The notes under the pieces are model-generated. The model did not search any database, was not told the DNA's origin, and saw nothing but the letters and a program-made list of their open reading frames with translations. The position numbers and the translations under genes are program-made. A DNA stretch of 64,000 nucleotides from Nitrososphaerota archaeon. Its GTDB lineage: Archaea; Thermoproteota; Nitrososphaeria; Nitrososphaerales; Gagatemarchaeaceae. Location: NCBI GenBank assembly GCA_029785195.1, contig JAFMAD010000002.1:53470-117469 (forward strand), written 5' to 3'. This document shows, piece by piece, positions 1 through 64,000 of the stretch. Every line of letters starts with the position of its first letter. The stretch's first letter is position 1.

Positions 1-23
1 CAAGGGAGGCTGAAGAATCCAGC

Positions 24-326
24 TTGGCTACCGGTGTTCACAATTTGAGCAGCAAATCAAAAAAACAACAGGAAAATGACGGTAAGTTAGTCAAAGCATC
101 GGCTAGTCTCCAGCAAATAGCGGATTCTAACATCACTCCGAGGAACATACGCAAGATAGTGAAGGACTCGATTACTGTGCTTCAGGACACAAAATTGAGT
201 GTCGCTGTCAGGGCCGCAAATGCCATCAGCATGCTCGACGAAGTGGCCCAGGATCCGAACATGCCATCCTTTGCGAGGGTCACACTCTGGTCAGCGGTCT
301 CTGAGCTCGAATCAATTCGCGAGTAG
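24..326 (+). CDS. UPF0147 family protein
   Basis: A 100-residue, mostly helical protein resembling the archaeal UPF0147 family, whose function is unknown. The family-like part is roughly residues 25-98, with SITVLQDTKLSVAVRAANAI in the middle; the first 20 residues are a polar Lys/Gln/Ser-rich extension. The TTG start at 24 is preceded by a GGGAGG stretch at 4-9. The next gene starts 19 nt after the stop on the same strand, so the two may be cotranscribed. The family assignment is by recognition; no activity can be proposed. Confidence 0.8.
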   Translation: MATGVHNLSSKSKKQQENDGKLVKASASLQQIADSNITPRNIRKIVKDSITVLQDTKLSVAVRAANAISMLDEVAQDPNMPSFARVTLWSAVSELESIRE

Positions 327-345
327 CAAGACTTAACACAACCAC

Positions 346-795
346 TTGCCGTATACGGACGACGAAGAATTGCCTGCCTGTCCAAACTGTGGAACGCCCA
401 ACGACACTCCATCGAAGGTGTTCTCTGTCATAGTCGAGCCAAAGGAGGGCGAAAGGGGGCTGACTCAGCGGAAGGTCGGTATGTACCAATGTTCCAAATG
501 CGGCACGAAGTACCCCATCATAGTAAGCAGACAGAAGTACCTTGTTATCGCTGAAGACCAGCTCAAGAAGATACAGAGCGACGTGAAGGACCTGAAGAGG
601 ACGAATGAGGACCTAGAGCAGAGTGTAGGCAGTCTGAAAAGGAACCAAGAGGAGCTCGAAGAAATGATCAAGGAGAAGGAAAAGGAGTCCCAAGTTAAGC
701 AACTTGAAGTGAAGTTGCGGGCACTAGAGGGCCAGGTTTCCTATCTAAAGAAAGAAAAGGGAGAGCTCGAAGAGAAGGTTTCCAGGTTCCGCTAA
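346..795 (+). CDS. Zinc-ribbon protein with C-terminal coiled coil
   Basis: A 149-residue protein of two parts. Residues 1-60 hold two CxxC knuckles, CPNCG and CSKCG, that should bind one zinc ion. Residues 65-149 are a continuous Glu/Lys/Leu heptad-like helix, predicted coiled coil. The start is TTG. The last four bases overlap convergently with the end of the next gene, which is also a coiled-coil protein, so the two could be partners. The domain layout recalls small archaeal accessory proteins of chromatin or transcription, but no specific function is recognised. Confidence 0.7.
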   Translation: MPYTDDEELPACPNCGTPNDTPSKVFSVIVEPKEGERGLTQRKVGMYQCSKCGTKYPIIVSRQKYLVIAEDQLKKIQSDVKDLKRTNEDLEQSVGSLKRNQEELEEMIKEKEKESQVKQLEVKLRALEGQVSYLKKEKGELEEKVSRFR

Positions 796-1049
796 ACCTG
801 GTACCCTTCGCTCGAAGCTACAGACTCTACTGAGTAGGAAGAGATCTTCTCTTCCAGAACAGCCTTCTCCGTCCGGAGGGCCTCAACCTCGCTAGAAAGG
901 GAAGAAGCATGTCTTTCCATTTCCAGCGTTGTCAATCTCTCCTTGAGGGCCGAGATGTCACTTATCAGCGACGCCTGCTCTGCTTCGAGAGCCACTATGT
1001 GCTGCTCGAGCTCCGTCTTATGGTCGATATACTGTGTAACTACTTCCAT
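792..1049 (-). CDS. Small coiled-coil protein
   Basis: An 85-residue protein that is almost entirely predicted coiled coil, with repeated Leu/Glu heptads such as ELEQHIVALEAEQASLISDI. The ATG at 1049 is preferred; an upstream in-frame start at 1088 would run into the divergent gene that begins at 1073. It converges with the zinc-ribbon/coiled-coil gene with a 4-nt overlap. No enzyme motif is visible; a structural or oligomerising role is the most that can be inferred. Confidence 0.6.
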   Translation of the reverse strand: MEVVTQYIDHKTELEQHIVALEAEQASLISDISALKERLTTLEMERHASSLSSEVEALRTEKAVLEEKISSYSVESVASSEGYQV

Positions 1050-1072
1050 CGAAGACCGAATATGAGATTGCG

Positions 1073-1462
1073 GTGGACGTGATTTCACCGCCCAAACTTA
1101 AAACAATTGATACAATCGTTAAACCGTTTCAATCACTTGAAATCTTATCAACATACACCGTCCTCCATTCCAGGATGAAAGGCATCTGGGCAGCACCAGA
1201 AGACGATAAGAATCGTGAGCTAGCCAAGTTACTCACACCGCAGATGGTACTGATACTCAAGGCATTGAGGGGCAAGCTTGACGTCGGACTTTCGAATGCC
1301 GAAATTGATTCACAGCTCGGGGCAGGATCCCAATGGATAGTGTTCTGGGGACTACGTGAACTAATGGCCTTGGACATCATCGAATTCGACGTACACTTGT
1401 TCGGTGAACCCGGTAAGTATCGTTTGACGCAGACAGGTGTCTCCGTCGCTGAATCACTCTAA
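1073..1462 (+). CDS. Winged-helix-like DNA-binding protein
   Basis: A 129-residue protein whose residues 45-128 look like a winged helix: helices around MVLILKALRGKL and NAEIDSQLGAGSQWIVFWGL, then a hairpin ending YRLTQTGVSVAESL. That ending is typical of MarR/PadR-like or archaeal transcription regulators. The start is GTG at 1073, only 23 bp from the divergent coiled-coil gene; a later ATG at 1175 is possible. It is followed 10 nt later by the 3' end of an opposing tRNA-Leu gene. The regulatory target is unknown. Confidence 0.55.
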   Translation: MDVISPPKLKTIDTIVKPFQSLEILSTYTVLHSRMKGIWAAPEDDKNRELAKLLTPQMVLILKALRGKLDVGLSNAEIDSQLGAGSQWIVFWGLRELMALDIIEFDVHLFGEPGKYRLTQTGVSVAESL

Positions 1463-1472
1463 AGAGAGATGG

Positions 1473-1557
1473 TGCGGGGGGTGGGATTTGAACCCACGAA
1501 CCCCTGAGGGACGAGGTCCTGAGCCTCGCGCCGTTGACCAGGCTGGGCGACCCCCGC
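1473..1557 (-). tRNA. tRNA-Leu(CAG)
   Basis: An 85-nt class II tRNA on the minus strand. The acceptor is GCGGGGG paired with CCCCCGC plus discriminator A; the anticodon loop has CAG; there is a long variable arm; the T-arm stem GTGGG/CCCAC encloses TTCAAAT. No intron and no encoded CCA. It lies next to the intron-containing tRNA-Thr gene in the same orientation. Confidence 0.93.
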
Positions 1558-1634
1558 AGCTGTCGACTCGACTGAAAAAGTGGTTTTAAAGTAATCTGAA
1601 GTCTTGCATATCAATCGTTTTGAGCTGGGCAAAG

Positions 1635-1724
1635 AGCCTCGGCCGGGATTTGATCCCGGGACCCCTGCCTGTTTGGATTCTTGGTTTACCAAGGCAGTGC
1701 TCTACCAGGCTGAGCTACCGAGGC
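1635..1724 (-). tRNA. tRNA-Thr(GGT) with a 16-nt intron at 37/38
   Basis: The acceptor is GCCTCGG/CCGAGGC with discriminator T, and the T-arm is CCGGG/CCCGG. The anticodon stem CTGCC/GGCAG is interrupted after the anticodon GGT and A37 by about 16 nt that must be removed to restore a 7-nt loop. Position 37/38 is the canonical archaeal site, cut by the splicing endonuclease at a bulge-helix-bulge. The mature length is 74 nt. Its D-arm (GCTCAGCCTGGTAGAGC) gives a direct reference for the interrupted D-arm of tRNA-Thr(TGT) at 5459. Confidence 0.9.
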
Positions 1725-1843
1725 GATGTGGACAGACACCAATATGTGCGATTTTTTAGTGTTTGGTAGGTCAGATACGCAGTAAGAGCCCATTAGCCCT
1801 ATAGTGTGATTTAAAAGACGATGAATCCTCGGTCGAAAGGGGT

Positions 1844-1978
1844 GCCGGGGTAGCATAGCTTGGCTTATTGCGCCGGGCACGACCCTTAAGTGGGCGAAAC
1901 TCATAATCCCAAGCTCGGATGCGATATCCGGAGGTCGCGGGCTCGAAAGTAAGGAGAACGAGAATCCCGCCCCCGGCA
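1844..1978 (+). tRNA. Elongator tRNA-Met(CAT) with three introns
   Basis: The acceptor GCCGGGG (1844-1850) pairs with CCCCGGC (1971-1977), with discriminator A. Removing three segments gives a 76-nt tRNA with all arms intact: 1877-1898 (22 nt, position 30/31 of the anticodon stem), 1906-1925 (20 nt, canonical 37/38, anticodon CAT at 1902-1904) and 1946-1962 (17 nt, in the T-loop near 57/58). The restored anticodon arm is CCGGA-CTCATAA-TCCGG and the T-arm GCGGG-CTCGAAT-CCCGC. Ends may slip by one base because of repeated bases at the junctions. The loop begins C rather than T at position 54. Confidence 0.85.
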
Positions 1979-2024
1979 CTTCAGAAAACTTATACCCGAC
2001 CAATCTCGAAGCCCACCAACACAC

Positions 2025-2159
2025 ATGATTTCAGCGCTCAGTACTGCCAGCTACTACAACTTTCTCAGCGGTACAATGATAGCGTTGTTCGTCATCACAC
2101 TCGCAATCATCTTCGTTTATGAGTATGAAGTGCTCCGAAGACCGAAGAACCAGGGTTAA
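2025..2159 (+). CDS. Small single-pass membrane protein
   Basis: A 44-codon ATG-started reading frame. It encodes a short N-terminus, one hydrophobic segment (GTMIALFVITLAIIFVY) and a charged tail EYEVLRRPKNQG, as in small archaeal membrane proteins. An A/T-rich stretch, ACTTATAC, lies about 32 nt upstream (1987-1994), just after the tRNA-Met gene. The last four bases overlap the end of the convergent RPA-like gene. Function unknown; too short for family recognition. Confidence 0.5.
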   Translation: MISALSTASYYNFLSGTMIALFVITLAIIFVYEYEVLRRPKNQG

Positions 2160-3334
2160 CCTGAGACCTTCTCGACCTTCGATTCTTCATCCAGTTCTAA
2201 GAACAGGTTTCCCATTCGAGATGTCTGAGAAATCGCATTGATTATTCGCACCTTTTCCCCAACATCAATCTTACCCACTTGCTCGGATTGACCTCTCCAT
2301 CCTACGACCATAATCTCCCCGGTGTCGTCTCCCATCGTGGATTCCGCCTTCTGGACCACTTCACCGTTCTTAAGATGGACATCACGAACTGTCGGATTGG
2401 AGAGCGCCATCACCTCCACACTGTATTTCTCGCGGTTCTTGGTCACTTGATTGATTTTAGAGTACGTTCGTACGGCCGCAAGCCTATCTCGACCGCGAAA
2501 CAGAATCGCACTTCCTGCATCCCCATGGAGCTCGCGGTCACCATTCATGCCCTTCTTGACCCTGAGATGCGTAACGGTCACTTCCTGACCTGGCTTTATT
2601 TCGACATCGAGCAAGCTCCAGATGACTATCCTAACCTTCTCATTCTCCGAACCGCTCCCCAATTCAAATTGCGTCAGTGAACCCGAAGAACCGTCATTTC
2701 TGGTGAAGGTCGAGCTCCTGCTGCCTGAGAGCACGATACCTTCGACCGCTACAATATTCTGCATATCACCAATGTTCGTAAGTTTCTTGGACAGGCTGCT
2801 CAAGGATGGTAGCTTGGAAGAGACTTTCTCCTCTTTGACGAGTTCAACCTTGCCTTTCTTGCCCAAGTTCAGCACCGGCTTGCCGTCCAAACCTTGCCTG
2901 ACATATCCATTGACCACTCTGACTGGCGTGTCTATGATTATGCCATCCAGTTTCAACGCATCTGGACTATCATCCCAAACTGTCAACTTGGTCACATTGT
3001 TCTTGTCGAAGAGTACTACTCGCCTATACCGTCCCGTATCACCTTCCTTTCTCTTGTACTCGGCGATGGGGTAAAGTGCGAGCACCCTGGCAACTATGGT
3101 GATATCGTTGGCTCCGACGTAAAGGTCGTTCAATGTGAGGTCTGAAACAGTCGCCTGCTCGAGTTTGACTCCCATTTCTCCCGCAATAAGAAACAGTGCA
3201 CCTTGGTCGGTAAGGAAGCCCGCTCCGACTGTCCGCTTCTTATCCTCCACCATGCTCACCACCTCTTCCCTGGTAATCTCAGGTCTATTCCTCAGTATTT
3301 CGTCCATGAGAGAGTCGAAGTCATACATCGCCAT
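2156..3334 (-). CDS. RPA-like single-stranded DNA-binding protein (OB folds)
   Basis: A 392-residue protein resembling archaeal replication factor A large subunits, which coat single-stranded DNA in replication and repair. After a helical N-terminus (DSLMDEILRNRPEITREEV) three OB-fold-like segments can be seen: residues 70-165 (ITIVARVLALYP...VVLFD...LTVWDD), 185-290 (IVAVEGIVLSG...VRIVIW) and 300-385 (YSVEVMAL...IMVVGW). Each has the V-x-G/A...L-x-D...V-x-W pattern of the family. No zinc finger is evident. It is codirectional with the Alba gene upstream, separated by 94 nt. Confidence 0.8.
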   Translation of the reverse strand: MAMYDFDSLMDEILRNRPEITREEVVSMVEDKKRTVGAGFLTDQGALFLIAGEMGVKLEQATVSDLTLNDLYVGANDITIVARVLALYPIAEYKRKEGDTGRYRRVVLFDKNNVTKLTVWDDSPDALKLDGIIIDTPVRVVNGYVRQGLDGKPVLNLGKKGKVELVKEEKVSSKLPSLSSLSKKLTNIGDMQNIVAVEGIVLSGSRSSTFTRNDGSSGSLTQFELGSGSENEKVRIVIWSLLDVEIKPGQEVTVTHLRVKKGMNGDRELHGDAGSAILFRGRDRLAAVRTYSKINQVTKNREKYSVEVMALSNPTVRDVHLKNGEVVQKAESTMGDDTGEIMVVGWRGQSEQVGKIDVGEKVRIINAISQTSRMGNLFLELDEESKVEKVSG

Positions 3335-3428
3335 CCATCACGACTCCTGCTGTGCGACGGGTACAGACGGTTTCAAGCCATCAATCCATTACGAAAGAGG
3401 AGTTAAGCGACGACGAGCTAGGGCTTGC

Positions 3429-3728
3429 TCAGGTCGTGCTTTGTGCCTTTGGCATCGAAAGCTCAATCTCCAACACCGGAAGACTGAGTTGCCTTCCATC
3501 CCTTGATACTACATCTTCACCATCGATCTGAATCTTCGAAATCTGGACCTGACTGAAGAACCTCTTTTTGAGTAACTGTGCTACGTCGACCGCCATGTTG
3601 ATAGCCTCTCCCCTCGAGCGAAGTACTACATGATCGGCTCCGCCGTTGAACATGGTGATACACGCGGTGACGTAGTTCAGGATGGGTTTTGACTGACCAA
3701 CGATTACGGTTTTCGTAGCTTCCGTCAT
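3429..3728 (-). CDS. albA: Alba DNA/RNA-binding protein
   Basis: A 99-residue protein matching the Alba family over its whole length. It has the N-terminal strand TVIVGQSKPILNYVTACITM, the basic loop RSRGEAINMAVDVAQLLKKR and a C-terminal strand VLEIELSM. Alba proteins are abundant dimeric nucleoid proteins that also bind RNA. The Lys usually acetylated in crenarchaeal Alba (KPxxNY region) is present as SKPILNY. A TATA-like GTTATAAGTA reads on the minus strand about 30 nt before the ATG. Confidence 0.92.
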   Translation of the reverse strand: MTEATKTVIVGQSKPILNYVTACITMFNGGADHVVLRSRGEAINMAVDVAQLLKKRFFSQVQISKIQIDGEDVVSRDGRQLSLPVLEIELSMPKAQSTT

Positions 3729-3836
3729 AGCAGATACACCGAACGGCCCTACTTATAACGCCTACGCGCTCACAAATTTTGTCAGTTCGCTACTACAGAT
3801 TGAGATATAACCATCGGTTTAGGTCGGGGCACGAGC

Positions 3837-3912
3837 GGGGTCGTCGGCTAGTCTGGTCCAGGCTTCAAGCCTCGGGCGCTTGAGAGCGCCGGTTCAAATC
3901 CGGCCGACCCCA
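3837..3912 (+). tRNA. tRNA-Pro(CGG)
   Basis: Acceptor GGGGTCG (3837-3843) pairs with CGACCCC (3905-3911), discriminator A, followed by a genomically encoded CCA at 3913-3915. The anticodon arm is CAAGC-CTCGGGC-GCTTG with anticodon CGG, and the T-arm is GCCGG-TTCAAAT-CCGGC. No intron. The dinB gene begins 38 nt after the encoded CCA. Confidence 0.92.
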
Positions 3913-3953
3913 CCAAAAAACCTCTTAAGCCGAGAACCAAGGCTTGCGAAAGC

Positions 3954-5042
3954 TTGACGCGTGTTGTAGGCCATCTAGACCTTGACTACTTCTACGCCCA
4001 AGTAGAAGAGATAGAGAATCCGGCTCTTAGAGACCTTCCGCTAGTGGTGTGTGTGTATTCCGGGCGCACAGAGGACAGCGGAGTCGTCAGCACCGCAAAC
4101 TACAAGGCCAGAGAGCTCGGCGTCAAGTCTGCTATCCCGATAGCAGCGGCCAAGAGGCTACTTGAGGGGACCTCCGCGACATTCTTACCAATGAATCACG
4201 GAAAGTACCAGGAATACTCCAACCGTGTGATGGAAATCCTCGGAGAGCAAGTCGATATAATGGAGCAGACTGGTATAGACGAAGCCTTCTTCGACATAAC
4301 GAAAAAATCGGCGGAAGACTACGAGACTGCCACCAAGATTGCTGTGAGGATAAAGACGGTCATTTTGGAGAAAGAGAAGCTTACCTGTTCGATAGGCCTG
4401 GCTCCAAACAAGATCATCGCTAAGCTGGCATCCGATTTCAAGAAACCCGACGGTCTGACTTCGGTCCCCCCATCTCGGATTCCCCAATTCCTCGGTCCTA
4501 CATCAGTAGAGAAGCTCTACGGGGTCGGTCCCAAGAGCGCAAACATACTGAAGGGTATCGGGATAGTTACTGTGGCCGACCTAGCGGGGAAGGACCTAGA
4601 CGAGCTCGATCGTGTGCTCGACCACAAGTTCTCAATCTATCTGCACGACGCTGCGAACGGGGTTAATGACGAACCTGTAGTGGAGAGCGGAGAGGTAACG
4701 CAGTTGAGCAGGATGATAACTCTGAAGCGCAATTCTCGAGAAGTACAAGACATAGTCGCGCAGCTCTCTCCTGCAATAACTGACCTTCAGAGCAAGATAA
4801 CCAACAAAGAAGTGTTCTTTCATTCGGTCTCGGTGATTGGAGTACTCCCTGACCTTTCGACGAAGACAAGGAGCAGGACACTGAACGCTCCGACAAGAGA
4901 CTTTCTATCGCTCGGGAACGTACTGACGGAGCTCTTTACCTCGCTTCTCGACGACGGACGCGAACTCAGACGAGCCGGAATACGCGTAAGTGACCTCACA
5001 AAAGCTAAAGCTCAGCGCTCCCTCGTAGAGTTCTTTGGGTGA
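3954..5042 (+). CDS. dinB: Family-Y DNA polymerase IV (Dpo4-like)
   Basis: A 362-residue translesion polymerase. The palm carboxylates are in HLDLDYFYAQVE near the N-terminus (Asp9) and GIDEAFFDIT near residue 105 (Asp-Glu); the aromatic steric gate is in DYFYA. A thumb helix-hairpin-helix (KLYGVGPKSANILKGIGI) and a C-terminal little-finger domain follow. Ending KAQRSLVEFFG resembles a PCNA-interacting peptide (Q-x-x-L-x-x-F-F). The start is TTG. Only 6 nt separate it from the SWIM gene, so the two should be cotranscribed. Confidence 0.93.
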   Translation: MTRVVGHLDLDYFYAQVEEIENPALRDLPLVVCVYSGRTEDSGVVSTANYKARELGVKSAIPIAAAKRLLEGTSATFLPMNHGKYQEYSNRVMEILGEQVDIMEQTGIDEAFFDITKKSAEDYETATKIAVRIKTVILEKEKLTCSIGLAPNKIIAKLASDFKKPDGLTSVPPSRIPQFLGPTSVEKLYGVGPKSANILKGIGIVTVADLAGKDLDELDRVLDHKFSIYLHDAANGVNDEPVVESGEVTQLSRMITLKRNSREVQDIVAQLSPAITDLQSKITNKEVFFHSVSVIGVLPDLSTKTRSRTLNAPTRDFLSLGNVLTELFTSLLDDGRELRRAGIRVSDLTKAKAQRSLVEFFG

Positions 5043-5048
5043 GGAGAC

Positions 5049-5468
5049 ATGCCAGTCCTAACAAGAGGCGAACTTCTCTCGAGATACGCTGACCGTTCGA
5101 GCTCGAAGTATGTAGAGAGAGCTGTAGACGCCGTGCTGCAAGGTCGCGTGAAGGAACACGTATTCCTTCCGAGCAACCATGCCGTCTATACGGTCGTCGG
5201 AAGGAATGGAGACGAATTCATCGACTCAGGGCTGCCCTTCTGTTCGTGTAGTCACTTCTTCTTCAGCGTCATGAGAGGCAAGAGTAAGACGTGCTATCAT
5301 CTACTCGCTAACTCGATCGCCAGCGAGTGGAACTTAGCGACCAGAACGGAATTCCATGATGAAGAATTCCCGTACTTCCTGAAGCTCATCGCGTCTGACC
5401 TTCTAGCGCGCCAAGGGGACAAAGAAGATAAGGACAATAGCGAGCCGTCTGATACTGGGCCTCGGTAG
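5049..5468 (+). CDS. SWIM zinc-finger protein
   Basis: A 139-residue protein with a SWIM-type zinc site, CSCSHFFF...KTCYHLLA (C-x-C-x(n)-C-x-H, roughly residues 73-95). SWIM proteins act in recombination-linked DNA repair in archaea and eukaryotes (for example RadA/Rad51 partner proteins). Its position directly after dinB fits a role in damage tolerance, which is inference from context. Its TAG stop lies inside the following tRNA-Thr gene: the coding region and the tRNA overlap by 10 nt on the same strand. Confidence 0.75.
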   Translation: MPVLTRGELLSRYADRSSSKYVERAVDAVLQGRVKEHVFLPSNHAVYTVVGRNGDEFIDSGLPFCSCSHFFFSVMRGKSKTCYHLLANSIASEWNLATRTEFHDEEFPYFLKLIASDLLARQGDKEDKDNSEPSDTGPR

Positions 5469-5558
5469 CTCAGTGAAAGGCGCGGCGCCTTTCGAGTAAC
5501 CTGGTAGAGCACCTGCCTTGTAAGCAGGTGGTCGAGGGTCCAAATCCCTCCCGAGGCT
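5459..5558 (+). tRNA. tRNA-Thr(TGT) with a 26-nt D-loop intron
   Basis: The acceptor GCCTCGG (5459-5465)/CCGAGGC (5551-5557) with discriminator T and the anticodon arm CCTGC-CTTGTAA-GCAGG (anticodon TGT) are intact. The D-arm reads GTAGCTCAG, then 26 nt (5474-5499), then CCTGGTAGAGC. Removing the insert gives the same D-arm as tRNA-Thr(GGT) at 1635-1724. The insert therefore lies between positions 15 and 16. Its 5' part is self-complementary (GAAAGGCGC/GCGCCTTTC). The mature length is 74 nt. The 5' end overlaps the SWIM gene by 10 nt. Confidence 0.88.
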
Positions 5559-5562
5559 CTTC

Positions 5563-6528
5563 TCAACCAGACGTGAGCATGTATGACTTTACTTTGTCCT
5601 TATCCAAGTCGCATAGGAGACCCTTCAATATGCCTGAGTTGTATTCACTTCCCGGATTGAAGCAGACTGTCCGACCAATTTTGACCATCCCTCGTGATTC
5701 GTGAATGTGACCATGAATACCGGCGAGAGGCTGATATTTCTCGATACTTGCTCGGACTGCAGTGCTACCTGCCGACGTCATGACTATGCTGCCTCCAGAG
5801 ATGACTGGCTTCAATGTCTCATCCAGCTTCGGAGCTTGGTCGATTACGGTATTGATAGGAGGAACGTGGAGGTTGAACAGCGCCGTCTTCATGTCCTTAA
5901 TCTGAGACGCCATCTTGTCTATCTTCTGCTGCAGGACTTCCTCGTCAACTTCCCTTGGGCTGTTCCATGGGGTATGGTTGGCGTATCCCAGCGTAATCAT
6001 CTCGTGCTCACCATCAATATCCACTGTCTTTTCCTCGGGGTTTATCACATAGGTCGCTGAGTCAAGGGCCTCGTCGATTTCGAAGAAATCATCGTTGCCT
6101 GGTGAGACGTAACACTTGATGCCCGTACCCTTCAACCTCTCCTCGGCCAACCTCATCCAACCTTCTATGCTTTCCTTCATCAGCTTTTTGAATAACTGAT
6201 TAACAAGTTCCGGTTTTGCGGACAACTCCTCAACATCTTTCGGCTCCGACAAGTATGGATAGAAACCAGAGTCCTTGATGTTCTTGACTACATCGGCCAG
6301 TTGCTCAGGCGACTTTACCACATACGCCGTCCCACCAAATTCACTCTTGTAGTTACCATCGGGTTGCTTAACCACTGGGACAATCATCTTTCCAGTGATG
6401 TCACCACCGAGTATGAGTATGCTCGCGTTGTAGAACTTTCCTGCATTTACGAACTTGCGGAAGCACCTGTCCGATCCGTGGACGTCCGTTACGAAGAACA
6501 GTCTTGTTTTGACCAATGCCTGACTCAC
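5563..6528 (-). CDS. Calcineurin-like metallophosphoesterase
   Basis: A 321-residue protein with the ordered metal-binding blocks of the metallophosphoesterase superfamily: FFVTDVHG (D-x-H, residues 12-19), LILGGDITG (GD), SPGNDDFFE (GND), FNLHVPP (H) and IHGHIHESRG (GH-x-H). Such enzymes hydrolyse phosphomono- or diesters with two metal ions. The substrate cannot be told from sequence. It ends 5 nt past tRNA-Thr(TGT), convergent with it, and may share a transcript with the nucleotidyltransferase-like gene upstream (20-nt gap). Confidence 0.85.
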   Translation of the reverse strand: MSQALVKTRLFFVTDVHGSDRCFRKFVNAGKFYNASILILGGDITGKMIVPVVKQPDGNYKSEFGGTAYVVKSPEQLADVVKNIKDSGFYPYLSEPKDVEELSAKPELVNQLFKKLMKESIEGWMRLAEERLKGTGIKCYVSPGNDDFFEIDEALDSATYVINPEEKTVDIDGEHEMITLGYANHTPWNSPREVDEEVLQQKIDKMASQIKDMKTALFNLHVPPINTVIDQAPKLDETLKPVISGGSIVMTSAGSTAVRASIEKYQPLAGIHGHIHESRGMVKIGRTVCFNPGSEYNSGILKGLLCDLDKDKVKSYMLTSG

Positions 6529-6548
6529 CAGCTGGAGGTTTTAAAACC

Positions 6549-7415
6549 TCACGTGCCCCGCGTTCCGTTTTCGGTAGAGACGCGCGAATCCACCACTTCC
6601 TTGTCTGCTTCTGGAAGCTCATACCATTGTACGCGCTCTCCGACTCTGGCTCGCATCTTCCACCCTGTGCTCTTGGGCGCATCCTCTATCATCTTCCTGA
6701 GTTTGTTGACTCGTTCAGTCACTAGAGCCTTCTCGGGGTCGGAGAGCTCGAACTCATTGACTACTTTGAGGACTCTGTCCAGATTCATCGTGAGTGTCTT
6801 ATACAACCCCCATTCGCCGCCGCACAGCTTAGCAAGATATGCACCATTGATTGCCTCCGGAACATCGCCGCTGCTCACGTCGTGGTCAACGAACATGCTC
6901 ACAATGTCCTTCAGGTCCTTTTGATTGATTTCGACTATCTGTAGCTTCGTCGCCAGCATGTCGGCCAAGGAAATCGTATACTGATCAATCTCAAGACGGT
7001 CCTTGAAGTTGAACTTGTGGCACATCTCGAAGACATCTAGGAAAATATCCACACGCCTTTGATGTTCAATATCGTTGAAAATCAAGCGTCGGTAACCCTG
7101 CATAGCGTTGAACCTGTCCCTCGGTACATAGCCAAGTTCCACGAACAACTGCTTGATTTCCTTCGATTGTTTTGCATGGCCCATGAAGTCCACATCGACA
7201 TAGTTTCTCTGAAGGCTCCTGTGTTTGGCTGAAGGACACCTAAAGAAGAACGACACCCCTCCGAACAGCCTGAGCGTTATCTTTCTTTGCTGAGCGACCT
7301 CGATTATCCTTTTAGCCTCATCAGTAGGGCTCTCAAGAATGGACATCGGTCGGCTGTTGCCCGTTCCGTTTTCTTTTAACCTTTTGTAGGCACCATCATG
7401 GTAATCACGCTCCAT
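6549..7415 (-). CDS. Nucleotidyltransferase-fold protein (AbiEii-like)
   Basis: A 288-residue protein if started at the ATG at 7415. A longer frame to 7511 would overlap the divergent aldo/keto reductase start. Residues 28-75 contain a nucleotidyltransferase-like core: LRLFGGVSFFF, then NYVDVDFMGHAKQ, where D-x-D would be the metal site, then RRLIFNDIEHQRRVDIFLDVF with a third carboxylate. The arrangement recalls minimal nucleotidyltransferases, including AbiEii-type proteins. No antitoxin partner is adjacent, so a housekeeping or unknown role is possible. Confidence 0.6.
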   Translation of the reverse strand: MERDYHDGAYKRLKENGTGNSRPMSILESPTDEAKRIIEVAQQRKITLRLFGGVSFFFRCPSAKHRSLQRNYVDVDFMGHAKQSKEIKQLFVELGYVPRDRFNAMQGYRRLIFNDIEHQRRVDIFLDVFEMCHKFNFKDRLEIDQYTISLADMLATKLQIVEINQKDLKDIVSMFVDHDVSSGDVPEAINGAYLAKLCGGEWGLYKTLTMNLDRVLKVVNEFELSDPEKALVTERVNKLRKMIEDAPKSTGWKMRARVGERVQWYELPEADKEVVDSRVSTENGTRGT

Positions 7416-7452
7416 CAGATAGAATAAAACGGGGGTACGCGCCTGTGGCGCT

Positions 7453-8262
7453 GTGGACCGCAGGCCGCTCGGGCGCACGGGAGAGAGGATCTCTGTCATA
7501 GGCATGGGCACCTATGCCCTCGGAAACTCGACCGGGGATAAGCGCAGGGGCGAGATTGTGGCGCTCCAGAGGGGTATAGAGCTCGGGATGACTTTTATCG
7601 ATACTGCCGAGGTCTACGGGCACGGCAGGTCGGAGACGCTCGTAGGAGAGGCAATCGCTCAGTCGAGGGAAAGCGTGTTCCTTGCCACCAAGGTTGCTCC
7701 GGAGCATTTCGGCTACGACGACGTAATCCAGTCGTGCGAGGCTAGCATACAGAGGTTGAGAGTGAAGTTCGTCGACCTCTACCAACTCCACTGGCCTAAT
7801 CAACGGATTCCGATACGTGAAACGATGAAGGCGATGGAAGAACTGGTGGCAACGGGTAAGACGAGATACATAGGTGTGAGCAACTTCTCCGTAGAACAGA
7901 CCATGCAGGCACAAGAGTCTCTACCGCGCAGCGAACTCGTTTCCAATCAGGTAAGATACAGTCTTACCTCACGTTCGATAGAGGCCGACATCTTACCATT
8001 CTGTGAACGTGAGAAACTTACTGTAATCGCGTATAGTCCTCTTGACACTGGAAGCATCCCTGCCAGCAGGATTCCGAAGGAAATCACAGAGAAGTACGAG
8101 ATGACGCCCGCCCAGATTATGCTGAACTGGGTAACCTATCCGGAACCCGTGGTCACAATTCCTAAAGCTGGTCAGATTTCACACATAGAAGAGAACGCCG
8201 CCGCAGTCAACACTAGGTTATCCCGGATTGACTACCAAACCCTCTCGAAGAGATTCGAATAG
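7453..8262 (+). CDS. Aldo/keto reductase
   Basis: A 269-residue NAD(P)H-dependent oxidoreductase of the AKR superfamily. It shows GMGTYALG near the start, the catalytic Asp/Tyr pair in FIDTAEVYGHGRSE, the Lys in FLATKVAPEHFG, the His in YQLHWPN, GVSNFS, and a C-terminal cofactor segment TIPKAGQISHIEENAAA. The GTG at 7453 gives the usual N-terminus MDRRPLGRTG. The carbonyl substrate is not predictable. It converges with valS, the two stops lying 1 nt apart. Confidence 0.92.
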   Translation: MDRRPLGRTGERISVIGMGTYALGNSTGDKRRGEIVALQRGIELGMTFIDTAEVYGHGRSETLVGEAIAQSRESVFLATKVAPEHFGYDDVIQSCEASIQRLRVKFVDLYQLHWPNQRIPIRETMKAMEELVATGKTRYIGVSNFSVEQTMQAQESLPRSELVSNQVRYSLTSRSIEADILPFCEREKLTVIAYSPLDTGSIPASRIPKEITEKYEMTPAQIMLNWVTYPEPVVTIPKAGQISHIEENAAAVNTRLSRIDYQTLSKRFE

Positions 8263-8263
8263 C

Positions 8264-10603
8264 TTAGCTCGTGATGTGATGCATCCGGACCAGGTCCGGG
8301 AGGTACGGATTGAGCTTCCTTGGAACGTCGACTTGGATGGGTTCCTTCAAGGCTAGTCCCTTATCCCTTTTCGCCTTCCACACTCGCATATTGAATTCTA
8401 TCAGAGTCTGCGTGACCGAGGGAGCAACCTTGTGACCCGTAGCTTTCGGGAAAAGCTCCAGATGGATCGCGGTCGTGCCATACAGCCTGCGCCACACATA
8501 ATCCGTAACGTGGGGGACTATCGGCGCTAAGAGCAATAGGATGCTCCTCATCACACGATGGAGTGTGTAACGAGCAGCGTCCCTGTCGGCCTCGCTGTTG
8601 GTGTCTCCGTAGGCTCTACCCTTCACCATCTCGATGTAATGTGCCGCGAAGATGTTCCAAAGGAATTCTCTTATTTTCGTGCTCGGAACGAACATGTTGA
8701 AATCCTCGTAACCATCAATGCATTCAGAGGTTAGCTTGTTCAGTTCGGCTAATATCCACTTGTCTGTCTGCGTGAGCGTCGCCGATCTGGGCTCGGGGAA
8801 GGACCCAATGAAGCGGGCCGTGTTCCAAAGTTTCGTGAGAAACTTGCCAGCACCTGCTATTCTATCCTCACTCAGCCTGAAGTCGTACCCAAGGTTGGCT
8901 TCTGAGGCCCCCCAGAAACGGAAATTATCGGTCCCATACTTCTGAAGCAGCGGCTCCGGGTCTACGAAGTTACCCAAGCTCTTCCGCATAGCACGTCCCT
9001 GTGCATCTTGACCCAGACCGCCTATCCAGGCGTGCTTGAACGGCGTCTTACCGGTCAGCAGGTAGCATCTAAGCAGAGAGTAGTAGAGCCATGTCCTAAC
9101 GATATCCTTCCCCTGTGTCCTTATCGTCGCTGGGTAAGTGGCACGAAAGAACTTCATGTTCCTTAACCGCTTGGTCACGTACAGAGCTGAAATACTCGAA
9201 TCCATCCAGGTGTCAAAGGTCTTCGTCTCCCCGACGAACTTCGAGTTTCCGCACTTCTTACACTTCTTAAAAGGAGCAGGGTCTCTCCATGGTCTGTAGT
9301 ACCTACCGGGTTTGGGCAGATGAGGTTCGCTGCACTTGCTGCAGTACCAGATTGGAATCTCGGTGGCGTAGTATCTTCTTCGGGAGATGGGATAATCTGT
9401 AGTCAGCGAGTTCATCCAGTTGGTCAGAATCTGTCTGTGAATCTCAGGATGGAAAACCATCTCCTTGGCCAGCTTCCTAAGTTTTGGAAGGAACTCGAGC
9501 TGCTTGAGATAGAATTCTTCCATCGGTATTATCTCGATGGCCGTATGACTCCGTTCACACAACGGCGTCCTGTGCTGAATCTGCTCCACCTTCACGGCTA
9601 TCTTCTGCTCCTGAAGGTCTTGGATTATCTGCGAGCGAGCGTCCTTGATGACCATGCCTGCGTATTTGCCCGCTGACTGAGTCATCTTACCGTCAATGTC
9701 TATCGCTACTATCTCCTTCAGCCTAAATTCCCTGAAGAGCTGGACATCATGGTAATCACCATAGCTGCATATCATCACTGCCCCAGTACCGAACGCCATG
9801 TCGACACTCTTATGCGCCACGACCGGGACTTCCCTACCGAATATTGGTACCACTACATCTTTACCGACTATGGTCTTGTATCTGTCGTCGTCCGGATGGA
9901 CTACCACCATTTGACAGGCCTCCAGAAGTTCTGGTCTAGTCGTCGCGACAAGCAATTCTTCGTCACCTTCTTTCAGCTTGAATCTGATGGTGACAAGATA
10001 GGTTGGAAGCTCCTCGTACTCTATCTCTGCATCAGCGATTGTTGTACCACAGTCGGTACAGTAGTTGTTCGGTCTGTTCGCGATGTAGACCAACCCCTTG
10101 TTCCAGAGCTCTATGAATGACCATTGGGTCAGTTTCCTGTAATCTTCGGAATCTGTCCTGTACCTGTTCTCAAAATCCCCAGATATTCCCATTCTTCTCA
10201 GTAACTCGAGCATGTAGGCTTCGATATCATCGAGCGCATGCTTGCAGAGGGCAATGAACTCATCGCGTGGGGTCTTTCTAAGTTGTATCCTGTACTTGCG
10301 TTCAGTGGCAATCTCGACGGGAAGCCCGTTCCTGTCTATCCCGACCGGATATAGAACATTGAAGTTCCTCATGCGAGCTGAACGCGCTACCATGTCAATT
10401 TGGGAATACTGCGTGAGCGCACCGGGGTGCCAGGGCTTCCCTGAGGGATACGGTGGAGGCGTGTCTATCACGAAGTTACGCTTTTTGTTGCTATTTGGTT
10501 GAAAAACGAAGTCATTCTCTGATTCCCAGATCTTCCTGATTTCTTCTTCCAAGACCGGATTCCAACTCGTTGCCTCGAGCTTGGGCAGAGCCGGAGTATC
10601 CAA
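8264..10603 (-). CDS. valS: Valyl-tRNA synthetase
   Basis: A 779-residue class I synthetase. The nucleotide-binding signature is DTPPPYPSGKPWHPGA (residues 48-62), where HIGH is replaced by HPGA. The editing domain has VATTRPELLEA and GTGAVMICSYGDYHD. Two zinc knuckles follow (YCSKCSEPH and CKKCGNSKF), then TFDTWMDSSIS and the KMSKS counterpart MRKSLGN, also divergent. The C-terminal anticodon-binding domain is short; there is no long coiled-coil tail as in bacterial ValRS. Transcription diverges from the CBS-domain gene. Confidence 0.9.
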   Translation of the reverse strand: MDTPALPKLEATSWNPVLEEEIRKIWESENDFVFQPNSNKKRNFVIDTPPPYPSGKPWHPGALTQYSQIDMVARSARMRNFNVLYPVGIDRNGLPVEIATERKYRIQLRKTPRDEFIALCKHALDDIEAYMLELLRRMGISGDFENRYRTDSEDYRKLTQWSFIELWNKGLVYIANRPNNYCTDCGTTIADAEIEYEELPTYLVTIRFKLKEGDEELLVATTRPELLEACQMVVVHPDDDRYKTIVGKDVVVPIFGREVPVVAHKSVDMAFGTGAVMICSYGDYHDVQLFREFRLKEIVAIDIDGKMTQSAGKYAGMVIKDARSQIIQDLQEQKIAVKVEQIQHRTPLCERSHTAIEIIPMEEFYLKQLEFLPKLRKLAKEMVFHPEIHRQILTNWMNSLTTDYPISRRRYYATEIPIWYCSKCSEPHLPKPGRYYRPWRDPAPFKKCKKCGNSKFVGETKTFDTWMDSSISALYVTKRLRNMKFFRATYPATIRTQGKDIVRTWLYYSLLRCYLLTGKTPFKHAWIGGLGQDAQGRAMRKSLGNFVDPEPLLQKYGTDNFRFWGASEANLGYDFRLSEDRIAGAGKFLTKLWNTARFIGSFPEPRSATLTQTDKWILAELNKLTSECIDGYEDFNMFVPSTKIREFLWNIFAAHYIEMVKGRAYGDTNSEADRDAARYTLHRVMRSILLLLAPIVPHVTDYVWRRLYGTTAIHLELFPKATGHKVAPSVTQTLIEFNMRVWKAKRDKGLALKEPIQVDVPRKLNPYLPDLVRMHHITS

Positions 10604-10735
10604 GTCGCAAAATCTCCTTCAGGGGGAGTATTTAGCGATTGGGTAACTGTGATTGCAATTTATACGCTATTTGCAGATATCGACCCGTCATCAAAGGAAG
10701 ACATATACGGACAATTTACCTTTCGCAATGCTATC

Positions 10736-11277
10736 ATGGAGAAGTGGGAGTGCTATCGGTGCTCTTACGTTACACAGAGTGAGAGTCCTCCGGACGAGTG
10801 TCCCAGCTGCCACCACTCAGCGACCTTCTGGATTGGGCACGTGGAAGAGAGCCAGCTTACCGTGAAAGACTTTGTGAGGTCCGGCTTGCTCAAACTGGAA
10901 GCCAGCAACACCGTACTGGACGCCGCCAAACTGATGAAGGAGAACGACGCAGGAAGCGTTCTCGTTACGGTGAACGGAGAGACAACCGGATTGTAACGGA
11001 AAGAGACGTCCTTTACAGGTTGGCAGCCACCGACTCACTGCCGTCCAAGACTTCGCTCAAGGAGATAATGTCACCAACCATCTATTCAGTGCCGTCAGAC
11101 ACCTCGATAAACGAAGCTCTGAAGACCATGGCCAAGCACCACATAAGACGTTTACTGGTCACTGAGGAAGGCAAACCGATTGGGATGGTCAGTCAGAGGT
11201 CCATACTGGGTGGGACTTTCCGGATAGCGAAAGACCCCGTTCACGTCGAGCCGGATCAAAGTCACGGCTTCGCGTAG
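10736..11277 (+). pseudogene. Rubredoxin-like zinc-ribbon and CBS-pair protein, frameshifted
   Basis: The ATG at 10736 opens a zinc ribbon (CYRCSYV...CPSCHH) followed by the first CBS motif (LKLEASNTVLDAAKLMKEND). The frame closes at a TAA at 10994-10996 just after VNGETTG. Adding one base near 10990 would give GIVTERDVLYR and continue into a second CBS motif (IMSPTIYSVPSDTSINEALK) that ends at 11277. One-base loss in this assembly is the simplest explanation; a sequencing error is as likely as a true pseudogene. CBS pairs bind adenine nucleotides and tune partner proteins. Confidence 0.75.
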
Positions 11278-12032
11278 ATTGAAGGATCTTTCACGTCCGA
11301 ATCGAAAAAGGCTAGCTTTCGTCTCTTGCAGTTCGAACACGTTCCGCAATGAACGGGAAGCTTCTTGCCATTTACCATTCTGAATCCATATCCGGAATAA
11401 CAGCTGTACGTGTACTCCCAGGGCACTCCGAGCTCTTCGCCTAGTTTAACCACCATATCCTTGTCGTAGGTTATCAATGGTGCCTTAACGTGATAGTCGC
11501 CGAAGTGGGTCGATTGCTGCGCTACCTTGTCCATCAGTTCAAGAAATTCCGGTGTGTTATCCTTCATGGCCACTGGGGTCTCCCGCCTGATTCCGATGTG
11601 GATGTCCCAGACATTACGGCGCCCATTGGAGAGATACTCGTTCAGGTCGATGGATTCCGCGTGCGCGAGACCGACAGTTATGAGCTGGAGATTGCGGACT
11701 ACGTCCCACCATTTCAGTATGCGCTGCCTGGCCTTGTCAGGATTCCAGAGATCTTCTTCCATTGTCTCCGTTATGGATACCTTAGGTTTGGTCAGGACGC
11801 TCGTGCTAAGCTTCCCCAACCAGCTCAGGTCAATGAGTTTCACCGACGTTTCGAGGATTTTGCCTACCGCCTTGATGCAGAAGCCTTCATATTCGTAGGT
11901 CCTCTGACCGTAGTTTGCGAATATCAGCATCATCTGTGGAGCTCTGAGTCTGTGCTTGACGTAGAACGCAGTGGTCACCGAGTCGACTCCGCCGGAGGTC
12001 AAGACGACCGCTGAACGAGGATCAGACTTCAT
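11262..12032 (-). CDS. queC: 7-cyano-7-deazaguanine synthase
   Basis: A 256-residue ATP-dependent enzyme converting 7-carboxy-7-deazaguanine to preQ0. In archaea preQ0 is inserted at tRNA position 15 for archaeosine. It has the PP-loop VVLTSGGVDSVTT, the Tyr/His region ANYGQRTYEYEG and a C-terminal zinc site CYSGYG...HCGTCSNCKRR. The ATG at 12032 overlaps the queE stop by one base (TGATG), indicating translational coupling. A longer in-frame start at 12119 lies inside queE and is rejected. It converges with the CBS gene, overlapping by 16 nt. Confidence 0.92.
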   Translation of the reverse strand: MKSDPRSAVVLTSGGVDSVTTAFYVKHRLRAPQMMLIFANYGQRTYEYEGFCIKAVGKILETSVKLIDLSWLGKLSTSVLTKPKVSITETMEEDLWNPDKARQRILKWWDVVRNLQLITVGLAHAESIDLNEYLSNGRRNVWDIHIGIRRETPVAMKDNTPEFLELMDKVAQQSTHFGDYHVKAPLITYDKDMVVKLGEELGVPWEYTYSCYSGYGFRMVNGKKLPVHCGTCSNCKRRKLAFFDSDVKDPSIYAKP

Positions 12033-12757
12033 CAAACTCCCCTCCTGTTGCCGAAGAGCATTATGTGAAGACGGGGCGTGAATCGGAAACCCTTCTCCTT
12101 GCAGATTTCTATCAACCATCTACCCCTCTCGTTTAGGACAACTGAGTCGGTACCTTCGGGCATCAAAATCACTCTTTCAGCCGGCATCGAAAAATCCGAG
12201 ATTAAGCTTTCTACCTCTAAGAGGTCATGCTGGTCACGCACGACGAACTTGAACCAGGCCTTCTGCGATGTCACGAATGCCTCAAGGACCACGCGGCGTA
12301 ATCTCAGTCGCTTGTCCACGAGACTGTTCGACGTCTTCGGAGACACGTTAAAGAGGTCCACTACATCCAACATCTCTTCGGAAGGTGGCACAGTGCCGTT
12401 TGTCTCCACCTCAATGTGCATATCGCGCTCCTTCAGTCGCGAAAGGACCGGCAAGAGTGGCCTTTGGTGCAGGAGCGGTTCTCCGCCCGTCAATACCAAG
12501 TTCTTGCAGTCGAATTTCGTCACTCTGCTTACGATGTCCTCGGCTGTCATCGACTGGTAGTCGATTCCAGCTTTTGATCTGTCCTGGTTCAGCCAAGTGT
12601 ACTTCGTATCACACCAGGTGCAGGTGAGGTTGCAAAAGTAGGTCCTTAGGAAGACACTAGGCGTGCCTATGTTGATTCCTTCGCCCTGTACACTGAGGAA
12701 CACTTCCACAATTGGTAACTCGTTCTCCGTTCTTTGCATTTTTCTCTCCTCCAACAC
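12032..12757 (-). CDS. queE: 7-carboxy-7-deazaguanine synthase (radical SAM)
   Basis: A 241-residue radical-SAM enzyme that contracts 6-carboxy-tetrahydropterin to 7-carboxy-7-deazaguanine. It has the substrate and SAM blocks FLSVQGEGINIG and FLRTYFCNLTCTWCDTKYTW (C-x3-C-x2-C cluster) and LVLTGGEPLLH. The start is either the ATG at 12757 or an internal ATG six codons later. It forms a two-gene operon with queC; queD and the archaeosine-specific transglycosylase are not in the window. Confidence 0.92.
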   Translation of the reverse strand: MLEERKMQRTENELPIVEVFLSVQGEGINIGTPSVFLRTYFCNLTCTWCDTKYTWLNQDRSKAGIDYQSMTAEDIVSRVTKFDCKNLVLTGGEPLLHQRPLLPVLSRLKERDMHIEVETNGTVPPSEEMLDVVDLFNVSPKTSNSLVDKRLRLRRVVLEAFVTSQKAWFKFVVRDQHDLLEVESLISDFSMPAERVILMPEGTDSVVLNERGRWLIEICKEKGFRFTPRLHIMLFGNRRGV

Positions 12758-12839
12758 CGGGATTTCATTGGCGGAACGGGTGGAGGCCCACTCACCCGCC
12801 AGCGCAACCGACTTACATTGTCGATTATAACCGTTCCAG

Positions 12840-13814
12840 TCAGGATTTGGCTTCAGGTCCCTGCCTGTATCGCTGGACGATTTCCTTTGGGAGCAGAGCG
12901 TAGATGTCTGGATGTTCGGTTCTGAGCTTCACAAGTGTCGGAGGCATTAGACCGTTCCTCTTCGCCCTCTTTACATTATATTCTATGAAGCGTTTCATCG
13001 AGCTCGTCTCCCCCTTCGCCGCGACGAAGCCTCGTATCCTCTCCACAGCTTCACTTTCTTCCATCTTCTTCACGTTCACAAGATAGGGCGCAAGTACGAG
13101 CCACGTCAGTCTATGTCTCCCATCGGAGACGGGATGATTGAGCAGCTCCTCTATGTACACGTACCCACGGTTCGACCTGACCTTCTGTGGCGGAAGATAG
13201 GGGACGATCCTCTCCCGGATACCGACCAGTTGCTTCGGGAACGCTACCTTGCGGAGGTTCTTTACTCCGCTATAGATCATCTTCTCCGAGAGACTCCCGA
13301 AGAAGTCGTTTACATCATTTTCCGTGAAATATACCAGCCCCTCTGCAAGAGGACGGTTTACAAGCTTCCAGGCTTGAGACTTTAACTCGAACTTGGTCGT
13401 AGCCCTTAGATAGTCGACGACGGGAATGTTACAGACGTACGGAGGGAGCTCCGAACGTGAGAGCCTTATCTCGAAGCACTCCTTCAGGATTGCCAGCTTG
13501 TCTTGGAGTCTCTCCTCTGCGAAGAGTTCCTTAGCGGTCAAGCTCTCCGTCTCTGCGAACTTCTGCCCGAGAAACTGGTCCTGGCTTGCTATCAGCGCGG
13601 CAACAAAGAAACTCGAGAACTCGATGAGCTCAGAGAGATGCTTCTCATATCGCTGTCTCTTTATGGCTCCCAGTAACCTGTTCTCGCTTTGCCTCAGGAC
13701 TTCCGGACTGGAGAAGCTCTCCTCTATCGGCAGCTTGTCGAAGAAGAGTCTTGAGATCGGCGTGAACGGATATCTCACCATCAGTTGAGAAAGCGCCGGT
13801 TCTTCTTGCGGCAA
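12840..13814 (-). CDS. DNA primase large subunit-like protein (PriL/PriX type)
   Basis: A 324-residue protein that resembles the non-catalytic subunits of archaeal-eukaryotic primase. The N-terminal half is helical, starting RYPFTPISRLFF, as in PriL. The C-terminal part HPVSDGRHRLTWLVLAPYLVN followed by VERIRGFVAAKG matches the G-x-R-x(4)-L-x-x-P-x-L pattern around the PriL/PriX C-terminal domain. Only two cysteines are seen (KECFE and YVCNI), so the four-Cys iron-sulfur site of canonical PriL appears absent. It ends 25 codons before queE and follows the GTPase gene by 2 nt. Assignment is moderate. Confidence 0.6.
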   Translation of the reverse strand: MPQEEPALSQLMVRYPFTPISRLFFDKLPIEESFSSPEVLRQSENRLLGAIKRQRYEKHLSELIEFSSFFVAALIASQDQFLGQKFAETESLTAKELFAEERLQDKLAILKECFEIRLSRSELPPYVCNIPVVDYLRATTKFELKSQAWKLVNRPLAEGLVYFTENDVNDFFGSLSEKMIYSGVKNLRKVAFPKQLVGIRERIVPYLPPQKVRSNRGYVYIEELLNHPVSDGRHRLTWLVLAPYLVNVKKMEESEAVERIRGFVAAKGETSSMKRFIEYNVKRAKRNGLMPPTLVKLRTEHPDIYALLPKEIVQRYRQGPEAKS

Positions 13815-13816
13815 GC

Positions 13817-15034
13817 CTATCCTCTTCTGGATGTGGAAACTATCGACAACACGTCTCTGTCCCTCAGCACGTAGTCGGTCGGGAGGTGGATACCCGTCCT
13901 GATGTCGACGGCGTAGAGCAACCCCTTGTGAAGGTCTGTATGGACGGTCCTGGCCAGGTCGTCGAGCGTGGAGCCGGCCGGCAACAGGTATACGTCCGGT
14001 AGGACGTTCCCCATCTTATCGGTAAGCTTCTCGGGATCCGCGACTGGGTAGACGGCGTTCATCTTTAGCAGTTTGAACACCATTATACTCAATGCGAACT
14101 GTACGCCAGTCCGTAGATACTCTCCGAAAACCTTCCTCCTGATGTACGCCAAAGCCGTACGTTGGGCATCGCTCAACTCCTGCGGTCTTATGACATCGAA
14201 CCTTTCTTCCCCCGGAACATACTTAATCAGGCCTTTCTGCTCCGCCCTTCTGAGAGATAGTTCTGCCTCTCCGCTGGTAGGAACTACGATTAGGTCCTTG
14301 TACTGCTCTCTAAGCTTCTGAAAGTTCTCTGCTGCATTGGGCAGGTCCATCTTGTTGGCGATGATAAGGGTAGGCTTTGACACATCTCTTAGGATCCAGC
14401 AAAAGTTCTGGGTCTCCTTCTCGGTCCAGTTCTCTACATCCTTCCCCTCAAGCAAGCCCTCCTTCAACGCATACACGACGTGCTCCTTCTTGACCCCTAT
14501 CCCCTGCATGACCTCCGCCACGGCAGTGGGCAGGTCGGAACCCTGCAACTTGGCCAGCTTCCCAATTTTGCCTACGTTGCTAGTGAAGAGTTTGGTGTAC
14601 CAAAGCACCAGCTCCAGTTCCACATCAGCGACATCTGCAAGTGGGTCACCAGTACCCGCCTCCGTCACCCTTCCGTCCTTGTCGACACTTCCCGAAGCAT
14701 CCACCACGTGCAGCAGGGCGTCCGACTGGGCCGCGACCGAAAGGAACTGGTTCCCCAATCCCTTGCCCATCCAAGCGCCCTTTATCAGCCCGGGCAGGTC
14801 AGTGACCTCAATCGGGATGAAGCGCCAACCATCCTCACATCGTGAGTTCTTGGGATTGTCCTGGACAGAGAACTCTTTGTGAACGCACAGGGTCACCGCT
14901 TGAGCGATACCTTCGTTCGGAGACTTGGTCGTGAAGGGATAGTTGGAAATCTCGGCCGTCTGCAGTGTCATAGAATTGAACAACGTCGTCTTCCCAGCAT
15001 TCGTCTTCCCGATTATCCCGATACGAATGACCAT
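13817..15034 (-). CDS. YchF-related GTPase with TGS domain
   Basis: A 405-residue Obg/YchF-superfamily GTPase. The G1 loop is GIIGKTNAGKTTLFNS, G3 is VTDLPGLIKGAWMGKGLGNQ and G4 is IIANKMDLPNA. NKMD predicts GTP specificity, unlike bacterial YchF, which prefers ATP. A C-terminal TGS domain (residues 325-405, VYLLPAGSTLDDLARTVHTD...DVLSIVS) is RNA- or ribosome-binding in relatives. It lies in a run of minus-strand genes with prf1 upstream and the primase-like gene 2 nt downstream. Confidence 0.88.
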   Translation of the reverse strand: MVIRIGIIGKTNAGKTTLFNSMTLQTAEISNYPFTTKSPNEGIAQAVTLCVHKEFSVQDNPKNSRCEDGWRFIPIEVTDLPGLIKGAWMGKGLGNQFLSVAAQSDALLHVVDASGSVDKDGRVTEAGTGDPLADVADVELELVLWYTKLFTSNVGKIGKLAKLQGSDLPTAVAEVMQGIGVKKEHVVYALKEGLLEGKDVENWTEKETQNFCWILRDVSKPTLIIANKMDLPNAAENFQKLREQYKDLIVVPTSGEAELSLRRAEQKGLIKYVPGEERFDVIRPQELSDAQRTALAYIRRKVFGEYLRTGVQFALSIMVFKLLKMNAVYPVADPEKLTDKMGNVLPDVYLLPAGSTLDDLARTVHTDLHKGLLYAVDIRTGIHLPTDYVLRDRDVLSIVSTSRRG

Positions 15035-15097
15035 AGGAGCTGGCTGTTGCTTGGACGTTCTACTTATAGTTGAAGGAGGGAGTGAATCACCCGAGCC

Positions 15098-16345
15098 CTA
15101 CATCTTGTATCGCAGGAAACCTGCGGCGCCTCCGAACGACTTGAGCATCATGCCCTCCTCCGTCCCTGAGGATATCATTTCGACCTTGGCGCCTATCGCT
15201 ATCGCCTTCTCCTCGAGCATGTCTACTATGTCCTCCTCCTCCACTTCGTAGTCCACAGCATTGCATTTGGTACATGGTTCTGAGAGCATCTCTTGCATCA
15301 TTTTGATTCTCTTAGCATTCTCGACAATCTTCTCTTTGATTGTCTGACAGTTCTTACAAGTCATCCTAATCTTGGTCGTGTTTATGTCATCTGAGATCAG
15401 GATGATGTCGATGTTGCTTCGATTCAAGGCATCAACTATCCTGGGAAGCCCATAGACCGCAAGACCATTCGTCCGGTTCACCTCTCCCAAAAACTTCTGG
15501 ACGAGTTTCTTCTCTTCAAGCAATCTGACGTTCTCAAGCTTGTCCGCCGCTTTCTCGACAATCTCACGGACTCCTTCCCTCCCACCGTAGGATGTATCGA
15601 TAACTTCGATAATGTTATTCTGTAGACGGTAGTCCAGATACCCATCCTTCAGAAAGTTGTCCTTGGTTGGCCCTGGACCGCCCACTATGACGCCGTTCAC
15701 CTTATGATCGGTGATGAAAATCCTGGTCACGTGTTCAGACACCCTGTTAAAGAAGTACGTCAGCTCCATTTCGCGCCCTCTTTCGTATCTCCTAGCGCTT
15801 TGGCCTCCTTTCCTCGTCTTACCGGATATTCCAGACGTCATGACGTCCTCTATGTCCAACCGGTCCCCTGCGAGGATGCCTATACCCACATCGTTCGAGT
15901 CTAGCGCCAGAATGCCGTAGACCTTCTCGGCCTTCAGCATGTCGCGAAGATATTCTACGTGGAAGTGGTCGTCACACATGTAGAGGAAGGTGTTGACGGG
16001 CTTGGGTGGGACGATTTCGTTCAACCTAATCACCTCGCTACCCGGACCGTTCGTGGGAAGCGCGCCCGAGAAGATCACAAGCCCGTTCTCGGGCGTTTCC
16101 CTATACAACTTGAGCCGCTGCATGGTCTTTGTGAGCGCATCCTGGACGTGATTTCTGGTCGTATCGGACTTGATGTTCCCGGCAGTGCCCCACTCGTTCC
16201 TAAGGTAAGCTATCACTTCGTGTACGGGCTTCTTCGGAGGGATGTAGAGCGAGACGAGTTCCGTGCCTCGTCCTTCCTTGCTCGATAGCTCCGAGATTGC
16301 CTTTCTTATCTTGTATAACCTGACGGAGTCAGCCTTGCTAATCAT
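15098..16345 (-). CDS. prf1: Peptide chain release factor aRF1
   Basis: A 415-residue class I release factor recognising all three stop codons. Domain 1 has NIKSDTTRNHV for stop-codon reading, domain 2 the catalytic RKGGQSARRYERGRE, and domain 3 the aRF3/Pelota-like C-terminus with a small zinc site (CKNCQ...CTKCN). Length and order match archaeal and eukaryotic eRF1. It is expected to work with the ABCE1 recycling factor, which is not in the window. The gene is divergent from pyrH. Confidence 0.95.
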   Translation of the reverse strand: MISKADSVRLYKIRKAISELSSKEGRGTELVSLYIPPKKPVHEVIAYLRNEWGTAGNIKSDTTRNHVQDALTKTMQRLKLYRETPENGLVIFSGALPTNGPGSEVIRLNEIVPPKPVNTFLYMCDDHFHVEYLRDMLKAEKVYGILALDSNDVGIGILAGDRLDIEDVMTSGISGKTRKGGQSARRYERGREMELTYFFNRVSEHVTRIFITDHKVNGVIVGGPGPTKDNFLKDGYLDYRLQNNIIEVIDTSYGGREGVREIVEKAADKLENVRLLEEKKLVQKFLGEVNRTNGLAVYGLPRIVDALNRSNIDIILISDDINTTKIRMTCKNCQTIKEKIVENAKRIKMMQEMLSEPCTKCNAVDYEVEEEDIVDMLEEKAIAIGAKVEMISSGTEEGMMLKSFGGAAGFLRYKM

Positions 16346-16488
16346 GACTATGATAACCTCTGGGTCAGCTCAGGTGCTTACTATCGCAAGCGGGACAGAT
16401 GGCTATCACGGACGGACAAATTTGTCCACCTCTGCTTTATAAGAACTATCATTACCTTGAATGGACACAGATTGGCAGGTCGATTGAT

Positions 16489-17151
16489 TTGAAGATAGTC
16501 GTGCGACTGGGCGGCTCGGTTCTGGGCTCCCCGCTCGACCCGGAAGTGGTGAAGCGCTACTCCGACGTGATATCGAAGGTCCTGAAGCAAGGGCACGACG
16601 TCGTTCTTGTCATTGGTGGAGGTGCCACCGCTAGACAGTACATCGATACGGCGAGGAGAATGGATCTGCCTCCAAGGACTCAAGACCTCATCGCTATTCA
16701 GGCTTCACGCCTCAACGCGCGGCTTGTCGGTATGGCACTCGGCACCAGCGGTGTCGCAGTCACCTTGAGGGGGGCGGTTTCCATGGCGGAGAAGAATCAC
16801 ATCGCGGTGATGGGAGGGCTGAAACCTGGAATCACGACCGATACCGTAGCCATCCTTGTCGCTGAAGCGTGGAAGTCAGACTTGATTGTAAAGGCATCAG
16901 ACCAGGAGGGAATCTACGACGCCGACCCGCGCACTCATCCCGGCGCAAAGCTCTTGCGCATGGTGTCATACGAGAAACTTGTCGACATTCTCGGTGGGAA
17001 GCACTCACCTGGCATCCACAGAATCGTGGACCCAGTTGCGGTACAGCGGATAGCAGAGAACAGGCTTAAACTGGTCGTCGTCAACGGAGCAAGACCCGAA
17101 AACATCATACGCGCGGTCAACAGAGAGAAGGTGGGCACAACTGTCGGTTAG
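16489..17151 (+). CDS. pyrH: UMP kinase
   Basis: A 220-residue archaeal-type UMP kinase of the amino-acid-kinase fold, phosphorylating UMP with ATP in pyrimidine synthesis. It has the N-terminal KIVVRLGGSVLGSPL, IGGGATARQYID, and the nucleotide-binding KASDQEGIYDADPRTHPGAK. The TTG at 16489 is chosen because it gives the family's usual start just before KIVVRLGGS; an upstream in-frame ATG at 16399 would add 30 atypical residues. The stop overlaps the convergent glycerate kinase gene by 4 nt. Confidence 0.9.
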   Translation: MKIVVRLGGSVLGSPLDPEVVKRYSDVISKVLKQGHDVVLVIGGGATARQYIDTARRMDLPPRTQDLIAIQASRLNARLVGMALGTSGVAVTLRGAVSMAEKNHIAVMGGLKPGITTDTVAILVAEAWKSDLIVKASDQEGIYDADPRTHPGAKLLRMVSYEKLVDILGGKHSPGIHRIVDPVAVQRIAENRLKLVVVNGARPENIIRAVNREKVGTTVG

Positions 17152-18536
17152 ACGGCTACCGCCACCACTATGTCGTTCACATTGGTACCGGTCGGCCCTG
17201 TGATGACGAGGTCCCCGAGTTCCTCGAGAAATCCGTGGCTGTCGTTTCGCAGCAGCGAATCCTCGATTAAAAGACCCTTGGCGGTAGCTCTGGGGACCGT
17301 GAAACCGTCCACGACTCCCCCTGCCGCGTTCGTAGGACCGTCCAATCCATCTGTCCCCAGCGAGATAAGTGCAATTCCTCCATTTCCAGCGATTTTCATC
17401 GACGCTCCCAGGGCGAACTCCTGATTTCGGCCTCCTTTGCCACTCCCCTTCACCGCTACGGTCGTTTCACCTCCTGCGACGTAGCTTATGGGACGCCTGC
17501 CAGCACCGCCATGCTGGACCACAGAACCCATGAAGATTCCTGCAGAACGTGCCTCGCCCTCGTAGCTCGTGGTCAAGACGGTCGACCTACATCCCACGCG
17601 GCTGAAGTATCTCGACGCCGCGTTGCAAGCGTCCTCGTTGCTGCCTACAATCACATTGATGACCCTTTGGAAATACTTCGAACCGGGTTTCGGGGTCTCG
17701 GGAATCTTCCCATTTGTACCATCCTGAATCGTGCGCTCCACCCTCCGGGGCGTCGCCGTCCACAATCGATATTTCCTCAAGATCCGTTCTGCATCCTTGA
17801 ACGTGGAAGGGTCCGGATATAGTGGTCCTGATGCTATCGAGTCCAGCTTATTTCCTACAACGTCGGAGATGACGAGTGAGAGCACGACACTGGGATAGAG
17901 CTTCTGGGCCAAGCGGCCTCCCTTTATTGCCGAGAGATGCTTCCTGACCACGTTCAGTTCCTGGATCGTAGCTCCTGCCCGAAGAAGGCCCTGCGTCACT
18001 TGCACCTTGTCTGAGAGACTCACTCCTTCCCCCGGGAGTGGCAACATGGCCGAGCCTCCTCCCGAGACGAGGCAGACCACCAGGGTCTCACGGTCCGGTT
18101 TACCAACCATCTCTAGCATCTTCATGACGCCCTCTTCACCCATGGTGCTCGGCAAAGGATGAGTTGCTCCATGCAACTCGATACGCCGACCATTCCCGCG
18201 GGCTAGTTGGGACTCTAGGACATTCACGACTCCTCCGTCTATCCTGTCGCCCAAAATCGACTCCAAGGCCTCAGACATCTGCAGCGCCGCTTTCCCTCCG
18301 CCTATGACGAAGACTTTTCTGAACTTCGTCAAATCAATCTCGTTGCCATCAGCGATAAGCTTCCCTTCTTTGACTCGCACCTTAGACTTGACCAGCCCTG
18401 ATGGTTCTACAGCGCTGAGGGCCACCTCTACAGCATCAAGACAGAGACGCCTAGCTCGCCTCTCGGCGTCGCTCCTTCCGTTCTGAACCAGGGCAGACGT
18501 GTTCTTGATGTACATCCTGTTCTCCCGCACTGCCAT
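17148..18536 (-). CDS. Glycerate 2-kinase (GckA/MOFRL family)
   Basis: A 462-residue kinase making 2-phosphoglycerate from D-glycerate, as in archaeal branched Entner-Doudoroff and photorespiration-like routes. The Rossmann-like N-terminal domain has VFVIGGGKAALQMSEAL and VCLVSGGGSAMLPLP. VRKHLSAIKGGRLA follows, and the C-terminal MOFRL domain has AGGETTVAVKGSGKGGRNQE and LGTDGLDGPTNAAGG. Length and order are typical. It is followed 3 nt later by the thioredoxin-like gene at 18540 being upstream in transcription order, so the two may share a transcript. Confidence 0.92.
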   Translation of the reverse strand: MAVRENRMYIKNTSALVQNGRSDAERRARRLCLDAVEVALSAVEPSGLVKSKVRVKEGKLIADGNEIDLTKFRKVFVIGGGKAALQMSEALESILGDRIDGGVVNVLESQLARGNGRRIELHGATHPLPSTMGEEGVMKMLEMVGKPDRETLVVCLVSGGGSAMLPLPGEGVSLSDKVQVTQGLLRAGATIQELNVVRKHLSAIKGGRLAQKLYPSVVLSLVISDVVGNKLDSIASGPLYPDPSTFKDAERILRKYRLWTATPRRVERTIQDGTNGKIPETPKPGSKYFQRVINVIVGSNEDACNAASRYFSRVGCRSTVLTTSYEGEARSAGIFMGSVVQHGGAGRRPISYVAGGETTVAVKGSGKGGRNQEFALGASMKIAGNGGIALISLGTDGLDGPTNAAGGVVDGFTVPRATAKGLLIEDSLLRNDSHGFLEELGDLVITGPTGTNVNDIVVAVAV

Positions 18537-18539
18537 ACT

Positions 18540-18875
18540 TTACGCAGAGGAAAGACTCCTGAAGAGGTCACTCCTCAAGAAATCGTCGATGGCCTGTTTG
18601 GTATAGGCAAGCCCTCTCGGCTGGCCAGTCAGAACATGCTGGACCTTCCCATCGTCGAATTCAAGGAAGACCTGCGGGATGGTGTAATCTGGTGTCCAGT
18701 CACCGTACTTCTCGACAAGCTCATCTGCTTTCCTGACGGCGTCGGTATCTATGTCGTAGAGGTTGAGGGGAACGCCTAGCTGCGCAGCCGCCTTCTTCAT
18801 CGGTTCTACGGCCGTGGGAACGCAATGCGGGCACCAGTTAGCGTACACTATGTCGATTGCCTTCAGCTTGCTCAC
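18540..18875 (-). CDS. Thioredoxin-like protein (CPHC)
   Basis: A 111-residue protein with a thioredoxin fold. The active-site-like motif WCPHC lies near residue 15 (VYANWCPHCVPTAVEPM), a cis-proline equivalent in TIPQVFLEF and a C-terminal helix in KQAIDDFL. The CPHC pair is found in DsbA-like and thioredoxin-like oxidoreductases. No signal peptide is present, so it should act in the cytoplasm. It lies 3 nt upstream of the glycerate kinase gene. The partner is unknown. Confidence 0.8.
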   Translation of the reverse strand: MSKLKAIDIVYANWCPHCVPTAVEPMKKAAAQLGVPLNLYDIDTDAVRKADELVEKYGDWTPDYTIPQVFLEFDDGKVQHVLTGQPRGLAYTKQAIDDFLRSDLFRSLSSA

Positions 18876-18913
18876 AAAAATCGCCTACTCGGTCGCTCGA
18901 GACTGATATAAAA

Positions 18914-19471
18914 TCAAACATGCTGCTTCTTCTTTAGCGTTGAATCAGGTCGCCGAGCCACTCCGACGTTCGAGAGCAGTCGCCCGAACTCGTCCTCGGT
19001 CACCCATTCGACCCTGAGGTATTCGACCACTTCTTCGTCGCCCATTCCAAGTCTCCTCCCCTCCTTCACGCACGTCTGGTACGCTTCGATCTCGGTCGGT
19101 CTGTCGACGTAGCTATATCTTCTGTCGAACAGTTCCTTCCCTTCCATGAACTGCCTGACGTGCACTAGCTCGTGAACGACATCGAGATGGAGGTGTCTTC
19201 CCTCCCCGGTCTTGAGGTATTCCCCACTCACCACTATGTCGCCGGTCTCGTCATCTACCCGGAGGTACCCCGAACGAGCCTGAACGTCGACCCTCAGGTC
19301 CGCTAGGACCTTCTCTGTTCTGTCACCGAATATCGACCTGACAATCTCCAGGGACTCGAATCCCTGGAAGATGTCGAGGAATCGGAATGACCCTGCGTTC
19401 AGGTCGCGTTTTATAATGACGCCGGTGGACAACGAAGACACGCCCCATCGATGAGATTTAAGGAGTGTCAT
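18914..19471 (-). CDS. Putative zinc metallopeptidase-like protein (HELVH)
   Basis: A 185-residue protein with a single HExxH motif in LDVVHELVHVRQFMEGKE (near residue 100) and a downstream Glu in RPTEIEAYQTC that could be the third zinc ligand. The rest has no recognised domain. HELVH with a nearby Q-F-x-E-G is seen in small conserved archaeal proteins of unknown role. The start overlaps the GNAT gene upstream by 14 nt. No signal peptide. The enzymatic role is inferred only from the motif. Confidence 0.55.
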   Translation of the reverse strand: MTLLKSHRWGVSSLSTGVIIKRDLNAGSFRFLDIFQGFESLEIVRSIFGDRTEKVLADLRVDVQARSGYLRVDDETGDIVVSGEYLKTGEGRHLHLDVVHELVHVRQFMEGKELFDRRYSYVDRPTEIEAYQTCVKEGRRLGMGDEEVVEYLRVEWVTEDEFGRLLSNVGVARRPDSTLKKKQHV

Positions 19472-20225
19472 AGCCTTTCACGAAGAGCTCTTTCGTATAC
19501 ACCCGTCGGAACCCGAGTTTGATATAGAGCGGCTCGACCGAGTCCGAAAGTATAGTCTGCAGAATCAGCTTACGTCCTTCGTCTTTAGCGAGCTTGTTCG
19601 CAAAGTCGAGTATCGTGCTAGCCACGTGTTTCCCCCTCATCTCCGGGACCGTCCCCACGCAGTAAGCGCCCAGCAACCCTTCTGTCCTGTGCAGTGCAAG
19701 GACGCCGGCGGGTTTCTCATCGAGCTCTGCAAGTACCAAGCTCGTATCCTTGTCGCGCGAGACTCGTTCCAGGATGCCCATCACCTTCTCCATGAGCTTC
19801 ACATCACCATAGAATGACCTGAGGTAGGCATCTGCCCATTGCTGCAGTCCGACCTTCGCACCCGTGGCCAGCACCAGCTCACCGTTGAGTTGGAACAGCG
19901 GTTCATCTACCTCCATCACGGACATCTGGTCAGCGATCTTGTACCTCCTCCTCTCCATATGCTGAAGTAAGCGGCTATTGAGTGAGTCGCTCCTCAGAAA
20001 GATATAGGATTTCAGGTCGCGCTTCGCAAACTCGACTTCCATCAAGTCGACCAGAGAAGCTATCCTTGCTGTGACTTTTACGAAGCCGCCGCGATTGAAG
20101 AAATATTCTCCGAAGTGTTTAGAGAAGAACAGGTAGGCATCCTTGCCGAGCCATAGGGTCTCGGTCCAGCCAGACCACCAGGAGACTTCATTGAGCTCGT
20201 ATCCGGTTTCATCGGAATCTTCCAA
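19458..20225 (-). CDS. GNAT-family acetyltransferase
   Basis: A 255-residue protein whose C-terminal half (residues 140-250) is a GNAT domain. It has LVLAELDEKPAGVLALHR, the acetyl-CoA loop GTVPEMRGKHVASTILDFA (Q/RxxGxG/A-like, here RGKHVA) and the final strand EPLYIKLGFRRVYTKELFVKG. The N-terminal 120 residues look like a second, degenerate GNAT-like half. The gene overlaps cysS by 17 nt and the HELVH gene by 14 nt, so the three are probably cotranscribed. The substrate is unknown. Confidence 0.8.
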   Translation of the reverse strand: MEDSDETGYELNEVSWWSGWTETLWLGKDAYLFFSKHFGEYFFNRGGFVKVTARIASLVDLMEVEFAKRDLKSYIFLRSDSLNSRLLQHMERRRYKIADQMSVMEVDEPLFQLNGELVLATGAKVGLQQWADAYLRSFYGDVKLMEKVMGILERVSRDKDTSLVLAELDEKPAGVLALHRTEGLLGAYCVGTVPEMRGKHVASTILDFANKLAKDEGRKLILQTILSDSVEPLYIKLGFRRVYTKELFVKGYDTP

Positions 20226-21438
20226 AGATGTTCACGCCGAGGATGTTCGAGGTGATTCGGAGCGCTTCGTAGTAGAGTTCGACCTGGTTCTGGTCCTTCT
20301 CGGTCGCTCCGTCTTCGAGAAGTTTTCTTATGAAGGCTATCGCCCCCGGAGTATCAAAATCATCATTCAAACACGCATAGAACGGTGCCAGCACCTTGCC
20401 GGAGTCGCGTCTGCGAGCCTTCGTAGCCCTTCTCTCCTCTATTGTATTCGCGTCCGCCTTCATTCTGGTGTAAACCCCATGCATCTGTTTCAGGCCCTTT
20501 TCTTCGAACTCCATGTCCTGCCTGTAGTGATACGACAACAGGTACAGCCTGAGCGTGTCGGGTCCGTACTCCTTGAGCACCTCCCTCAAAGTGAGGGCGT
20601 TGCCGGCCGACTTGGACATCTTGCTTCCGGTGGTGTTTACCAGACTCGTGTGTACCCAGTACTTCACTGAAGGTTTCACTCCCGTGAGTGACTCTACCTG
20701 GGCGATTTCTGCCTCATGATGAGGGTAAATCAGGTCGTACGCTCCGCCGTGTATGTCATATTGTGCACCGAAGTTGGTCATGGTCACCGCAGTGTCCTGT
20801 ATGTGCCATCCCGGCGAACCTCTTCCCCACGGACTGTCCCATCTACCCTGTACGAGCTCGACCGACCGCCAGACGGCGAAGTCGAGCAGGTGCTTCTTCT
20901 TCAAGGAGAGCTCGAGTGGGACGAGCGAGAGCTGGCTCGGGGTCTGGTGGGAGAGCTTGCCGAAGTCTGGGAACTTGGAGGTGTCGAAGTAGACCATTCC
21001 ATCGACGACGTAAGCGTGTCCGCTTCTTATCAGAGAGGCGACCTCACTGATTGTCTCTTGGACGTAGTTCGAGACTCTCTCGTACTTGGTGACTGTATAG
21101 ATCTTGAGGCTCTCCATATCCTCCAAGAACGCCTTCGTATATCTCTCGGCGAGCCTCATTGGCTCGGTGCCTTCCTCCCTCGCCGTTTGAGTGATCTTAT
21201 CGTCAATGTCCGTGACGTTCATCAGGAAGTTGACCTCGTACCCGAGGTGAGACAAATATCTTGCCACAATGTCGTAGAAGTTGTACGTCCTTGCATGGCC
21301 CACGTGCAGGTAGCTCTGGACCGTCGGTCCGCACACGAACATGGTCACTTTCCCCGGTACAATGGTGTTGAACGGTTCCTTCTGCATACTCATCGTATTG
21401 AATAGCTTGAGGTCCGGCGGCTTGAAGTAACTGGCCAC
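20209..21438 (-). CDS. cysS: Cysteinyl-tRNA synthetase
   Basis: A 409-residue class I synthetase charging tRNA-Cys. It has the zinc ligand and HIGH region FVCGPTVQSYLHVGHARTY, IHGGAYDLIYPHHEAEIAQ (zinc His and Glu) and KMSKSAGNALTLREVLKEYG. In the GWHI segment the bacterial zinc-ligand Cys is replaced by Asp (GWHIQDTA), as known from some archaeal CysRS, so the zinc site may differ. The C-terminal domain is short, which accounts for the length below about 460 residues. Confidence 0.93.
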   Translation of the reverse strand: MASYFKPPDLKLFNTMSMQKEPFNTIVPGKVTMFVCGPTVQSYLHVGHARTYNFYDIVARYLSHLGYEVNFLMNVTDIDDKITQTAREEGTEPMRLAERYTKAFLEDMESLKIYTVTKYERVSNYVQETISEVASLIRSGHAYVVDGMVYFDTSKFPDFGKLSHQTPSQLSLVPLELSLKKKHLLDFAVWRSVELVQGRWDSPWGRGSPGWHIQDTAVTMTNFGAQYDIHGGAYDLIYPHHEAEIAQVESLTGVKPSVKYWVHTSLVNTTGSKMSKSAGNALTLREVLKEYGPDTLRLYLLSYHYRQDMEFEEKGLKQMHGVYTRMKADANTIEERRATKARRRDSGKVLAPFYACLNDDFDTPGAIAFIRKLLEDGATEKDQNQVELYYEALRITSNILGVNIFGRFR

Positions 21439-21501
21439 TTGCTCTTCCTGAACTTACCTTCGTTTTTGAAGTATAAATGTGAGTAAAAACGACCAAGGTC
21501 A

Positions 21502-21792
21502 TTGATTTACGAGAAGAAGCTGAATTCCTTTCCCGAGGTCGTCAGGGAGCTCAGCATCCTCGACCTCGACGCCGGTATCAGGGCGATAGGTAAGTACAAG
21601 GCAAAGAAGTGCTTCGTCTTCGTTACGAGGTCGCCCAACGGATTCACTTCGATGGTCTACAGCATCAGGAGCTTCAAGAAGGAAAGCCTTCCCGACAAGC
21701 GTCTGCTTGCGAAGGAGTTCCCGGACCTGAAAAGCACAGAAGAATTCCTGACGGGGATGCTAGTCAAACCTGTAAGGGCTTCCTCTTACTGA
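21502..21792 (+). CDS. Conserved hypothetical protein
   Basis: A 96-residue protein with no recognised domain. It starts at TTG and contains alternating strand-like segments (KKCFVFVTRS, TSMVYSIRSFKKES) and a helical, acidic C-terminal part (KEFPDLKSTEEFLTGML). It is divergent from cysS and its last 29 nt overlap the end of the DNA methyltransferase gene on the opposite strand. Coding is supported by length and even residue use; function unknown. Confidence 0.5.
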   Translation: MIYEKKLNSFPEVVRELSILDLDAGIRAIGKYKAKKCFVFVTRSPNGFTSMVYSIRSFKKESLPDKRLLAKEFPDLKSTEEFLTGMLVKPVRASSY

Positions 21793-22666
21793 GCGAACTC
21801 TGTAAAATCCTGCGCTCGCAGAGTTTGACGTAGTCGGGATTGGTCTCGTATCCCACGAAGTGTCTGCCAGTCCGGACCGCTGCAATGGCGGTCTGGCCAG
21901 AGCCCATGAATGGGTCGAGAACGATGTCTCCCTTGAACGTATAGAGCTGTATGCAACGGTAGGGAAGCTCGACCGGGAACGGAGCAGGATGACCGACTTT
22001 TCTCGCCGGTTCCGCGTCGAAGCGCCAGACACTCTTCGTGAACTCCAGGAACTCATTACGCGAGATTGTGCTCTCTCTACCCGACTTGTCCCGCGAGAAG
22101 GAACTCTTTGAAAAGACGAGTATGTACTCGTGAGTGTCCCTGAGTGTGGGGTTTGATGCCGAGCGCCAGCTTCCCCAGGCCGTGGAGGGACTACTACTCG
22201 CTTCCTTCGACCAGATCACCTCGCCCCTCATCAGGAAACCCAGGTCGAGCATGTCCTCTATGATGAAAGCATGGATGGGGATGTAGGGCCGACGACCGAG
22301 GTTTGCTATGTTGATGCAGCATCGTCCTCCGTCAACGAGCGCGCGCTCCGTTTCCGCCCAGACCCTCCTCAGGAAATCCCTATACTCGTCAAGAGTCAGG
22401 TCCCTGTCGTACTCCTTCCCGACATTGTACGGCGGCGACGTCACCATGAGGTGGACACTATTGTCCGGCAGGTCCGTCATATCCTCGCTGGACTTGTAAA
22501 GAACTCTATCGAGCGCGTTCTCTCCGACCGCATTCTCAGGACTCCGCGAGGAGCCCTCCTTCTTCATCCCCTCGTAGAGTCTGCCGAGGTAGAATGTCTT
22601 GGAGTCGTGGCTTGTCCTTCCCGGCGAACCGAAGGAACTGGTCTTCGTTCTCTTGCGATCCACCAA
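21764..22666 (-). CDS. DNA methyltransferase, N6-adenine/N4-cytosine (beta class)
   Basis: A 300-residue SAM-dependent amino-methyltransferase. The catalytic motif IV is TSPPYNVGKEYD (residues 84-95) and the SAM-binding motif I is DIVLDPFMGSGQTAIAAVR near residue 250. Motif IV before motif I defines the beta class. Residues 1-40 are polar and probably disordered. No restriction endonuclease is adjacent, so it looks like an orphan methylase embedded in core genes. The target site cannot be read from sequence. Confidence 0.88.
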   Translation of the reverse strand: MVDRKRTKTSSFGSPGRTSHDSKTFYLGRLYEGMKKEGSSRSPENAVGENALDRVLYKSSEDMTDLPDNSVHLMVTSPPYNVGKEYDRDLTLDEYRDFLRRVWAETERALVDGGRCCINIANLGRRPYIPIHAFIIEDMLDLGFLMRGEVIWSKEASSSPSTAWGSWRSASNPTLRDTHEYILVFSKSSFSRDKSGRESTISRNEFLEFTKSVWRFDAEPARKVGHPAPFPVELPYRCIQLYTFKGDIVLDPFMGSGQTAIAAVRTGRHFVGYETNPDYVKLCERRILQSSLSKRKPLQV

Positions 22667-22748
22667 AACGCGTCAACCCGCTCCTCGCGTCTTATAACGG
22701 TTCTATCGACGAAATCTGAAATAACCGCCGCAACGAATCGGGACGGAC

Positions 22749-23249
22749 ATGGTTAATTTCATCGAGATGACCGACGATGAGTTTCAGAGATGGAAAGACC
22801 GCGCGATAGTAGAGTATTTCTCGGAAAGGGTCAAGGCCGGAAACGAGGACCTGGGTCCAGAGGCGTCAAGGAGAGAGTTCGAATCCCTCCTCCCGCAGGG
22901 ACGACGCACCAAGAACCACCACGTGTACTTCATAGCGGACGAGAACGAGAAGGACCGCAAGGTGGGCATCGTCTGGTATGCTACGGAGGCAGAAAACCAG
23001 CCGAAGGGCACGATATTCATCTACGACATCGAGGTCGAGGAAGGTCTCCGCGGAAGAGGATACGGAAGGGCCACCCTCGGACTACTGGAGGACAGGGCGA
23101 AGGAAATGGGCGTACGTAGGATTGCGCTGCACGTCTTCGGTCATAATGTCCGCGCCCGTAAGCTGTACGAGGATTCCGGCTATCGGGCCACGAACGTGAT
23201 CATGGCGAAAGAACTGAGTCCTGCTCATGGTGCGGGGAGTGGGATTTGA
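22749..23249 (+). CDS. GNAT-family acetyltransferase
   Basis: A 166-residue GNAT enzyme. Motif A is FIYDIEVEEGLRGRGYGRAT with the acetyl-CoA-binding RGRGYG, followed by LLEDRAKEMGVRRIALHVFG and the C-terminal HNVRARKLYEDSGYRATNVI, closely matching ribosomal-protein or peptide N-acetyltransferase-like GNATs. The last 19 nt overlap the 3' end of tRNA-Leu(CAA) on the opposite strand, so the C-terminal tail (SPAHGAGSGI) is partly encoded by antisense tRNA sequence. Confidence 0.88.
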   Translation: MVNFIEMTDDEFQRWKDRAIVEYFSERVKAGNEDLGPEASRREFESLLPQGRRTKNHHVYFIADENEKDRKVGIVWYATEAENQPKGTIFIYDIEVEEGLRGRGYGRATLGLLEDRAKEMGVRRIALHVFGHNVRARKLYEDSGYRATNVIMAKELSPAHGAGSGI

Positions 23250-23352
23250 ACCCACGAACCCCTAAGGGAGCGGATGACTCCTCCTAGAGCCAGCTAGATC
23301 TTGAGTTTCGGCACCCGTTCCGCCGCCGTTGGCCGTGCTTAGCTATCCCCGC
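23231..23352 (-). tRNA. tRNA-Leu(CAA) with two introns
   Basis: Acceptor GCGGGGA/TCCCCGC with discriminator A, T-arm GTGGG-TTCAAAT-CCCAC. The anticodon arm GCGGA-CTCAAGA-TCCGC is restored only after removing 23307-23319 (13 nt, position 30/31) and 23276-23299 (24 nt, canonical 37/38). The anticodon is CAA and the mature length 85 nt. The 30/31 site is the same as in tRNA-Met at 1844. The 3' end overlaps the GNAT gene antisense. Junctions may slip by one base. Confidence 0.87.
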
Positions 23353-23401
23353 ATTCGGAGCGAGACTCTCCACCAGTCAAAAGGGTTTCCCAACGGTTCT
23401 T

Positions 23402-24442
23402 CTACTGGCTTGTGATGACGCAGACTCTGCTGGTCCTTCTCAGGAGCCTGTTCAATGCGATCTCTATGATTATGTTGCAGTAGCGCGCTAGCTGTCCGAA
23501 GTCCGAGATTATAGCCCGCATGTACGGGTATTCGGACTCCAACGATTCCGACATCAGTTCCCTCTCGAACTTCAGCGTGCTCTCTATGAGCTCCATCGCC
23601 CTCGCTATTGTCTTGACGTCGGGACTGAGCAAACTATCCATGGTGCTCTCGAACGTCTCCTGCGCCTTTCTGGAAAGACCCTCGATCCTGCTCAGGGCTT
23701 TCTCATTGATGTTCATCCCAATCTCCTTGAAGTTGACTATCTCCTCCGTGACTTCTAGAATTATCCTGCCGATCTCCTCTATGGTCTTGGCCGAAACTCT
23801 GTCGCCCGACGCGTGAAGCGGGCTCTCGAGGCCTATCTTGCTTGAGATCTCCCGGTTACTCAGAGCGACCAGCAGCTGCCTCACGATGAGCCAGTAGAGT
23901 TCGTCGACCTCCTGCTGGGTTCTCCTGATTTCGTTGAGAAGACCGGGGCTACCGCTCCGCAGTGCCTCTATTGAAGCCTCGAGGCTCCTCGAGACGAGCA
24001 ACTGCAGCCTCCTAATTAGCGAGTCCACTGGGAACTTCGTTGGGTCCATGAAGCTCTGGGCAAGCAGTCTGTCGCCGCCTGACTCCACTACCTCCACTCC
24101 TCTGAGACCGCGGAGGGTCGTGCTTCCTCGCGACATGAGTGACGGCCTGATCTTGTTCCTGGACGTCAGCTCGATTGCGTCGTACCCCAGCATGTAGCAG
24201 CCGACGATCAGTTTGGAGAGCAACTCGTCGTTTTCAACCTGGTCAGCCTTGATTGAGGCCTTTAGCGTCCTGAGGCTCCCAGTGAGCGGAATCAGCCGGA
24301 GCGTCCCGTCTGCCTCCTCCTTCACCATCAGACTATCTCCCTCGTGGAGCTTCATGCTCTTGACATACTCAGCTGGGATTGAGACCGTCAGCGTGGAGTA
24401 GCCCACCTTCTGGACCTTCCTGAGCTCGCTCACGATAGTCAT
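23402..24442 (-). CDS. AbrB-PhoU phosphate uptake regulator
   Basis: A 346-residue protein with an N-terminal SpoVT/AbrB DNA-binding domain (residues 1-50, VQKVGYSTLTVSIPAEYVKS...LHEGDSLMV) and PhoU-like three-helix bundles (residues 135-345). This AbrB-PhoU fusion is a common archaeal form thought to repress phosphate-transport genes. No pst genes are near. Its start faces the korA start across 70 bp that contains A/T-rich TATA-like runs at 24447-24478, so the two genes share a divergent promoter region. Confidence 0.85.
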   Translation of the reverse strand: MTIVSELRKVQKVGYSTLTVSIPAEYVKSMKLHEGDSLMVKEEADGTLRLIPLTGSLRTLKASIKADQVENDELLSKLIVGCYMLGYDAIELTSRNKIRPSLMSRGSTTLRGLRGVEVVESGGDRLLAQSFMDPTKFPVDSLIRRLQLLVSRSLEASIEALRSGSPGLLNEIRRTQQEVDELYWLIVRQLLVALSNREISSKIGLESPLHASGDRVSAKTIEEIGRIILEVTEEIVNFKEIGMNINEKALSRIEGLSRKAQETFESTMDSLLSPDVKTIARAMELIESTLKFERELMSESLESEYPYMRAIISDFGQLARYCNIIIEIALNRLLRRTSRVCVITSQ

Positions 24443-24446
24443 TACG

Positions 24447-24478
24447 TCTATATACTATATATACAATACTCTTATTAC
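24447..24478. promoter_or_regulatory. A/T-rich divergent promoter region
   Basis: Between the AbrB-PhoU gene (minus) and korA (plus), this stretch contains TATA-like runs (CTATATATACAATA and CTTATTACG). Read on the minus strand, the TAATAAG at 24472-24478 sits about 30 nt before the ATG at 24442, a suitable distance for a leaderless or short-leader transcript. Experimental start sites are needed to assign each box. Confidence 0.4.
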
Positions 24479-24512
24479 GTTAAGCACGGGCGCCTGAATC
24501 AGGTAAGCCTTC

Positions 24513-27426
<2,914 letters not shown>

Positions 27427-27502
27427 TCGCCGACATGGACGACGCCAGCCAGACCGTCCTCTGGCCGTACGCGATGGGAGCCTCCATATCCAACCGCTCT
27501 GG

Positions 27503-28405
27503 TCAGTCCTCGTGTGGCGAGACGATGCCTGACGCCCAGAGGTAGCTGGACCAGTAGCCGCACCACTCCCCATAGGCCATGTTGATCTCCTCGAGGGTCA
27601 TCTCGGGACCATAGAGCTCCTTCATCATCTTCTCTACCGGCCCCATGTTATACCGAAGCTTCTCTATCCTGCCTAGCCCTCTGAAGAGTATGAACTGGGC
27701 CGACCAGTCTCCGATTCCCTTGATCCTCTTCAGCCTCTCCTCAGCCTTCTCGTAGGGGGCGGTCAGCAGGAACTCTTCATCGATATCAGCGAAAGTGGAC
27801 AGCAGATTCGAGAGGCGCTCCGCGTTCCTCCTGTTCTTGGTCGCAGCCAGAATCTGGGCGACCCTGGCATGCTTCATGGTCTCGTAGTCTGGAAACGCTC
27901 TATAGACATTGCCCTCTAGCTCAATGCTTCCGCCGAACCTCTCTGTCAGGGCATCCTTCGCCCTCTTGGCCACCGACATCTGCGACCGCTGTGCGAGGAT
28001 GGCCCAGCAGGTTATCTCGAAGAGGGACGGGAATTTGACATGATGAAATCCGACGAGCTTCTTGGCGGTGGGATAGAAGCTCGGATCCCTGGCGGCGATG
28101 GCGTAGAACGGGGCCAGGTCGTCCTGCAGGCTGAGGAAGAACGACACCCTTTCTGCCACTTTCTTCGCGAGCCCTTCGCTCAACTGCCTGTCGGAGAACA
28201 ACTCGTAGTATACACCTACCTTCCCATCTCGTTCGCCGCCCAGCCTTACTGCTACCGTCTGGCCCTCCACCATGAGCGCCTTGATGGGCGTCCTTGCAGA
28301 AGCGTCCTGCTCCCCATTCATCGGCTTGAATCTGTCTATGAACCGCAGGCTTTTGTCAAAATCAAAGGGAGGTTTCGCTCCCAGGCTTCCCGTCTTAGTA
28401 TGCAA
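27503..28405 (-). CDS. HhH-GPD DNA glycosylase-like protein (AlkA-related)
   Basis: A 300-residue protein with the helix-hairpin-helix GPD fold. Residues 125-160 (FPSLFEITCWAILAQRSQMSVAKR) match the Q-x-S/T helix before the HhH, and LKRIKGIGDWSAQFILFRGLGR is the hairpin. In AlkA-like enzymes the catalytic Asp follows about 13 residues before the LYG segment; here the equivalent stretch reads LRYNMGPVEKMMKELYG with no Asp. The protein may therefore bind damaged bases without excising them, or use another residue. It is divergent from the inosine triphosphatase-like gene. Confidence 0.75.
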   Translation of the reverse strand: MHTKTGSLGAKPPFDFDKSLRFIDRFKPMNGEQDASARTPIKALMVEGQTVAVRLGGERDGKVGVYYELFSDRQLSEGLAKKVAERVSFFLSLQDDLAPFYAIAARDPSFYPTAKKLVGFHHVKFPSLFEITCWAILAQRSQMSVAKRAKDALTERFGGSIELEGNVYRAFPDYETMKHARVAQILAATKNRRNAERLSNLLSTFADIDEEFLLTAPYEKAEERLKRIKGIGDWSAQFILFRGLGRIEKLRYNMGPVEKMMKELYGPEMTLEEINMAYGEWCGYWSSYLWASGIVSPHED

Positions 28406-28445
28406 CGAGACGAGTACATACCAGAGCTATAAATCGCCACCTGTA

Positions 28446-29012
28446 ATGAGCATCGTCTCCATGGAGTCCTTCGTACAACCCGCAGTCGCAATCGGCTCGA
28501 GGAATCCTGCGAAGACCAAGGGAGCGCAGAATGCTTTCCAGTCTGTCTTTAAGGGCTGCAGGTTCGTCGAGGTCGACACGCGCACGGTCTCGAAAGCCCA
28601 ACCCATAGGGTTGGACCAGGTAGCCGAGGGAGCGGTCGCACGGGCGAGATTCGCATTAGACGAGAGTCGCGCCGACTTCGGCGTGGGGATAGAGGCTGGC
28701 TTGGCCACTCTCGCTGATGGATGGAGCGTCAACCTACAGGTAGCTTTCATCTTGGACAGGAAGGGTGGCTCAGGGATAGGGTTCTCATCTGGCTTCATGA
28801 TTCCCGCCTCCTTCCTCGAGAGGATGCGCAGCGAGGACAGCGAGCTCGACAAGTATTCGCACGAGCTCACCCGCGCCGAGAAGATAACCGAGGAAGAAGG
28901 GATAGTGTATCACCTGACGAAGGGAAAGACGTCAAGGCTGCAGATGACCGAACAGTGTGTCGCGATGGCCTTGGTACCCTGGCTGAACGAAGAGACGTAC
29001 GGGCTTCTCTAA
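28446..29012 (+). CDS. Inosine/xanthosine triphosphatase-like protein (YjjX family)
   Basis: A 188-residue protein resembling the DUF84/YjjX house-cleaning nucleotide hydrolases that remove ITP and XTP. It starts AVAIGSRNPAKTKGAQNAF (base-binding loop), has PIGLDQVAEGAVARARFAL, FGVGIEAGLATLADGW with the metal Glu, and IVYHLTKGKTSRLQMTEQCV. The ATG at 28446 is preferred over an upstream one at 28272 that would run through the divergent glycosylase gene. The pair of a base-damage glycosylase-like gene and a nucleotide-pool sanitiser makes functional sense. Confidence 0.85.
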   Translation: MSIVSMESFVQPAVAIGSRNPAKTKGAQNAFQSVFKGCRFVEVDTRTVSKAQPIGLDQVAEGAVARARFALDESRADFGVGIEAGLATLADGWSVNLQVAFILDRKGGSGIGFSSGFMIPASFLERMRSEDSELDKYSHELTRAEKITEEEGIVYHLTKGKTSRLQMTEQCVAMALVPWLNEETYGLL

Positions 29013-29268
29013 GCGCGCTTTCTCTCATTACTCTGGCCATTGAACGGAGGGCACCACGCCATCCTGAGGCCTCCGCTCTAATAGCCCAATCATGGCATAG
29101 ACCACATATCAGGACCAGCCTCGCCCTGTCTGGGTTCGTGGCAAACTTATCCTCTTACGTACCTTCACGACGTTCTTCCCGAGCACCGTAGTCGTCGGCA
29201 GCGATGATATTGGGTCTCCGGCTGACGGGGGATAGTGCAGGAATGAACCTGCAGGCGTGCCTACGCCT

Positions 29269-29337
29269 ATGTCTTCGGCCTCGGAGGCGGGCATAGTCGC
29301 CCTGAGTCTCGTGCTGATTCTGCTCTTCGCCAAGTGA
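29269..29337 (+). CDS. Possible very small hydrophobic peptide
   Basis: A 22-codon ATG frame (M-S-S-A-S-E-A-G-I-V-A-L) followed by a run of Leu/Val/Ile ending FAK, i.e. one membrane-spanning segment. It lies 17 nt upstream of a second small membrane frame. Either may be real; nothing beyond hydrophobicity supports it. Confidence 0.25.
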   Translation: MSSASEAGIVALSLVLILLFAK

Positions 29338-29354
29338 GTGGAGATTGAGAGGGG

Positions 29355-29525
29355 GTGTTCTCGGTCGGCAAGTGGGAGAGGCCGGCATATGTCGGCCTGC
29401 TGACGGCGGGAACATCATCCCTCCCGATAGCCGTCGGGTTCCTCGTACCAGGAGCAGTCGTCCTAATCACAGGAGTCGTCATCACGGCGATGGCCTGGTG
29501 GTCGGACGGGCGGAACAGGGGCTAG
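29355..29525 (+). CDS. Possible small two-helix membrane protein
   Basis: A 56-codon GTG-started frame preceded by a GAGAGGGGG purine run. The predicted protein has two hydrophobic stretches (YVGLLTAGTSSLPIAVGFLV and GAVVLITGVVITAMAWW) joined by a short turn and ends DGRNRG, a plausible membrane hairpin. It is the last possible gene before the rRNA promoter. The surrounding 29013-29268 holds no other supportable gene. Confidence 0.4.
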   Translation: MFSVGKWERPAYVGLLTAGTSSLPIAVGFLVPGAVVLITGVVITAMAWWSDGRNRG

Positions 29526-29605
29526 AAAACTCGCCCCCTGCAGGTTTGCAGTTTCTGAAAATCCGGGCGTTTTTTCGGCTATTCGCGACCCGTTTGGCGA
29601 TAATG

Positions 29606-29613
29606 TTTATATG
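29606..29613 (+). promoter_or_regulatory. Putative rRNA operon TATA box
   Basis: TTTATATG about 195 nt upstream of the 16S 5' end and about 140 nt before the first arm of the 16S processing stem, in otherwise G/C-rich DNA. This is the best TATA-box match before the operon; no transcription start is known. Confidence 0.5.
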
Positions 29614-29754
29614 AGCACCTCTGGCCTCGGCTGAGTTTGCGCATAGCTTGGCGGCGCCTGCGTTGAGTTTTGGGCAGAGCCCGGTCGGTGATATGCACGG
29701 CCTCCAGATGCGCGTACAACAAATGGAGCTCTAACGAATAGTTAGACCTGACAT

Positions 29755-29798
29755 GGGCTTTGCTTTAACTCCGCAGTAATGCGAACCAACTCCCGATA
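29755..29798 (+). other. 5' arm of the pre-16S processing stem
   Basis: GGGCTTTGC (29755-29763) and GCGAACCAACTCCCGATA (29781-29798) are complementary to GCAAAGCCC (32144-32152) and to 32108-32126 downstream of the 16S, with one bulged base in the long helix. An unpaired AAT at 29778-29780 and the unpaired downstream bases between the helices give a bulge-helix-bulge-like arrangement, the usual target of the archaeal splicing endonuclease in pre-rRNA. Confidence 0.75.
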
Positions 29799-29804
29799 AT
29801 CGAC

Positions 29805-29835
<31 letters not shown>

Positions 29836-30537
29836 CGGATTGAGATTTAGCCATGCGAGTCGAACGCCTTCCTGTTGCGGGAGGCGTGGCGTACGGCTCA
29901 GTAACACGTAGTCAACCTGCCCTGGAGACATGAATAACCCCGGGAAACTGGGATTAATCCATGATAGGTCATCTCATCTGGAAGGAGAGATGGCTTAAAG
30001 GGGTGCGAGAGCTTCTTTCTTGCATTCGCTCCAGGATGGGACTGCGGCCGATCAGGCTGTTGGTGGGGTAATGGCCCACCAAACCTGTAACCGGTACGGG
30101 CCTTGAGAGAGGGGGCCCGGAGATGGACACTGAGAGAAGGGTCCAGGTCCTACGGGGCGCAGCAGGCGCGAAACCTTCGCAATGCGCGAAAGCGTGACGA
30201 GGTTAATCCGAGTGGTCCCCGCTGAGGGGATCTTTTGTCGGCTGTAAAAAGGCCGGTGAATAAGGGGAGGGCAAGTCTGGTGTCAGCCGCCGCGGTAATA
30301 CCAGCTCCTCGAGTGGTCGGGGCGATTATTGGGCCTAAAGCATCCGTAGCCGGTTCTGTAGGTCCTCTGTCAAATCCAACGGCTTAACCGTTGGCCCGCA
30401 GAGGATACCGTAGGACTAGGAGGCGGGAGAGGTGGACGGTACTCCACGTGTAGGGGTAAAATCCTTTGATCCGTGGAAGACCACCAGTGGCGAAGGCGGT
30501 CCGCCAGAACGCGCTCGACGGTGAGGGATGAAAGCTG

Positions 30538-30571
<34 letters not shown>

Positions 30572-30657
30572 CAGCCGTAAACGATGCAAGCTAGATGATC
30601 CGGTCGCAAATCGCGATCGGAGTGTCGCAGGGAAGCCGTTAAGCTTGCCGCCTGGGG

Positions 30658-30714
<57 letters not shown>

Positions 30715-30805
30715 AAGCCTGCGGTTCAATTGGAGTCAACGCCAGGAAACTTACCAGGAGAGACAGCAGGTTGAGGGTCAAGCTGAAGACTTTACCTGAC
30801 GAGCT

Positions 30806-30877
<72 letters not shown>

Positions 30878-30976
30878 CTGTTGGTAATTGCTAACAGTCC
30901 AGAGATGGATTGAGGCTAGTTACCAAGACTGCCGCTGCTAAAGCGGAGGAAGGAGGGGGCCACGGCAGGTCAGTAT

Positions 30977-31776
30977 ACGGAATGCTAGGCGAGCACTTCT
31001 GTCTTCTGTGGACGGGCGTTAAATAACTCCAAGAACAACTTTCACCGTGGAACACTTCGAGTCGAGTGACAGGCATGAGGCTCGGGAAGATTTCGACCAG
31101 CTAGAGCTGGAAAGATTTCGGCTTGAGCAACATGGGTTCACGGATCAATCCTATGAACCCTATTTCGCCGGCCTCGTCGCGTCAGACGGGCACGTCGAAG
31201 GCGGGTCGAACAGGACTGTCGTCGCGAGTTCCAATCCGGAATTCGTGACGGGAATCATAGGACCCGTGGCGGAACAACAACGACTCGGATATTCCGTGTT
31301 CTGGGACTCAGAAGCCAGTGTCTACAAACTCAACATCAACGATTACGAACTCTACGGAACACTCACTACAAAATACAACATTCCACCCGGCAAAAAGGCT
31401 GCAATCATTGAACCTCCTGACAACTTGAATCGCGATGAGGAATTGTGGTTCATCAGGGGTTGGTTCGATGGCGACGGCTGGGTCGAGGAGATGACAAAAC
31501 ACATGGACGACAAAGACTACACCTACCCTAGAGTGGGTCTGAAATCGATGAGTGAGGATGCGAGAAACTGGATTGCTGAGCGTCTCAGCGACGCAAATAT
31601 TCGCGTATCGAAATACGACCGCGAAGACGAGAGTCATGGCTTGTGGATAAACGGTTACGCTGAGTGTGAGAAGTTCGACACTCTGGTCGGTTTCCGTCAT
31701 CCAGAACAACACAGAAAGTTGCAGGAGCTGTTAACGCGTCACAGGAGTTCAGACCTCGCAAGAGGTTCCGGCTGAG
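30977..31776 (+). other. Archaeal-type intron in 16S rRNA (bulge-helix-bulge)
   Basis: An 800-nt insertion between GGTCAGTAT and GCCCCGAAACTCCTGGGCC, near E. coli positions 1205-1213. Removing it restores the conserved archaeal sequence. The ends are complementary: CGGAA (30978-30982) pairs with TTCCG (31766-31770), placing both junctions in a bulge-helix-bulge, so excision by the tRNA splicing endonuclease is expected. Most of the intron is filled by the LAGLIDADG gene, whose stop ends one base before the 3' junction. Boundaries could move by one or two bases. Confidence 0.88.
31047..31775 (+). CDS. LAGLIDADG homing endonuclease in the 16S intron
   Basis: A 242-residue protein with two LAGLIDADG-type motifs: YFAGLVASDGHVEGG (residues 38-52) and FIRGWFDGDGWVEEM (about residues 135-150). 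Each has the acidic residue needed for metal-dependent cleavage. A monomer with two motifs cuts asymmetric sites; the expected target is the intronless 16S site. The start is GTG, 70 nt into the intron, and the TGA stop lies at the last bases of the intron. The gene is intact, so homing may still be possible. Confidence 0.88.
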   Translation: MEHFESSDRHEAREDFDQLELERFRLEQHGFTDQSYEPYFAGLVASDGHVEGGSNRTVVASSNPEFVTGIIGPVAEQQRLGYSVFWDSEASVYKLNINDYELYGTLTTKYNIPPGKKAAIIEPPDNLNRDEELWFIRGWFDGDGWVEEMTKHMDDKDYTYPRVGLKSMSEDARNWIAERLSDANIRVSKYDREDESHGLWINGYAECEKFDTLVGFRHPEQHRKLQELLTRHRSSDLARGSG

Positions 31777-31934
31777 GCCCCGAAACTCCTGGGCCACACG
31801 CGGGCTGCAATGGTAAGGACAATCGGTCCCAACCTCGAAAGAGGGAGGCAATCCACAAACCTTACCCCAGTTGTGATTGAGGGTTGAAACCCGCCCTCAT
31901 GAATATGGAATCCCTAGTAACCGCGTGTCATCAC

Positions 31935-31980
<46 letters not shown>

Positions 31981-32107
31981 TCACCCGAGTTTGGCTTTGA
32001 CGAGGTCTTCTCTTGTTGGGGAGATCGAATCTAAGTTAGGCAAGGGGGGAGAAGTCGTAACAAGGTGGCTGTAGGGGAACCTGCAGCCGGATCACCTCCT
32101 TAGATCA

Positions 32108-32152
32108 TATCGGGAGATTGGTTCGCACTGTAATGGAGAACGAGCAAAGCCC
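32108..32152 (+). other. 3' arm of the pre-16S processing stem
   Basis: TATCGGGAG-A-TTGGTTCGC (32108-32126) and GCAAAGCCC (32144-32152) pair with the arm upstream of the 16S at 29755-29798. The rest of the 16S-23S spacer up to 32242 contains no tRNA; a short hairpin (GGCGCTTTCGCGAGCGACC region) is visible near 32212-32231. Confidence 0.75.
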
Positions 32153-32242
32153 AGTCAGAAGTAATGCACTGTGCCATGATGAATGGCATAGGAAGGGCTA
32201 GCGGGGTACGGAAGGCGCTTTCGCGAGCGACCCCCGCGATGT

Positions 32243-32298
32243 TGCCATGCATAGGGTTCGCGCAAGCATCCGCCGGGGATGTTAAAATCATCCGACAC
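32243..32298 (+). other. 5' arm of the pre-23S processing stem
   Basis: In the 16S-23S spacer, blocks TGCCATGCAT (32243-32252), AGGGTT (32253-32258), GCGC (32260-32263), TCCGCCGGGG (32269-32278), ATCATCC (32287-32293) and ACAC (32295-32298) are each perfectly complementary, in order, to 36357-36406 downstream of the 23S. The short unpaired stretches between blocks suit bulge-helix-bulge cleavage. This arm is single copy in the window, unlike its partner strand, which is repeated ten times. Confidence 0.85.
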
Positions 32299-34361
32299 AA
32301 CGACGCTGTATGGTGAATGGCTTGGCTTGGGATGGCGACGAAGGGCGCGGTAAGCTGCGATAAGCTCCGGGGAGACGCAAGCAATCTTCGATCCGGAGAT
32401 ACCCGAATAGAGTCCAATCCACGGGGACTGCCGCAAGGCATCCCTGTGTTCCGCAAGGAACGCAAACCCTGGGGAAGGAAACATCTGAGTACCAGGAGGA
32501 AAAGAAATCAATTGAGATCCCGTTATGTAGGGGCGACCGAACACGGGAGAGCCCAAACCGAATCCTTGCCCGAAAGGGCCGGGAGATGTGGGGTTCGCAT
32601 CAGCATATGCAACCTTGAGAACGCGCGGCCGAACTTGCCTGGAAAGGCAGACAAAATAAGGTGATAGTCCTGTAGGCTGTTCGAGCTCGTGGTTGCGCTG
32701 CGTGCAGAGTACCTGGCTTTGGCAGTGGCTAGGGAAGATGGGGGAAAGCAGCCCCCAAGGCTAAACACAACCCAAGACCGATAGAGCACTAGTACCGCGA
32801 GGGAAAGCTGAAAAGTACCCCGAAAGGGGTGTGCAAAGAGCCTGAAACCATCCAGCTACAGACGTGCACGGCATGAAAGGGGTGTGATTCCACCGCGATT
32901 TCCCGTAAGGGAGCTCAAGGTGGGTTAAGCGCCCCAGTGTCGTGCTTTCCGTCTAGAAACACGGGCCGGGGAGTTAACTGTCATGGCGAGCCTAAGGGTT
33001 AGAAGCCCGGAGGCGAAGCGAAAGCGATTCTGCGTAGCTCGCAAGAGTGTGGCAGGAGGTCTGAAAGGGCCTTGGAGTCATGGCGGTTTAGACTAGAAAC
33101 CGAACGATCGTGGCCAGAACAAGTTGAAGCCGGGCGAAAGCCTGGTCGAAGACTGCAAGGGTCTTAACGTGCAATTTAGTCCCCTGATTCTGGCCAAGGG
33201 GCCAAAAGCCTATCTAGTTCGGTGATTGCTAGTTCCCATCGAAGCGGATCCCAGTCCTGTCTCCACCGATGGTAGTTCACGCCGTAGAGCACCAACGAGA
33301 AAACAAGGATCCGAAAGGGTCCACTTTCTTCTTGAACTCCGAATGTGTGAACGCAGTAGACGTGGGGAGGCGGGTTTATGTGGGGTAAGCCTCATAACCG
33401 AGAGGGGGTTAACCCAGACTAGAGTTAAGGTCCCCAAATTTTGGCTAAGTGTCAAGCAAAAGGGAGTCTTTGACCTAAAACAGCAGGGAGGTAAGCTTAG
33501 AAGCAGCTACCCTTCAAAGAAAGCGTAACAGCTCACCTGCCGAGGTTGAGGGCCCTGAAAATGGACGGGGCTAAAGCCAAGTACCGATACTCTGGACAAC
33601 CATTCTGTGAATGGTTTGTGGTAGATGGGCGTGGTGACTGGGTAGAAGCTGGGTCGTGAGATCCAGTGGACCGGTCTCCAGTGCAGATCCCGGTAGTAGT
33701 AGCAGCGTAGTCGGGTGAGAATCCTGACCGCCGAAAGGACACGGTTTTCCTGGCAATGCGTCATCAGCCAGGAGTTAGCCGATCCTAAGAGCAAACTCAA
33801 CAGTATTGCTCGAATGAGGGAATGCGGTTAATATTCCGCAGCCTTTGTTATTCCGATGTCCCGCAAGGGACGACATCACCTTAGATGCTTTGAGACAAGC
33901 CTTACAGAGTTATTCGCTCTGTTTAATCATCCAAGATGTGGGGAGTGTCGTAATGACGAGAACCACGTCGAGGGGAGAATAGCGGCCCGTTGGGGTCGTT
34001 AGGCCCATTCCCGGAGACATTGAAAACTAAGGAGGACAGGGATAATGAAGATCGTACCTAGATCCGACACCAGTGATCCTAGGTGAGAAGCCTCAGGCGT
34101 GTCGGGGAACCGTAGGTAAGGGAACTCGGCAAATTAGCCACGTAAGTTAGCGATAAGTGGTGCCTGCGTTCTTTACGATGAGTAGGGATCGCAGGTTGCA
34201 ATAACGAGGGGGTCCCGACTGTTTAATAAAAACACAGTAAACCGCAAGTCCGAAAGGATGAGTACGGTTTATGAATCCTGGCCAGTGCAGGTACCTAAAA
34301 CCTGGGTTCAACTGGGCTAAGGGCCTGTAAACGCCGGGAGTAACTCTGACTCTCTTAAGGT

Positions 34362-34714
34362 GACCACAGTTGCCTTAAACAAATCTGGCCATATGCTGGA
34401 ACATCTGAGTATGCCGGGCTAGTCCGCAAGGACTGACAAGGCCAAGGCTGCAGACAATCAGCAGGAAAGGCTGGACAGAAGAGGAGATACAATGCCCAGA
34501 CAAACAGAACGGAAACCATGAGTTCCAACGGAACAGGATGAAAGGAAACAGCAAGGAACATCTCCAAAATCTATTCAGAATCCTCAGAGACTATACGCCA
34601 GAGTCCGCCGCAAAAAGCGGGCAAGATATAGTCCGACCCATGCAGCGATGCATGGAGATTTGCTTCGCAGCAAGTCCGCCTCGAGAAATCGAGGTCCACG
34701 GAAGTAACAGAGTG
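34362..34714 (+). ncRNA. Group I intron in 23S rRNA at E. coli site 1931
   Basis: A 353-nt insertion inside the universal CTCTTAAGGT|AGCCAAATGCC. P1 is visible: exon TTAAGGT (34355-34361) pairs with intron GCCTTAA (34372-34378), with the hallmark U.G wobble at the 5' splice site. P7 is visible: GACTATA (34589-34595) pairs with TATAGTC (34627-34633), inside the group I conserved elements CAGAGACTATA and AAGATATAGTCC. The last intron base is G34714. No open frame for a homing endonuclease is present, so it is a minimal intron. Confidence 0.9.
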
Positions 34715-35276
34715 AGCCAAATGCCTTGTCGGGTGAGTTCCGACGTGCATGAATGGACCAACGAGGGCCCCGCTGTCCCTATCTACAACCCGGCGAACCT
34801 ACGTAAGCTGGACGAACAGTCCAGCAACTTCCATCGGGGAGAGAAGTCCCTGTGGAGCTTTACTGCAGCTTGTTGCTGCGATTCGGTTGCGATTGCAGAG
34901 TGTAACGGGTAGCCGTCGAAGCGCTGACTCCGGTTGGCGTGGAGGCATCAATGTAACACCCGTCCCTTGCGACTGTATCGCTAACTCCTACGGGAGGACA
35001 CCGGCAGGTGGGCAGTTCGGCTGGGGCGGCACCCCCTTGAAAAGATATCGAGGGGGCCCAAAGGTCGACTCAACTGGGTCAGAACTCCAGTGTTGACGGC
35101 AAGGCGAAAAGTCGGCCTGACAGGGAACTTAAACGCAGAGTTCTCTGCCACGAAAGTGTGGCCTAGCGATCCTTCAAGTCCCCACTGTTGGGGGCTGGAG
35201 GTGACAGAAAAGTTACCCCAGGGGTAACAGGCTCGTCGCGGGCGAGAGCTCCAATCGACCCCGCGGTTTGGTACCT

Positions 35277-35932
35277 TGGACCGAAAGGTCTCGGGGCAAA
35301 ATCACGGTAACGCGATTTGAAGCATTGGCTTATAACGGCGAACTCCTCCTCTCGGGAACACTGAGGAAACGAGAAAGGACAACGCCGTGGGAAGTCTATG
35401 GGTAACCCCGGAGTACATCCGGGGCAGAAGAGCGAGCAATGTCGGCTTAGCGGCCGGCGCAAGGCACAGAAAACAGAAAGCAGCCAAGTAAAGTTCGCTC
35501 CACTAAGGGCACTTCTAATCTGATGGATGGGTTACAGGATGGTTGAAACATCTTCCGGCAGCGGTATCCGCTCCGGGGTGTGAACTTCGGGCGGATGCTT
35601 GCAAGCGGGCACAACCAGCACAGACGCTGTCCTGCCATAGGGCGGGCCGGTATCGGTGCAGGCTGTGGTAAACTATCAACAGGTAGAAACGATCTTCCCA
35701 TATGACCCCGTAACGACTGAGCGCGCAGAAAAGTGCGTGATGAGATAGCATGGAGCTGTCTCCCGACGCGATACGTTCCGACGTGTCGCGACAAACATCG
35801 GGAGGCCGCGTAAGGGGCTCCAGGTTATCATACGCCAACCCCTCCGATCGAAGGCCGGCCGCAAGCCGGTCCAGAGAGTGCAAGGAGGGTGAAGACATAG
35901 TCTAATCCTGAGAGAAATCTTAGATAAGATTG
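35277..35932 (+). ncRNA. Group I intron in 23S rRNA at E. coli site 2500
   Basis: A 656-nt insertion inside the universal GGTACCT|CGATGTCGGCTC of the peptidyl-transferase centre. Exon CCT (35274-35276) can pair with GGG (35293-35295) with a U.G wobble at the splice site, extended by the hairpin GGACC-GAAA-GGTCT. A likely P7 is GACTG (35715-35719) with TAGTC (35898-35902) in the S-like element GAAGACATAGTC. The last intron base is G35932. About 180 nt separate the P7 strands, implying large peripheral elements. No homing endonuclease frame is evident. Confidence 0.8.
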
Positions 35933-35986
35933 CGATGTCGGCTCTTCCCATCCTGGTCCTGCAGCAGGGGCCAAGGGTGGGGCTGC

Positions 35987-36040
<54 letters not shown>

Positions 36041-36335
36041 CCTCTACCTGATGGAAGCGGAAGTCGACTGCGAGGAAGCACTGCCTAGTACGAGAGGAAC
36101 AGCGGTGCGTAGCCTCTGGCGTACCGGTCGTCCGAAAGGGCGCAGCCGGGCAGCTAAGCTATCGTGGATAACTGCTGAAAGCATCTAAGCAGGAAGCCAC
36201 TCTCAAGAAGAGTCGACTGTCGACTAAAGCTTTCCCTCGCAAGGGGGAGAGCCAAGTCGAGAAGGGCTGCGATAGAAGATCGCGTTGAAGTGGGAGCGGT
36301 GTACGCAAGAAGCCTTCGGGCGACTTGTTCAGCTG

Positions 36336-36475
36336 GTCTCCTAACTATCGCCCAACGTGTGGATGATATTCCCCGGCGGAGGCGCAATGAACCCTTATGC
36401 ATGGCATGAAAAGCCCCATTCAAAACCAAGAATGGCTGGAAGTTACGAATTGCTCGACTTCAGCTCGAACACTTC
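36336..36475 (+). repeat. Repeat copy A: 23S 3' end and pre-23S stem 3' arm
   Basis: The 3' strand of the pre-23S processing stem (36357-36406, pairing with 32243-32298), preceded by the last bases of the 23S and followed by GAAAAGCCCCATT and AATGGCTGGAAGTTACGA. It is the reference member of the dispersed family. Copy I shares its downstream half and copy J its 23S-derived left end. Downstream CCATTC/GAATGG can form a hairpin. Confidence 0.85.
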
Positions 36476-36609
36476 TGTGGCACGAATCACTATAATATGG
36501 ACGAACAACTCTACTATTCATTCAGCGACACTTGGGAAATGGACATCTATCGATTGAACCCCCTTCCTGAACATAACCTATAACAGCACCCAACTACTCA
36601 TCTTGCGTA

Positions 36610-36813
36610 TTGAGCCAGAAGCTTGTTTATCTTTTGCTAGAGGAACTGGGTGGAACTGCAACCAGTGATCAGATTGCAGCACTGGCTTTAAGTAAATATC
36701 CTGATAGAACGCTTCACAAATATGTCACGATCAGGCTGAATGCACTCAAGAATTGGGAGATTGTCAGGAGAAATCGAGACGGTTCATGGACGATTCTACG
36801 GAAGTTTGAATAA
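36610..36813 (+). CDS. Small winged-helix protein
   Basis: A 67-residue protein predicted to be a winged helix: LVYLLLEELGGTATSDQI, ALALSKYPDRTLHKYVTIRL, then a wing EIVRRNRDGSWTI. The start is TTG, 7 nt after TCTTGCGTA. It is the first gene of the island after the 23S and lies 207 nt upstream of the DNA methyltransferase, so it could be a control protein for the restriction-modification pair. That role is inference from position only. Confidence 0.5.
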   Translation: MSQKLVYLLLEELGGTATSDQIAALALSKYPDRTLHKYVTIRLNALKNWEIVRRNRDGSWTILRKFE

Positions 36814-36907
36814 GACAGTAAAGAACCGCGTTCAGCTTGCGCCACTTCACAACAGAATCTTGACCAGAGATATCATCGGACTCGGCTTGCTAGTTGGCCG
36901 TGGCGCA

Positions 36908-36915
36908 TTTATATC
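36908..36915 (+). promoter_or_regulatory. Putative TATA box for the methyltransferase gene
   Basis: TTTATATC in the 207-nt gap between the small winged-helix gene and the methyltransferase at 37021. It is the best TATA match in the gap, and the distance implies a leader of about 80 nt. No gene is supported in the gap itself. Confidence 0.35.
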
Positions 36916-37020
36916 TGGCAAGAATTGCAATATGCGGCAACTTGTTCCCACTGAGAATCGAAACGAATACTGGCACTTCGATTTTTCTCAAGGAACGACC
37001 GTCATGCGGAGTGCCCCCAT

Positions 37021-38421
37021 TTGACTATTGATAAGGAGACAAGTCTCCTTGATTTTCAGGATGATGGAAACAGTGACTCTTACTTGGCTCACGAAAAGAA
37101 TCTACAAATCACGCATATGAAGGAGGGTAAGATTGTTTCCGTTCCGGACATACCGCAATTCGACATCCCTGCAAACTCTACGCTCTTCATCGCGACTCGA
37201 GATGTATCGTACGCATCACACGGAATTCATGAGTTTCCAGCAAAGTACATACCACAAATTCCAAGGTGGGCGATTCTCAAGTATTGCGGCACAAAGCGAA
37301 CCAATTGGGTTCTTGACCCATTCTGTGGGAGCGGAACGACCTTGGTGGAGGCGCGACTACAGGGCGTCAACAGCTACGGTATAGACATCGATCCGATGGC
37401 GAGACTTCTTTCTTCGGTAAAATCTACGCCATTAGGTAGAGATGAGCTGAGAGAAACGAGGAACCAGATCTTCTCACTAATGCGGAGCAAAAATCTGAAT
37501 ACCATCCAAATCCCGGAAATTCCGAATAGGGACCATTGGTTCGCCGACGAAGTTGCGAAAGGGCTGACCGCCATCAAAGAATCTATCGATGATATCTGTT
37601 CCAATATTAGCCTTAGGAACTTCTATTATGTTTGTCTCTCAGCCATCATAAGACCTTCATCCTACGCAGATGATGATCAAATCTTCCCCGAAAAGACAAA
37701 ATGGGGGTTGAAGAAGAAAAAGAACCTCACGACCGACGGCGTATTGTCCAGATTTGAAAAGAGTGTTGACAAGTTCACTCCAAAGATTCTAGATTTCTCA
37801 TCTCGCTGTGACAAGCATGTATCTGCTAAGCTCATTGGCAAGGATGCGAGAAGCATTGAATTGCCTAACGACTCTGTCGAACTGGCTACCACTTCTCCTC
37901 CATACATCAATGCAATGGACTACTCTAGGGTGAATCAACTCGAAATGTATTGGCTTGGGCTTATCGACGGCCAGGGGAGAAGCGAGCTGAAGAAGGATTA
38001 CATCGGAACTGAGTCGGTATCATCTAAGACATATACACGTCTTCATCAACTGGATGGCCGAGCCGGAGCGAGACTAAACAAGTCGATTGAACAAATCTAT
38101 TCCAAAGACAAGCTAAGAGCCTACGTCACATACAAGTTCTTCGTAGACATGAGGAAGAATTTCGAGGAAGTGTTTAGAGTGTTGAGAGGAAGCTCCGACC
38201 GACGCGAAGGACGTTATGTGGTGGTGATTGGCGACGGGGTAGTACGAAGAATTCCGATTCCCACCCACGACGTTTTGTGCGACATTGCGAAAGACGTAGG
38301 ATTCGAGGTTGAGAACACATTTTCCTATGTCATAAGACATCGTACCCTTCTGATTACGCGCGCGGAACACAGCGGCATTATCGATAACGACTGGATTTTG
38401 ACTCTTAGGAAATCCGCATAG
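37021..38421 (+). CDS. Restriction-modification DNA methyltransferase (N6A/N4C)
   Basis: A 466-residue amino-methyltransferase. The SAM motif DPFCGSGTTLVEARLQG (residues 99-115) comes before the catalytic motif ATTSPPYINAMDYSR (about residue 290), with about 180 residues between them and a C-terminal YVVVIGDGVVRR segment. The order differs from the orphan beta-class enzyme at 21764. It converges with an AlwI-like endonuclease gene 8 nt beyond its stop, forming a type II pair. The region is visibly more A/T-rich than the core genes, which suggests transfer. Confidence 0.88.
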   Translation: MTIDKETSLLDFQDDGNSDSYLAHEKNLQITHMKEGKIVSVPDIPQFDIPANSTLFIATRDVSYASHGIHEFPAKYIPQIPRWAILKYCGTKRTNWVLDPFCGSGTTLVEARLQGVNSYGIDIDPMARLLSSVKSTPLGRDELRETRNQIFSLMRSKNLNTIQIPEIPNRDHWFADEVAKGLTAIKESIDDICSNISLRNFYYVCLSAIIRPSSYADDDQIFPEKTKWGLKKKKNLTTDGVLSRFEKSVDKFTPKILDFSSRCDKHVSAKLIGKDARSIELPNDSVELATTSPPYINAMDYSRVNQLEMYWLGLIDGQGRSELKKDYIGTESVSSKTYTRLHQLDGRAGARLNKSIEQIYSKDKLRAYVTYKFFVDMRKNFEEVFRVLRGSSDRREGRYVVVIGDGVVRRIPIPTHDVLCDIAKDVGFEVENTFSYVIRHRTLLITRAEHSGIIDNDWILTLRKSA

Positions 38422-38429
38422 CCCATGAG

Positions 38430-40229
38430 CTATCGAAGTCTCTTGCTCCACAGCTTGAGTCGCTTAACGAATGCCGAAAAGTCTCGGCTTGTACGATATT
38501 CGTCGAGCGCGTCCAAGAACTCCTTAATGGTCATCGGGCACACCACTCTCTGCTTGTCGTTCGCGAAATTCTGCAAAACATAACTATTGAGCCCCTTACT
38601 GTCAATAAATATGGCGAAAATATCCTGTAAGTTGAAACCAGAAGGCAACAGGCCACTCTTTATCATGTCGAGATGACTCGCACATGAGATGTCCTTTCCC
38701 TGCGCAAGTATCGGCCCCGCAAGTGTTACCTCCACCACAATTAGAGTTTTATCCTTCCTTATTGTCAAGTCGCTCTGATAACCTCCTACATGCATAGGAA
38801 TACCAAACGGGTCGATGGATCCCTCCCATGTAACTTCGTCGAAGTACCCCGGAACCATTGACTGAAGAAGGTCATACATCAATTGTTCAAATCTGCCGCC
38901 ACGAACATTCTTTTTGCTCTCAACTACTGTAGTGTATCTCTCCCTAAGTCTCAATCTTTCTAGTAGTTCGCTATCATACCCATTCGACTGCAAGAATTCA
39001 TTCAGTTTAGACTTGATTTCATCATAACCTATAGCTATGCCTCTGGAACTGCCGGCGTAGATCACAGTCAGAGTGTCTCGGTCTGGCAAGATCGATTCTT
39101 CCCAAGCAATTCTTTCAGGTCTCACGGAATAATCAATTGCCCGAACCTTAACTTCTTTAGCAGGCAACACAAGATGACCTCTCCCATTCGTTATTACCTG
39201 CCAAGTTCTCCTAGAATCCATTATCTGAAAAACGGCAACTGATACGTAATCTCCTTTCGGATTGATGACATCTGTCTTCACAAGACGATGTGGACCTATG
39301 AATCCTACAGAGCCAAAATAGTCATAATAGAGCAATACATCATCGTATTCGAAATATGAGGGACGAATGCTGGGTAAATCCTTCAAGCTTTCGCCTCTCA
39401 ATCTTAAGGTACCTTCTCCGCGCTCATACTCGAAAACTCCAGTTGTCTCGAACGCAGAGAAAACGTAGCTTGCAAAACCTTTGACGCTTGTTAACTTCTT
39501 GCCAACCTTAGCTCGTAATCTACTTCGTTCCAAGCTCCTTGTTGCCCGAAACTCTTTGATTCTGTCAGCGACTTGTGTTACTTGATCCATCCTTTTGGCT
39601 GTAGCGAGAAATAAGGCAAACTCATCACTGCTGATCATCTTATCTGGGAGTTCTCTGCAAACATCAATTGTGAACCATAATGGAAGGAGCTTGATTGCCT
39701 TGTGTGAATTGATACGCACCGAGGCATTCCAGTACATCCATTTCAGGAGCTGATTCCTGATTGAGCCAGCTAAATCTGATTCGGTTCTTGCATTCAAAAA
39801 TTCCTCGCCTGCCTCTGTAAACTGAATCCGGCCTTCGGCTTCATATAGAAAACCAAGATGCTCCGCAAGCGACTTGATGATTCTGGCGTTGGCACCAGCA
39901 GAACCTCCTACGCTAGATAGTTCAGTACGGATTCTTTCGATCGCAGCTACAAAACCTCTTGGGTTCCCTTTGGTTTTTTCCAACTCATCAAGGTATTTCG
40001 TGATATTGCGAGGAGTCTTAGAGAATTCAATCAGCTTACGCCTTCCAATCTCATTCGTGAACTCAGACTGGAGCTGCGGCCAGTTGTTTTTGAATCGTGG
40101 CTCATTGAGCACTCGCAAGATATCACGGAAGTTGGACAGGGTACTTGGAGAGATTGAACGCTGTTTAGTCAAGCTCCAGAATGCGTCATTTTCGTTGTAC
40201 TCTTTGGCAAACTTGGTCCAGTTAGCCAA
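38430..40229 (-). CDS. Type II restriction endonuclease, AlwI-like
   Basis: A 599-residue protein. The N-terminal two thirds are helical with winged-helix-like parts (residues 100-260), as in AlwI/FokI-type DNA-recognition modules. A PD-(D/E)XK-like cleavage domain is at residues 440-530: GGRFEQLMYDLLQSM, then GGYQSDLTIRKDKTLIVVEVTLAG, with Asp and Glu in place but E-V-T instead of E-x-K. Convergent pairing with the methyltransferase supports the role. The AlwI resemblance is by overall pattern; the recognition sequence is unknown. Confidence 0.72.
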   Translation of the reverse strand: MANWTKFAKEYNENDAFWSLTKQRSISPSTLSNFRDILRVLNEPRFKNNWPQLQSEFTNEIGRRKLIEFSKTPRNITKYLDELEKTKGNPRGFVAAIERIRTELSSVGGSAGANARIIKSLAEHLGFLYEAEGRIQFTEAGEEFLNARTESDLAGSIRNQLLKWMYWNASVRINSHKAIKLLPLWFTIDVCRELPDKMISSDEFALFLATAKRMDQVTQVADRIKEFRATRSLERSRLRAKVGKKLTSVKGFASYVFSAFETTGVFEYERGEGTLRLRGESLKDLPSIRPSYFEYDDVLLYYDYFGSVGFIGPHRLVKTDVINPKGDYVSVAVFQIMDSRRTWQVITNGRGHLVLPAKEVKVRAIDYSVRPERIAWEESILPDRDTLTVIYAGSSRGIAIGYDEIKSKLNEFLQSNGYDSELLERLRLRERYTTVVESKKNVRGGRFEQLMYDLLQSMVPGYFDEVTWEGSIDPFGIPMHVGGYQSDLTIRKDKTLIVVEVTLAGPILAQGKDISCASHLDMIKSGLLPSGFNLQDIFAIFIDSKGLNSYVLQNFANDKQRVVCPMTIKEFLDALDEYRTSRDFSAFVKRLKLWSKRLR

Positions 40230-40366
40230 GGAGCTGGAAGAACTTTGAGGTCATTCTTAAGTTTGTAATGACTAGTTAGCTGGCACTCTGCGAGTCACTG
40301 ATGCCTAACCGACCTTTTGCATCTATCGCTGAGTGAATTGATCGAGCTATTCAGCAAGGTCTAATC

Positions 40367-40693
40367 CTACCGCTCTACAACGATCTCTTCCATGTCAAGG
40401 GTATTCTGGCCTGAATATAGAATCTCCATCACAAGGACGAGAAAGATGTCTTCTATCCGCGGGTTAAGGCTGGTACCAGGGTCGAACCGCTTAGCCTGGA
40501 TGACGAAATCGAGGTCGATTCTAAGCCCTGGGACCTGCGTCTGCTCCCATTTCGCCCGAAGGTCTATGCCCCGTCTCCGGACTTGGCAAGGAGCTGTGTC
40601 TCAGAGAAACTCATCTCGTAGCCTATAGACCAGCTTCTCGAACTGAGCCGGCGAGAGGCTACCATGAATCTGCTGAAGACGCTCTCTTTCCAA
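40367..40693 (-). pseudogene. Small gene with one in-frame stop
   Basis: A 109-codon frame on the minus strand starting TTG at 40693. It is coherent except for one in-frame TGA at 40603-40601 (codon 31). Before the stop it reads RERLQQIHGSLSPAQFEKLV; after it, RRRGIDLRAKWEQTQVPGL, then LDFVIQAKRFDPGTSLNP and a hydrophobic-acidic tail ending MEEIVVER. No domain is recognised. Decay or a base error are equally possible. The flanking 40230-40366 and 40694-40814 hold nothing recognisable. Confidence 0.5.
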
Positions 40694-40814
40694 CTGATTC
40701 TATCTTGTCGCATCGATAGTTAACCTTTAGGAGCACCCGACGGTGAGATTTCTGGGCGGACCTCTCCGGAGATTGTGAGTAACCACCTGTCGCTACAGAC
40801 TTGCAATGAACCCA

Positions 40815-41372
40815 CTAAGACATTCGAGCTATTTGCTGGTAGGCTTGCTTTAGTGAAGAAAGAGCTCGTTGAACAGACCTAGCCTCTGCATCAGTATCTA
40901 GTTCTTGCACCTCTATTATGGAATCTAGGTAGAAAACGACGATGCCCTCTCCTCCATCGTACCTGATTTCTAGCTTCGTTTCATCTTTGTTTGCAACATT
41001 CCTGAGAATCTTCTCACTTTTGTCAAGTCGCCTTTTCACAATAGGATACGGTTTCAGGAATTTCTCTCTGAATTCAGGCTTACCGAAATCCAACAAGTTC
41101 ATCTTCAATATCGGGTAAACCGCCTGCTCTCCATAGGCGTCCTCAATCATATCGGAAATGTCGCCTATGGCCAGTGACTCCATCCTAATCTCGCCGTTGC
41201 TTCTCCAAACAGCATTGACGTAGGGAATCTCTCTGGCTTGGGTGATTTCTACACATCGAATTAGCCAAGTCGGATTCCCGAACCTCTTTGGAAGTTTCCC
41301 CTTTTCCTTCTTCACAAATTCCGAGTCAGTAAAGAGCGAAACTTCTCTTTTGATCGCTTCCATTTCATTCAA
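40815..41372 (-). CDS. Hypothetical protein, partner of a nuclease-like gene
   Basis: A 185-residue protein with no recognised domain. It is mixed alpha/beta with PTWLIRCVEITQAREIPYV and GGEGIVVFYLDSIIEVQEL segments and a C-terminal helix (SVQRALSSLKQAYQQIARMS). Its ATG is 10 nt after the stop of the PD-(D/E)XK-like gene upstream on the same strand, so the two form an operon. Located between a restriction system and the HerA operon, it may belong to a defence or mobile-element module, but no function can be assigned. Confidence 0.6.
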   Translation of the reverse strand: MNEMEAIKREVSLFTDSEFVKKEKGKLPKRFGNPTWLIRCVEITQAREIPYVNAVWRSNGEIRMESLAIGDISDMIEDAYGEQAVYPILKMNLLDFGKPEFREKFLKPYPIVKRRLDKSEKILRNVANKDETKLEIRYDGGEGIVVFYLDSIIEVQELDTDAEARSVQRALSSLKQAYQQIARMS

Positions 41373-41382
41373 CTAGTCTTGC

Positions 41383-42675
41383 TCACCACACCTTAGAAAC
41401 TGTCAGGGCGCACTCTACTTCCCACGGATTCCAGTCTAGAATCGCCATATAAGCACCGGCAACAGTCTCACTACCGAACTTATCTTCCTCCAAGAAAGAT
41501 TTGACCTGCTTGGTAGCATCACATGCAGCAGCTTTCACTTTCTTCCACCACTTAGACTCGAAGTAAGCTAGCAAGTTATCCGGAGTTCGTCTCAAGCTAT
41601 CCGGCCTTCCATGCCCCAACAGACCTCCACAGCGACCCAGCGGATAGCGCATCAACTCTGGACAATCGAGACGCGTCAATATTTCGTTTATGAGCTCTTC
41701 CCCAAGGTCGCCCCTCCTCTTCTTGTAGCCGAGCGGAGACCCCTGGAAGAGTCTGGCGCCCACGTAGGTCCTCAGTGCTGAGCTCAATCGAATCTCATAC
41801 CTCCCTTCGAACGAGGTTGGCCTGTTCACAAACTCGATCCCATTCCTAAAGTCGGCCATTCGCACGACATTCCCATCCGTACCTGCACTCCAGGCATCCA
41901 ACACGGTGGTGTGCATGCTCTCGCGAGGCCTTCTGTGCATGAGCAGGATGTGCTTGCCATCGGACGCGGCTACGTACACCAACGAGTGGTCCCTCATCCT
42001 CACCGAGAACCCGCTTAGGTCCTTTCTGACCTTGACTGGCCCGGCGTCCCCAAAGCCGACATTCAGCGTCACCCCGCCCTCGAAGTGTTCCATCCCGAGC
42101 ATCTCCAACCTCAGCCTCGCCTCATCCACCCTGACCCAGAGCCCGTCCCTCGACTCCAGCTCGGTGTTCTCCAGCCCCTTCGGCTTCATCCTGTTGTAAT
42201 CGGCCACGAACTCCTCTTGGGGGTACCTCTCTATCGACCTCACCCAGAACTCCTCCCCATGACTCGCCTTCAGCTGCGCCAAAGACAACACCGCCTTCCT
42301 GCTGTCCACCTTGTGCCTCGTGTAGAGGGTCACCCCATCGAAAGGCGCCTTGCACCTCTTGATGCCGACGGCGAATATCTCGTCCCGAGCATGGCGAGGT
42401 ATGGCAACGTTCGGCAAGTTCAATCCGAGACCGGAGTTGTGCTTCACGGCGAGCAGGCAAGTCAGGTACCGCATCTCGGTGGGCACACTTCCAATCCTCG
42501 GAAATGGTCGATTGCCTCCAGTCAGCCTAGTACGGGAACCAGTACCATCGACGCCGTCCAAAGAAACTCCCAGTAGGGGCGGGGGTCCGGCGACGGGTCC
42601 TGGACATCCTCCATTGGACGAGATACCTATTCCCGGCTTCGATACCTCGTTGCGAGACAGTCTGTTGTCTTGCAA
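41383..42675 (-). CDS. Protein with C-terminal PD-(D/E)XK nuclease-like domain
   Basis: A 430-residue frame; an internal ATG at 42474 would remove 67 Gly/Pro-rich residues that look less like structured protein. The last 110 residues have a nuclease pattern: RRGDLGEELINEILTRL (Glu), then GHGRPDSLRRTPDNLLAYFE followed by SKWWKKV, giving Asp...Glu-Ser-Lys. The central part is beta-rich (VYVAASDGKHILLMHRRPRE). No homolog with known function is recognised. With the 185-residue gene downstream it forms a two-gene unit of possible defence function. Confidence 0.6.
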   Translation of the reverse strand: MQDNRLSRNEVSKPGIGISSNGGCPGPVAGPPPLLGVSLDGVDGTGSRTRLTGGNRPFPRIGSVPTEMRYLTCLLAVKHNSGLGLNLPNVAIPRHARDEIFAVGIKRCKAPFDGVTLYTRHKVDSRKAVLSLAQLKASHGEEFWVRSIERYPQEEFVADYNRMKPKGLENTELESRDGLWVRVDEARLRLEMLGMEHFEGGVTLNVGFGDAGPVKVRKDLSGFSVRMRDHSLVYVAASDGKHILLMHRRPRESMHTTVLDAWSAGTDGNVVRMADFRNGIEFVNRPTSFEGRYEIRLSSALRTYVGARLFQGSPLGYKKRRGDLGEELINEILTRLDCPELMRYPLGRCGGLLGHGRPDSLRRTPDNLLAYFESKWWKKVKAAACDATKQVKSFLEEDKFGSETVAGAYMAILDWNPWEVECALTVSKVW

Positions 42676-43131
42676 AGGACATCACGCAGAAGTTCGGTCA
42701 GCTCGCAGCATCAGGTGTCGGATTCGTAGGTGGTAGCAGGGGTGGAGCAGGTAAGTAGCAGGTTAGCGCGAAGATGGTGAAGGGTCAAAAATTGGGTGGG
42801 GTGGGCGGAAAAGTGAGGGGAGCAGGAAGATGAGTAGGGGCGAGAAAAAGTCAGTTTTGAACGGGCGGAAATGTGAGCGTAAATCTCTCGGCGCTGACGC
42901 TATTTAGAAGCGAGCAGGTCGATCTGCCGGTAGACGCGCGTCAAATCCACACTTGACACGGGACCGTCTCATCGCGTCGAGAATTCCCTAGACATCAGGA
43001 GCGCGACGTCTAATCCTCAGTTGACGGGGCGAAATTGCAAATCTTTCAAGTGTCGCCGAGCATGATGGCTTCTTTGAGGTCGGCGGAGCACCTGTCGAGC
43101 CCTCCCTAACATACTCGTTATGAGGACTAGT
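42676..43131. other. Gene-poor stretch before the HTH-HerA operon
   Basis: About 455 bp with no supportable gene. The first 180 bp are purine-rich on the plus strand (runs of GGTGG, GGGGTGG, GAAAAAG). The rest is unremarkable until the palindrome at 43132. A 261-residue minus-strand frame starting at 43773 covers part of it but is the shadow of the plus-strand operon. Confidence 0.4.
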
Positions 43132-43153
43132 ACCTAAGATACGTATCTTAGGT
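43132..43153. promoter_or_regulatory. Perfect 22-bp palindrome (putative operator)
   Basis: ACCTAAGATAC and GTATCTTAGGT form a perfect inverted repeat with no spacer, centred at 43142/43143, 48 bp upstream of the HTH gene that opens the HerA operon. Its position and symmetry suit a dimeric regulator, possibly the 157-residue HTH protein itself acting on its own promoter. An alternative is a recombinase or nicking site of a mobile element. Confidence 0.6.
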
Positions 43154-43200
43154 GAGGAACCGTCTTTAAGACGGGACGCACCGCCAGCCAGGTTGACCTC

Positions 43201-43674
43201 TTGCGGAGGTACCCGGAGATGAGGCAGCTGACGGAGACGGTCACCCAGGACATCGCTCTCATCAGACACTTCAGAGAGCACCTCGCGATGCTCTCCGACC
43301 AGAGGGTGCTGGACCTTCTCAGCCTCGCCAGCGTCACCCAGGTCACCAACAAGGATGTCAGGGCCGTCTTCAAGGTGGGGAGGGCCGGAGCGTGGGTCTG
43401 GCTCTCGAGGCTCACCAGGCTCGGTATGCTCGAGAAGCGCGGCCAGAGCTACAGGGCGTCCCCCTACTCGGAGAAGCTCATCAGCACGACTTCGCTGACC
43501 TTTCAGAGCGTCCTCACCGGCAGGACGCCCAGGCCGCAGGGACAGAACTGGACGGAGGCGCTCCGCCTCGCCTCGGAGGGCGTCAGGATGTCCTACGAGC
43601 GGGGGAAGATCGACCAGGCCGAATACGCTGCGAAGGGCAGGATGCTGAAGGAGCTGGAGGAGTCGCTCCAGTGA
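43201..43674 (+). CDS. Winged-helix protein preceding a HerA-like ATPase
   Basis: A 157-residue protein. Residues 35-90 look like a winged helix (DQRVLDLLSLASVTQVTNKD, FKVGRAGAWVWLSRLTRLGM, LEKRGQSYRASPYSEKL). The C-terminal 50 residues are helical (ASEGVRMSYERGKIDQAEYA, AKGRMLKELEESL). The start is TTG. Its stop and the ATPase start overlap as TGATG, so the two are translationally coupled. It is more G/C-rich than the restriction genes before it. It could regulate the operon or load the ATPase on DNA. Confidence 0.65.
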   Translation: MRRYPEMRQLTETVTQDIALIRHFREHLAMLSDQRVLDLLSLASVTQVTNKDVRAVFKVGRAGAWVWLSRLTRLGMLEKRGQSYRASPYSEKLISTTSLTFQSVLTGRTPRPQGQNWTEALRLASEGVRMSYERGKIDQAEYAAKGRMLKELEESLQ

Positions 43675-44882
43675 TGTCCCCGGACGACCCGAACTTCGAC
43701 GAGCGCATGGCCCGGCGGGTGAGGCTGAGGACCGCCGGGTCGGAGAAGCTCCTCCTCGTGAGGGGTGAGGCACGGCACACGGCCTTCCGCTTCACGGACT
43801 CCCTGCTGCTGAGGCACGTACTCATTCTCGGAGCGACTGGTTCCGGGAAGACCAACCATGCGTTCTCCGCGGTCCAGCAGGCGGTCGCCGACCGGCCCAA
43901 GTCCTGTCTCATCGTCGACGTGAAGAGTGAGTACCGGAAGCTTGACGGCATGGTCAGGGAGCCGGTGCGGCCCATCGCCGTGGGAGACGAGCCGAGAGTG
44001 AGCTTCAACCCGCTCATCCCGCCCGCATCAGTCGAGCCGGACCTCTGGGACAGGGCCTTCATCGACGTCTTCACGAGGGCCTACGGGCTCTCGGAGCCCT
44101 CGAGGCGCATCCTCCTGGACTGCCTGTGGTCGCTGCGCCAGGAATCCAGGGGGAGTCCCACGCTGAGGGAGCTGGAGAGCGAGGTGGGCAGGTTCAAAGC
44201 CGGAAGCTCGAAGGAGCAGAACAGCCAGCGCTCGCTCGAGTCGAGACTACACATCATCAACATGGGGCCTGTGGGAAGGTCCCTGAACTCGGAACAGGCG
44301 CTGGACTTTGCATCGATGGAGGACAGGGTGACGGTCTACGAGGTCGGACAGATCGACTCGCTCAGGGACCAGCGCTTCCTGGCCGAGGTCGTGCTCGCCC
44401 AGCTCTGGCAGTATGACAAGGCGCGGGCGCTCAGGGACGACGGCGACGGGGAGAAGTTGCGCAGGCTCATCGTCGTGGAGGAGGCGCACCGCTACCTGAG
44501 CGAGGAGAGGCCGCCGCAGCAGAGAGGCGAGAGAACGCTCCTCGAACTCGCGATCGCCGAGGCGCGGAGGTACGGCTGGGGGTTCATCATCGTGGACCAG
44601 ATGCCGACCCTGCTATCGAGGTACGTCTGGGACAACTGCGGCACGGTGATAGCCCACAGGCTCACGAACCTGCAAAGCTACGAGGCCGTGAAGAACGCCC
44701 TCGGCGGCGACCCTCTGCCCGGGGAGAACGATGCGAACGGGGACCCGCTGGCGCTGAGGCTACCGGAAGACCTCGCTCTCTTCCGGAGGTATGTCGAGCG
44801 GGGGGCCAGGCAGGCCGGGACGGGGTTCGCATATGTCGAAAAGATGAAGCAAGTCTCAGATGGCGAACAACATAGGAGCTAA
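43674..44882 (+). CDS. HerA/FtsK-like DNA-translocating ATPase
   Basis: A 402-residue P-loop ATPase. Walker A is ILGATGSGKTNHA (about residue 54), a DVKSEYRKL strand follows, Walker B is RRLIVVEEAHRYLSE, and further motifs are AEARRYGWGFIIVDQMPTLL and IAHRLTNLQSYEAVKNALGG. This matches DUF87/HerA-type ATPases that pump DNA in archaeal conjugative or integrative elements and some defence systems. The ATG at 43674 overlaps the preceding stop. A degraded copy of its C-terminal coding end lies at 60719-60763, just before repeat G. Confidence 0.8.
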   Translation: MSPDDPNFDERMARRVRLRTAGSEKLLLVRGEARHTAFRFTDSLLLRHVLILGATGSGKTNHAFSAVQQAVADRPKSCLIVDVKSEYRKLDGMVREPVRPIAVGDEPRVSFNPLIPPASVEPDLWDRAFIDVFTRAYGLSEPSRRILLDCLWSLRQESRGSPTLRELESEVGRFKAGSSKEQNSQRSLESRLHIINMGPVGRSLNSEQALDFASMEDRVTVYEVGQIDSLRDQRFLAEVVLAQLWQYDKARALRDDGDGEKLRRLIVVEEAHRYLSEERPPQQRGERTLLELAIAEARRYGWGFIIVDQMPTLLSRYVWDNCGTVIAHRLTNLQSYEAVKNALGGDPLPGENDANGDPLALRLPEDLALFRRYVERGARQAGTGFAYVEKMKQVSDGEQHRS

Positions 44883-44904
44883 AGGCTGGTCAAATCTCGA
44901 AATC

Positions 44905-45119
44905 CTATCCATCGTCCCACTTCTTCCGACCTGTTCCATGAAACGCCTTGTGGCACGTCTTACAAAGAACTTCGAGGTTGGACGGACCATGACTCGTCCC
45001 TACGCAAGCGGAATGTTGTGGTTGATTGTCAGGTTGTCCCTGCTGTTGCACTTGACGCATCGGACATCGGCTGCCTTTAGGATGGCCCTGAAGGTCTGTC
45101 TCTTGCCTCTTAGCCGCGT
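44905..45119 (-). pseudogene. HNH endonuclease remnant, frameshifted
   Basis: Two minus-strand frames together give an HNH nuclease. Frame 1 (45119-45000) reads RTFRAILKAADVRCVKCNSR and DNLTINHNIPLA then TAG; frame 2 continues GTSHGPSNLEVLCKTCHKAF to the stop at 44905. One base added near 45000 joins them into the C-x2-C...NH...N-x-x-x-L-C-x2-C-H pattern. No in-frame start is seen because a TGA lies 9 bases upstream of 45119. It may be a decayed homing or mobile-element nuclease. Confidence 0.6.
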
Positions 45120-45181
45120 TCGTCCTCATACATCAGCCCGTTATTTCGTTGATGGTCGTCCGATCATAGTCTAACATCAAG

Positions 45182-45262
45182 TTCCCCGGCGGAGGCGCAA
45201 TGAACTCTTATGCATGGCTCAACGCTTTCTACGGAAGTGCAAAACTAGGAAGTGCTTAGGGA
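45182..45262 (+). repeat. Repeat copy B
   Basis: TTCCCCGGCGGAGGCGCAAT, then GAACTCTTATGCATGGC as in copy A, then a short hairpin CGCTT-TCTACGG-AAGTG (45223-45239). It lies 60 bp after the HNH remnant and 143 bp before the solute-binding protein gene. The left part of the stem strand is missing. Confidence 0.8.
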
Positions 45263-45404
45263 GATTGGATTTACTCTAATCTTCGTGCAAGTCGTGTGAG
45301 GACTGAGATGGACGACATCAACCTCGGGTGTCTCAGACGATTGACATTTTCATGGTCTCGCGTCGAGAAAATTAAAATATGCCAAAATCCTAATTGCAGG
45401 AAAG

Positions 45405-47324
45405 TTGATTTTCGCCGCAACTGAACGTACGGCGGTCGGACGAACTGCTATAGCTGTAATCGTCGTAATCCTCCTGGTCGTAGCCGCCGCGGCAGGGGTT
45501 TACTATTATTCCTCAAGGACCTCGACCACATCGAGTATCTCGAGCTCTTCGTCTACTAGCTCCAGTTCGAGTGCCGGTGGCGCGGTCAACACGCTCTCGA
45601 TAGACTCGTGGTCGTGGCCCTTCCCGGGCGACCTGAGCGTGCTGAATACGCCCGTTTCTCCATGGCCGGAGTGGCAGTACATGACGGTCTATCAGACGCT
45701 CGTGACGGTCAATGACACCAAGCTCTGGGACACCGGGACCGTCCAGTTCGAGCCTGGGCTAGCGAACTACACCTCCTCAGACAATAACCAGACATGGACG
45801 TTCAACCTCAGGCAGAACGTGAAGTTCTCGAACGGCGACCCGCTCAACGCCTACCAGGTCTGGCTGGAGTTCTACGGGGTCTACTATCTTAACGGCAACT
45901 CGTCCACATGGCTCAACAACTACAACGTCTTCAACTATACGGGCGTGAACTTCGGTCCGTCGACCCTCGCCCTCTTCAACCAGTCCGGTGTGATTAATCC
46001 ATCGGCGCAGGCCCTGACGGTAATGGAGAACGACTCGTGGCCGATCTATGTCACGGGCCCCTACCAGCTCGTGATGCACCTGACCGGGCCGTTCGACTGG
46101 CTCCCGGGCACGCTCCTAACATACGGGGGCTTAATCTACGACACGCAGTACGTTCTGGACCACGGAGGATTCGGGACCCCCGCATCGCCGAGCACCTACT
46201 TCAACCTGAACCCAATACCCGGGACCGGGCCTTACGTCGTGAGCCAGTTCTCGGTGAATGCATACGTGAACTTCACGCAGAGCCCGACATACTGGGGCGA
46301 CAATCTTACCGCTAACCAGGTAAAGGCCCAGCCGCTCTTTGACCCAGGCCACGTCAAGAATGTCGTCGTATACGCAAATTCCGACGATCTGTCCCGGTAT
46401 ATCAACCTGGAGCATGGCACCGCCCAGATTGCGGACATCGAGTCGAGCGACTGGTCACTCGTCACGAGTAATCCTTCTCAGTTCGGCTACGTCCAGTTGC
46501 CTCCCTGGGCCGGACTCGTCTCTGTCCTTGGGTTAAACACTCAGGAATATCCCACCAACATAACGTTGGTTCGGCAGGCCATCGTACACGCAATCAATTA
46601 CACCGACCTGTACGACGCAGCGTACCTTGGGCATGCATCACCATTCATGGGCCCAGAGTATCCCGCCTGGAGCCAGTTCTACGACCTTGGATCATTCCAG
46701 CCTTATCAGTACAACCTGACTCTCGCCAAGCAGGACCTGGCAGCGGCGAACATCAAGAACATGCCCCCGCTTACCCTCAGGATAGAGACAGGCTGCGAGG
46801 CATGCACAGCCGGTGCCTCCGTGATAACGGCAGACTTGGCGCAGATAGGAATCACTGTCAACGAGCAGGTGCTGTCTGGTAGCGCGTACCTGAGTGTCTA
46901 CGGGAGCTACTCCTACAACGTCCAGAACGCCCAGCAGATAGGGCAGCTATCTTGGGTGGACGGTGGCGAGGGATGGGGAGCGTTCGCACTGACGCCGGCA
47001 GACTATTGGGTCTCGTTCGTGAGCAACGAATCTCTCTGGGGCAACTGGGCCGCTTACTCCAACCCGACCGTCCAAGCCTGTGTCAACGCGTTCACGACCA
47101 CCTCGAATGTCACCGAGATACAGCAGCTCTGCGCCGCGGCGCAGCAGCAAATCTACAACGACGCACCCTACGCCTGGATTGGGACACTCGGACTCTGGCT
47201 CCCCGTGGGAGGCTCGACCGTCTATGACAAGAACGTAATCAGCGGATTCCTCCTGGACCCGACTTGGGGCGGCCAGTCCTCCCTGCCAATCTTCAACACT
47301 GTAACGTTCGTCAATGGTCAGTAG
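45405..47324 (+). CDS. ABC transporter solute-binding protein, family 5 (peptide/oligosaccharide)
   Basis: A 639-residue extracellular substrate-binding protein. An N-terminal membrane anchor (about residues 14-36, TAIAVIVVILLVVAAAAGVY) is followed by a Ser/Thr-rich linker (residues 38-58), typical of archaeal membrane-tethered binding proteins. The SBP family 5 domain follows (TWTFNLRQNVKFSNGDPLNA; QAIVHAINYTDLYDAAYLG). The start is TTG. No permease or ATPase genes are adjacent, so it must use a transporter encoded elsewhere. It is followed by oxidoreductase and peptidase genes on the same strand. Confidence 0.87.
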   Translation: MIFAATERTAVGRTAIAVIVVILLVVAAAAGVYYYSSRTSTTSSISSSSSTSSSSSAGGAVNTLSIDSWSWPFPGDLSVLNTPVSPWPEWQYMTVYQTLVTVNDTKLWDTGTVQFEPGLANYTSSDNNQTWTFNLRQNVKFSNGDPLNAYQVWLEFYGVYYLNGNSSTWLNNYNVFNYTGVNFGPSTLALFNQSGVINPSAQALTVMENDSWPIYVTGPYQLVMHLTGPFDWLPGTLLTYGGLIYDTQYVLDHGGFGTPASPSTYFNLNPIPGTGPYVVSQFSVNAYVNFTQSPTYWGDNLTANQVKAQPLFDPGHVKNVVVYANSDDLSRYINLEHGTAQIADIESSDWSLVTSNPSQFGYVQLPPWAGLVSVLGLNTQEYPTNITLVRQAIVHAINYTDLYDAAYLGHASPFMGPEYPAWSQFYDLGSFQPYQYNLTLAKQDLAAANIKNMPPLTLRIETGCEACTAGASVITADLAQIGITVNEQVLSGSAYLSVYGSYSYNVQNAQQIGQLSWVDGGEGWGAFALTPADYWVSFVSNESLWGNWAAYSNPTVQACVNAFTTTSNVTEIQQLCAAAQQQIYNDAPYAWIGTLGLWLPVGGSTVYDKNVISGFLLDPTWGGQSSLPIFNTVTFVNGQ

Positions 47325-47351
47325 CGCCCAGTGGCGGTCTGGTGTCCTTAG

Positions 47352-48335
47352 ATGTACGGAATCGGAATTGGTCTGGACTGCAAGAGACCACTTCCCGAAC
47401 TCCTCACTCTTGCGAAGAAGGCGGAGACGAAAGGATTCGAGTCGGGATGGGCCATCCACTATCACTATTACAGGGATCCGTTTGTAGTCCTCGCTGCCAT
47501 AGGATCAAAGACCTCCCTTGCGCTGGGCACCGCTGTCACCAATGTACATGAAAGACATCCCGTCGCCTTGGCGATGAGCGCGGCCTCCCTAGACGAGCTG
47601 TCCCGAGGCAGGATGACCCTAGGTCTCGGGCGAGGAGTCGAGTTCATCTTGCGCCAGCAGCTCGGGATACCCTACGACGACCCAGCCGGTTACATGAGGG
47701 AAGCTGTCGAAGTGATCAGGACGTACCTGTCGGGAGGGACCGTCACCCTTGACGGGAGATTCCTGAAGGTGAGGGGCGTGAGGAGAGACTTCCCTCAGAC
47801 CCGCAGGGTTCCGATCTTCTTGGCAGCGGTGGGAAGGAGGGCCCTTCAACTGGCCGGAGAGATAGGTGACGGCGTCGTGCTCAACTACTGCACCACGCCG
47901 GGGTACGCGGCGCGGGCCCTCGTGGAGGTGAGGAAGAAGAGGCTCAGATCAGGTTTGCGGGGCTTCGGCGTGGCCTCCCTGATCTGGGCGATGCCAAACG
48001 TCACGGACGAGGCTCTGTCACAGGGACGCCGAACCGTCGCCGATCTCCTCTCGTTCCCAGGTCTGGGAGATAGTCTATTCGAGTTCACCGGAGAGAGACC
48101 CGAGCTTCTGGAATCGATTAGGCAGAGGTACTTCGTCCCAGAGGGGAGGGTCGATCTGGAGGGCGCGGCGGAGTTGATCGGCGACCGACTGCTCAAGTCC
48201 GTGGTTATTATGGGCGGCAGGAGAGCTCGATCGAGGCTCAGGGAATACACCGAGGCTGGGGTCACCCTCCCGATACTCGTCCCGATGGGGGAGGGCCAAG
48301 AGGACGCTACACTCGAGTCTTTCGCTAGTCGGTAA
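47352..48335 (+). CDS. LLM-class (F420-dependent-type) oxidoreductase
   Basis: A 327-residue TIM-barrel flavin/F420 oxidoreductase of the luciferase-like family. Segments include GIGLDCKRPLPELLTLAKKA, TSLALGTAVTNVHERHPVAL, ELSRGRMTLGLGRGVEF and RRVPIFLAAVGRRALQLAGE. F420 use is likely in archaea but not proven by sequence. It starts 27 nt after the solute-binding protein gene and precedes the M20 peptidase gene by 47 nt, forming a plus-strand group. Confidence 0.87.
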   Translation: MYGIGIGLDCKRPLPELLTLAKKAETKGFESGWAIHYHYYRDPFVVLAAIGSKTSLALGTAVTNVHERHPVALAMSAASLDELSRGRMTLGLGRGVEFILRQQLGIPYDDPAGYMREAVEVIRTYLSGGTVTLDGRFLKVRGVRRDFPQTRRVPIFLAAVGRRALQLAGEIGDGVVLNYCTTPGYAARALVEVRKKRLRSGLRGFGVASLIWAMPNVTDEALSQGRRTVADLLSFPGLGDSLFEFTGERPELLESIRQRYFVPEGRVDLEGAAELIGDRLLKSVVIMGGRRARSRLREYTEAGVTLPILVPMGEGQEDATLESFASR

Positions 48336-48382
48336 CCGGTGGACCGCGGCACCAAAATATGTCCTGAGCCCAGGGGTGTCAG

Positions 48383-49570
48383 TTGGACGACCTCAAGATG
48401 GCAGCAGACCTGTCGAAGAACATCTCGGAGGTGCAGACTACACGTCTTCTGAGGGACATCGTAAGGTGCAATACGACGAACCCCCCGGGGAATGAGAGAG
48501 AGTGCTGCGATATCCTCCATGAATATTTCCGAGATGCCGGCGTAAACTCCGAGATACTGGAGTACGCGCCGGGGCGCGCTAACGTCGTCGCGAAGGTAAA
48601 GGGATCGGGCGGCGGCAGGTCCGTGATGCTGAACGGTCATCTCGATGTCGTGGCGCCCGGAACGGGATGGACCAAGGACCCTTTCGGCGGTACCATCGAG
48701 GGAGGCAGGATGTACGGCCGGGGGACCTCCGACATGAAGTCCGGAGTCGTCGCGGCCGCGGTTGCGCTCAGGGCCATCGTAGACTCTGGAATGGCACTAG
48801 GAGGCGACATAATGTTCACCGGAGTGGCCGATGAAGAATCCTCAGGACCTGCCGGAACCAAGTACCTCTTGAGCAAGGGTATCACAAGTGACATGGCGAT
48901 AGTCACCGAGCCCACGGACCTTCAGATAGAGACGGCTCAGCGCGGGATACTATGGATGGAGGTCAAGACATTCGGGAGGGCAGCGCACGGAGGAAGGCCC
49001 TGGCTCGGAAACAACGCGATTATGCAAATGAACGAGTTCCTCAACCGTTTGAAGGGGCTGCAATCGCACCTCTCCAGCAGAAAGCATCACCTGCTCTCGA
49101 GCCCATCGCTCAATGTCGGGACGATAACCGGAGGGACCAGGATTAACGTAGTCGCCGCCGAGTGTACAGTCACCATCGACCGGAGAACCATTCCTACCGA
49201 GAGCGCTGACCAAGCGCTCAGTGAGATAACATCGATTATCCAGGAGCTCGAGGCCGCTGACAAGGACTTCCATGCCACCCTCAGGGAGCTCGGGAGGTCC
49301 ACCGCATTCGAGACCGCAGGCGACCACCCACTCGTGCGGAACCTCCGCTCATCGTTCACAACCGTTACGGGTAGGGAGCCTATCATAGCGGGTAAGGACG
49401 CTTCCTCCGACGCGAGCCTGCTCACGGACGCAGGCATACCGACCGTGCTCTTCGGGCCGGGTCAGCACAGAGTCTCGCACACCGCCGATGAGTACGTCGA
49501 CCTAGAGAAAGTTGTCCAGGCAGCGAAGATTCTGACGCTTACGGTTGTGCGCAGCACGGCCGGCGCTTAG
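48383..49570 (+). CDS. M20-family metallopeptidase (ArgE/DapE type)
   Basis: A 395-residue zinc aminoacylase or dipeptidase. Metal ligands are seen in MLNGHLDVVAPG (His, Asp), YGRGTSDMKSG (bridging Asp), GVADEESSGPAG (catalytic Glu plus metal Glu), IVTEPTD and the C-terminal GPGQHRVSHTADEYV (His). The dimerisation domain lies between. The start is TTG. The stop overlaps the convergent amidohydrolase gene by 4 nt. With the peptide-binding protein and amidohydrolase it suggests use of peptides or N-acylated amino acids. Confidence 0.9.
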   Translation: MDDLKMAADLSKNISEVQTTRLLRDIVRCNTTNPPGNERECCDILHEYFRDAGVNSEILEYAPGRANVVAKVKGSGGGRSVMLNGHLDVVAPGTGWTKDPFGGTIEGGRMYGRGTSDMKSGVVAAAVALRAIVDSGMALGGDIMFTGVADEESSGPAGTKYLLSKGITSDMAIVTEPTDLQIETAQRGILWMEVKTFGRAAHGGRPWLGNNAIMQMNEFLNRLKGLQSHLSSRKHHLLSSPSLNVGTITGGTRINVVAAECTVTIDRRTIPTESADQALSEITSIIQELEAADKDFHATLRELGRSTAFETAGDHPLVRNLRSSFTTVTGREPIIAGKDASSDASLLTDAGIPTVLFGPGQHRVSHTADEYVDLEKVVQAAKILTLTVVRSTAGA

Positions 49571-50937
49571 ACTGGCTTCGGCGCAGGCCCGCGGTTGAGC
49601 ACGGTACGCCCTTCCTTCAAGACCATCCGGACCATATCCGGCTTCTGGAGGTAACGTATGTCCTTGAGGGGGTCTTTCTTGCAGACCACGATGTCTGCGG
49701 TCATCCCAGTCCTGAGCGCTCCTATCCTTTCCCCTAGCCCGCAGGCCTTCGCGCCGTTGAAGGTACCTGCTCTCAGCGCATCGAGAGGGCTCAGTCCGCA
49801 AAATTCGACGAGCAGCTCGAGCTCCAACGCGTTCGTGCCCATCTGCATGAGGGGCGAATCTAGGAAATCCGTCCCCGCGGCGAGCAGGGCGCCCGAGTTG
49901 TATATCGCTCTGATATTCGCTATCGCCTTCTCCCAAGCCATGCGCGATTTGCGGACGGCCCATTCAGGATAGCCTGCTGCAACGCCGCCTTCATTGTACC
50001 GCTTCATTATGGAGAGTGTGGAGACGAATACGACCTCCTTCTTCTTTGCCTTCTCTATTACCTCGGGGTCCGGATAGAGTGCGTGGTCTATGGTGTGTAC
50101 CCCAGCATCCACGGACATATGCATCCCTTCGGCAGAATGGCAGTGCGCGGTCACGAAAGTGCCAGCGTTCTGAGCCACCCTGACCATCGCCCGTACTTCC
50201 TCAGAGGTAAACTGCACGTGCTCCGACCGGTCGCGCTCAGACATGACCCCGCCACTAGTACTGATCTTGATAAAGTCGGCACCTTCCCGCAGCGCATATC
50301 TAGCCGCTTTTGAGCACTCTGCGACGCCGTCGCAAGTGAGATTTGACCCCCCTCGCGTCCGCCTGGCATCGACCATCTCCATCGGCAGGAAGTGGAAAAA
50401 GTCGCCGTGACCAAAGGTCTGGCTCAGGAAGTAGCCGGCGGCGATCACGCGTGGCCCCTCTATGGTCCCCTCGGCTATGGCGCGCTTGATTTGGAGCGCG
50501 TTGATGCCGCCACAGTCCTTTACCGTGGTGTAGCCTGCTTCGAGGAGGCGGTGAAGCCTTTGGGTCGTCCTGATGAGCCTGACTCCATCCGGGACCATCA
50601 GCAGCTCATCGATGACCCTGTCACTGTTGAGCCCCCAGAGATGAAGGTGCGAGTCAATTAGCCCTGGAATGATTGTCATGCCCTCGAGGTCGACCGAGAC
50701 TGCGCCTTCAGGAACGGAGACATCGTTCCCCCGTCCGAGCGAAGTAATTCTGTCGCCTTCTATGACGACCGATGCCCTTGCGAGATGTTCCCCATCAAGT
50801 ACGTCGATTACTCGCGCGTTCCTGAGTAAAGTCGGGTTCGCTTTCGTTCGGACCATCATGTCGGCGTCTAGGCCGAGGGACTTAGCCTTATGCTTAGAGA
50901 GCAGGATATCTGAGCTTCGCTCCGCCTGTGCCCACAT
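49567..50937 (-). CDS. Metal-dependent amidohydrolase (imidazolonepropionase-like)
   Basis: A 456-residue TIM-barrel hydrolase. It has the metal-binding HxH in GLIDSHLHLWG, the bridging Lys in DFIKISTSGG, His in TAHCHSAEG and HTIDHALYP, and the catalytic Asp in AAGTDFLDSP. This places it with prolidase/imidazolonepropionase-like amidohydrolases, whose substrates include blocked dipeptides. The longest start (50937) overlaps the SMP-30 gene by 44 nt; an ATG at 50859 would leave a 34-nt gap and is equally plausible. Confidence 0.88.
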   Translation of the reverse strand: MWAQAERSSDILLSKHKAKSLGLDADMMVRTKANPTLLRNARVIDVLDGEHLARASVVIEGDRITSLGRGNDVSVPEGAVSVDLEGMTIIPGLIDSHLHLWGLNSDRVIDELLMVPDGVRLIRTTQRLHRLLEAGYTTVKDCGGINALQIKRAIAEGTIEGPRVIAAGYFLSQTFGHGDFFHFLPMEMVDARRTRGGSNLTCDGVAECSKAARYALREGADFIKISTSGGVMSERDRSEHVQFTSEEVRAMVRVAQNAGTFVTAHCHSAEGMHMSVDAGVHTIDHALYPDPEVIEKAKKKEVVFVSTLSIMKRYNEGGVAAGYPEWAVRKSRMAWEKAIANIRAIYNSGALLAAGTDFLDSPLMQMGTNALELELLVEFCGLSPLDALRAGTFNGAKACGLGERIGALRTGMTADIVVCKKDPLKDIRYLQKPDMVRMVLKEGRTVLNRGPAPKPV

Positions 50938-51757
50938 CGAGCGACCCTATGTGCCAACCTCCCATGTTCGCAAAATGGAGCCTCGCCGAGCCGTCGGGAG
51001 GATAAGCTATGTTGGTCACTCTGTTCAGAATCTCGGACGTGTCGTCTCTAATCAGAAGCTCAACCCTCCTATCTGGAGTGATTCGTACGATCTGGTCTGG
51101 CCGATAGCAGGAGACGAGCAGGCCACCTTCTTGGTCGAGCGCGATGCCCTCTGGGACAGTGTCTGGTAGGTTGGCGTAGACTTCGTATCCCCCAATGGTG
51201 CCGTCTCGTTCCACATGCACCATCAGCACGTCTGAGGCGCTGCTCTCCACAAGGAAAAGTTTGGTCCCGTCGGCCGAGAGCGCCAGCCCGCTCGGGAATC
51301 TGAGGTCGTGAAGAAGGACCTTCGCCTTCCTGTCGGGACTTATGCGTATGAGTCGTCCGGTCGTCCTCCAGTAGTCAGCGTAACCCGACTGTGGGCCGGA
51401 GTCGGTGAGGTACATGTTGCCTTGATCATCGAGGATGTTATAGTTCGGAAGCACGAATGGCTTCCCGTTGACCTCCCCGCAATAAGTTTCGACGGTCCCC
51501 GCTTGCGTTATCCGTAGTACTGCGTGCTTCCCGCTATCACACGCGTAAACATTGGACTGCTCGTCGACGAGCAGACCTCCGACGAACCCTTTCGTACGCG
51601 CCAGCTCCTTCGGCTGCTCCGTGCCCTGTTCCATGACGTAGACCTGACCAAGCTCTCCGCCCGCATAAAGTCTCCCATCGGGGCCGAAGTTCAGGCCAAC
51701 TGAATGATCAAGCCCGCGGTAGGGTACCTTCACATCCCACATAGTATAGCGCATCAT
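50894..51757 (-). CDS. SMP-30/gluconolactonase-like beta-propeller protein
   Basis: A 287-residue six-bladed propeller of the SMP-30/strictosidine-synthase-like group, often lactonases. Blades show GLNFGPDGRLYAGGELGQVY, GGLLVDEQSNVYACDSGKHA, NILDDQGNMYLTDSG, PSGLALSADGTKLFLVESSA and PEGIALDQEGGLLVSCYRPD. Calcium or zinc ligands of the family (Glu, Asn, Asp) appear present. It is upstream of and overlaps the amidohydrolase gene, so they are cotranscribed. The substrate is unknown. Confidence 0.85.
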   Translation of the reverse strand: MMRYTMWDVKVPYRGLDHSVGLNFGPDGRLYAGGELGQVYVMEQGTEQPKELARTKGFVGGLLVDEQSNVYACDSGKHAVLRITQAGTVETYCGEVNGKPFVLPNYNILDDQGNMYLTDSGPQSGYADYWRTTGRLIRISPDRKAKVLLHDLRFPSGLALSADGTKLFLVESSASDVLMVHVERDGTIGGYEVYANLPDTVPEGIALDQEGGLLVSCYRPDQIVRITPDRRVELLIRDDTSEILNRVTNIAYPPDGSARLHFANMGGWHIGSLDVGTGGAKLRYPAL

Positions 51758-51894
51758 GATTGCGTGAATACCTCGGTCTGAAACCGATTATAAGTTTCGT
51801 GTGATACCTCGTCTAACTTTGTGTGGTCGGCATCCGGACAAGATCCAGACGGTGACCACCCAGTCTTAATCAACTTGGACGCTTGCATTCATCA

Positions 51895-52000
51895 GCCCAA
51901 CGTGTGGATGATATTCCCCGGCGGAGGCGCAATGAACCCTAGCATGGCAGCCGCACTTTTTACAGGAGTGTAGAGCAAAGAATGGCTAGAGATTGCGTTT
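51895..52000 (+). repeat. Repeat copy C
   Basis: GCCCAACGTGTGGATGATAT continues as in copy A up to CATGGC. It is then identical to copy F over 64 bp in all (TGATATTCCCC... to ...GGAGTGTA), including the hairpin GCACT/AGTGT (51953-51957, 51967-51971). AATGGCTAGAGATTGCGTTT follows, shared with copy G. A TATA-like ACTATTAAT (52018-52026) follows, just before a secreted protein gene. Confidence 0.88.
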
Positions 52001-52065
52001 GATTAAGTTCGGACCAAACTATTAATGACGAAAAGACGATCGTCATAGCCGGCGTCCTCATATCG

Positions 52066-52821
52066 GTGAGCCTCTTCGCCGCCGTCAGGACGGTCGCAAC
52101 ATCGACTTCGTACGTGACTACAATGTCCATCTCAGTGAGCACGCTGGGTACTTCGGCCGAAGGAACCCAGCCGACCGTGACCACCACCAGTACCGTGACT
52201 AGAACCGTTACATCAGTAGAGGCCTCGCCCCTGAGCCTGCAGGTTGGCCTGAATGCCTCCACGATAGCCTCCGGGCGGGCGTTAAGAGCCACTATCACCA
52301 TCTTCAACCCGCTCCTGAGCAACTTCACCGCCACGTCGACAAGTCAGGCGTCGTCCGTGATATCAAACTGGGACCAGTATGATTTCATATGCGCCGACAA
52401 TTTTGTCTCTGTAATTGGCTATGCCGTCCTTCCAGGCCACTACACGGCACTGAACGTGTCCTCGGCCACGCCACTAGACATGGTGAGCCCCGAAGCCGTA
52501 GTCTTCTGTATATCCGCCGGGGGTCCTGCCTCTCTGATTCTATTCCTTTCCAACAGCAGCATGATGGAATACCATAATCTTCAGACCAAGGCGTTCGGTG
52601 GTCCCTCCGTCCATGCCTCGCTCATCCCGAGCACGGAGCCCTGCAACGGAAACACGTCCTACTTCAGCTGCTCCCCCTCGGGCGTCTTGAATGGATACTT
52701 CGACTCGTCCGTCCAGAACGAGACTCAGAGCTTCCATTACTTCCCTCCGGGCGAGTACACGATCGCAGCCGAAGACTCCTGGGGCCAGACCGACTTCGCC
52801 TATTTCGAAGTGACTTTCTGA
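52066..52821 (+). CDS. Secreted or membrane-anchored protein, paralog of the one at 61 kb
   Basis: A frame of 251 codons from the GTG at 52066. Upstream codons in frame from 52021 (VIAGVLISVSLFAAV) look like the true signal or anchor, but no ATG, GTG or TTG precedes them, so a rare ATT start or a base error is possible. A Thr/Ser-rich linker (residues 10-50) leads to a beta-rich domain with four Cys and several N-glycosylation-like Asn-x-Ser/Thr sites, ending FPPGEYTIAAEDSWGQTDF. The paralog at 61003-61754 shares this layout. Function unknown. Confidence 0.6.
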   Translation: MSLFAAVRTVATSTSYVTTMSISVSTLGTSAEGTQPTVTTTSTVTRTVTSVEASPLSLQVGLNASTIASGRALRATITIFNPLLSNFTATSTSQASSVISNWDQYDFICADNFVSVIGYAVLPGHYTALNVSSATPLDMVSPEAVVFCISAGGPASLILFLSNSSMMEYHNLQTKAFGGPSVHASLIPSTEPCNGNTSYFSCSPSGVLNGYFDSSVQNETQSFHYFPPGEYTIAAEDSWGQTDFAYFEVTF

Positions 52822-52828
52822 GCGTGAA

Positions 52829-52849
52829 GCGCAATGAACCCTGTACATC
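52829..52849 (+). repeat. Repeat copy D (short remnant)
   Basis: GCGCAATGAACCCTGTACATC, a 14-bp exact core match to the family plus a degenerate CATGG equivalent, right after the secreted protein gene and before hicA. Too short to be certain, but it lies at a unit boundary like the others. Confidence 0.55.
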
Positions 52850-52863
52850 GCGTAAAAAAGCAC

Positions 52864-53091
52864 TCAGAGCAGGTCTGTGAACTCCTCTTTCGTGAGGCCC
52901 ACTTGTTCGATAATATCCATCAGGGTCGACTTGTTGATTTCTGCATGAAGAGGCACCGTCGTCCGCCTCCCATCGGGATGCTTAAGGAAGACGTGGTCAC
53001 CCTTCTGCCTCGCAGGGTTGAACCCCACCTTGTGTAGGGCCCTGATTACTTCCCTGCCCGAGACAACGGGAAGCTTACTTCGCTTTGACAA
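52864..53091 (-). CDS. hicA: HicA-family toxin (mRNA interferase)
   Basis: A 75-residue HicA protein with the dsRNA-binding-like fold: LPVVSGREVIRALHKVGF, the catalytic-His segment QKGDHVFLKHPDGR, TTVPLHAEINKSTLMDIIEQ and VGLTKEEF. HicA cleaves mRNA and is neutralised by HicB. Its start overlaps the hicB gene by 17 nt, with antitoxin first in transcription order. A toxin-antitoxin pair is typical cargo of islands and cassette arrays. Confidence 0.9.
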   Translation of the reverse strand: MSKRSKLPVVSGREVIRALHKVGFNPARQKGDHVFLKHPDGRRTTVPLHAEINKSTLMDIIEQVGLTKEEFTDLL

Positions 53092-53302
53092 TCAGTTCCA
53101 TCAGCTTGCCGCCCTTCTTCTTCGAGTCCTCCATGCGGTCCTCCAAAACAAGTTCGATGGCCTCCTTCACGTTCCTGACCGCCTCTGTCTCCGTCTTGCC
53201 TTGGCTTATCGCCTCGGGTAACTCGACGCATCGCGCGGCATACCATCCCGTTTCGGGGTCTCTAATCAGGCTGATTGTGAACGTCTTTGCCCGCGTTGCC
53301 AT
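53075..53302 (-). CDS. hicB: HicB-family antitoxin
   Basis: A 75-residue HicB partial-RNase-H-like protein: TFTISLIRDPETGWYAARCV, ELPEAISQGKTETEAVRNVK, EAIELVLEDRM. The ATG at 53302 is preferred to the longer frame to 53368, whose extra residues run into repeat E. No separate DNA-binding tail is evident. It precedes hicA with an overlap of 17 nt. Confidence 0.88.
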   Translation of the reverse strand: MATRAKTFTISLIRDPETGWYAARCVELPEAISQGKTETEAVRNVKEAIELVLEDRMEDSKKKGGKLMELIVKAK

Positions 53303-53336
53303 GCATTGGGATTTTCCCGACTTGCAATTAACGATT

Positions 53337-53415
53337 GCGGAGGCGCAATGAACCCTTATGCATGACAAAACGCTTTTTGCAGAAGTAAAAAACTAAGTGT
53401 AGAGATGGCTATAGG
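53337..53415 (+). repeat. Repeat copy E
   Basis: GCGGAGGCGCAATGAACCCT then TATGCATGA, a hairpin region CGCTTTTTGCAGAAGTA, then AGAGATGGCTATAG, aligning with copies B and G. It lies just upstream (in plus sense) of hicB's start and marks the boundary between HicAB and the GNAT remnant. Confidence 0.8.
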
Positions 53416-53467
53416 CTATAGATTTGTCTATACGATGAGAGCCAAGTTTCTTGACTCGATACCAATA

Positions 53468-53838
53468 TCAATACGCTTTAGCGAATCCTAACTTGGAATA
53501 CAAATCGATTGTCGCTTCATTGCTCAACGCGACCTGTAGGTATGCCCGCTCCGCCCATTTCCCCTTCGCCCAGTGAAGCAGGCCTTGTCAACCGTTTGCC
53601 GTATCCTAGCCTCCGGAAGTTCTTGTGCGTAACTACATCGAACAGGCCTCGTGTGGCCTCCTTGAAGGACTACCATCCCACACGCAACCTTTTTCTGCCA
53701 TTTGAAGCCGACGCGAAGCACTTTGTGGGGACGATACTCAGAAGCATCTGCTTCGGAAGTCAGCCTCGTCCTCTCGTCGAGGCCATTCACATGAGCGAAA
53801 GCTGAGAACCATTCGTAAGCGACGCCTGATGAAAGCAC
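53468..53838 (-). pseudogene. GNAT acetyltransferase remnant with two frameshifts
   Basis: Three overlapping minus-strand frames reconstruct a GNAT protein: GFKWQKKVACGMVVLQGGHT, then GLFDVVTHKNFRRLGYGKRL (acetyl-CoA loop), then WAERAYLQVALSNEATIDLY and SKLGFAKAY to the TGA at 53470-53468. Shifts are needed near 53655 and 53600. Two lesions make genuine decay more likely than a single sequencing error. Confidence 0.7.
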
Positions 53839-53878
53839 AGCTTTCCTCGAGCTGTAACCAACCTAACTAGCTGGGAAG

Positions 53879-55465
53879 CTACTCTGGCGGTATCGAGCGG
53901 AAGACCATGTCTAGGTCAATCGACTCGCGCTTCCTGTACCACCTCGCGACGTAGTAGATTATCAGACCGGCGATGGCTATCCCGAAGCTGATCGGGTATG
54001 AGATGGGAGCGCCCCCTATGAAGCTGTTGGTGAAGGAGCCGAAGAGGAGTATTACCTCAACCAGCGCTGAGAATATCCCGACCAGCGTCAACGCCGGGAC
54101 ACCCACGATCTTCCTCTTCACCCAATTCGGGGCGAGTTCGAACACGGCCTTGGCCCTGTATGGTATTAGTATCCCGGTTATGCTGGTGATGAAGAAGACC
54201 AGATTCAACAAAATCGTGGTGTTCGCAAAGGCCACAGAGAAGCTCGTGTAGACGAACAGGAACAGCAAGGCTTCCGCGATGAGACCCGCGACGAGGACTG
54301 CCTTCACCGGCGAGTGGAACCTGTCGTTGATGTCGGCGAGACCGGACGGTGCGACCCTATCAAACGACCACGCGAACAGATTGCTGACCACGGGCAGGAA
54401 GTCGGTTGGAGTCAGCCAGATCCAGGCCAGACCGAAGCCGAGCGCCGCCAGTATTTCAACGACGGAGTTCTGCGGGATCAGGGTGAAGAGGGAATTGACT
54501 GATGCGGCGATCGGTAGCGCGTTGGGTGATCCGGCTGAGACTAGGTAGTTGGCCGCCGAAAAGAAGTCGTAGCCGAACGCGTTGTATATGGCCCCTGCCC
54601 ACGCAGCGAAGATAAGCGCGCCAATGACCAGACTCCCTACGATCGCGATGGGCATCGTCTTGGTCGAGTTCTTCGCTTCTCCAGCAGAGTATGCAGCAAA
54701 GTTGAACCCAATCAGGCCTGCCATGGCATAGACCAGACCGCCTATCGTACCACCCCAGGTCCAGCCCTTCGTGTAGCCTGCCTGGACGGCGTCCTTTATT
54801 ACACCGTTGTATGTTATTCCTTGCGAAGCAAAGTGGGTGTTGAATGCCGCGATGAAGGCAGAATTCGACGTAGACGCGAGAAATAAGATGCTCACGAACG
54901 TCCCTATCATGACGATGAAGAACAGGACCTTCATGAAGTTCCAGACCGCTCTGCCGAGGGCCATAAGGCCCATCACCGCGAAGATCAGAACGGTGCCCGT
55001 CACTACTTCGCCGGTTTGCGTGGCGAACCACGCCGAGTCGACGACGAGTGATGAGCTACCCGCCATCTGGCCAATGGTGGCTATGAAGATGTTCAGCGCA
55101 CTGGACGGAAAGACGTAGCCGGCATCCGCGATGAAGCTGATCACGGTGACCGTGAAGAGCCAGTTCGTCATGAAACCTATAGCGGGGTTCAGTCCTCGGG
55201 TGACGTAGACGTAGTCACCCCCGGATCTCGGCATCGTCACCGCGAGCATCGCGTAGAGCAGCGCCGGTCCGAGACCTACGAGAGGGAGGGCGATCAGGAA
55301 GGCCAGGAACATATTGCTCTGGGGGAACGCGAAAGGGCTGGCTGATACGATGAAGACAATTCCAACGGCGGGCATTATCTGCCCAAAACTCAGGTTGAAC
55401 AGGTCGAAGCTTGAAAGGTTCCGTACGAGTCCAGTCGCGTCCCGAAGGAAACTCTTCCCGGACAA
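53879..55465 (-). CDS. APC-superfamily amino acid permease
   Basis: A 528-residue membrane protein with about 12 to 14 transmembrane segments. It starts with the APC N-terminal pattern LSSFDLFNLSFGQIMPAVGI and LGPALLYAMLAVTMPRSGGD with YVYVTRGLNPAIGF, and has FNFAAYSAGEAKNSTKTMPI, the substrate-binding helix region. The C-terminus has a short basic tail (RWYRKRESIDLD). Family members import amino acids or polyamines. A TATA-like CTTATTAAG lies between it and the divergent G1PDH-like gene. Confidence 0.9.
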   Translation of the reverse strand: MSGKSFLRDATGLVRNLSSFDLFNLSFGQIMPAVGIVFIVSASPFAFPQSNMFLAFLIALPLVGLGPALLYAMLAVTMPRSGGDYVYVTRGLNPAIGFMTNWLFTVTVISFIADAGYVFPSSALNIFIATIGQMAGSSSLVVDSAWFATQTGEVVTGTVLIFAVMGLMALGRAVWNFMKVLFFIVMIGTFVSILFLASTSNSAFIAAFNTHFASQGITYNGVIKDAVQAGYTKGWTWGGTIGGLVYAMAGLIGFNFAAYSAGEAKNSTKTMPIAIVGSLVIGALIFAAWAGAIYNAFGYDFFSAANYLVSAGSPNALPIAASVNSLFTLIPQNSVVEILAALGFGLAWIWLTPTDFLPVVSNLFAWSFDRVAPSGLADINDRFHSPVKAVLVAGLIAEALLFLFVYTSFSVAFANTTILLNLVFFITSITGILIPYRAKAVFELAPNWVKRKIVGVPALTLVGIFSALVEVILLFGSFTNSFIGGAPISYPISFGIAIAGLIIYYVARWYRKRESIDLDMVFRSIPPE

Positions 55466-55578
55466 CTCCGTAATCTGAGGAGGAATTACTTATTAAGTAT
55501 TAGGTGCGCCAAGGAATTCCACTCCTTTCGCGGGCTGGAACAAAGGGTTAAAGTCGGCGACCTGTCATCCTCGCGACC

Positions 55579-56574
55579 ATGCCGACGAAGTTCACATGGG
55601 GCAAAATAGATGGATTGGGTTCATCTCTCGGAAGATATGCCGTATTCACTCAGGATGTACCATGGAGTCTCGTCAAGGATAGGATCGGCGGCGAGCCGGT
55701 CTCAGTCAACACAGCGGGCAGTCTCGAGATCGACGATATGGATGCGGTCATCAAGAAGACGCCCAAGGTGGAAGCAGTGGTAGGCATAGGCGGCGGAGTG
55801 AGCATCGATTCTGCAAAGTGGTTCGCCTGGAAACGCAAGTGCAGCGCTATCTTCGTGCCCACGATACTCTCGGTCAACGCGTACGCTACCCCCGCTGCAG
55901 CGGTCAGAAAGAAGGGCATCGTCAACTATCTGGGTGACGTCATCCCGGACCGGATCGTGATCGATTATCAGGCGATACAATCCGCGCCCAAGAGACTGAA
56001 CACTTCTGGAACAGGAGACGTATATTCGTGCAAGACGGCGCTCTCAGACTGGGAACTGTCTCACAAGGAGACGGGCGAAGTTTGGCACGCCAAGGCCGCG
56101 GCCGGATCAAGGCGAATTTTGAAGACCCTGATAACGAAATCAAGCGACATAAAGGCGGTAAACGAGGAGGGCATAAAGACGCTCGTGAAGCTCCATCTGG
56201 AGACCAACAAGGTCCAGTTGATGGCAGGTTCCCCCAGGCCAGAGGAAGGTAGCGAGCACGTTTACTTCTACTCACTAGAAGAGCTGACCGGAAGGCACTT
56301 CCTCCATGGGGAGGTCGTCGGGACGGGCATCTACGTGATCAGGTCGTTTCAAGCGGGAGATGAGGAGGAAACGGCCAAGGACATGGAAGGATTCGGTCTG
56401 TTATACAAGCCAAAGGACTACGGCGTCACGAGGGACGAGTTCGTGAAAACGCTGTTGCACATGAAGAAGTACGCCTCATACAAGGCGTACAAGGCGAAGC
56501 TCCCCTATACCATCCTCGACAAGACCAAGATAACCGAGGCAGACGCGGCGGCTCTCTGGAATAAGCTGGCGTAA
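55579..56574 (+). CDS. sn-glycerol-1-phosphate dehydrogenase-like protein
   Basis: A 331-residue member of the iron-containing alcohol dehydrogenase/G1PDH superfamily. The NAD-binding loop is VVGIGGGVSIDSAKWFAW, with VPTILSVNAYATPAAAVRKK; metal ligands appear as Asp in NTSGTGDVYSCKTA, His in GSEHVYFYSLE and His in FLHGEVVGTG. True archaeal G1PDH makes the glycerol backbone of archaeal lipids. Being in an accessory island beside an amino-acid permease, this may be a paralog with another polyol-phosphate substrate. Confidence 0.75.
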   Translation: MPTKFTWGKIDGLGSSLGRYAVFTQDVPWSLVKDRIGGEPVSVNTAGSLEIDDMDAVIKKTPKVEAVVGIGGGVSIDSAKWFAWKRKCSAIFVPTILSVNAYATPAAAVRKKGIVNYLGDVIPDRIVIDYQAIQSAPKRLNTSGTGDVYSCKTALSDWELSHKETGEVWHAKAAAGSRRILKTLITKSSDIKAVNEEGIKTLVKLHLETNKVQLMAGSPRPEEGSEHVYFYSLEELTGRHFLHGEVVGTGIYVIRSFQAGDEEETAKDMEGFGLLYKPKDYGVTRDEFVKTLLHMKKYASYKAYKAKLPYTILDKTKITEADAAALWNKLA

Positions 56575-57415
56575 ACGCGCCGAGACAGCCAGATGATGGC
56601 ATCGTAGCGCTACAATCGGTTACCGCTCATCCTTATTGAGTGTGCTTGACTCTCATTCTCATCTTCATTCTCTTCGTACCGGTCGTCCACTCGTCGGGTG
56701 GAGGCTTCTAGTTCGCGCGGCCCAACTGGTAATTACATGATTTTTTTTACCGAATTTCATTTCGACGTAGTTTAGCACGGAGTTCTACGTGCCATGTCAC
56801 ATACTGTATCGTTAACATCCGCCCAGCGTCGGCATGGATGGAGAAGGGCCGTATCCACAGAGGTTTGAGCAGAGGATGACGCGATCAGGCTCCTCCTCGG
56901 CGACAAGCTGTTGAAGAGCGAGGTAACCTTGTCGCTTAAAGTGGGCTACACATCGGTGAAGAAACTAGTGGAGGTTACGTCGACTCAGGGATAAGATGGG
57001 AACCTAGACGCAAACAAGCACACCGGAGGTCTCCGCTGATGAGCAGGAGCCAGAGGAGACGGCTCGCTAGGCTTCTGTCGAAAGAGTGCAGAGCACTACG
57101 ACTTGGACAGCGGAGAGGATCGCCTGGCTCTTCAAGGAGAAGTTCGGGACGACTATCATGACATTGAAGCTCAAGAGCAACTATCCTTCTTGTTGACTTG
57201 CGAAAGATCTACAGCATGACCGCCAGAGAGGTGTACTTGTGAGCTTCGTCTATCGCAGCGGCATCATCCTTGGTCAGAATCGAGTCAAACGCTTTCTCAA
57301 GAGAGGTGATTCTTCGTCCAATCTGATGAATCTCCTGCCTTCGTTCGGCGTTCTCCGCTTTCATGCAGAAGAGACAAAATCGTCACTCGCCTTTAACGTA
57401 TCGTTCGATGTGTAC
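56575..57415. other. Decayed, gene-free stretch
   Basis: About 840 bp without an intact gene. Short plus-strand fragments look coding (LLLGDKLLKSEVTLSLKVGY near 56885-56950; ERIAWLFKEKFGTTIMTLKL near 57112-57175) but are separated by stops in all frames. They suggest one or more rotted genes of unknown family. A T-run (ATTTTTTTTAC) at 56738-56750 could be a terminator-like signal after the G1PDH-like gene. Confidence 0.45.
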
Positions 57416-57518
57416 CTACTATCGCCCAAATCGTTGATATTCCCCGGCGGAGGCGCAATGAACCCTAGCATGGCAGCCGCACTTTTTACAGGAGTGTAAG
57501 AACAAGAAATGGCTAGAG
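57416..57518 (+). repeat. Repeat copy F
   Basis: CTACTATCGCCCAAATCGTT, then TGATATTCCCC onward identical to copy C for 64 bp including the GCACT/AGTGT hairpin, then AAATGGCTAGAGG. Its left end (ACTATCGCCC) matches the end of the 23S as in copies A and J. It separates the decayed stretch from the D-amino-acid gene group. Confidence 0.88.
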
Positions 57519-57653
57519 GTCACGTTACCCTGGAGCGGGGCCCCCACAAAATCCCTATACCTGTGCCTTTCAACTTCACTAACTTTCGGCCAGTCGACCG
57601 ATCATGCATAGACGAAGGCGATGCCCGCTATATCAGATTATTTCGCGAGAACC

Positions 57654-58550
57654 TCAGACTACGGCTATAGGTGTTATCGGGGATCCGCTCGCACCCTTCA
57701 CCTGCAGCGGCAGGCAGACGAGCAAGAACGTCCACGACTTCTCGCGAGCCGGCTCTTCGAGGTAGAGATTCTCTATCATCCTTATGCCGTTCTTCACCAG
57801 CATCATCTGGTGGACGGCGTCCTCCTCTTTGGGGTCCTCATTAGGGTCGACCTCAGGGTTCCACGCGTCGGCCCCAAAGATTGCTATCCTCTTCCGGATG
57901 AGCAGGCTGGCCGCCTCCTTCCCTATCCCCGGGCATGAGCCGAGGTACTTGTTGTTGTCATTCATCCAGTGCCGGGACCAACCGGTGCGTACCAGTACGG
58001 CGTCCCCTTTTCGCAGGGTGACCCTCTGTCTCCTGATGCATAGGTCGATGTCGGACGGTTTGATGACATAGCCCGCCTCCAGTGAGGGTTTCCTTTTCGC
58101 GCGGGCGACGTCGAGCAGGACGCCGCGGGTGAAGATCGGCGGGCTCGTCTCCATCCCCAGCTTCGTCGTACCCAGCGGGCCGGTGACCTCCGCGGCGGAG
58201 ATACCATTGTAGAGTAGCCCGTCGATGGCCGTGTGGTTCAGGGAGTCGATGTGGGTCCCCGAATGGTCTGCCATATTGACCTTCACGTTCATCGCGCTGA
58301 ACTTGTTCTTCTTCGTGAACATTTTCTGCGTGTCACTGTGGCGTCTGTACGTCGAGTACTGGAACTCGCCGTGGAACCAGTGCTGCGGGATGCCACTCTC
58401 GAGGATGTGGGACAACACGAAGATTTTTCCTTTCCTCACGAGTCTTGCAGCACTAGTGATTATCTCCGGCGTGACCTCGTTCATCGCTCCGGCTTGGTCA
58501 TCCGCGCCCCAACGGGAGGGGAACCAGTCGCTTTTCGCTATCATCATCAT
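57654..58550 (-). CDS. Cyclase-family (kynurenine formamidase-like) hydrolase
   Basis: A 298-residue metal-dependent hydrolase of the cyclase/formamidase family. The metal motif is NMADHSGTHIDSLNH (H-x-G-T-H-x-D), preceded by SRWGADDQAGAMNEVTPE and followed by KGDAVLVRTGWSRHW and the acidic IFGADAWNPEVDPNED. Members hydrolyse amide or lactone substrates; a formamidase is possible. It ends 10 nt upstream of, and is cotranscribed with, the TIM-barrel gene at 58561. Confidence 0.85.
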   Translation of the reverse strand: MMMIAKSDWFPSRWGADDQAGAMNEVTPEIITSAARLVRKGKIFVLSHILESGIPQHWFHGEFQYSTYRRHSDTQKMFTKKNKFSAMNVKVNMADHSGTHIDSLNHTAIDGLLYNGISAAEVTGPLGTTKLGMETSPPIFTRGVLLDVARAKRKPSLEAGYVIKPSDIDLCIRRQRVTLRKGDAVLVRTGWSRHWMNDNNKYLGSCPGIGKEAASLLIRKRIAIFGADAWNPEVDPNEDPKEEDAVHQMMLVKNGIRMIENLYLEEPAREKSWTFLLVCLPLQVKGASGSPITPIAVV

Positions 58551-58560
58551 AACACCCGGC

Positions 58561-59487
58561 TCAAACCGGGACGGCCAGCCCCTTAGCCCCTCTCTTCGAA
58601 GTCTTGGCCGAGGGATAGTCTCTCAGAAGATGCTCGTATGATATCCTTGCCTGCCTCACCTCCTCGTCAGCGTAGCCAAGCATCGTACTGAGGATGTGCC
58701 TCCCTGCCGGATAGATGTTCTGCCCGAGTGGGATACTGAACTTCAGGTAGATGGGCGAGGCAACCCTCACCATCTCGGGGACATCGTAGTGTCTCACAAA
58801 GCCCCCGTATCCAGTTGGCACCGCTATGTAGACGTCCAAAGGTATTCTGATTGCACTCCTGATTGAGGCAAGCTGGGAGAGAGACAGGTCCGTTACGACG
58901 TTGAGTGTCCCGGCTCCCAAGCGCTCGAGCAGCCGCGCTGACGCGGGGTTCCCGTGCCCCGTGGTCACGGATATCTTCCAGACAACATCCTTCGGTACCA
59001 TCCCCTCCTTCTTCATCTCCTCGAGGACCCACAGCAGGCCCTCGTCTGCCACCAGGAAGCTCCTGATACCCAGGCGGATACCGCGCTCGATGTCCTTTAT
59101 CGCGACCCTGAGCTGATCAGCGCCCCTTAGTCTCCAAGAGACGGCCGCCGCGTTGGCGGACCTAGCTGTCCCGCCGATATCGTAGCTCGCGCGTGGACCA
59201 GTGAACAGGCTAACCTCAATTCTCTCCGCCCGCCCAATCTCGACCATCTGTTCAACCTCCCTGTCGGTCAGCATCAACACGCCGCTCCCCTGCGAGATCC
59301 TGTGAAGCGGTATTTCGTACTCCTCGGCCCTCTCGACCACCCTGCGAAACTGCTCCGGACTCTCGACGCTGGGTATCTCAATTCTGTACCGGGCACCGTC
59401 GGGAAACCTCTTGGTAGAAGTAGGGAGGTCGGCGAGGTCGCACGACGGTAGACCGATCTTCTTCAGCAGGTCCTCGGTCTTCAACAT
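58561..59487 (-). CDS. TIM-barrel protein, possibly U32-peptidase-like
   Basis: A 308-residue protein from the ATG at 59487; an upstream in-frame ATG at 59541 would enter the 65-bp intergenic space shared with the divergent gene. Alternating strands and helices (RYRIEIPSVESPEQFRRVVE, RIEVSLFTGPRASYD, FLVADEGLLWVLEEM, GAGTLNVVTDLSLSQLASIR, PLDVYIAVPTGYGGFVRHYD) indicate a TIM barrel. It recalls U32-type peptidase-like proteins, but the collagenase signature is not evident. Context with a D-threonine-aldolase-like gene suggests amino acid metabolism. Confidence 0.55.
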   Translation of the reverse strand: MLKTEDLLKKIGLPSCDLADLPTSTKRFPDGARYRIEIPSVESPEQFRRVVERAEEYEIPLHRISQGSGVLMLTDREVEQMVEIGRAERIEVSLFTGPRASYDIGGTARSANAAAVSWRLRGADQLRVAIKDIERGIRLGIRSFLVADEGLLWVLEEMKKEGMVPKDVVWKISVTTGHGNPASARLLERLGAGTLNVVTDLSLSQLASIRSAIRIPLDVYIAVPTGYGGFVRHYDVPEMVRVASPIYLKFSIPLGQNIYPAGRHILSTMLGYADEEVRQARISYEHLLRDYPSAKTSKRGAKGLAVPV

Positions 59488-59552
59488 GCGTTGCTGGGGT
59501 GCACGGTCACATATTGGTATTTTGGGGGCCCCCGAGTTCAACGATAAATATT

Positions 59553-60689
59553 ATGGACACTCTCCGCCAAGGTCGTCTGCCATTGTTCACTACGAGCGTC
59601 CCGGTCGACGAGTACGAGACTCCTGTCCTGCTGCTGGATGTCGAGGCGGCCGACAGGAACATTGAGAGGATGGGCAACTTCTTCAGGGGCAAGAAGGCTG
59701 CGCTCAGGCCTCACGTCAAGGTCCACAAGTCCCCATGGCTCGCTAAGAAGCAGATTGCCGCTGGGGCGAGGGGAATCACATGCGCCAAGTTGAGCGAGGC
59801 TGAAGTGATGGTAGATGGCGGCATAGACGACATCCTCATCGCGAACGAGATAGTCGGAGAGGACAAGGTCAGGAAACTCGTGAAGCTTGCCAAACGGAGC
59901 AAGCTCACGGTCATAATCGACGACCTCGACAACGCCAGGCAGATCTCGTCACTTGCGGCCCTCGAAGGCTCAAGGGTCAGAATCCTAGCCGACGTCAACC
60001 TGAGCGCCGCCGCCGGAGGCATCCTTGACAGGACCGGACTTGTGCCCGGCAGGGACCTCATAGTACTGGCTCAGGAGGCGGCCAAGCTACCGAACCTGGA
60101 CTTCGTGGGTGTCATGGGGTATGAGGGGTCCCTGAAAGCGATTGACAACGCCAAGGTTAAGCTCGAACACGGGAAGAAGGCCCTTGATCTGCTTGTCGAG
60201 ACCGCACGGTCGATATCGGCAGCGGGACTGAACGTGGAGGTCGTCAGCTGCGGAGGTACCATGTCTTACAAGGTCGCTTCGGAGTTCCCCGGTGTGACCG
60301 AGGTGCAGGCGGGAGGCTACGTCTTCATGGACCTAGGCTACCGCAAATCCGGGATCGATTTTGAGACGTCCCTGACGCTCCTGACGAGGGTCGTCAGCGT
60401 CCCACGGCCGGAAAAGATAATCGTCGATGCCGGGTTTAAGGCGATAAGCGCTGAATCCGGGCTGCCTCAGGTCAAGGACAGACCCTACATTGAGGTCATC
60501 TCGCTCAATGCGGAACACGGCCACGCCACTGTGGGGGATGTCTCACAGACACCGAAGCGCGCCGACAGGCTGGAGTTCCTGCCTTCTCACGCAGACACCA
60601 CTACCTGCCTCCACGAATACTACCAAATCACGAGAGGCGACCGTATCGTCGACAAGGTGAAAATAGCCGCAAGGGGAATGCTCCAGTAG
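59553..60689 (+). CDS. PLP-dependent D-threonine aldolase/D-serine dehydratase-like enzyme
   Basis: A 378-residue fold-type III PLP enzyme. The PLP lysine lies in ALRPHVKVHKSPWLAKKQ; VVSCGGTMSYKVASEFPGVT is the phosphate-binding region; the C-terminal domain has LNAEHGHATVGDV and LPSHADTTTCLHEYY, whose His/Cys may bind a divalent metal as in DSD1-type enzymes. It acts on D-3-hydroxy amino acids or similar. The ATG at 59553 follows a TATA-like CGATAAATATT closely, so the transcript may be nearly leaderless. It diverges from the TIM-barrel gene. Confidence 0.85.
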   Translation: MDTLRQGRLPLFTTSVPVDEYETPVLLLDVEAADRNIERMGNFFRGKKAALRPHVKVHKSPWLAKKQIAAGARGITCAKLSEAEVMVDGGIDDILIANEIVGEDKVRKLVKLAKRSKLTVIIDDLDNARQISSLAALEGSRVRILADVNLSAAAGGILDRTGLVPGRDLIVLAQEAAKLPNLDFVGVMGYEGSLKAIDNAKVKLEHGKKALDLLVETARSISAAGLNVEVVSCGGTMSYKVASEFPGVTEVQAGGYVFMDLGYRKSGIDFETSLTLLTRVVSVPRPEKIIVDAGFKAISAESGLPQVKDRPYIEVISLNAEHGHATVGDVSQTPKRADRLEFLPSHADTTTCLHEYYQITRGDRIVDKVKIAARGMLQ

Positions 60690-60718
60690 TGCTCTGAAAC
60701 GCTTACAGTGAATGAGCC

Positions 60719-60763
60719 GTACGTCGAGCGGGGGCCAAGCAGGCCGGGACGGGGTTCGCATGG
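60719..60763 (+). pseudogene. Remnant of a HerA-like ATPase gene end
   Basis: About 45 bp (GTACGTCGAGCGGGGGCC and CAGGCCGGGACGGGGTTCGC) nearly identical to 44790-44835 inside the HerA-like ATPase gene, where it encodes YVERGARQAGTGFAY. One base is missing in a G run, so it is out of frame. It lies 76 bp upstream of repeat G, as the full ATPase gene lies upstream of repeat B. Confidence 0.75.
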
Positions 60764-60838
60764 GTTCATAGGGTGGGAACGTTCCATCCCGAAAGTGAGC
60801 TGAACAGCGGCTAGACGGAGTCATGGACGATACCTCTA

Positions 60839-60918
60839 GGCGGAGGCGCAATGAACCCTAGCATGGCACAACACTTTCTACGGAAGTGTAAGCAGAGAAA
60901 TGGCTAGAGATTGCGTTT
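60839..60918 (+). repeat. Repeat copy G
   Basis: GGCGGAGGCGCAATGAACCC then TAGCATGGC, a perfect hairpin ACACTT (60871-60876)/AAGTGT (60884-60889) with a 7-nt loop, then GAAATGGCTAGAGATTGCGT as in copy C. It continues beyond 60918 with CTCGGACAAAACTATTAAT, closely matching the region after copy C, so the promoter-like segment is part of the duplication. Confidence 0.87.
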
Positions 60919-61002
60919 AGCATTCTCGGACAAAACTATTAATCGAATCAGGCTGTATTCTTCTTCAGGTGCGGTATCACGAAACCTCAGAGTCGCGAAA
61001 GC

Positions 61003-61754
61003 GGCGCGCTGCTCCCCATCACGATTGTCCTCATCTCAATTCTGATCATAGCGGCGGAGGCTGGTTCTTCATACCTCACTGAATCCGGGAGGATCTGACG
61101 TCGACCTCTGTATCGACCTCGACCCAGACGGGGGGCCTTGAGCTCAGCGTAGTGACAAACAGCTCGGACCTTCATGCGGGACACTCACTCCATATCACTG
61201 TCTCGCTCAACAATACTACCCCGGCGCCCCTGAACCTCACCATCGCCGACGACTGGCAGGTCCCAGGTTTCCCCATCTCGATAGTAAGCTCATGCTTCAC
61301 CAATGAACCGCTGGAATTCATGATAGTACTGGGAAACTACAACCTGAACGGGCTGCAGGCTGCCAGTACCAACTCTTCGGGTGACTTCCCCGTCTTTTGT
61401 ATGGAGGGCGGCCACGCCAACTACACTACATTTGAACCGAATAGTGACATGGCGAACTTCACGGGATTCTTCTGCACGACCAATTGCCGCCCGCTCACAC
61501 TCGCCTACAGGTTGCTGACGAACTTCACGGTCAGGGGCTACTGGGGCTATCCCCTAAACGGCTCCGAAGATAACAAAATTCTCTCAGAGCCAAACCCGCC
61601 ATGCTACGTCAACGGGGTGCGCGACTGCAGCACGTTCGCCTATCCCGAAGTTGGCCCGGCAGCCCAGCACGGGTTCATCGACGGGGCCTATACGCTAGTG
61701 GTGGAGGACGAGTGGGGGGACGTTGTCCTGTTACACCTCAGCGTGAACGGATGA
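61003..61754 (+). pseudogene. Secreted protein paralog, frameshifted
   Basis: Codons from 61003 read ITKPQSRESGALLPITIVLI then SILIIAAEAG, a membrane anchor, and close at TGA 61096-61098. The main domain is in another frame from about 61083 to the stop at 61754: a Thr/Ser linker, LSVVTNSSDLHAGHSLHITV, a Cys-containing beta-rich body with Asn-x-Ser/Thr sites, and the ending GAYTLVVEDEWGDVVLLHLS. Layout and ending match the protein at 52066-52821. No clear start codon precedes the anchor. It may be a pseudogene or an assembly error. Confidence 0.6.
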
Positions 61755-61790
61755 GACGGGCTGTCTTCGAGAATATCTGCTGATTATACG

Positions 61791-61812
61791 GCGCAATGAA
61801 CCCTAGCATGAC
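61791..61812 (+). repeat. Repeat copy H (short)
   Basis: GCGCAATGAACCCTAGCATG, a 20-bp exact match to the core of copies C, F and G, then diverging. It lies between the secreted paralog and the DinB/YfiT-like gene; a TATA-like GATATTTATC follows at 61838-61847. Confidence 0.75.
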
Positions 61813-61875
61813 CGGACCTTCTTCTCTCACCCCTTCATGATATTTATCTCCCTCTTGTGAATCCATTCACATACT

Positions 61876-62382
61876 TTGGCTGACATCAAGGCGCTAAACG
61901 CTTACTCCTCGGGGGTCAGGAGGCGCTTCTTTACCAAGATCTCGTCACTCGGCTGGGAAGAAGCCATCAGGAACAGGGAGGCCAGTCACTACAGCCTCCT
62001 TGGCATCATGCTTCACATGATTGACAATGAGGACTGGATCGTCAATGTGGTGATTCCGGGGAGACCCGCGACCGAGAGAAGAAAGCATCTCCCCAACGAC
62101 TTCACCGGGTTCGAGGGCGTGGAGTCGCTGCTGGCTGACGTCGAGACTAGGACTAATTTGTATCTCGAACACATGGATACCAGGGAACTCGCCCGGACCG
62201 TTAAGTTCACCATTTCATCAGGTACCAGCTTCGATATGACAGTCGAGGAATGTCTCTTTCAGAGTTTCACCGAGCAGCTCTATCACATGGGAGAGGTCAT
62301 CGCCCTCCTCTGGCAGCAGGACATAGAACCTCCTCAGATGCAATGGTTCCGCAACAGAGAGAATCTCAGGTTGAGCGCATAG
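61876..62382 (+). CDS. DinB/YfiT-family protein
   Basis: A 168-residue four-helix-bundle protein of the DinB/YfiT superfamily. The metal-binding His appear in LLGIMLHMIDNEDWIVN and FQSFTEQLYHMGEVIALLW, with a third ligand possibly in the C-terminal part. Members are thiol-dependent S-transferases or metal-dependent hydrolases and are unrelated to DNA polymerase IV. The start is TTG, about 30 nt after the TATA-like GATATTTATC. It is a single-gene unit between repeats H and I. Confidence 0.75.
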   Translation: MADIKALNAYSSGVRRRFFTKISSLGWEEAIRNREASHYSLLGIMLHMIDNEDWIVNVVIPGRPATERRKHLPNDFTGFEGVESLLADVETRTNLYLEHMDTRELARTVKFTISSGTSFDMTVEECLFQSFTEQLYHMGEVIALLWQQDIEPPQMQWFRNRENLRLSA

Positions 62383-62402
62383 CTCCATCTACACAAGGAG
62401 CG

Positions 62403-62487
62403 GATGGTATTCCCCGGCGGAGGCGCAATGAATTCTATGCGTGGCATGAAAAGCCCCATCCAAATCGAAAATGGCTCGAGGTTACGA
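62403..62487 (+). repeat. Repeat copy I
   Basis: GATGGTATTCCCCGGCGGAG continues as the family core, then GGCATGAAAAGCCCCATCCA and AAATGGCTCGAGGTTACGAC, matching copy A beyond the stem arm. A and I form a subfamily distinct from B/C/E/F/G. It lies between the DinB/YfiT-like and TatC-like genes. Confidence 0.87.
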
Positions 62488-62567
62488 CTGACTGAGAACG
62501 AGGGCGGAACTTACGTTCACAAAAAGATATTAGTCATCAGCCGCTCTCATCTTGCTCAAGTATAGCT

Positions 62568-63452
62568 TTGGCAAGCAAGAAACTGGCGGATGCAGAGCTC
62601 ATCCTCATCCCTCGGCAGGCACTCCGTCTCAAGGTTCTCGCACCCGGGCTGCTCGTCATATTGCTCGCTGTGTTAGCAATCCCATCGAGGATAATCGCAG
62701 CATCCAGCTTCGGCGGTTATAATTCGCTAGTCGCCCTCTTTCTTCACGACCTCAGACAAGGGATACTTCCATCGAATGCTATATTCCTGGCGCAGTCTAA
62801 TAGCGACTTTCAAGTGTACGTCACCGCATCCCTGTTTCTCGCTCTACTATTCGGCTCCCCTCTGATTGCATTCTCAGTCTTCGAGCGCATGCTGCCGGAG
62901 GAGACCACCCACCGAACCTTCAAGGTGGCGGCACTGACTGCGCTGTCGTCGGTCTCGCTCGCTATCGGAGTGCTCTTCGGATACTATTTCACTGCCTCGG
63001 ACTTGACGGCGTTGTTGACTGTCGGCTCCCCAGGGCCGATACACGTTTCTATCGCATGGTACAACGGTGTCTTGGAGATAATGACATTGGCAGGCCTTTT
63101 GCTTGCAACATCAGTTTGCGCTCCCGCTTTATTGTACTTCCGCAAACGGGCTCGACCAATACAACGACTGCACGGTTTCCCCGGAAGGCTTTCGGGTCTC
63201 GCTGTGGCAGTGATTGGGGTCTTTCTGATCGCAGCGGGACTTGACCTTTATTCGTACACAGCGCCGACTGCAATCCACGACATGAGATGCTATTACGGGA
63301 ACTGCATACCATTCGATCTTAGCTGGAACGCATTCGAATTGTTACCCTATGCAGGACTTCTCTTCATCAGCCTTGGAGTCTTTATCATAGCAAGCATCAT
63401 GGTCACTCGAAGGAGGGGGGCACCAATGCCTCGCTTGGCCGATGTCTCCTAA
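62568..63452 (+). CDS. TatC-like multi-pass membrane protein
   Basis: A 294-residue protein with about six hydrophobic segments. Residues 80-190 follow the TatC pattern: VYVTASLFLALLFGSPLIAF-SVFERMLPEE, ALTALSSVSLAIGVLFGYYF, then ...IMTLAGLLLATSVCAPALLY-F, corresponding to TatC helices 2 to 4. TatC is the core of the twin-arginine translocase. Conserved N-terminal TatC residues are not obvious, so this may be a divergent paralog. Its start is TTG. Its last codon and TAA stop are formed by the 23S-like left end of repeat J. No tatA is adjacent. Confidence 0.6.
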   Translation: MASKKLADAELILIPRQALRLKVLAPGLLVILLAVLAIPSRIIAASSFGGYNSLVALFLHDLRQGILPSNAIFLAQSNSDFQVYVTASLFLALLFGSPLIAFSVFERMLPEETTHRTFKVAALTALSSVSLAIGVLFGYYFTASDLTALLTVGSPGPIHVSIAWYNGVLEIMTLAGLLLATSVCAPALLYFRKRARPIQRLHGFPGRLSGLAVAVIGVFLIAAGLDLYSYTAPTAIHDMRCYYGNCIPFDLSWNAFELLPYAGLLFISLGVFIIASIMVTRRRGAPMPRLADVS

Positions 63453-63513
63453 CTATCGCCCAACGTGTGGATGATATTCCCAGGCGGAGGCGCAATGAAC
63501 CCTATACATGGCT
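63444..63513 (+). repeat. Repeat copy J with 23S 3' terminal sequence
   Basis: From GTCTCCTAACTATCGCCC onward, 59 of 60 positions are identical to copy A at 36336-36395, including the last about 20 nt of the 23S gene. CATACATGG-like sequence follows, then unrelated DNA. This is the right-most copy and the one retaining most of the 23S end, so it is the best candidate for the far boundary of the island. It supplies the stop codon of the TatC-like gene. Confidence 0.87.
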
Positions 63514-63661
63514 GAACATCCTTGCGAATCGCGCGCTGAGAACTAGAAGTTCAAAGCTTACCTACGAGCTGCAGGAACTCCCGGTTCCTCGCTATGTACT
63601 CTTCACAGTATCGAACGAACTCCGAATCAATGACCTGTACGCTTTCTGATACCATTACCCT

Positions 63662-64000
63662 TCAGCCATTCTTTGACCTCTCCTTTGTTATAAAAACCCT
63701 CCCGGATGCCCTTAGTACCTCAGGGTCGTGAGGTACTTCTGCATCGGCGCCGTTTATCTTCAAGAACGCTGATGTGACGGTCACCGCCGTACGCCTCACT
63801 CCGCTCGCAAATGGGTGTCCTTTTACGATTCCAAACAAGAGTTCCGTTGCGGGGTTGTAAACATCGTCGTTTGTCTTGCTGGCGTTATCAAGGATGAGTT
63901 GCAGTTTTGCCCGAGACAAGACCTGATGCGTGTCCCCCTTCTTTACAGGGATCTCCGTGAGCACTCGCCTGTTCACCTCAATCATCTCTTCAACGGTGGG
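63662..64000 (-). CDS. Fic/Doc-family protein (5' end outside window)
   Basis: At least 112 residues in the window, running off its right end; the first internal ATG is at 63985. The segment VKGHPFASGVRRTAVTVTSA aligns with the Doc/Fic motif HPFxDGNKRTA, but Asp/Glu, Gly-Asn spacing is degenerate (ASGVRR). N-terminal EVNRRVLTEIPVKKG and C-terminal HDPEVLRASGRVFITKER fit Doc-like toxins. No antitoxin gene is seen downstream within the window. Kinase/AMPylation activity is doubtful given the motif changes. Confidence 0.6.
   Translation of the reverse strand, partial: PTVEEMIEVNRRVLTEIPVKKGDTHQVLSRAKLQLILDNASKTNDDVYNPATELLFGIVKGHPFASGVRRTAVTVTSAFLKINGADAEVPHDPEVLRASGRVFITKERSKNG

What the first reader, a model, noticed from the sequence alone, without database searches (positions are those of the whole stretch)
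36336..63513. Ten dispersed copies of the pre-23S rRNA processing-stem strand partition a 27-kb island
A repeat with core GGCGGAGGCGCAATGAA occurs at about 36.34, 45.18, 51.90, 52.83, 53.34, 57.42, 60.84, 61.79, 62.40 and 63.44 kb, always in the same orientation, and nowhere in 1-36 kb. The first copy is the 3' strand of the pre-23S processing stem: 36357-36406 pairs block by block with 32243-32298. The other copies lie between unrelated cargo units (R-M, HerA operon, HicAB, transport and metabolic sets, membrane proteins). The pattern resembles a cassette array or accretion island whose attachment-like site is the rRNA 3' flank. Elements using tRNA 3' ends are well known; I know of no described system using this site. 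The mechanism is inference.
Basis: partly seen in the sequence, partly recalled or inferred. Interest (0 to 1): 0.93.

Follow-up and report, generated by a model that had tools for sequence, protein, structure and literature searches.

The report
Gene-cassette array on 23S rRNA stem
In a family of soil archaea, unrelated genes stand in line behind the large ribosomal RNA gene, separated by same-facing copies of a 24-letter piece of that gene's own processing stem, which likely serves as the docking site where new genes are inserted.

Summary
Eight core copies (7 exact, 1 with one mismatch; 0.17 expected) and two shorter ones lie at 36.4-63.5 kb, all on the + strand. The first is the 3' strand of the pre-23S processing stem. 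The island runs off the contig end, so 27 kb is a minimum. The host belongs to the family of Ca. Gagatemarchaeum (Thaumarchaeota Group I.1c). The repeat occurs in 41 of 46 family genomes searched (373 copies against 16 for the reversed pattern; 23 genomes have 5 or more) but in only 4 of 283 other genomes of the class. In 34 stretches with two or more copies, all copies of a stretch face one way. Units have a median of 1.05 kb; 78 of 158 hold one ORF. Several units recur in other species, one in two genera. One duplicated unit end changes neighbour at the core. Three relatives keep the same chromosomal gene 2.3, 10.8 and 17.7 kb after 23S, with mostly different cargo between. This is an integron-like cassette array on a site I found described nowhere in six literature searches. 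It fails the integron tests made. The recombinase is not identified; tyrosine integrases beside repeats in one genus are the best lead.

The parts
32243..32298 (+). 5' strand of the pre-23S processing stem, partner of repeat 1; holds TAGGGTTCGCGCAAGCATCCGCCGGG at 32252
   Evidence: Co-fold; string found at 32252
32288..36367 (+). 23S rRNA gene
   Evidence: RF02540 match, 2404.7 bits
36372..36395 (+). Repeat 1, the 23S-side core (3' strand of the stem, across the bulge-helix-bulge)
   Evidence: Exact; 24-nt core defined
36396..45184 (.). Unit 1: DNA methyltransferase, AlwI-like restriction enzyme, HerA-type ATPase and companions (R-M and putative defence)
45185..45208 (+). Repeat 2
45209..51916 (.). 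Unit 2: SBP_bac_5, luciferase-like (F420) oxidoreductase, M20 peptidase, amidohydrolase, SMP-30-like protein
51917..51940 (+). Repeat 3, with a 5' flank like the 23S end
51941..52818 (.). Unit 3: one ORF of 251 aa, no Pfam match
52819..52842 (+). Repeat 4, short copy (GCGCAATGAACCCT), overlapping the stop of the ORF before it
52843..53332 (.). Unit 4: HicA toxin and HicB-like antitoxin
53333..53356 (+). Repeat 5
   Evidence: one mismatch
53357..57442 (.). Unit 5: amino-acid permease, Fe-ADH/glycerol-1-phosphate-dehydrogenase-like protein, small ORFs
57443..57466 (+). Repeat 6, with a 5' flank like the 23S end
57467..60835 (.). Unit 6: cyclase, 326-aa protein, D-serine-dehydratase/alanine-racemase-like protein
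60836..60859 (+). Repeat 7
60860..61780 (.). Unit 7: one ORF of 200 aa; related ORFs in arrays of G031, G003, G015
61781..61804 (+). Repeat 8, short copy (GGCGCAATGAACCCTA)
61805..62412 (.). Unit 8: one DinB-like ORF; related ORFs in arrays of G002, G007
62413..62436 (+). Repeat 9
62437..63479 (.). Unit 9: one TatC-like membrane protein
63480..63503 (+). Repeat 10; 60 nt 98% identical to 36336-36395 including the last nucleotides of 23S
   Evidence: (family D1)
63504..64000 (.). Start of unit 10 (Fic-like ORF); contig ends here

Best explanation
The region is a gene-cassette array whose separating repeats are copies of the 3' strand of the pre-23S rRNA processing stem, and it was likely built by site-specific recombination that inserts mobile gene units at that 24-bp core behind the 23S gene. 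Shown: the core and its place in the stem, the shared orientation, the unit sizes, the recurrence of units in other genomes, and different cargo between the same chromosomal ends. Inferred: a unit enters, perhaps as a circle, by recombination between its core and the core beside 23S or in the array, so that 23S keeps a working 3' end and a further core copy is left on the far side of the unit. Inferred and weaker: the enzyme is a tyrosine recombinase supplied in trans by integrated elements, since I found no recombinase among the annotated genes of the island and none of four recombinase families tested is general among array-bearing genomes. Why this site: an rRNA stem that must be kept offers a stable target at the end of an essential gene, as tRNA 3' ends do (inference).
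For:: 8 core copies against 0.17; 373 copies in 46 family genomes against 16 for the reversed pattern, 23 genomes with at least 5; 41 stretches scanned, 39 with copies, 34 with two or more; none of the 34 mixes strands; in 181 array copies conservation is confined to about 24 nt; that 24-mer is exact in 13 of 16 23S-side copies (two of the other three border an assembly gap, one has C to T), and the 5' stem strand is exact in 10 of 12 loci; G001 (no repeat) and 15 outgroup 23S flanks have other stems; 158 units, median 1046 bp, 78 with one ORF; 47 of 197 copies fall inside ORFs where coverage predicts 168; units shared between genomes with ends at repeats, one of them in genera g1 and g4. (and 30): two unit ends of G033 are 92.6% alike over 272 nt up to and through the core, then have different neighbours; the same gene 2.3, 10.8 and 17.7 kb after 23S in G038, G040, G031; in genus g4, 4 of 18 tyrosine integrases have a same-strand repeat within 3 kb downstream, 0.4 expected.
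Against: No recombinase family is general: PF00589 in 27 of 46 genomes and absent from array-bearing G013, G014, G015 and G040; PF00239 in 6 of 18, IS110 in 6 of 18, Cas1 in 5 of 18. The integrase-repeat link is post hoc and seen only in g4. 40 of 181 array copies have a 5' flank like a 23S end, and in 8 of 13 that could be tested it is most like the 23S of the same genome, which a crossover inside the core does not explain by itself. Copies and arrays occur away from 23S, and contig C6 of G002 and one copy on C51 of G003 break the one-strand rule. No excised form was seen. G038 and G040 share one related unit, and the two G033 contigs could come from two strains.
Confidence: 0.66

Rival explanations
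1. Ordinary accretion: integrative elements, each with its own tyrosine integrase using the 23S 3' end as attB, inserted one after another and decayed to their cargo.
For: Long 5' flanks are copies of the own 23S end in 8 of 13 testable cases, as displaced gene ends would be; integrases lie next to repeats in g4; tandem integrations of elements at one site are known in Thaumarchaeota (PMC6563490, passages).
Against: 78 of 158 units hold one ORF and the median is 1.05 kb, too small for former elements unless all decayed to the same form; many copies have only the core; no integrase in the window's units by Pfam; a unit end changes neighbour at the core.
Confidence: 0.18
2. Duplication of the target at each insertion, as by a Cas1-type (casposase or CRISPR-adaptation-like) integrase, with 23S in the place of the leader.
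For: Repeats copy the own genome's 23S end; casposons in tandem are known in Thaumarchaeota.
Against: Cas1 found in 5 of 18 genomes and in none of array-rich G010, G007, G009, G015 or the window's genome; copies have very unequal 5' extents, not one duplicated length; terminal inverted repeats were not looked for.
Confidence: 0.06
3. Passive duplication: fragments of the 23S 3' end spread by illegitimate or homologous recombination, without a dedicated site.
For: Some copies carry up to about 100 nt of the 23S end.
Against: Conservation is confined to 24 nt, orientation is uniform in 34 of 34 stretches, copies avoid ORFs, and the stem is frozen in the array lineage.
Confidence: 0.05
4. The copies are RNA signals (processing or 3'-end elements) that were multiplied for gene expression, not recombination sites.
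For: The core spans the bulge-helix-bulge of the pre-23S stem.
Against: ORFs stand on either strand relative to the repeat (73 and 54 in units under 1.6 kb); repeats bound units that differ between genomes; the partner strand is not repeated in the array by eye.
Confidence: 0.05

Closest known systems
Integrons and CALINs, including archaeal ones (PMC9668308, passages read)
   Same: Arrays of mostly one-gene units between short direct sites; arrays often lack a nearby recombinase gene
   Different: No attC boxes (4 of 181 windows with the box pair, 1 of 181 shuffled); no IntI (integrases far below the NCBIfam cut-off); ORFs on both strands; the head site is the 23S rRNA stem
Integrative elements and islands at tRNA 3' ends in archaea (PMC8371274, PMC6563490; passages)
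   Same: Target at the 3' end of a structural RNA gene, gene kept, displaced end copies, tandem accretion
   Different: Target is the pre-23S processing stem; units are about 1 kb and carry no integrase in the window; neither paper's main text contains the term 23S
Casposons / CRISPR adaptation
   Same: Directional growth of an array with repeated target copies (recalled)
   Different: Cas1 in only 5 of 18 genomes; gene-sized units; unequal repeat extents
pdif modules (Xer/dif modules on plasmids; recalled, from no call)
   Same: One or two genes between short sites served by a recombinase encoded elsewhere
   Different: Site and orientation pattern differ as I recall; no dif model was run

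Membership tests
Integron | attC sites with RYYYAAC ... GTTRRRY | tested here: not met
   pair in 4 of 181 windows of 190 nt, 1 of 181 after shuffling; GTTRRRY 27 against 20; RYYYAAC 58 against 27 (it occurs in the 23S-like flank)
Integron | IntI integrase | tested here: not met
   no integrase among 30 window ORFs scanned; five array-side integrases of relatives score at most 42.1 bits for TIGR02249 (cut-off 265)
Integron | Tandem units between same-facing sites, about one gene each | tested here: met
Integron | Cassette ORFs nearly all in one orientation | tested here: not met
   73 against 54 in units under 1.6 kb
Integrative element at an RNA-gene 3' end | Direct repeat of the gene's 3' end at the far side | tested here: met
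   repeat 10; 40 of 181 copies; 8 of 13 testable closest to own 23S
Integrative element at an RNA-gene 3' end | Element carries its own integrase | tested here: not met
   for the window; in relatives some integrases lie beside repeats
Casposon / Cas1 array | Cas1 integrase present | tested here: not met
   5 of 18 genomes, 0 in the window's genome (78% complete)
Casposon / Cas1 array | Terminal inverted repeats | not tested
   No call
pdif module | XerC/XerD binding arms around a short centre | not tested
   No dif model was run

The most novel reading that the evidence does not exclude
A second, independently evolved kind of gene-cassette platform: Gagatemarchaeaceae use the bulge-helix-bulge of the pre-23S rRNA stem as a permanent docking site, with 24-bp copies of it as the recombination sites of small, often one-gene cassettes, so that an rRNA operon doubles as the head of a cassette array rich in defence and metabolic genes. 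The constraint runs both ways: the recombination system has frozen the sequence of an rRNA processing stem across genera.
Probability: 0.45. Interest if true: 0.92.

Novelty: new variant of a known kind. Interest (0 to 1): 0.84.

Why it matters
Integrons are the best-known platform that collects single genes as cassettes. A comparable platform in an uncultured soil archaeal lineage, tied to the 23S rRNA gene, would show how such archaea gather defence and metabolic genes, would name a new class of attachment site (an rRNA processing stem), and would give a concrete target for finding its recombinase. It also suggests that an rRNA spacer can be frozen by mobile DNA and not only by RNA processing.

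Tried and rejected
Recombinase hunt: PF00589 over 46 genomes; PF00239, IS110 (PF01548) and Cas1 (PF01867) over 18 chosen genomes each. None is general, so no enzyme is named. The most recurrent array module (HerA-type ATPase in 6 genomes, a second large protein and a ~200-aa protein in 5 each) was considered as array machinery. I read it as defence cargo: PADLOC HerA models match and in G031 a type IIG restriction enzyme lies beside it. That role is untested. The second protein had no Pfam match; by eye its end looks like a PD-(D/E)XK nuclease.

Integron membership was tested and rejected. T-arm-like letters near some copies suggested tRNAs: ARAGORN found none in 28 of 29 loci and one tRNA-Gln in L088, about 3.9 kb from the repeat. 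Rfam gave no match in 36300-64000 at E up to 1. IMG/VR has no exact 19-mer. The 23S flank of G208 (another family), searched in 15 outgroup genomes, gave one strong match, its own; the next best had E 0.0014. Other outgroups were not probed with their own flanks.

In one search I gave G000 a genus label of its own, so the same-genus tally there (28 of 40) is not used; its cut for a long flank is arbitrary. ORFs come from a greedy longest-ORF caller, which inflates ORF coverage. The listing was cut in the middle, so shared units are those shown. The match list was cut after part of G010; its per-genome counts were not.

Literature: six searches; term passages seen in PMC10640624, PMC7603488, PMC9668308, PMC6563490, PMC8371274 and PMC3293823, no whole text. 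The library lacks most subscription papers and all bioRxiv preprints.

Full report
Observation. 23S ends at 36367. The stretch after it pairs with the stretch before 23S; the two co-fold at -72.1 kcal/mol against -41.7 on average for 200 shuffled pairs. Read by eye, GCGC/GCGC flanked by AAG and AAT is the four-pair helix and the two three-base bulges of a bulge-helix-bulge, which the archaeal splicing endonuclease would be expected to cut (general knowledge, not tested). The contig ends at the window end, so the array is open.

Who and where. The family search covers 46 genomes. G010's contig C108 (23486 bases) and G003's C107 (18201) match in length the contigs of Ca. Gagatemarchaeum stordalenia and of Thaumarchaeota MAG palsa_1368 in the named scan. 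I therefore place the window in the family of Ca. Gagatemarchaeum, Group I.1c; this is inference from contig lengths. In the named scan, 52 of 59 stretches with the exact 19-mer are from records titled Thaumarchaeota, Nitrososphaerota, Nitrososphaerales, archaeon or Gagatemarchaeum, and 7 are titled as bacteria. In a class-wide sample at up to 2 mismatches, 12 of 17 family genomes and 4 of 283 others match; the four have 5 hits, the reversed control 2 hits in those 283. Two of the five lie on one contig of G074, which could be transfer or mis-binning.

Arrays. At up to 3 mismatches 41 of 46 family genomes match, 373 copies against 16 for the reversed pattern; 23 genomes have five or more, and genomes with one or two hits prove nothing. 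In 40 fetched loci, chosen because they held hits or 23S, plus the window, the scan at up to 4 mismatches finds 197 copies against 2 control hits; 39 of the 41 stretches have copies, 34 have two or more, and none of these mixes strands. Outside them, contig C6 of G002 and one copy on C51 of G003 break the rule, as does one 4-mismatch hit in the integrase locus L107. Conservation in 181 array copies is confined to about 24 nt; in 16 23S-side copies the same 24 nt are constant or nearly so while both flanks vary; 13 of 16 are exact, two of the rest border an assembly gap, and G041, whose only hit is its 23S copy, has one change. The 5' stem strand is exact in 10 of 12 loci, window included. The two exceptions are G001, which has no repeat, and a hit in G022 that looks bacterial to me. 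Of 15 outgroup 23S flanks none has the full core; the closest, G208, shares GAGGCGCAATGA, most keep only a GCGCAA-like centre, some not even that. So the stem is frozen in the lineage that has the arrays, as expected of a DNA site; shared descent also contributes.

Units. 158 intervals between copies have a median of 1046 bp; 78 hold one ORF and 39 two; 47 of 197 copies fall inside ORFs where coverage predicts 168. Window cargo: restriction-modification, HerA, HicAB, transport, metabolism, DinB-like, TatC-like, Fic-like.

Mobility. Units recur between genomes with homology bounded by the repeats: one in G003, G010 and G039 (two genera), others in G003 and G004, G036 and G039, G003 and G010, G010 and G007 (two units), G039 and G016, and one in G004 and G010 in opposite orientation. 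In G033 two copies of a unit end, 92.6% alike over 272 nt, agree up to and through the core and then have different neighbours. In G038, G040 and G031 the same acyl-CoA-dehydrogenase-like gene begins about 2.3, 10.8 and 17.7 kb after the 23S-side core, with mostly different content between; G038 and G040 do share one related unit. In G038 and G040 a decayed core seems to remain just before that gene (by eye).

Unexplained. Forty of 181 array copies have a 5' flank like a 23S end; of the 13 with an own reference, 8 match their own genome best among 14, three of the 8 in the window. A foreign unit with a crossover in the core would bring its own flank. Crossover further upstream, later gene conversion, or origin of the units in the same lineage could each explain it.

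Enzyme. Two groups of tyrosine integrases in genus g4 lie upstream of repeats: 4 of 18 have a same-strand repeat within 3 kb downstream, where 0.4 are expected by a simple count (P about 0.0008, post hoc). Sixteen of the 18 were fetched; the other two lie on contig C86 of G003, away from its listed repeats. No such neighbour was seen in genus g1, and several array genomes have no PF00589 match at all. I rate a tyrosine recombinase in trans as most likely, at about 0.45, within the broader claim of site-specific recombination at 0.66.

Novelty. It works like an integron and is not a member by three tested features. Term searches in the review of archaeal tyrosine recombinases and in the survey of thaumarchaeal mobile elements found no '23S' in the main texts; the two papers on this lineage contain neither 'integrase' nor 'integron'. 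I saw passages only.

Noticed in passing
window 31047-31775 (+): A LAGLIDADG homing-endonuclease ORF lies inside the 16S rRNA gene (2298 nt against a 1478-position model); the 23S match is also about 1.1 kb longer than its model, so both genes seem to hold introns.
   Followed up: partly
window 51941-52010, 57467-57530, 60860-60930: The 3' sides of several copies share about 60 further nt with a small hairpin and, in two, an AAACTATTAAT box that looks like a promoter; similar sequence follows some copies in G010.
   Followed up: partly
L066 7966-13110, window 40815-44882, and arrays of G004, G039, G025, G040: A recurrent module of a HerA-type ATPase, a second large protein and a ~200-aa protein sits in arrays of five to six genomes; possible unnamed defence system.
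   Followed up: partly
L095, L099, L094, L096: Next to array-side integrases a related sequence follows a repeat; in L094 and L096 it codes, on the other strand, for a similar ~158-aa protein that looks like a ribbon-helix-helix protein; possible attachment region of an integrative element.
   Followed up: no
L199 (G074 C89) 665 and 10956: Two repeats of this family's type on a contig binned to another family (f18), whose other members tested have a different 23S flank; transfer or mis-binning.
   Followed up: partly
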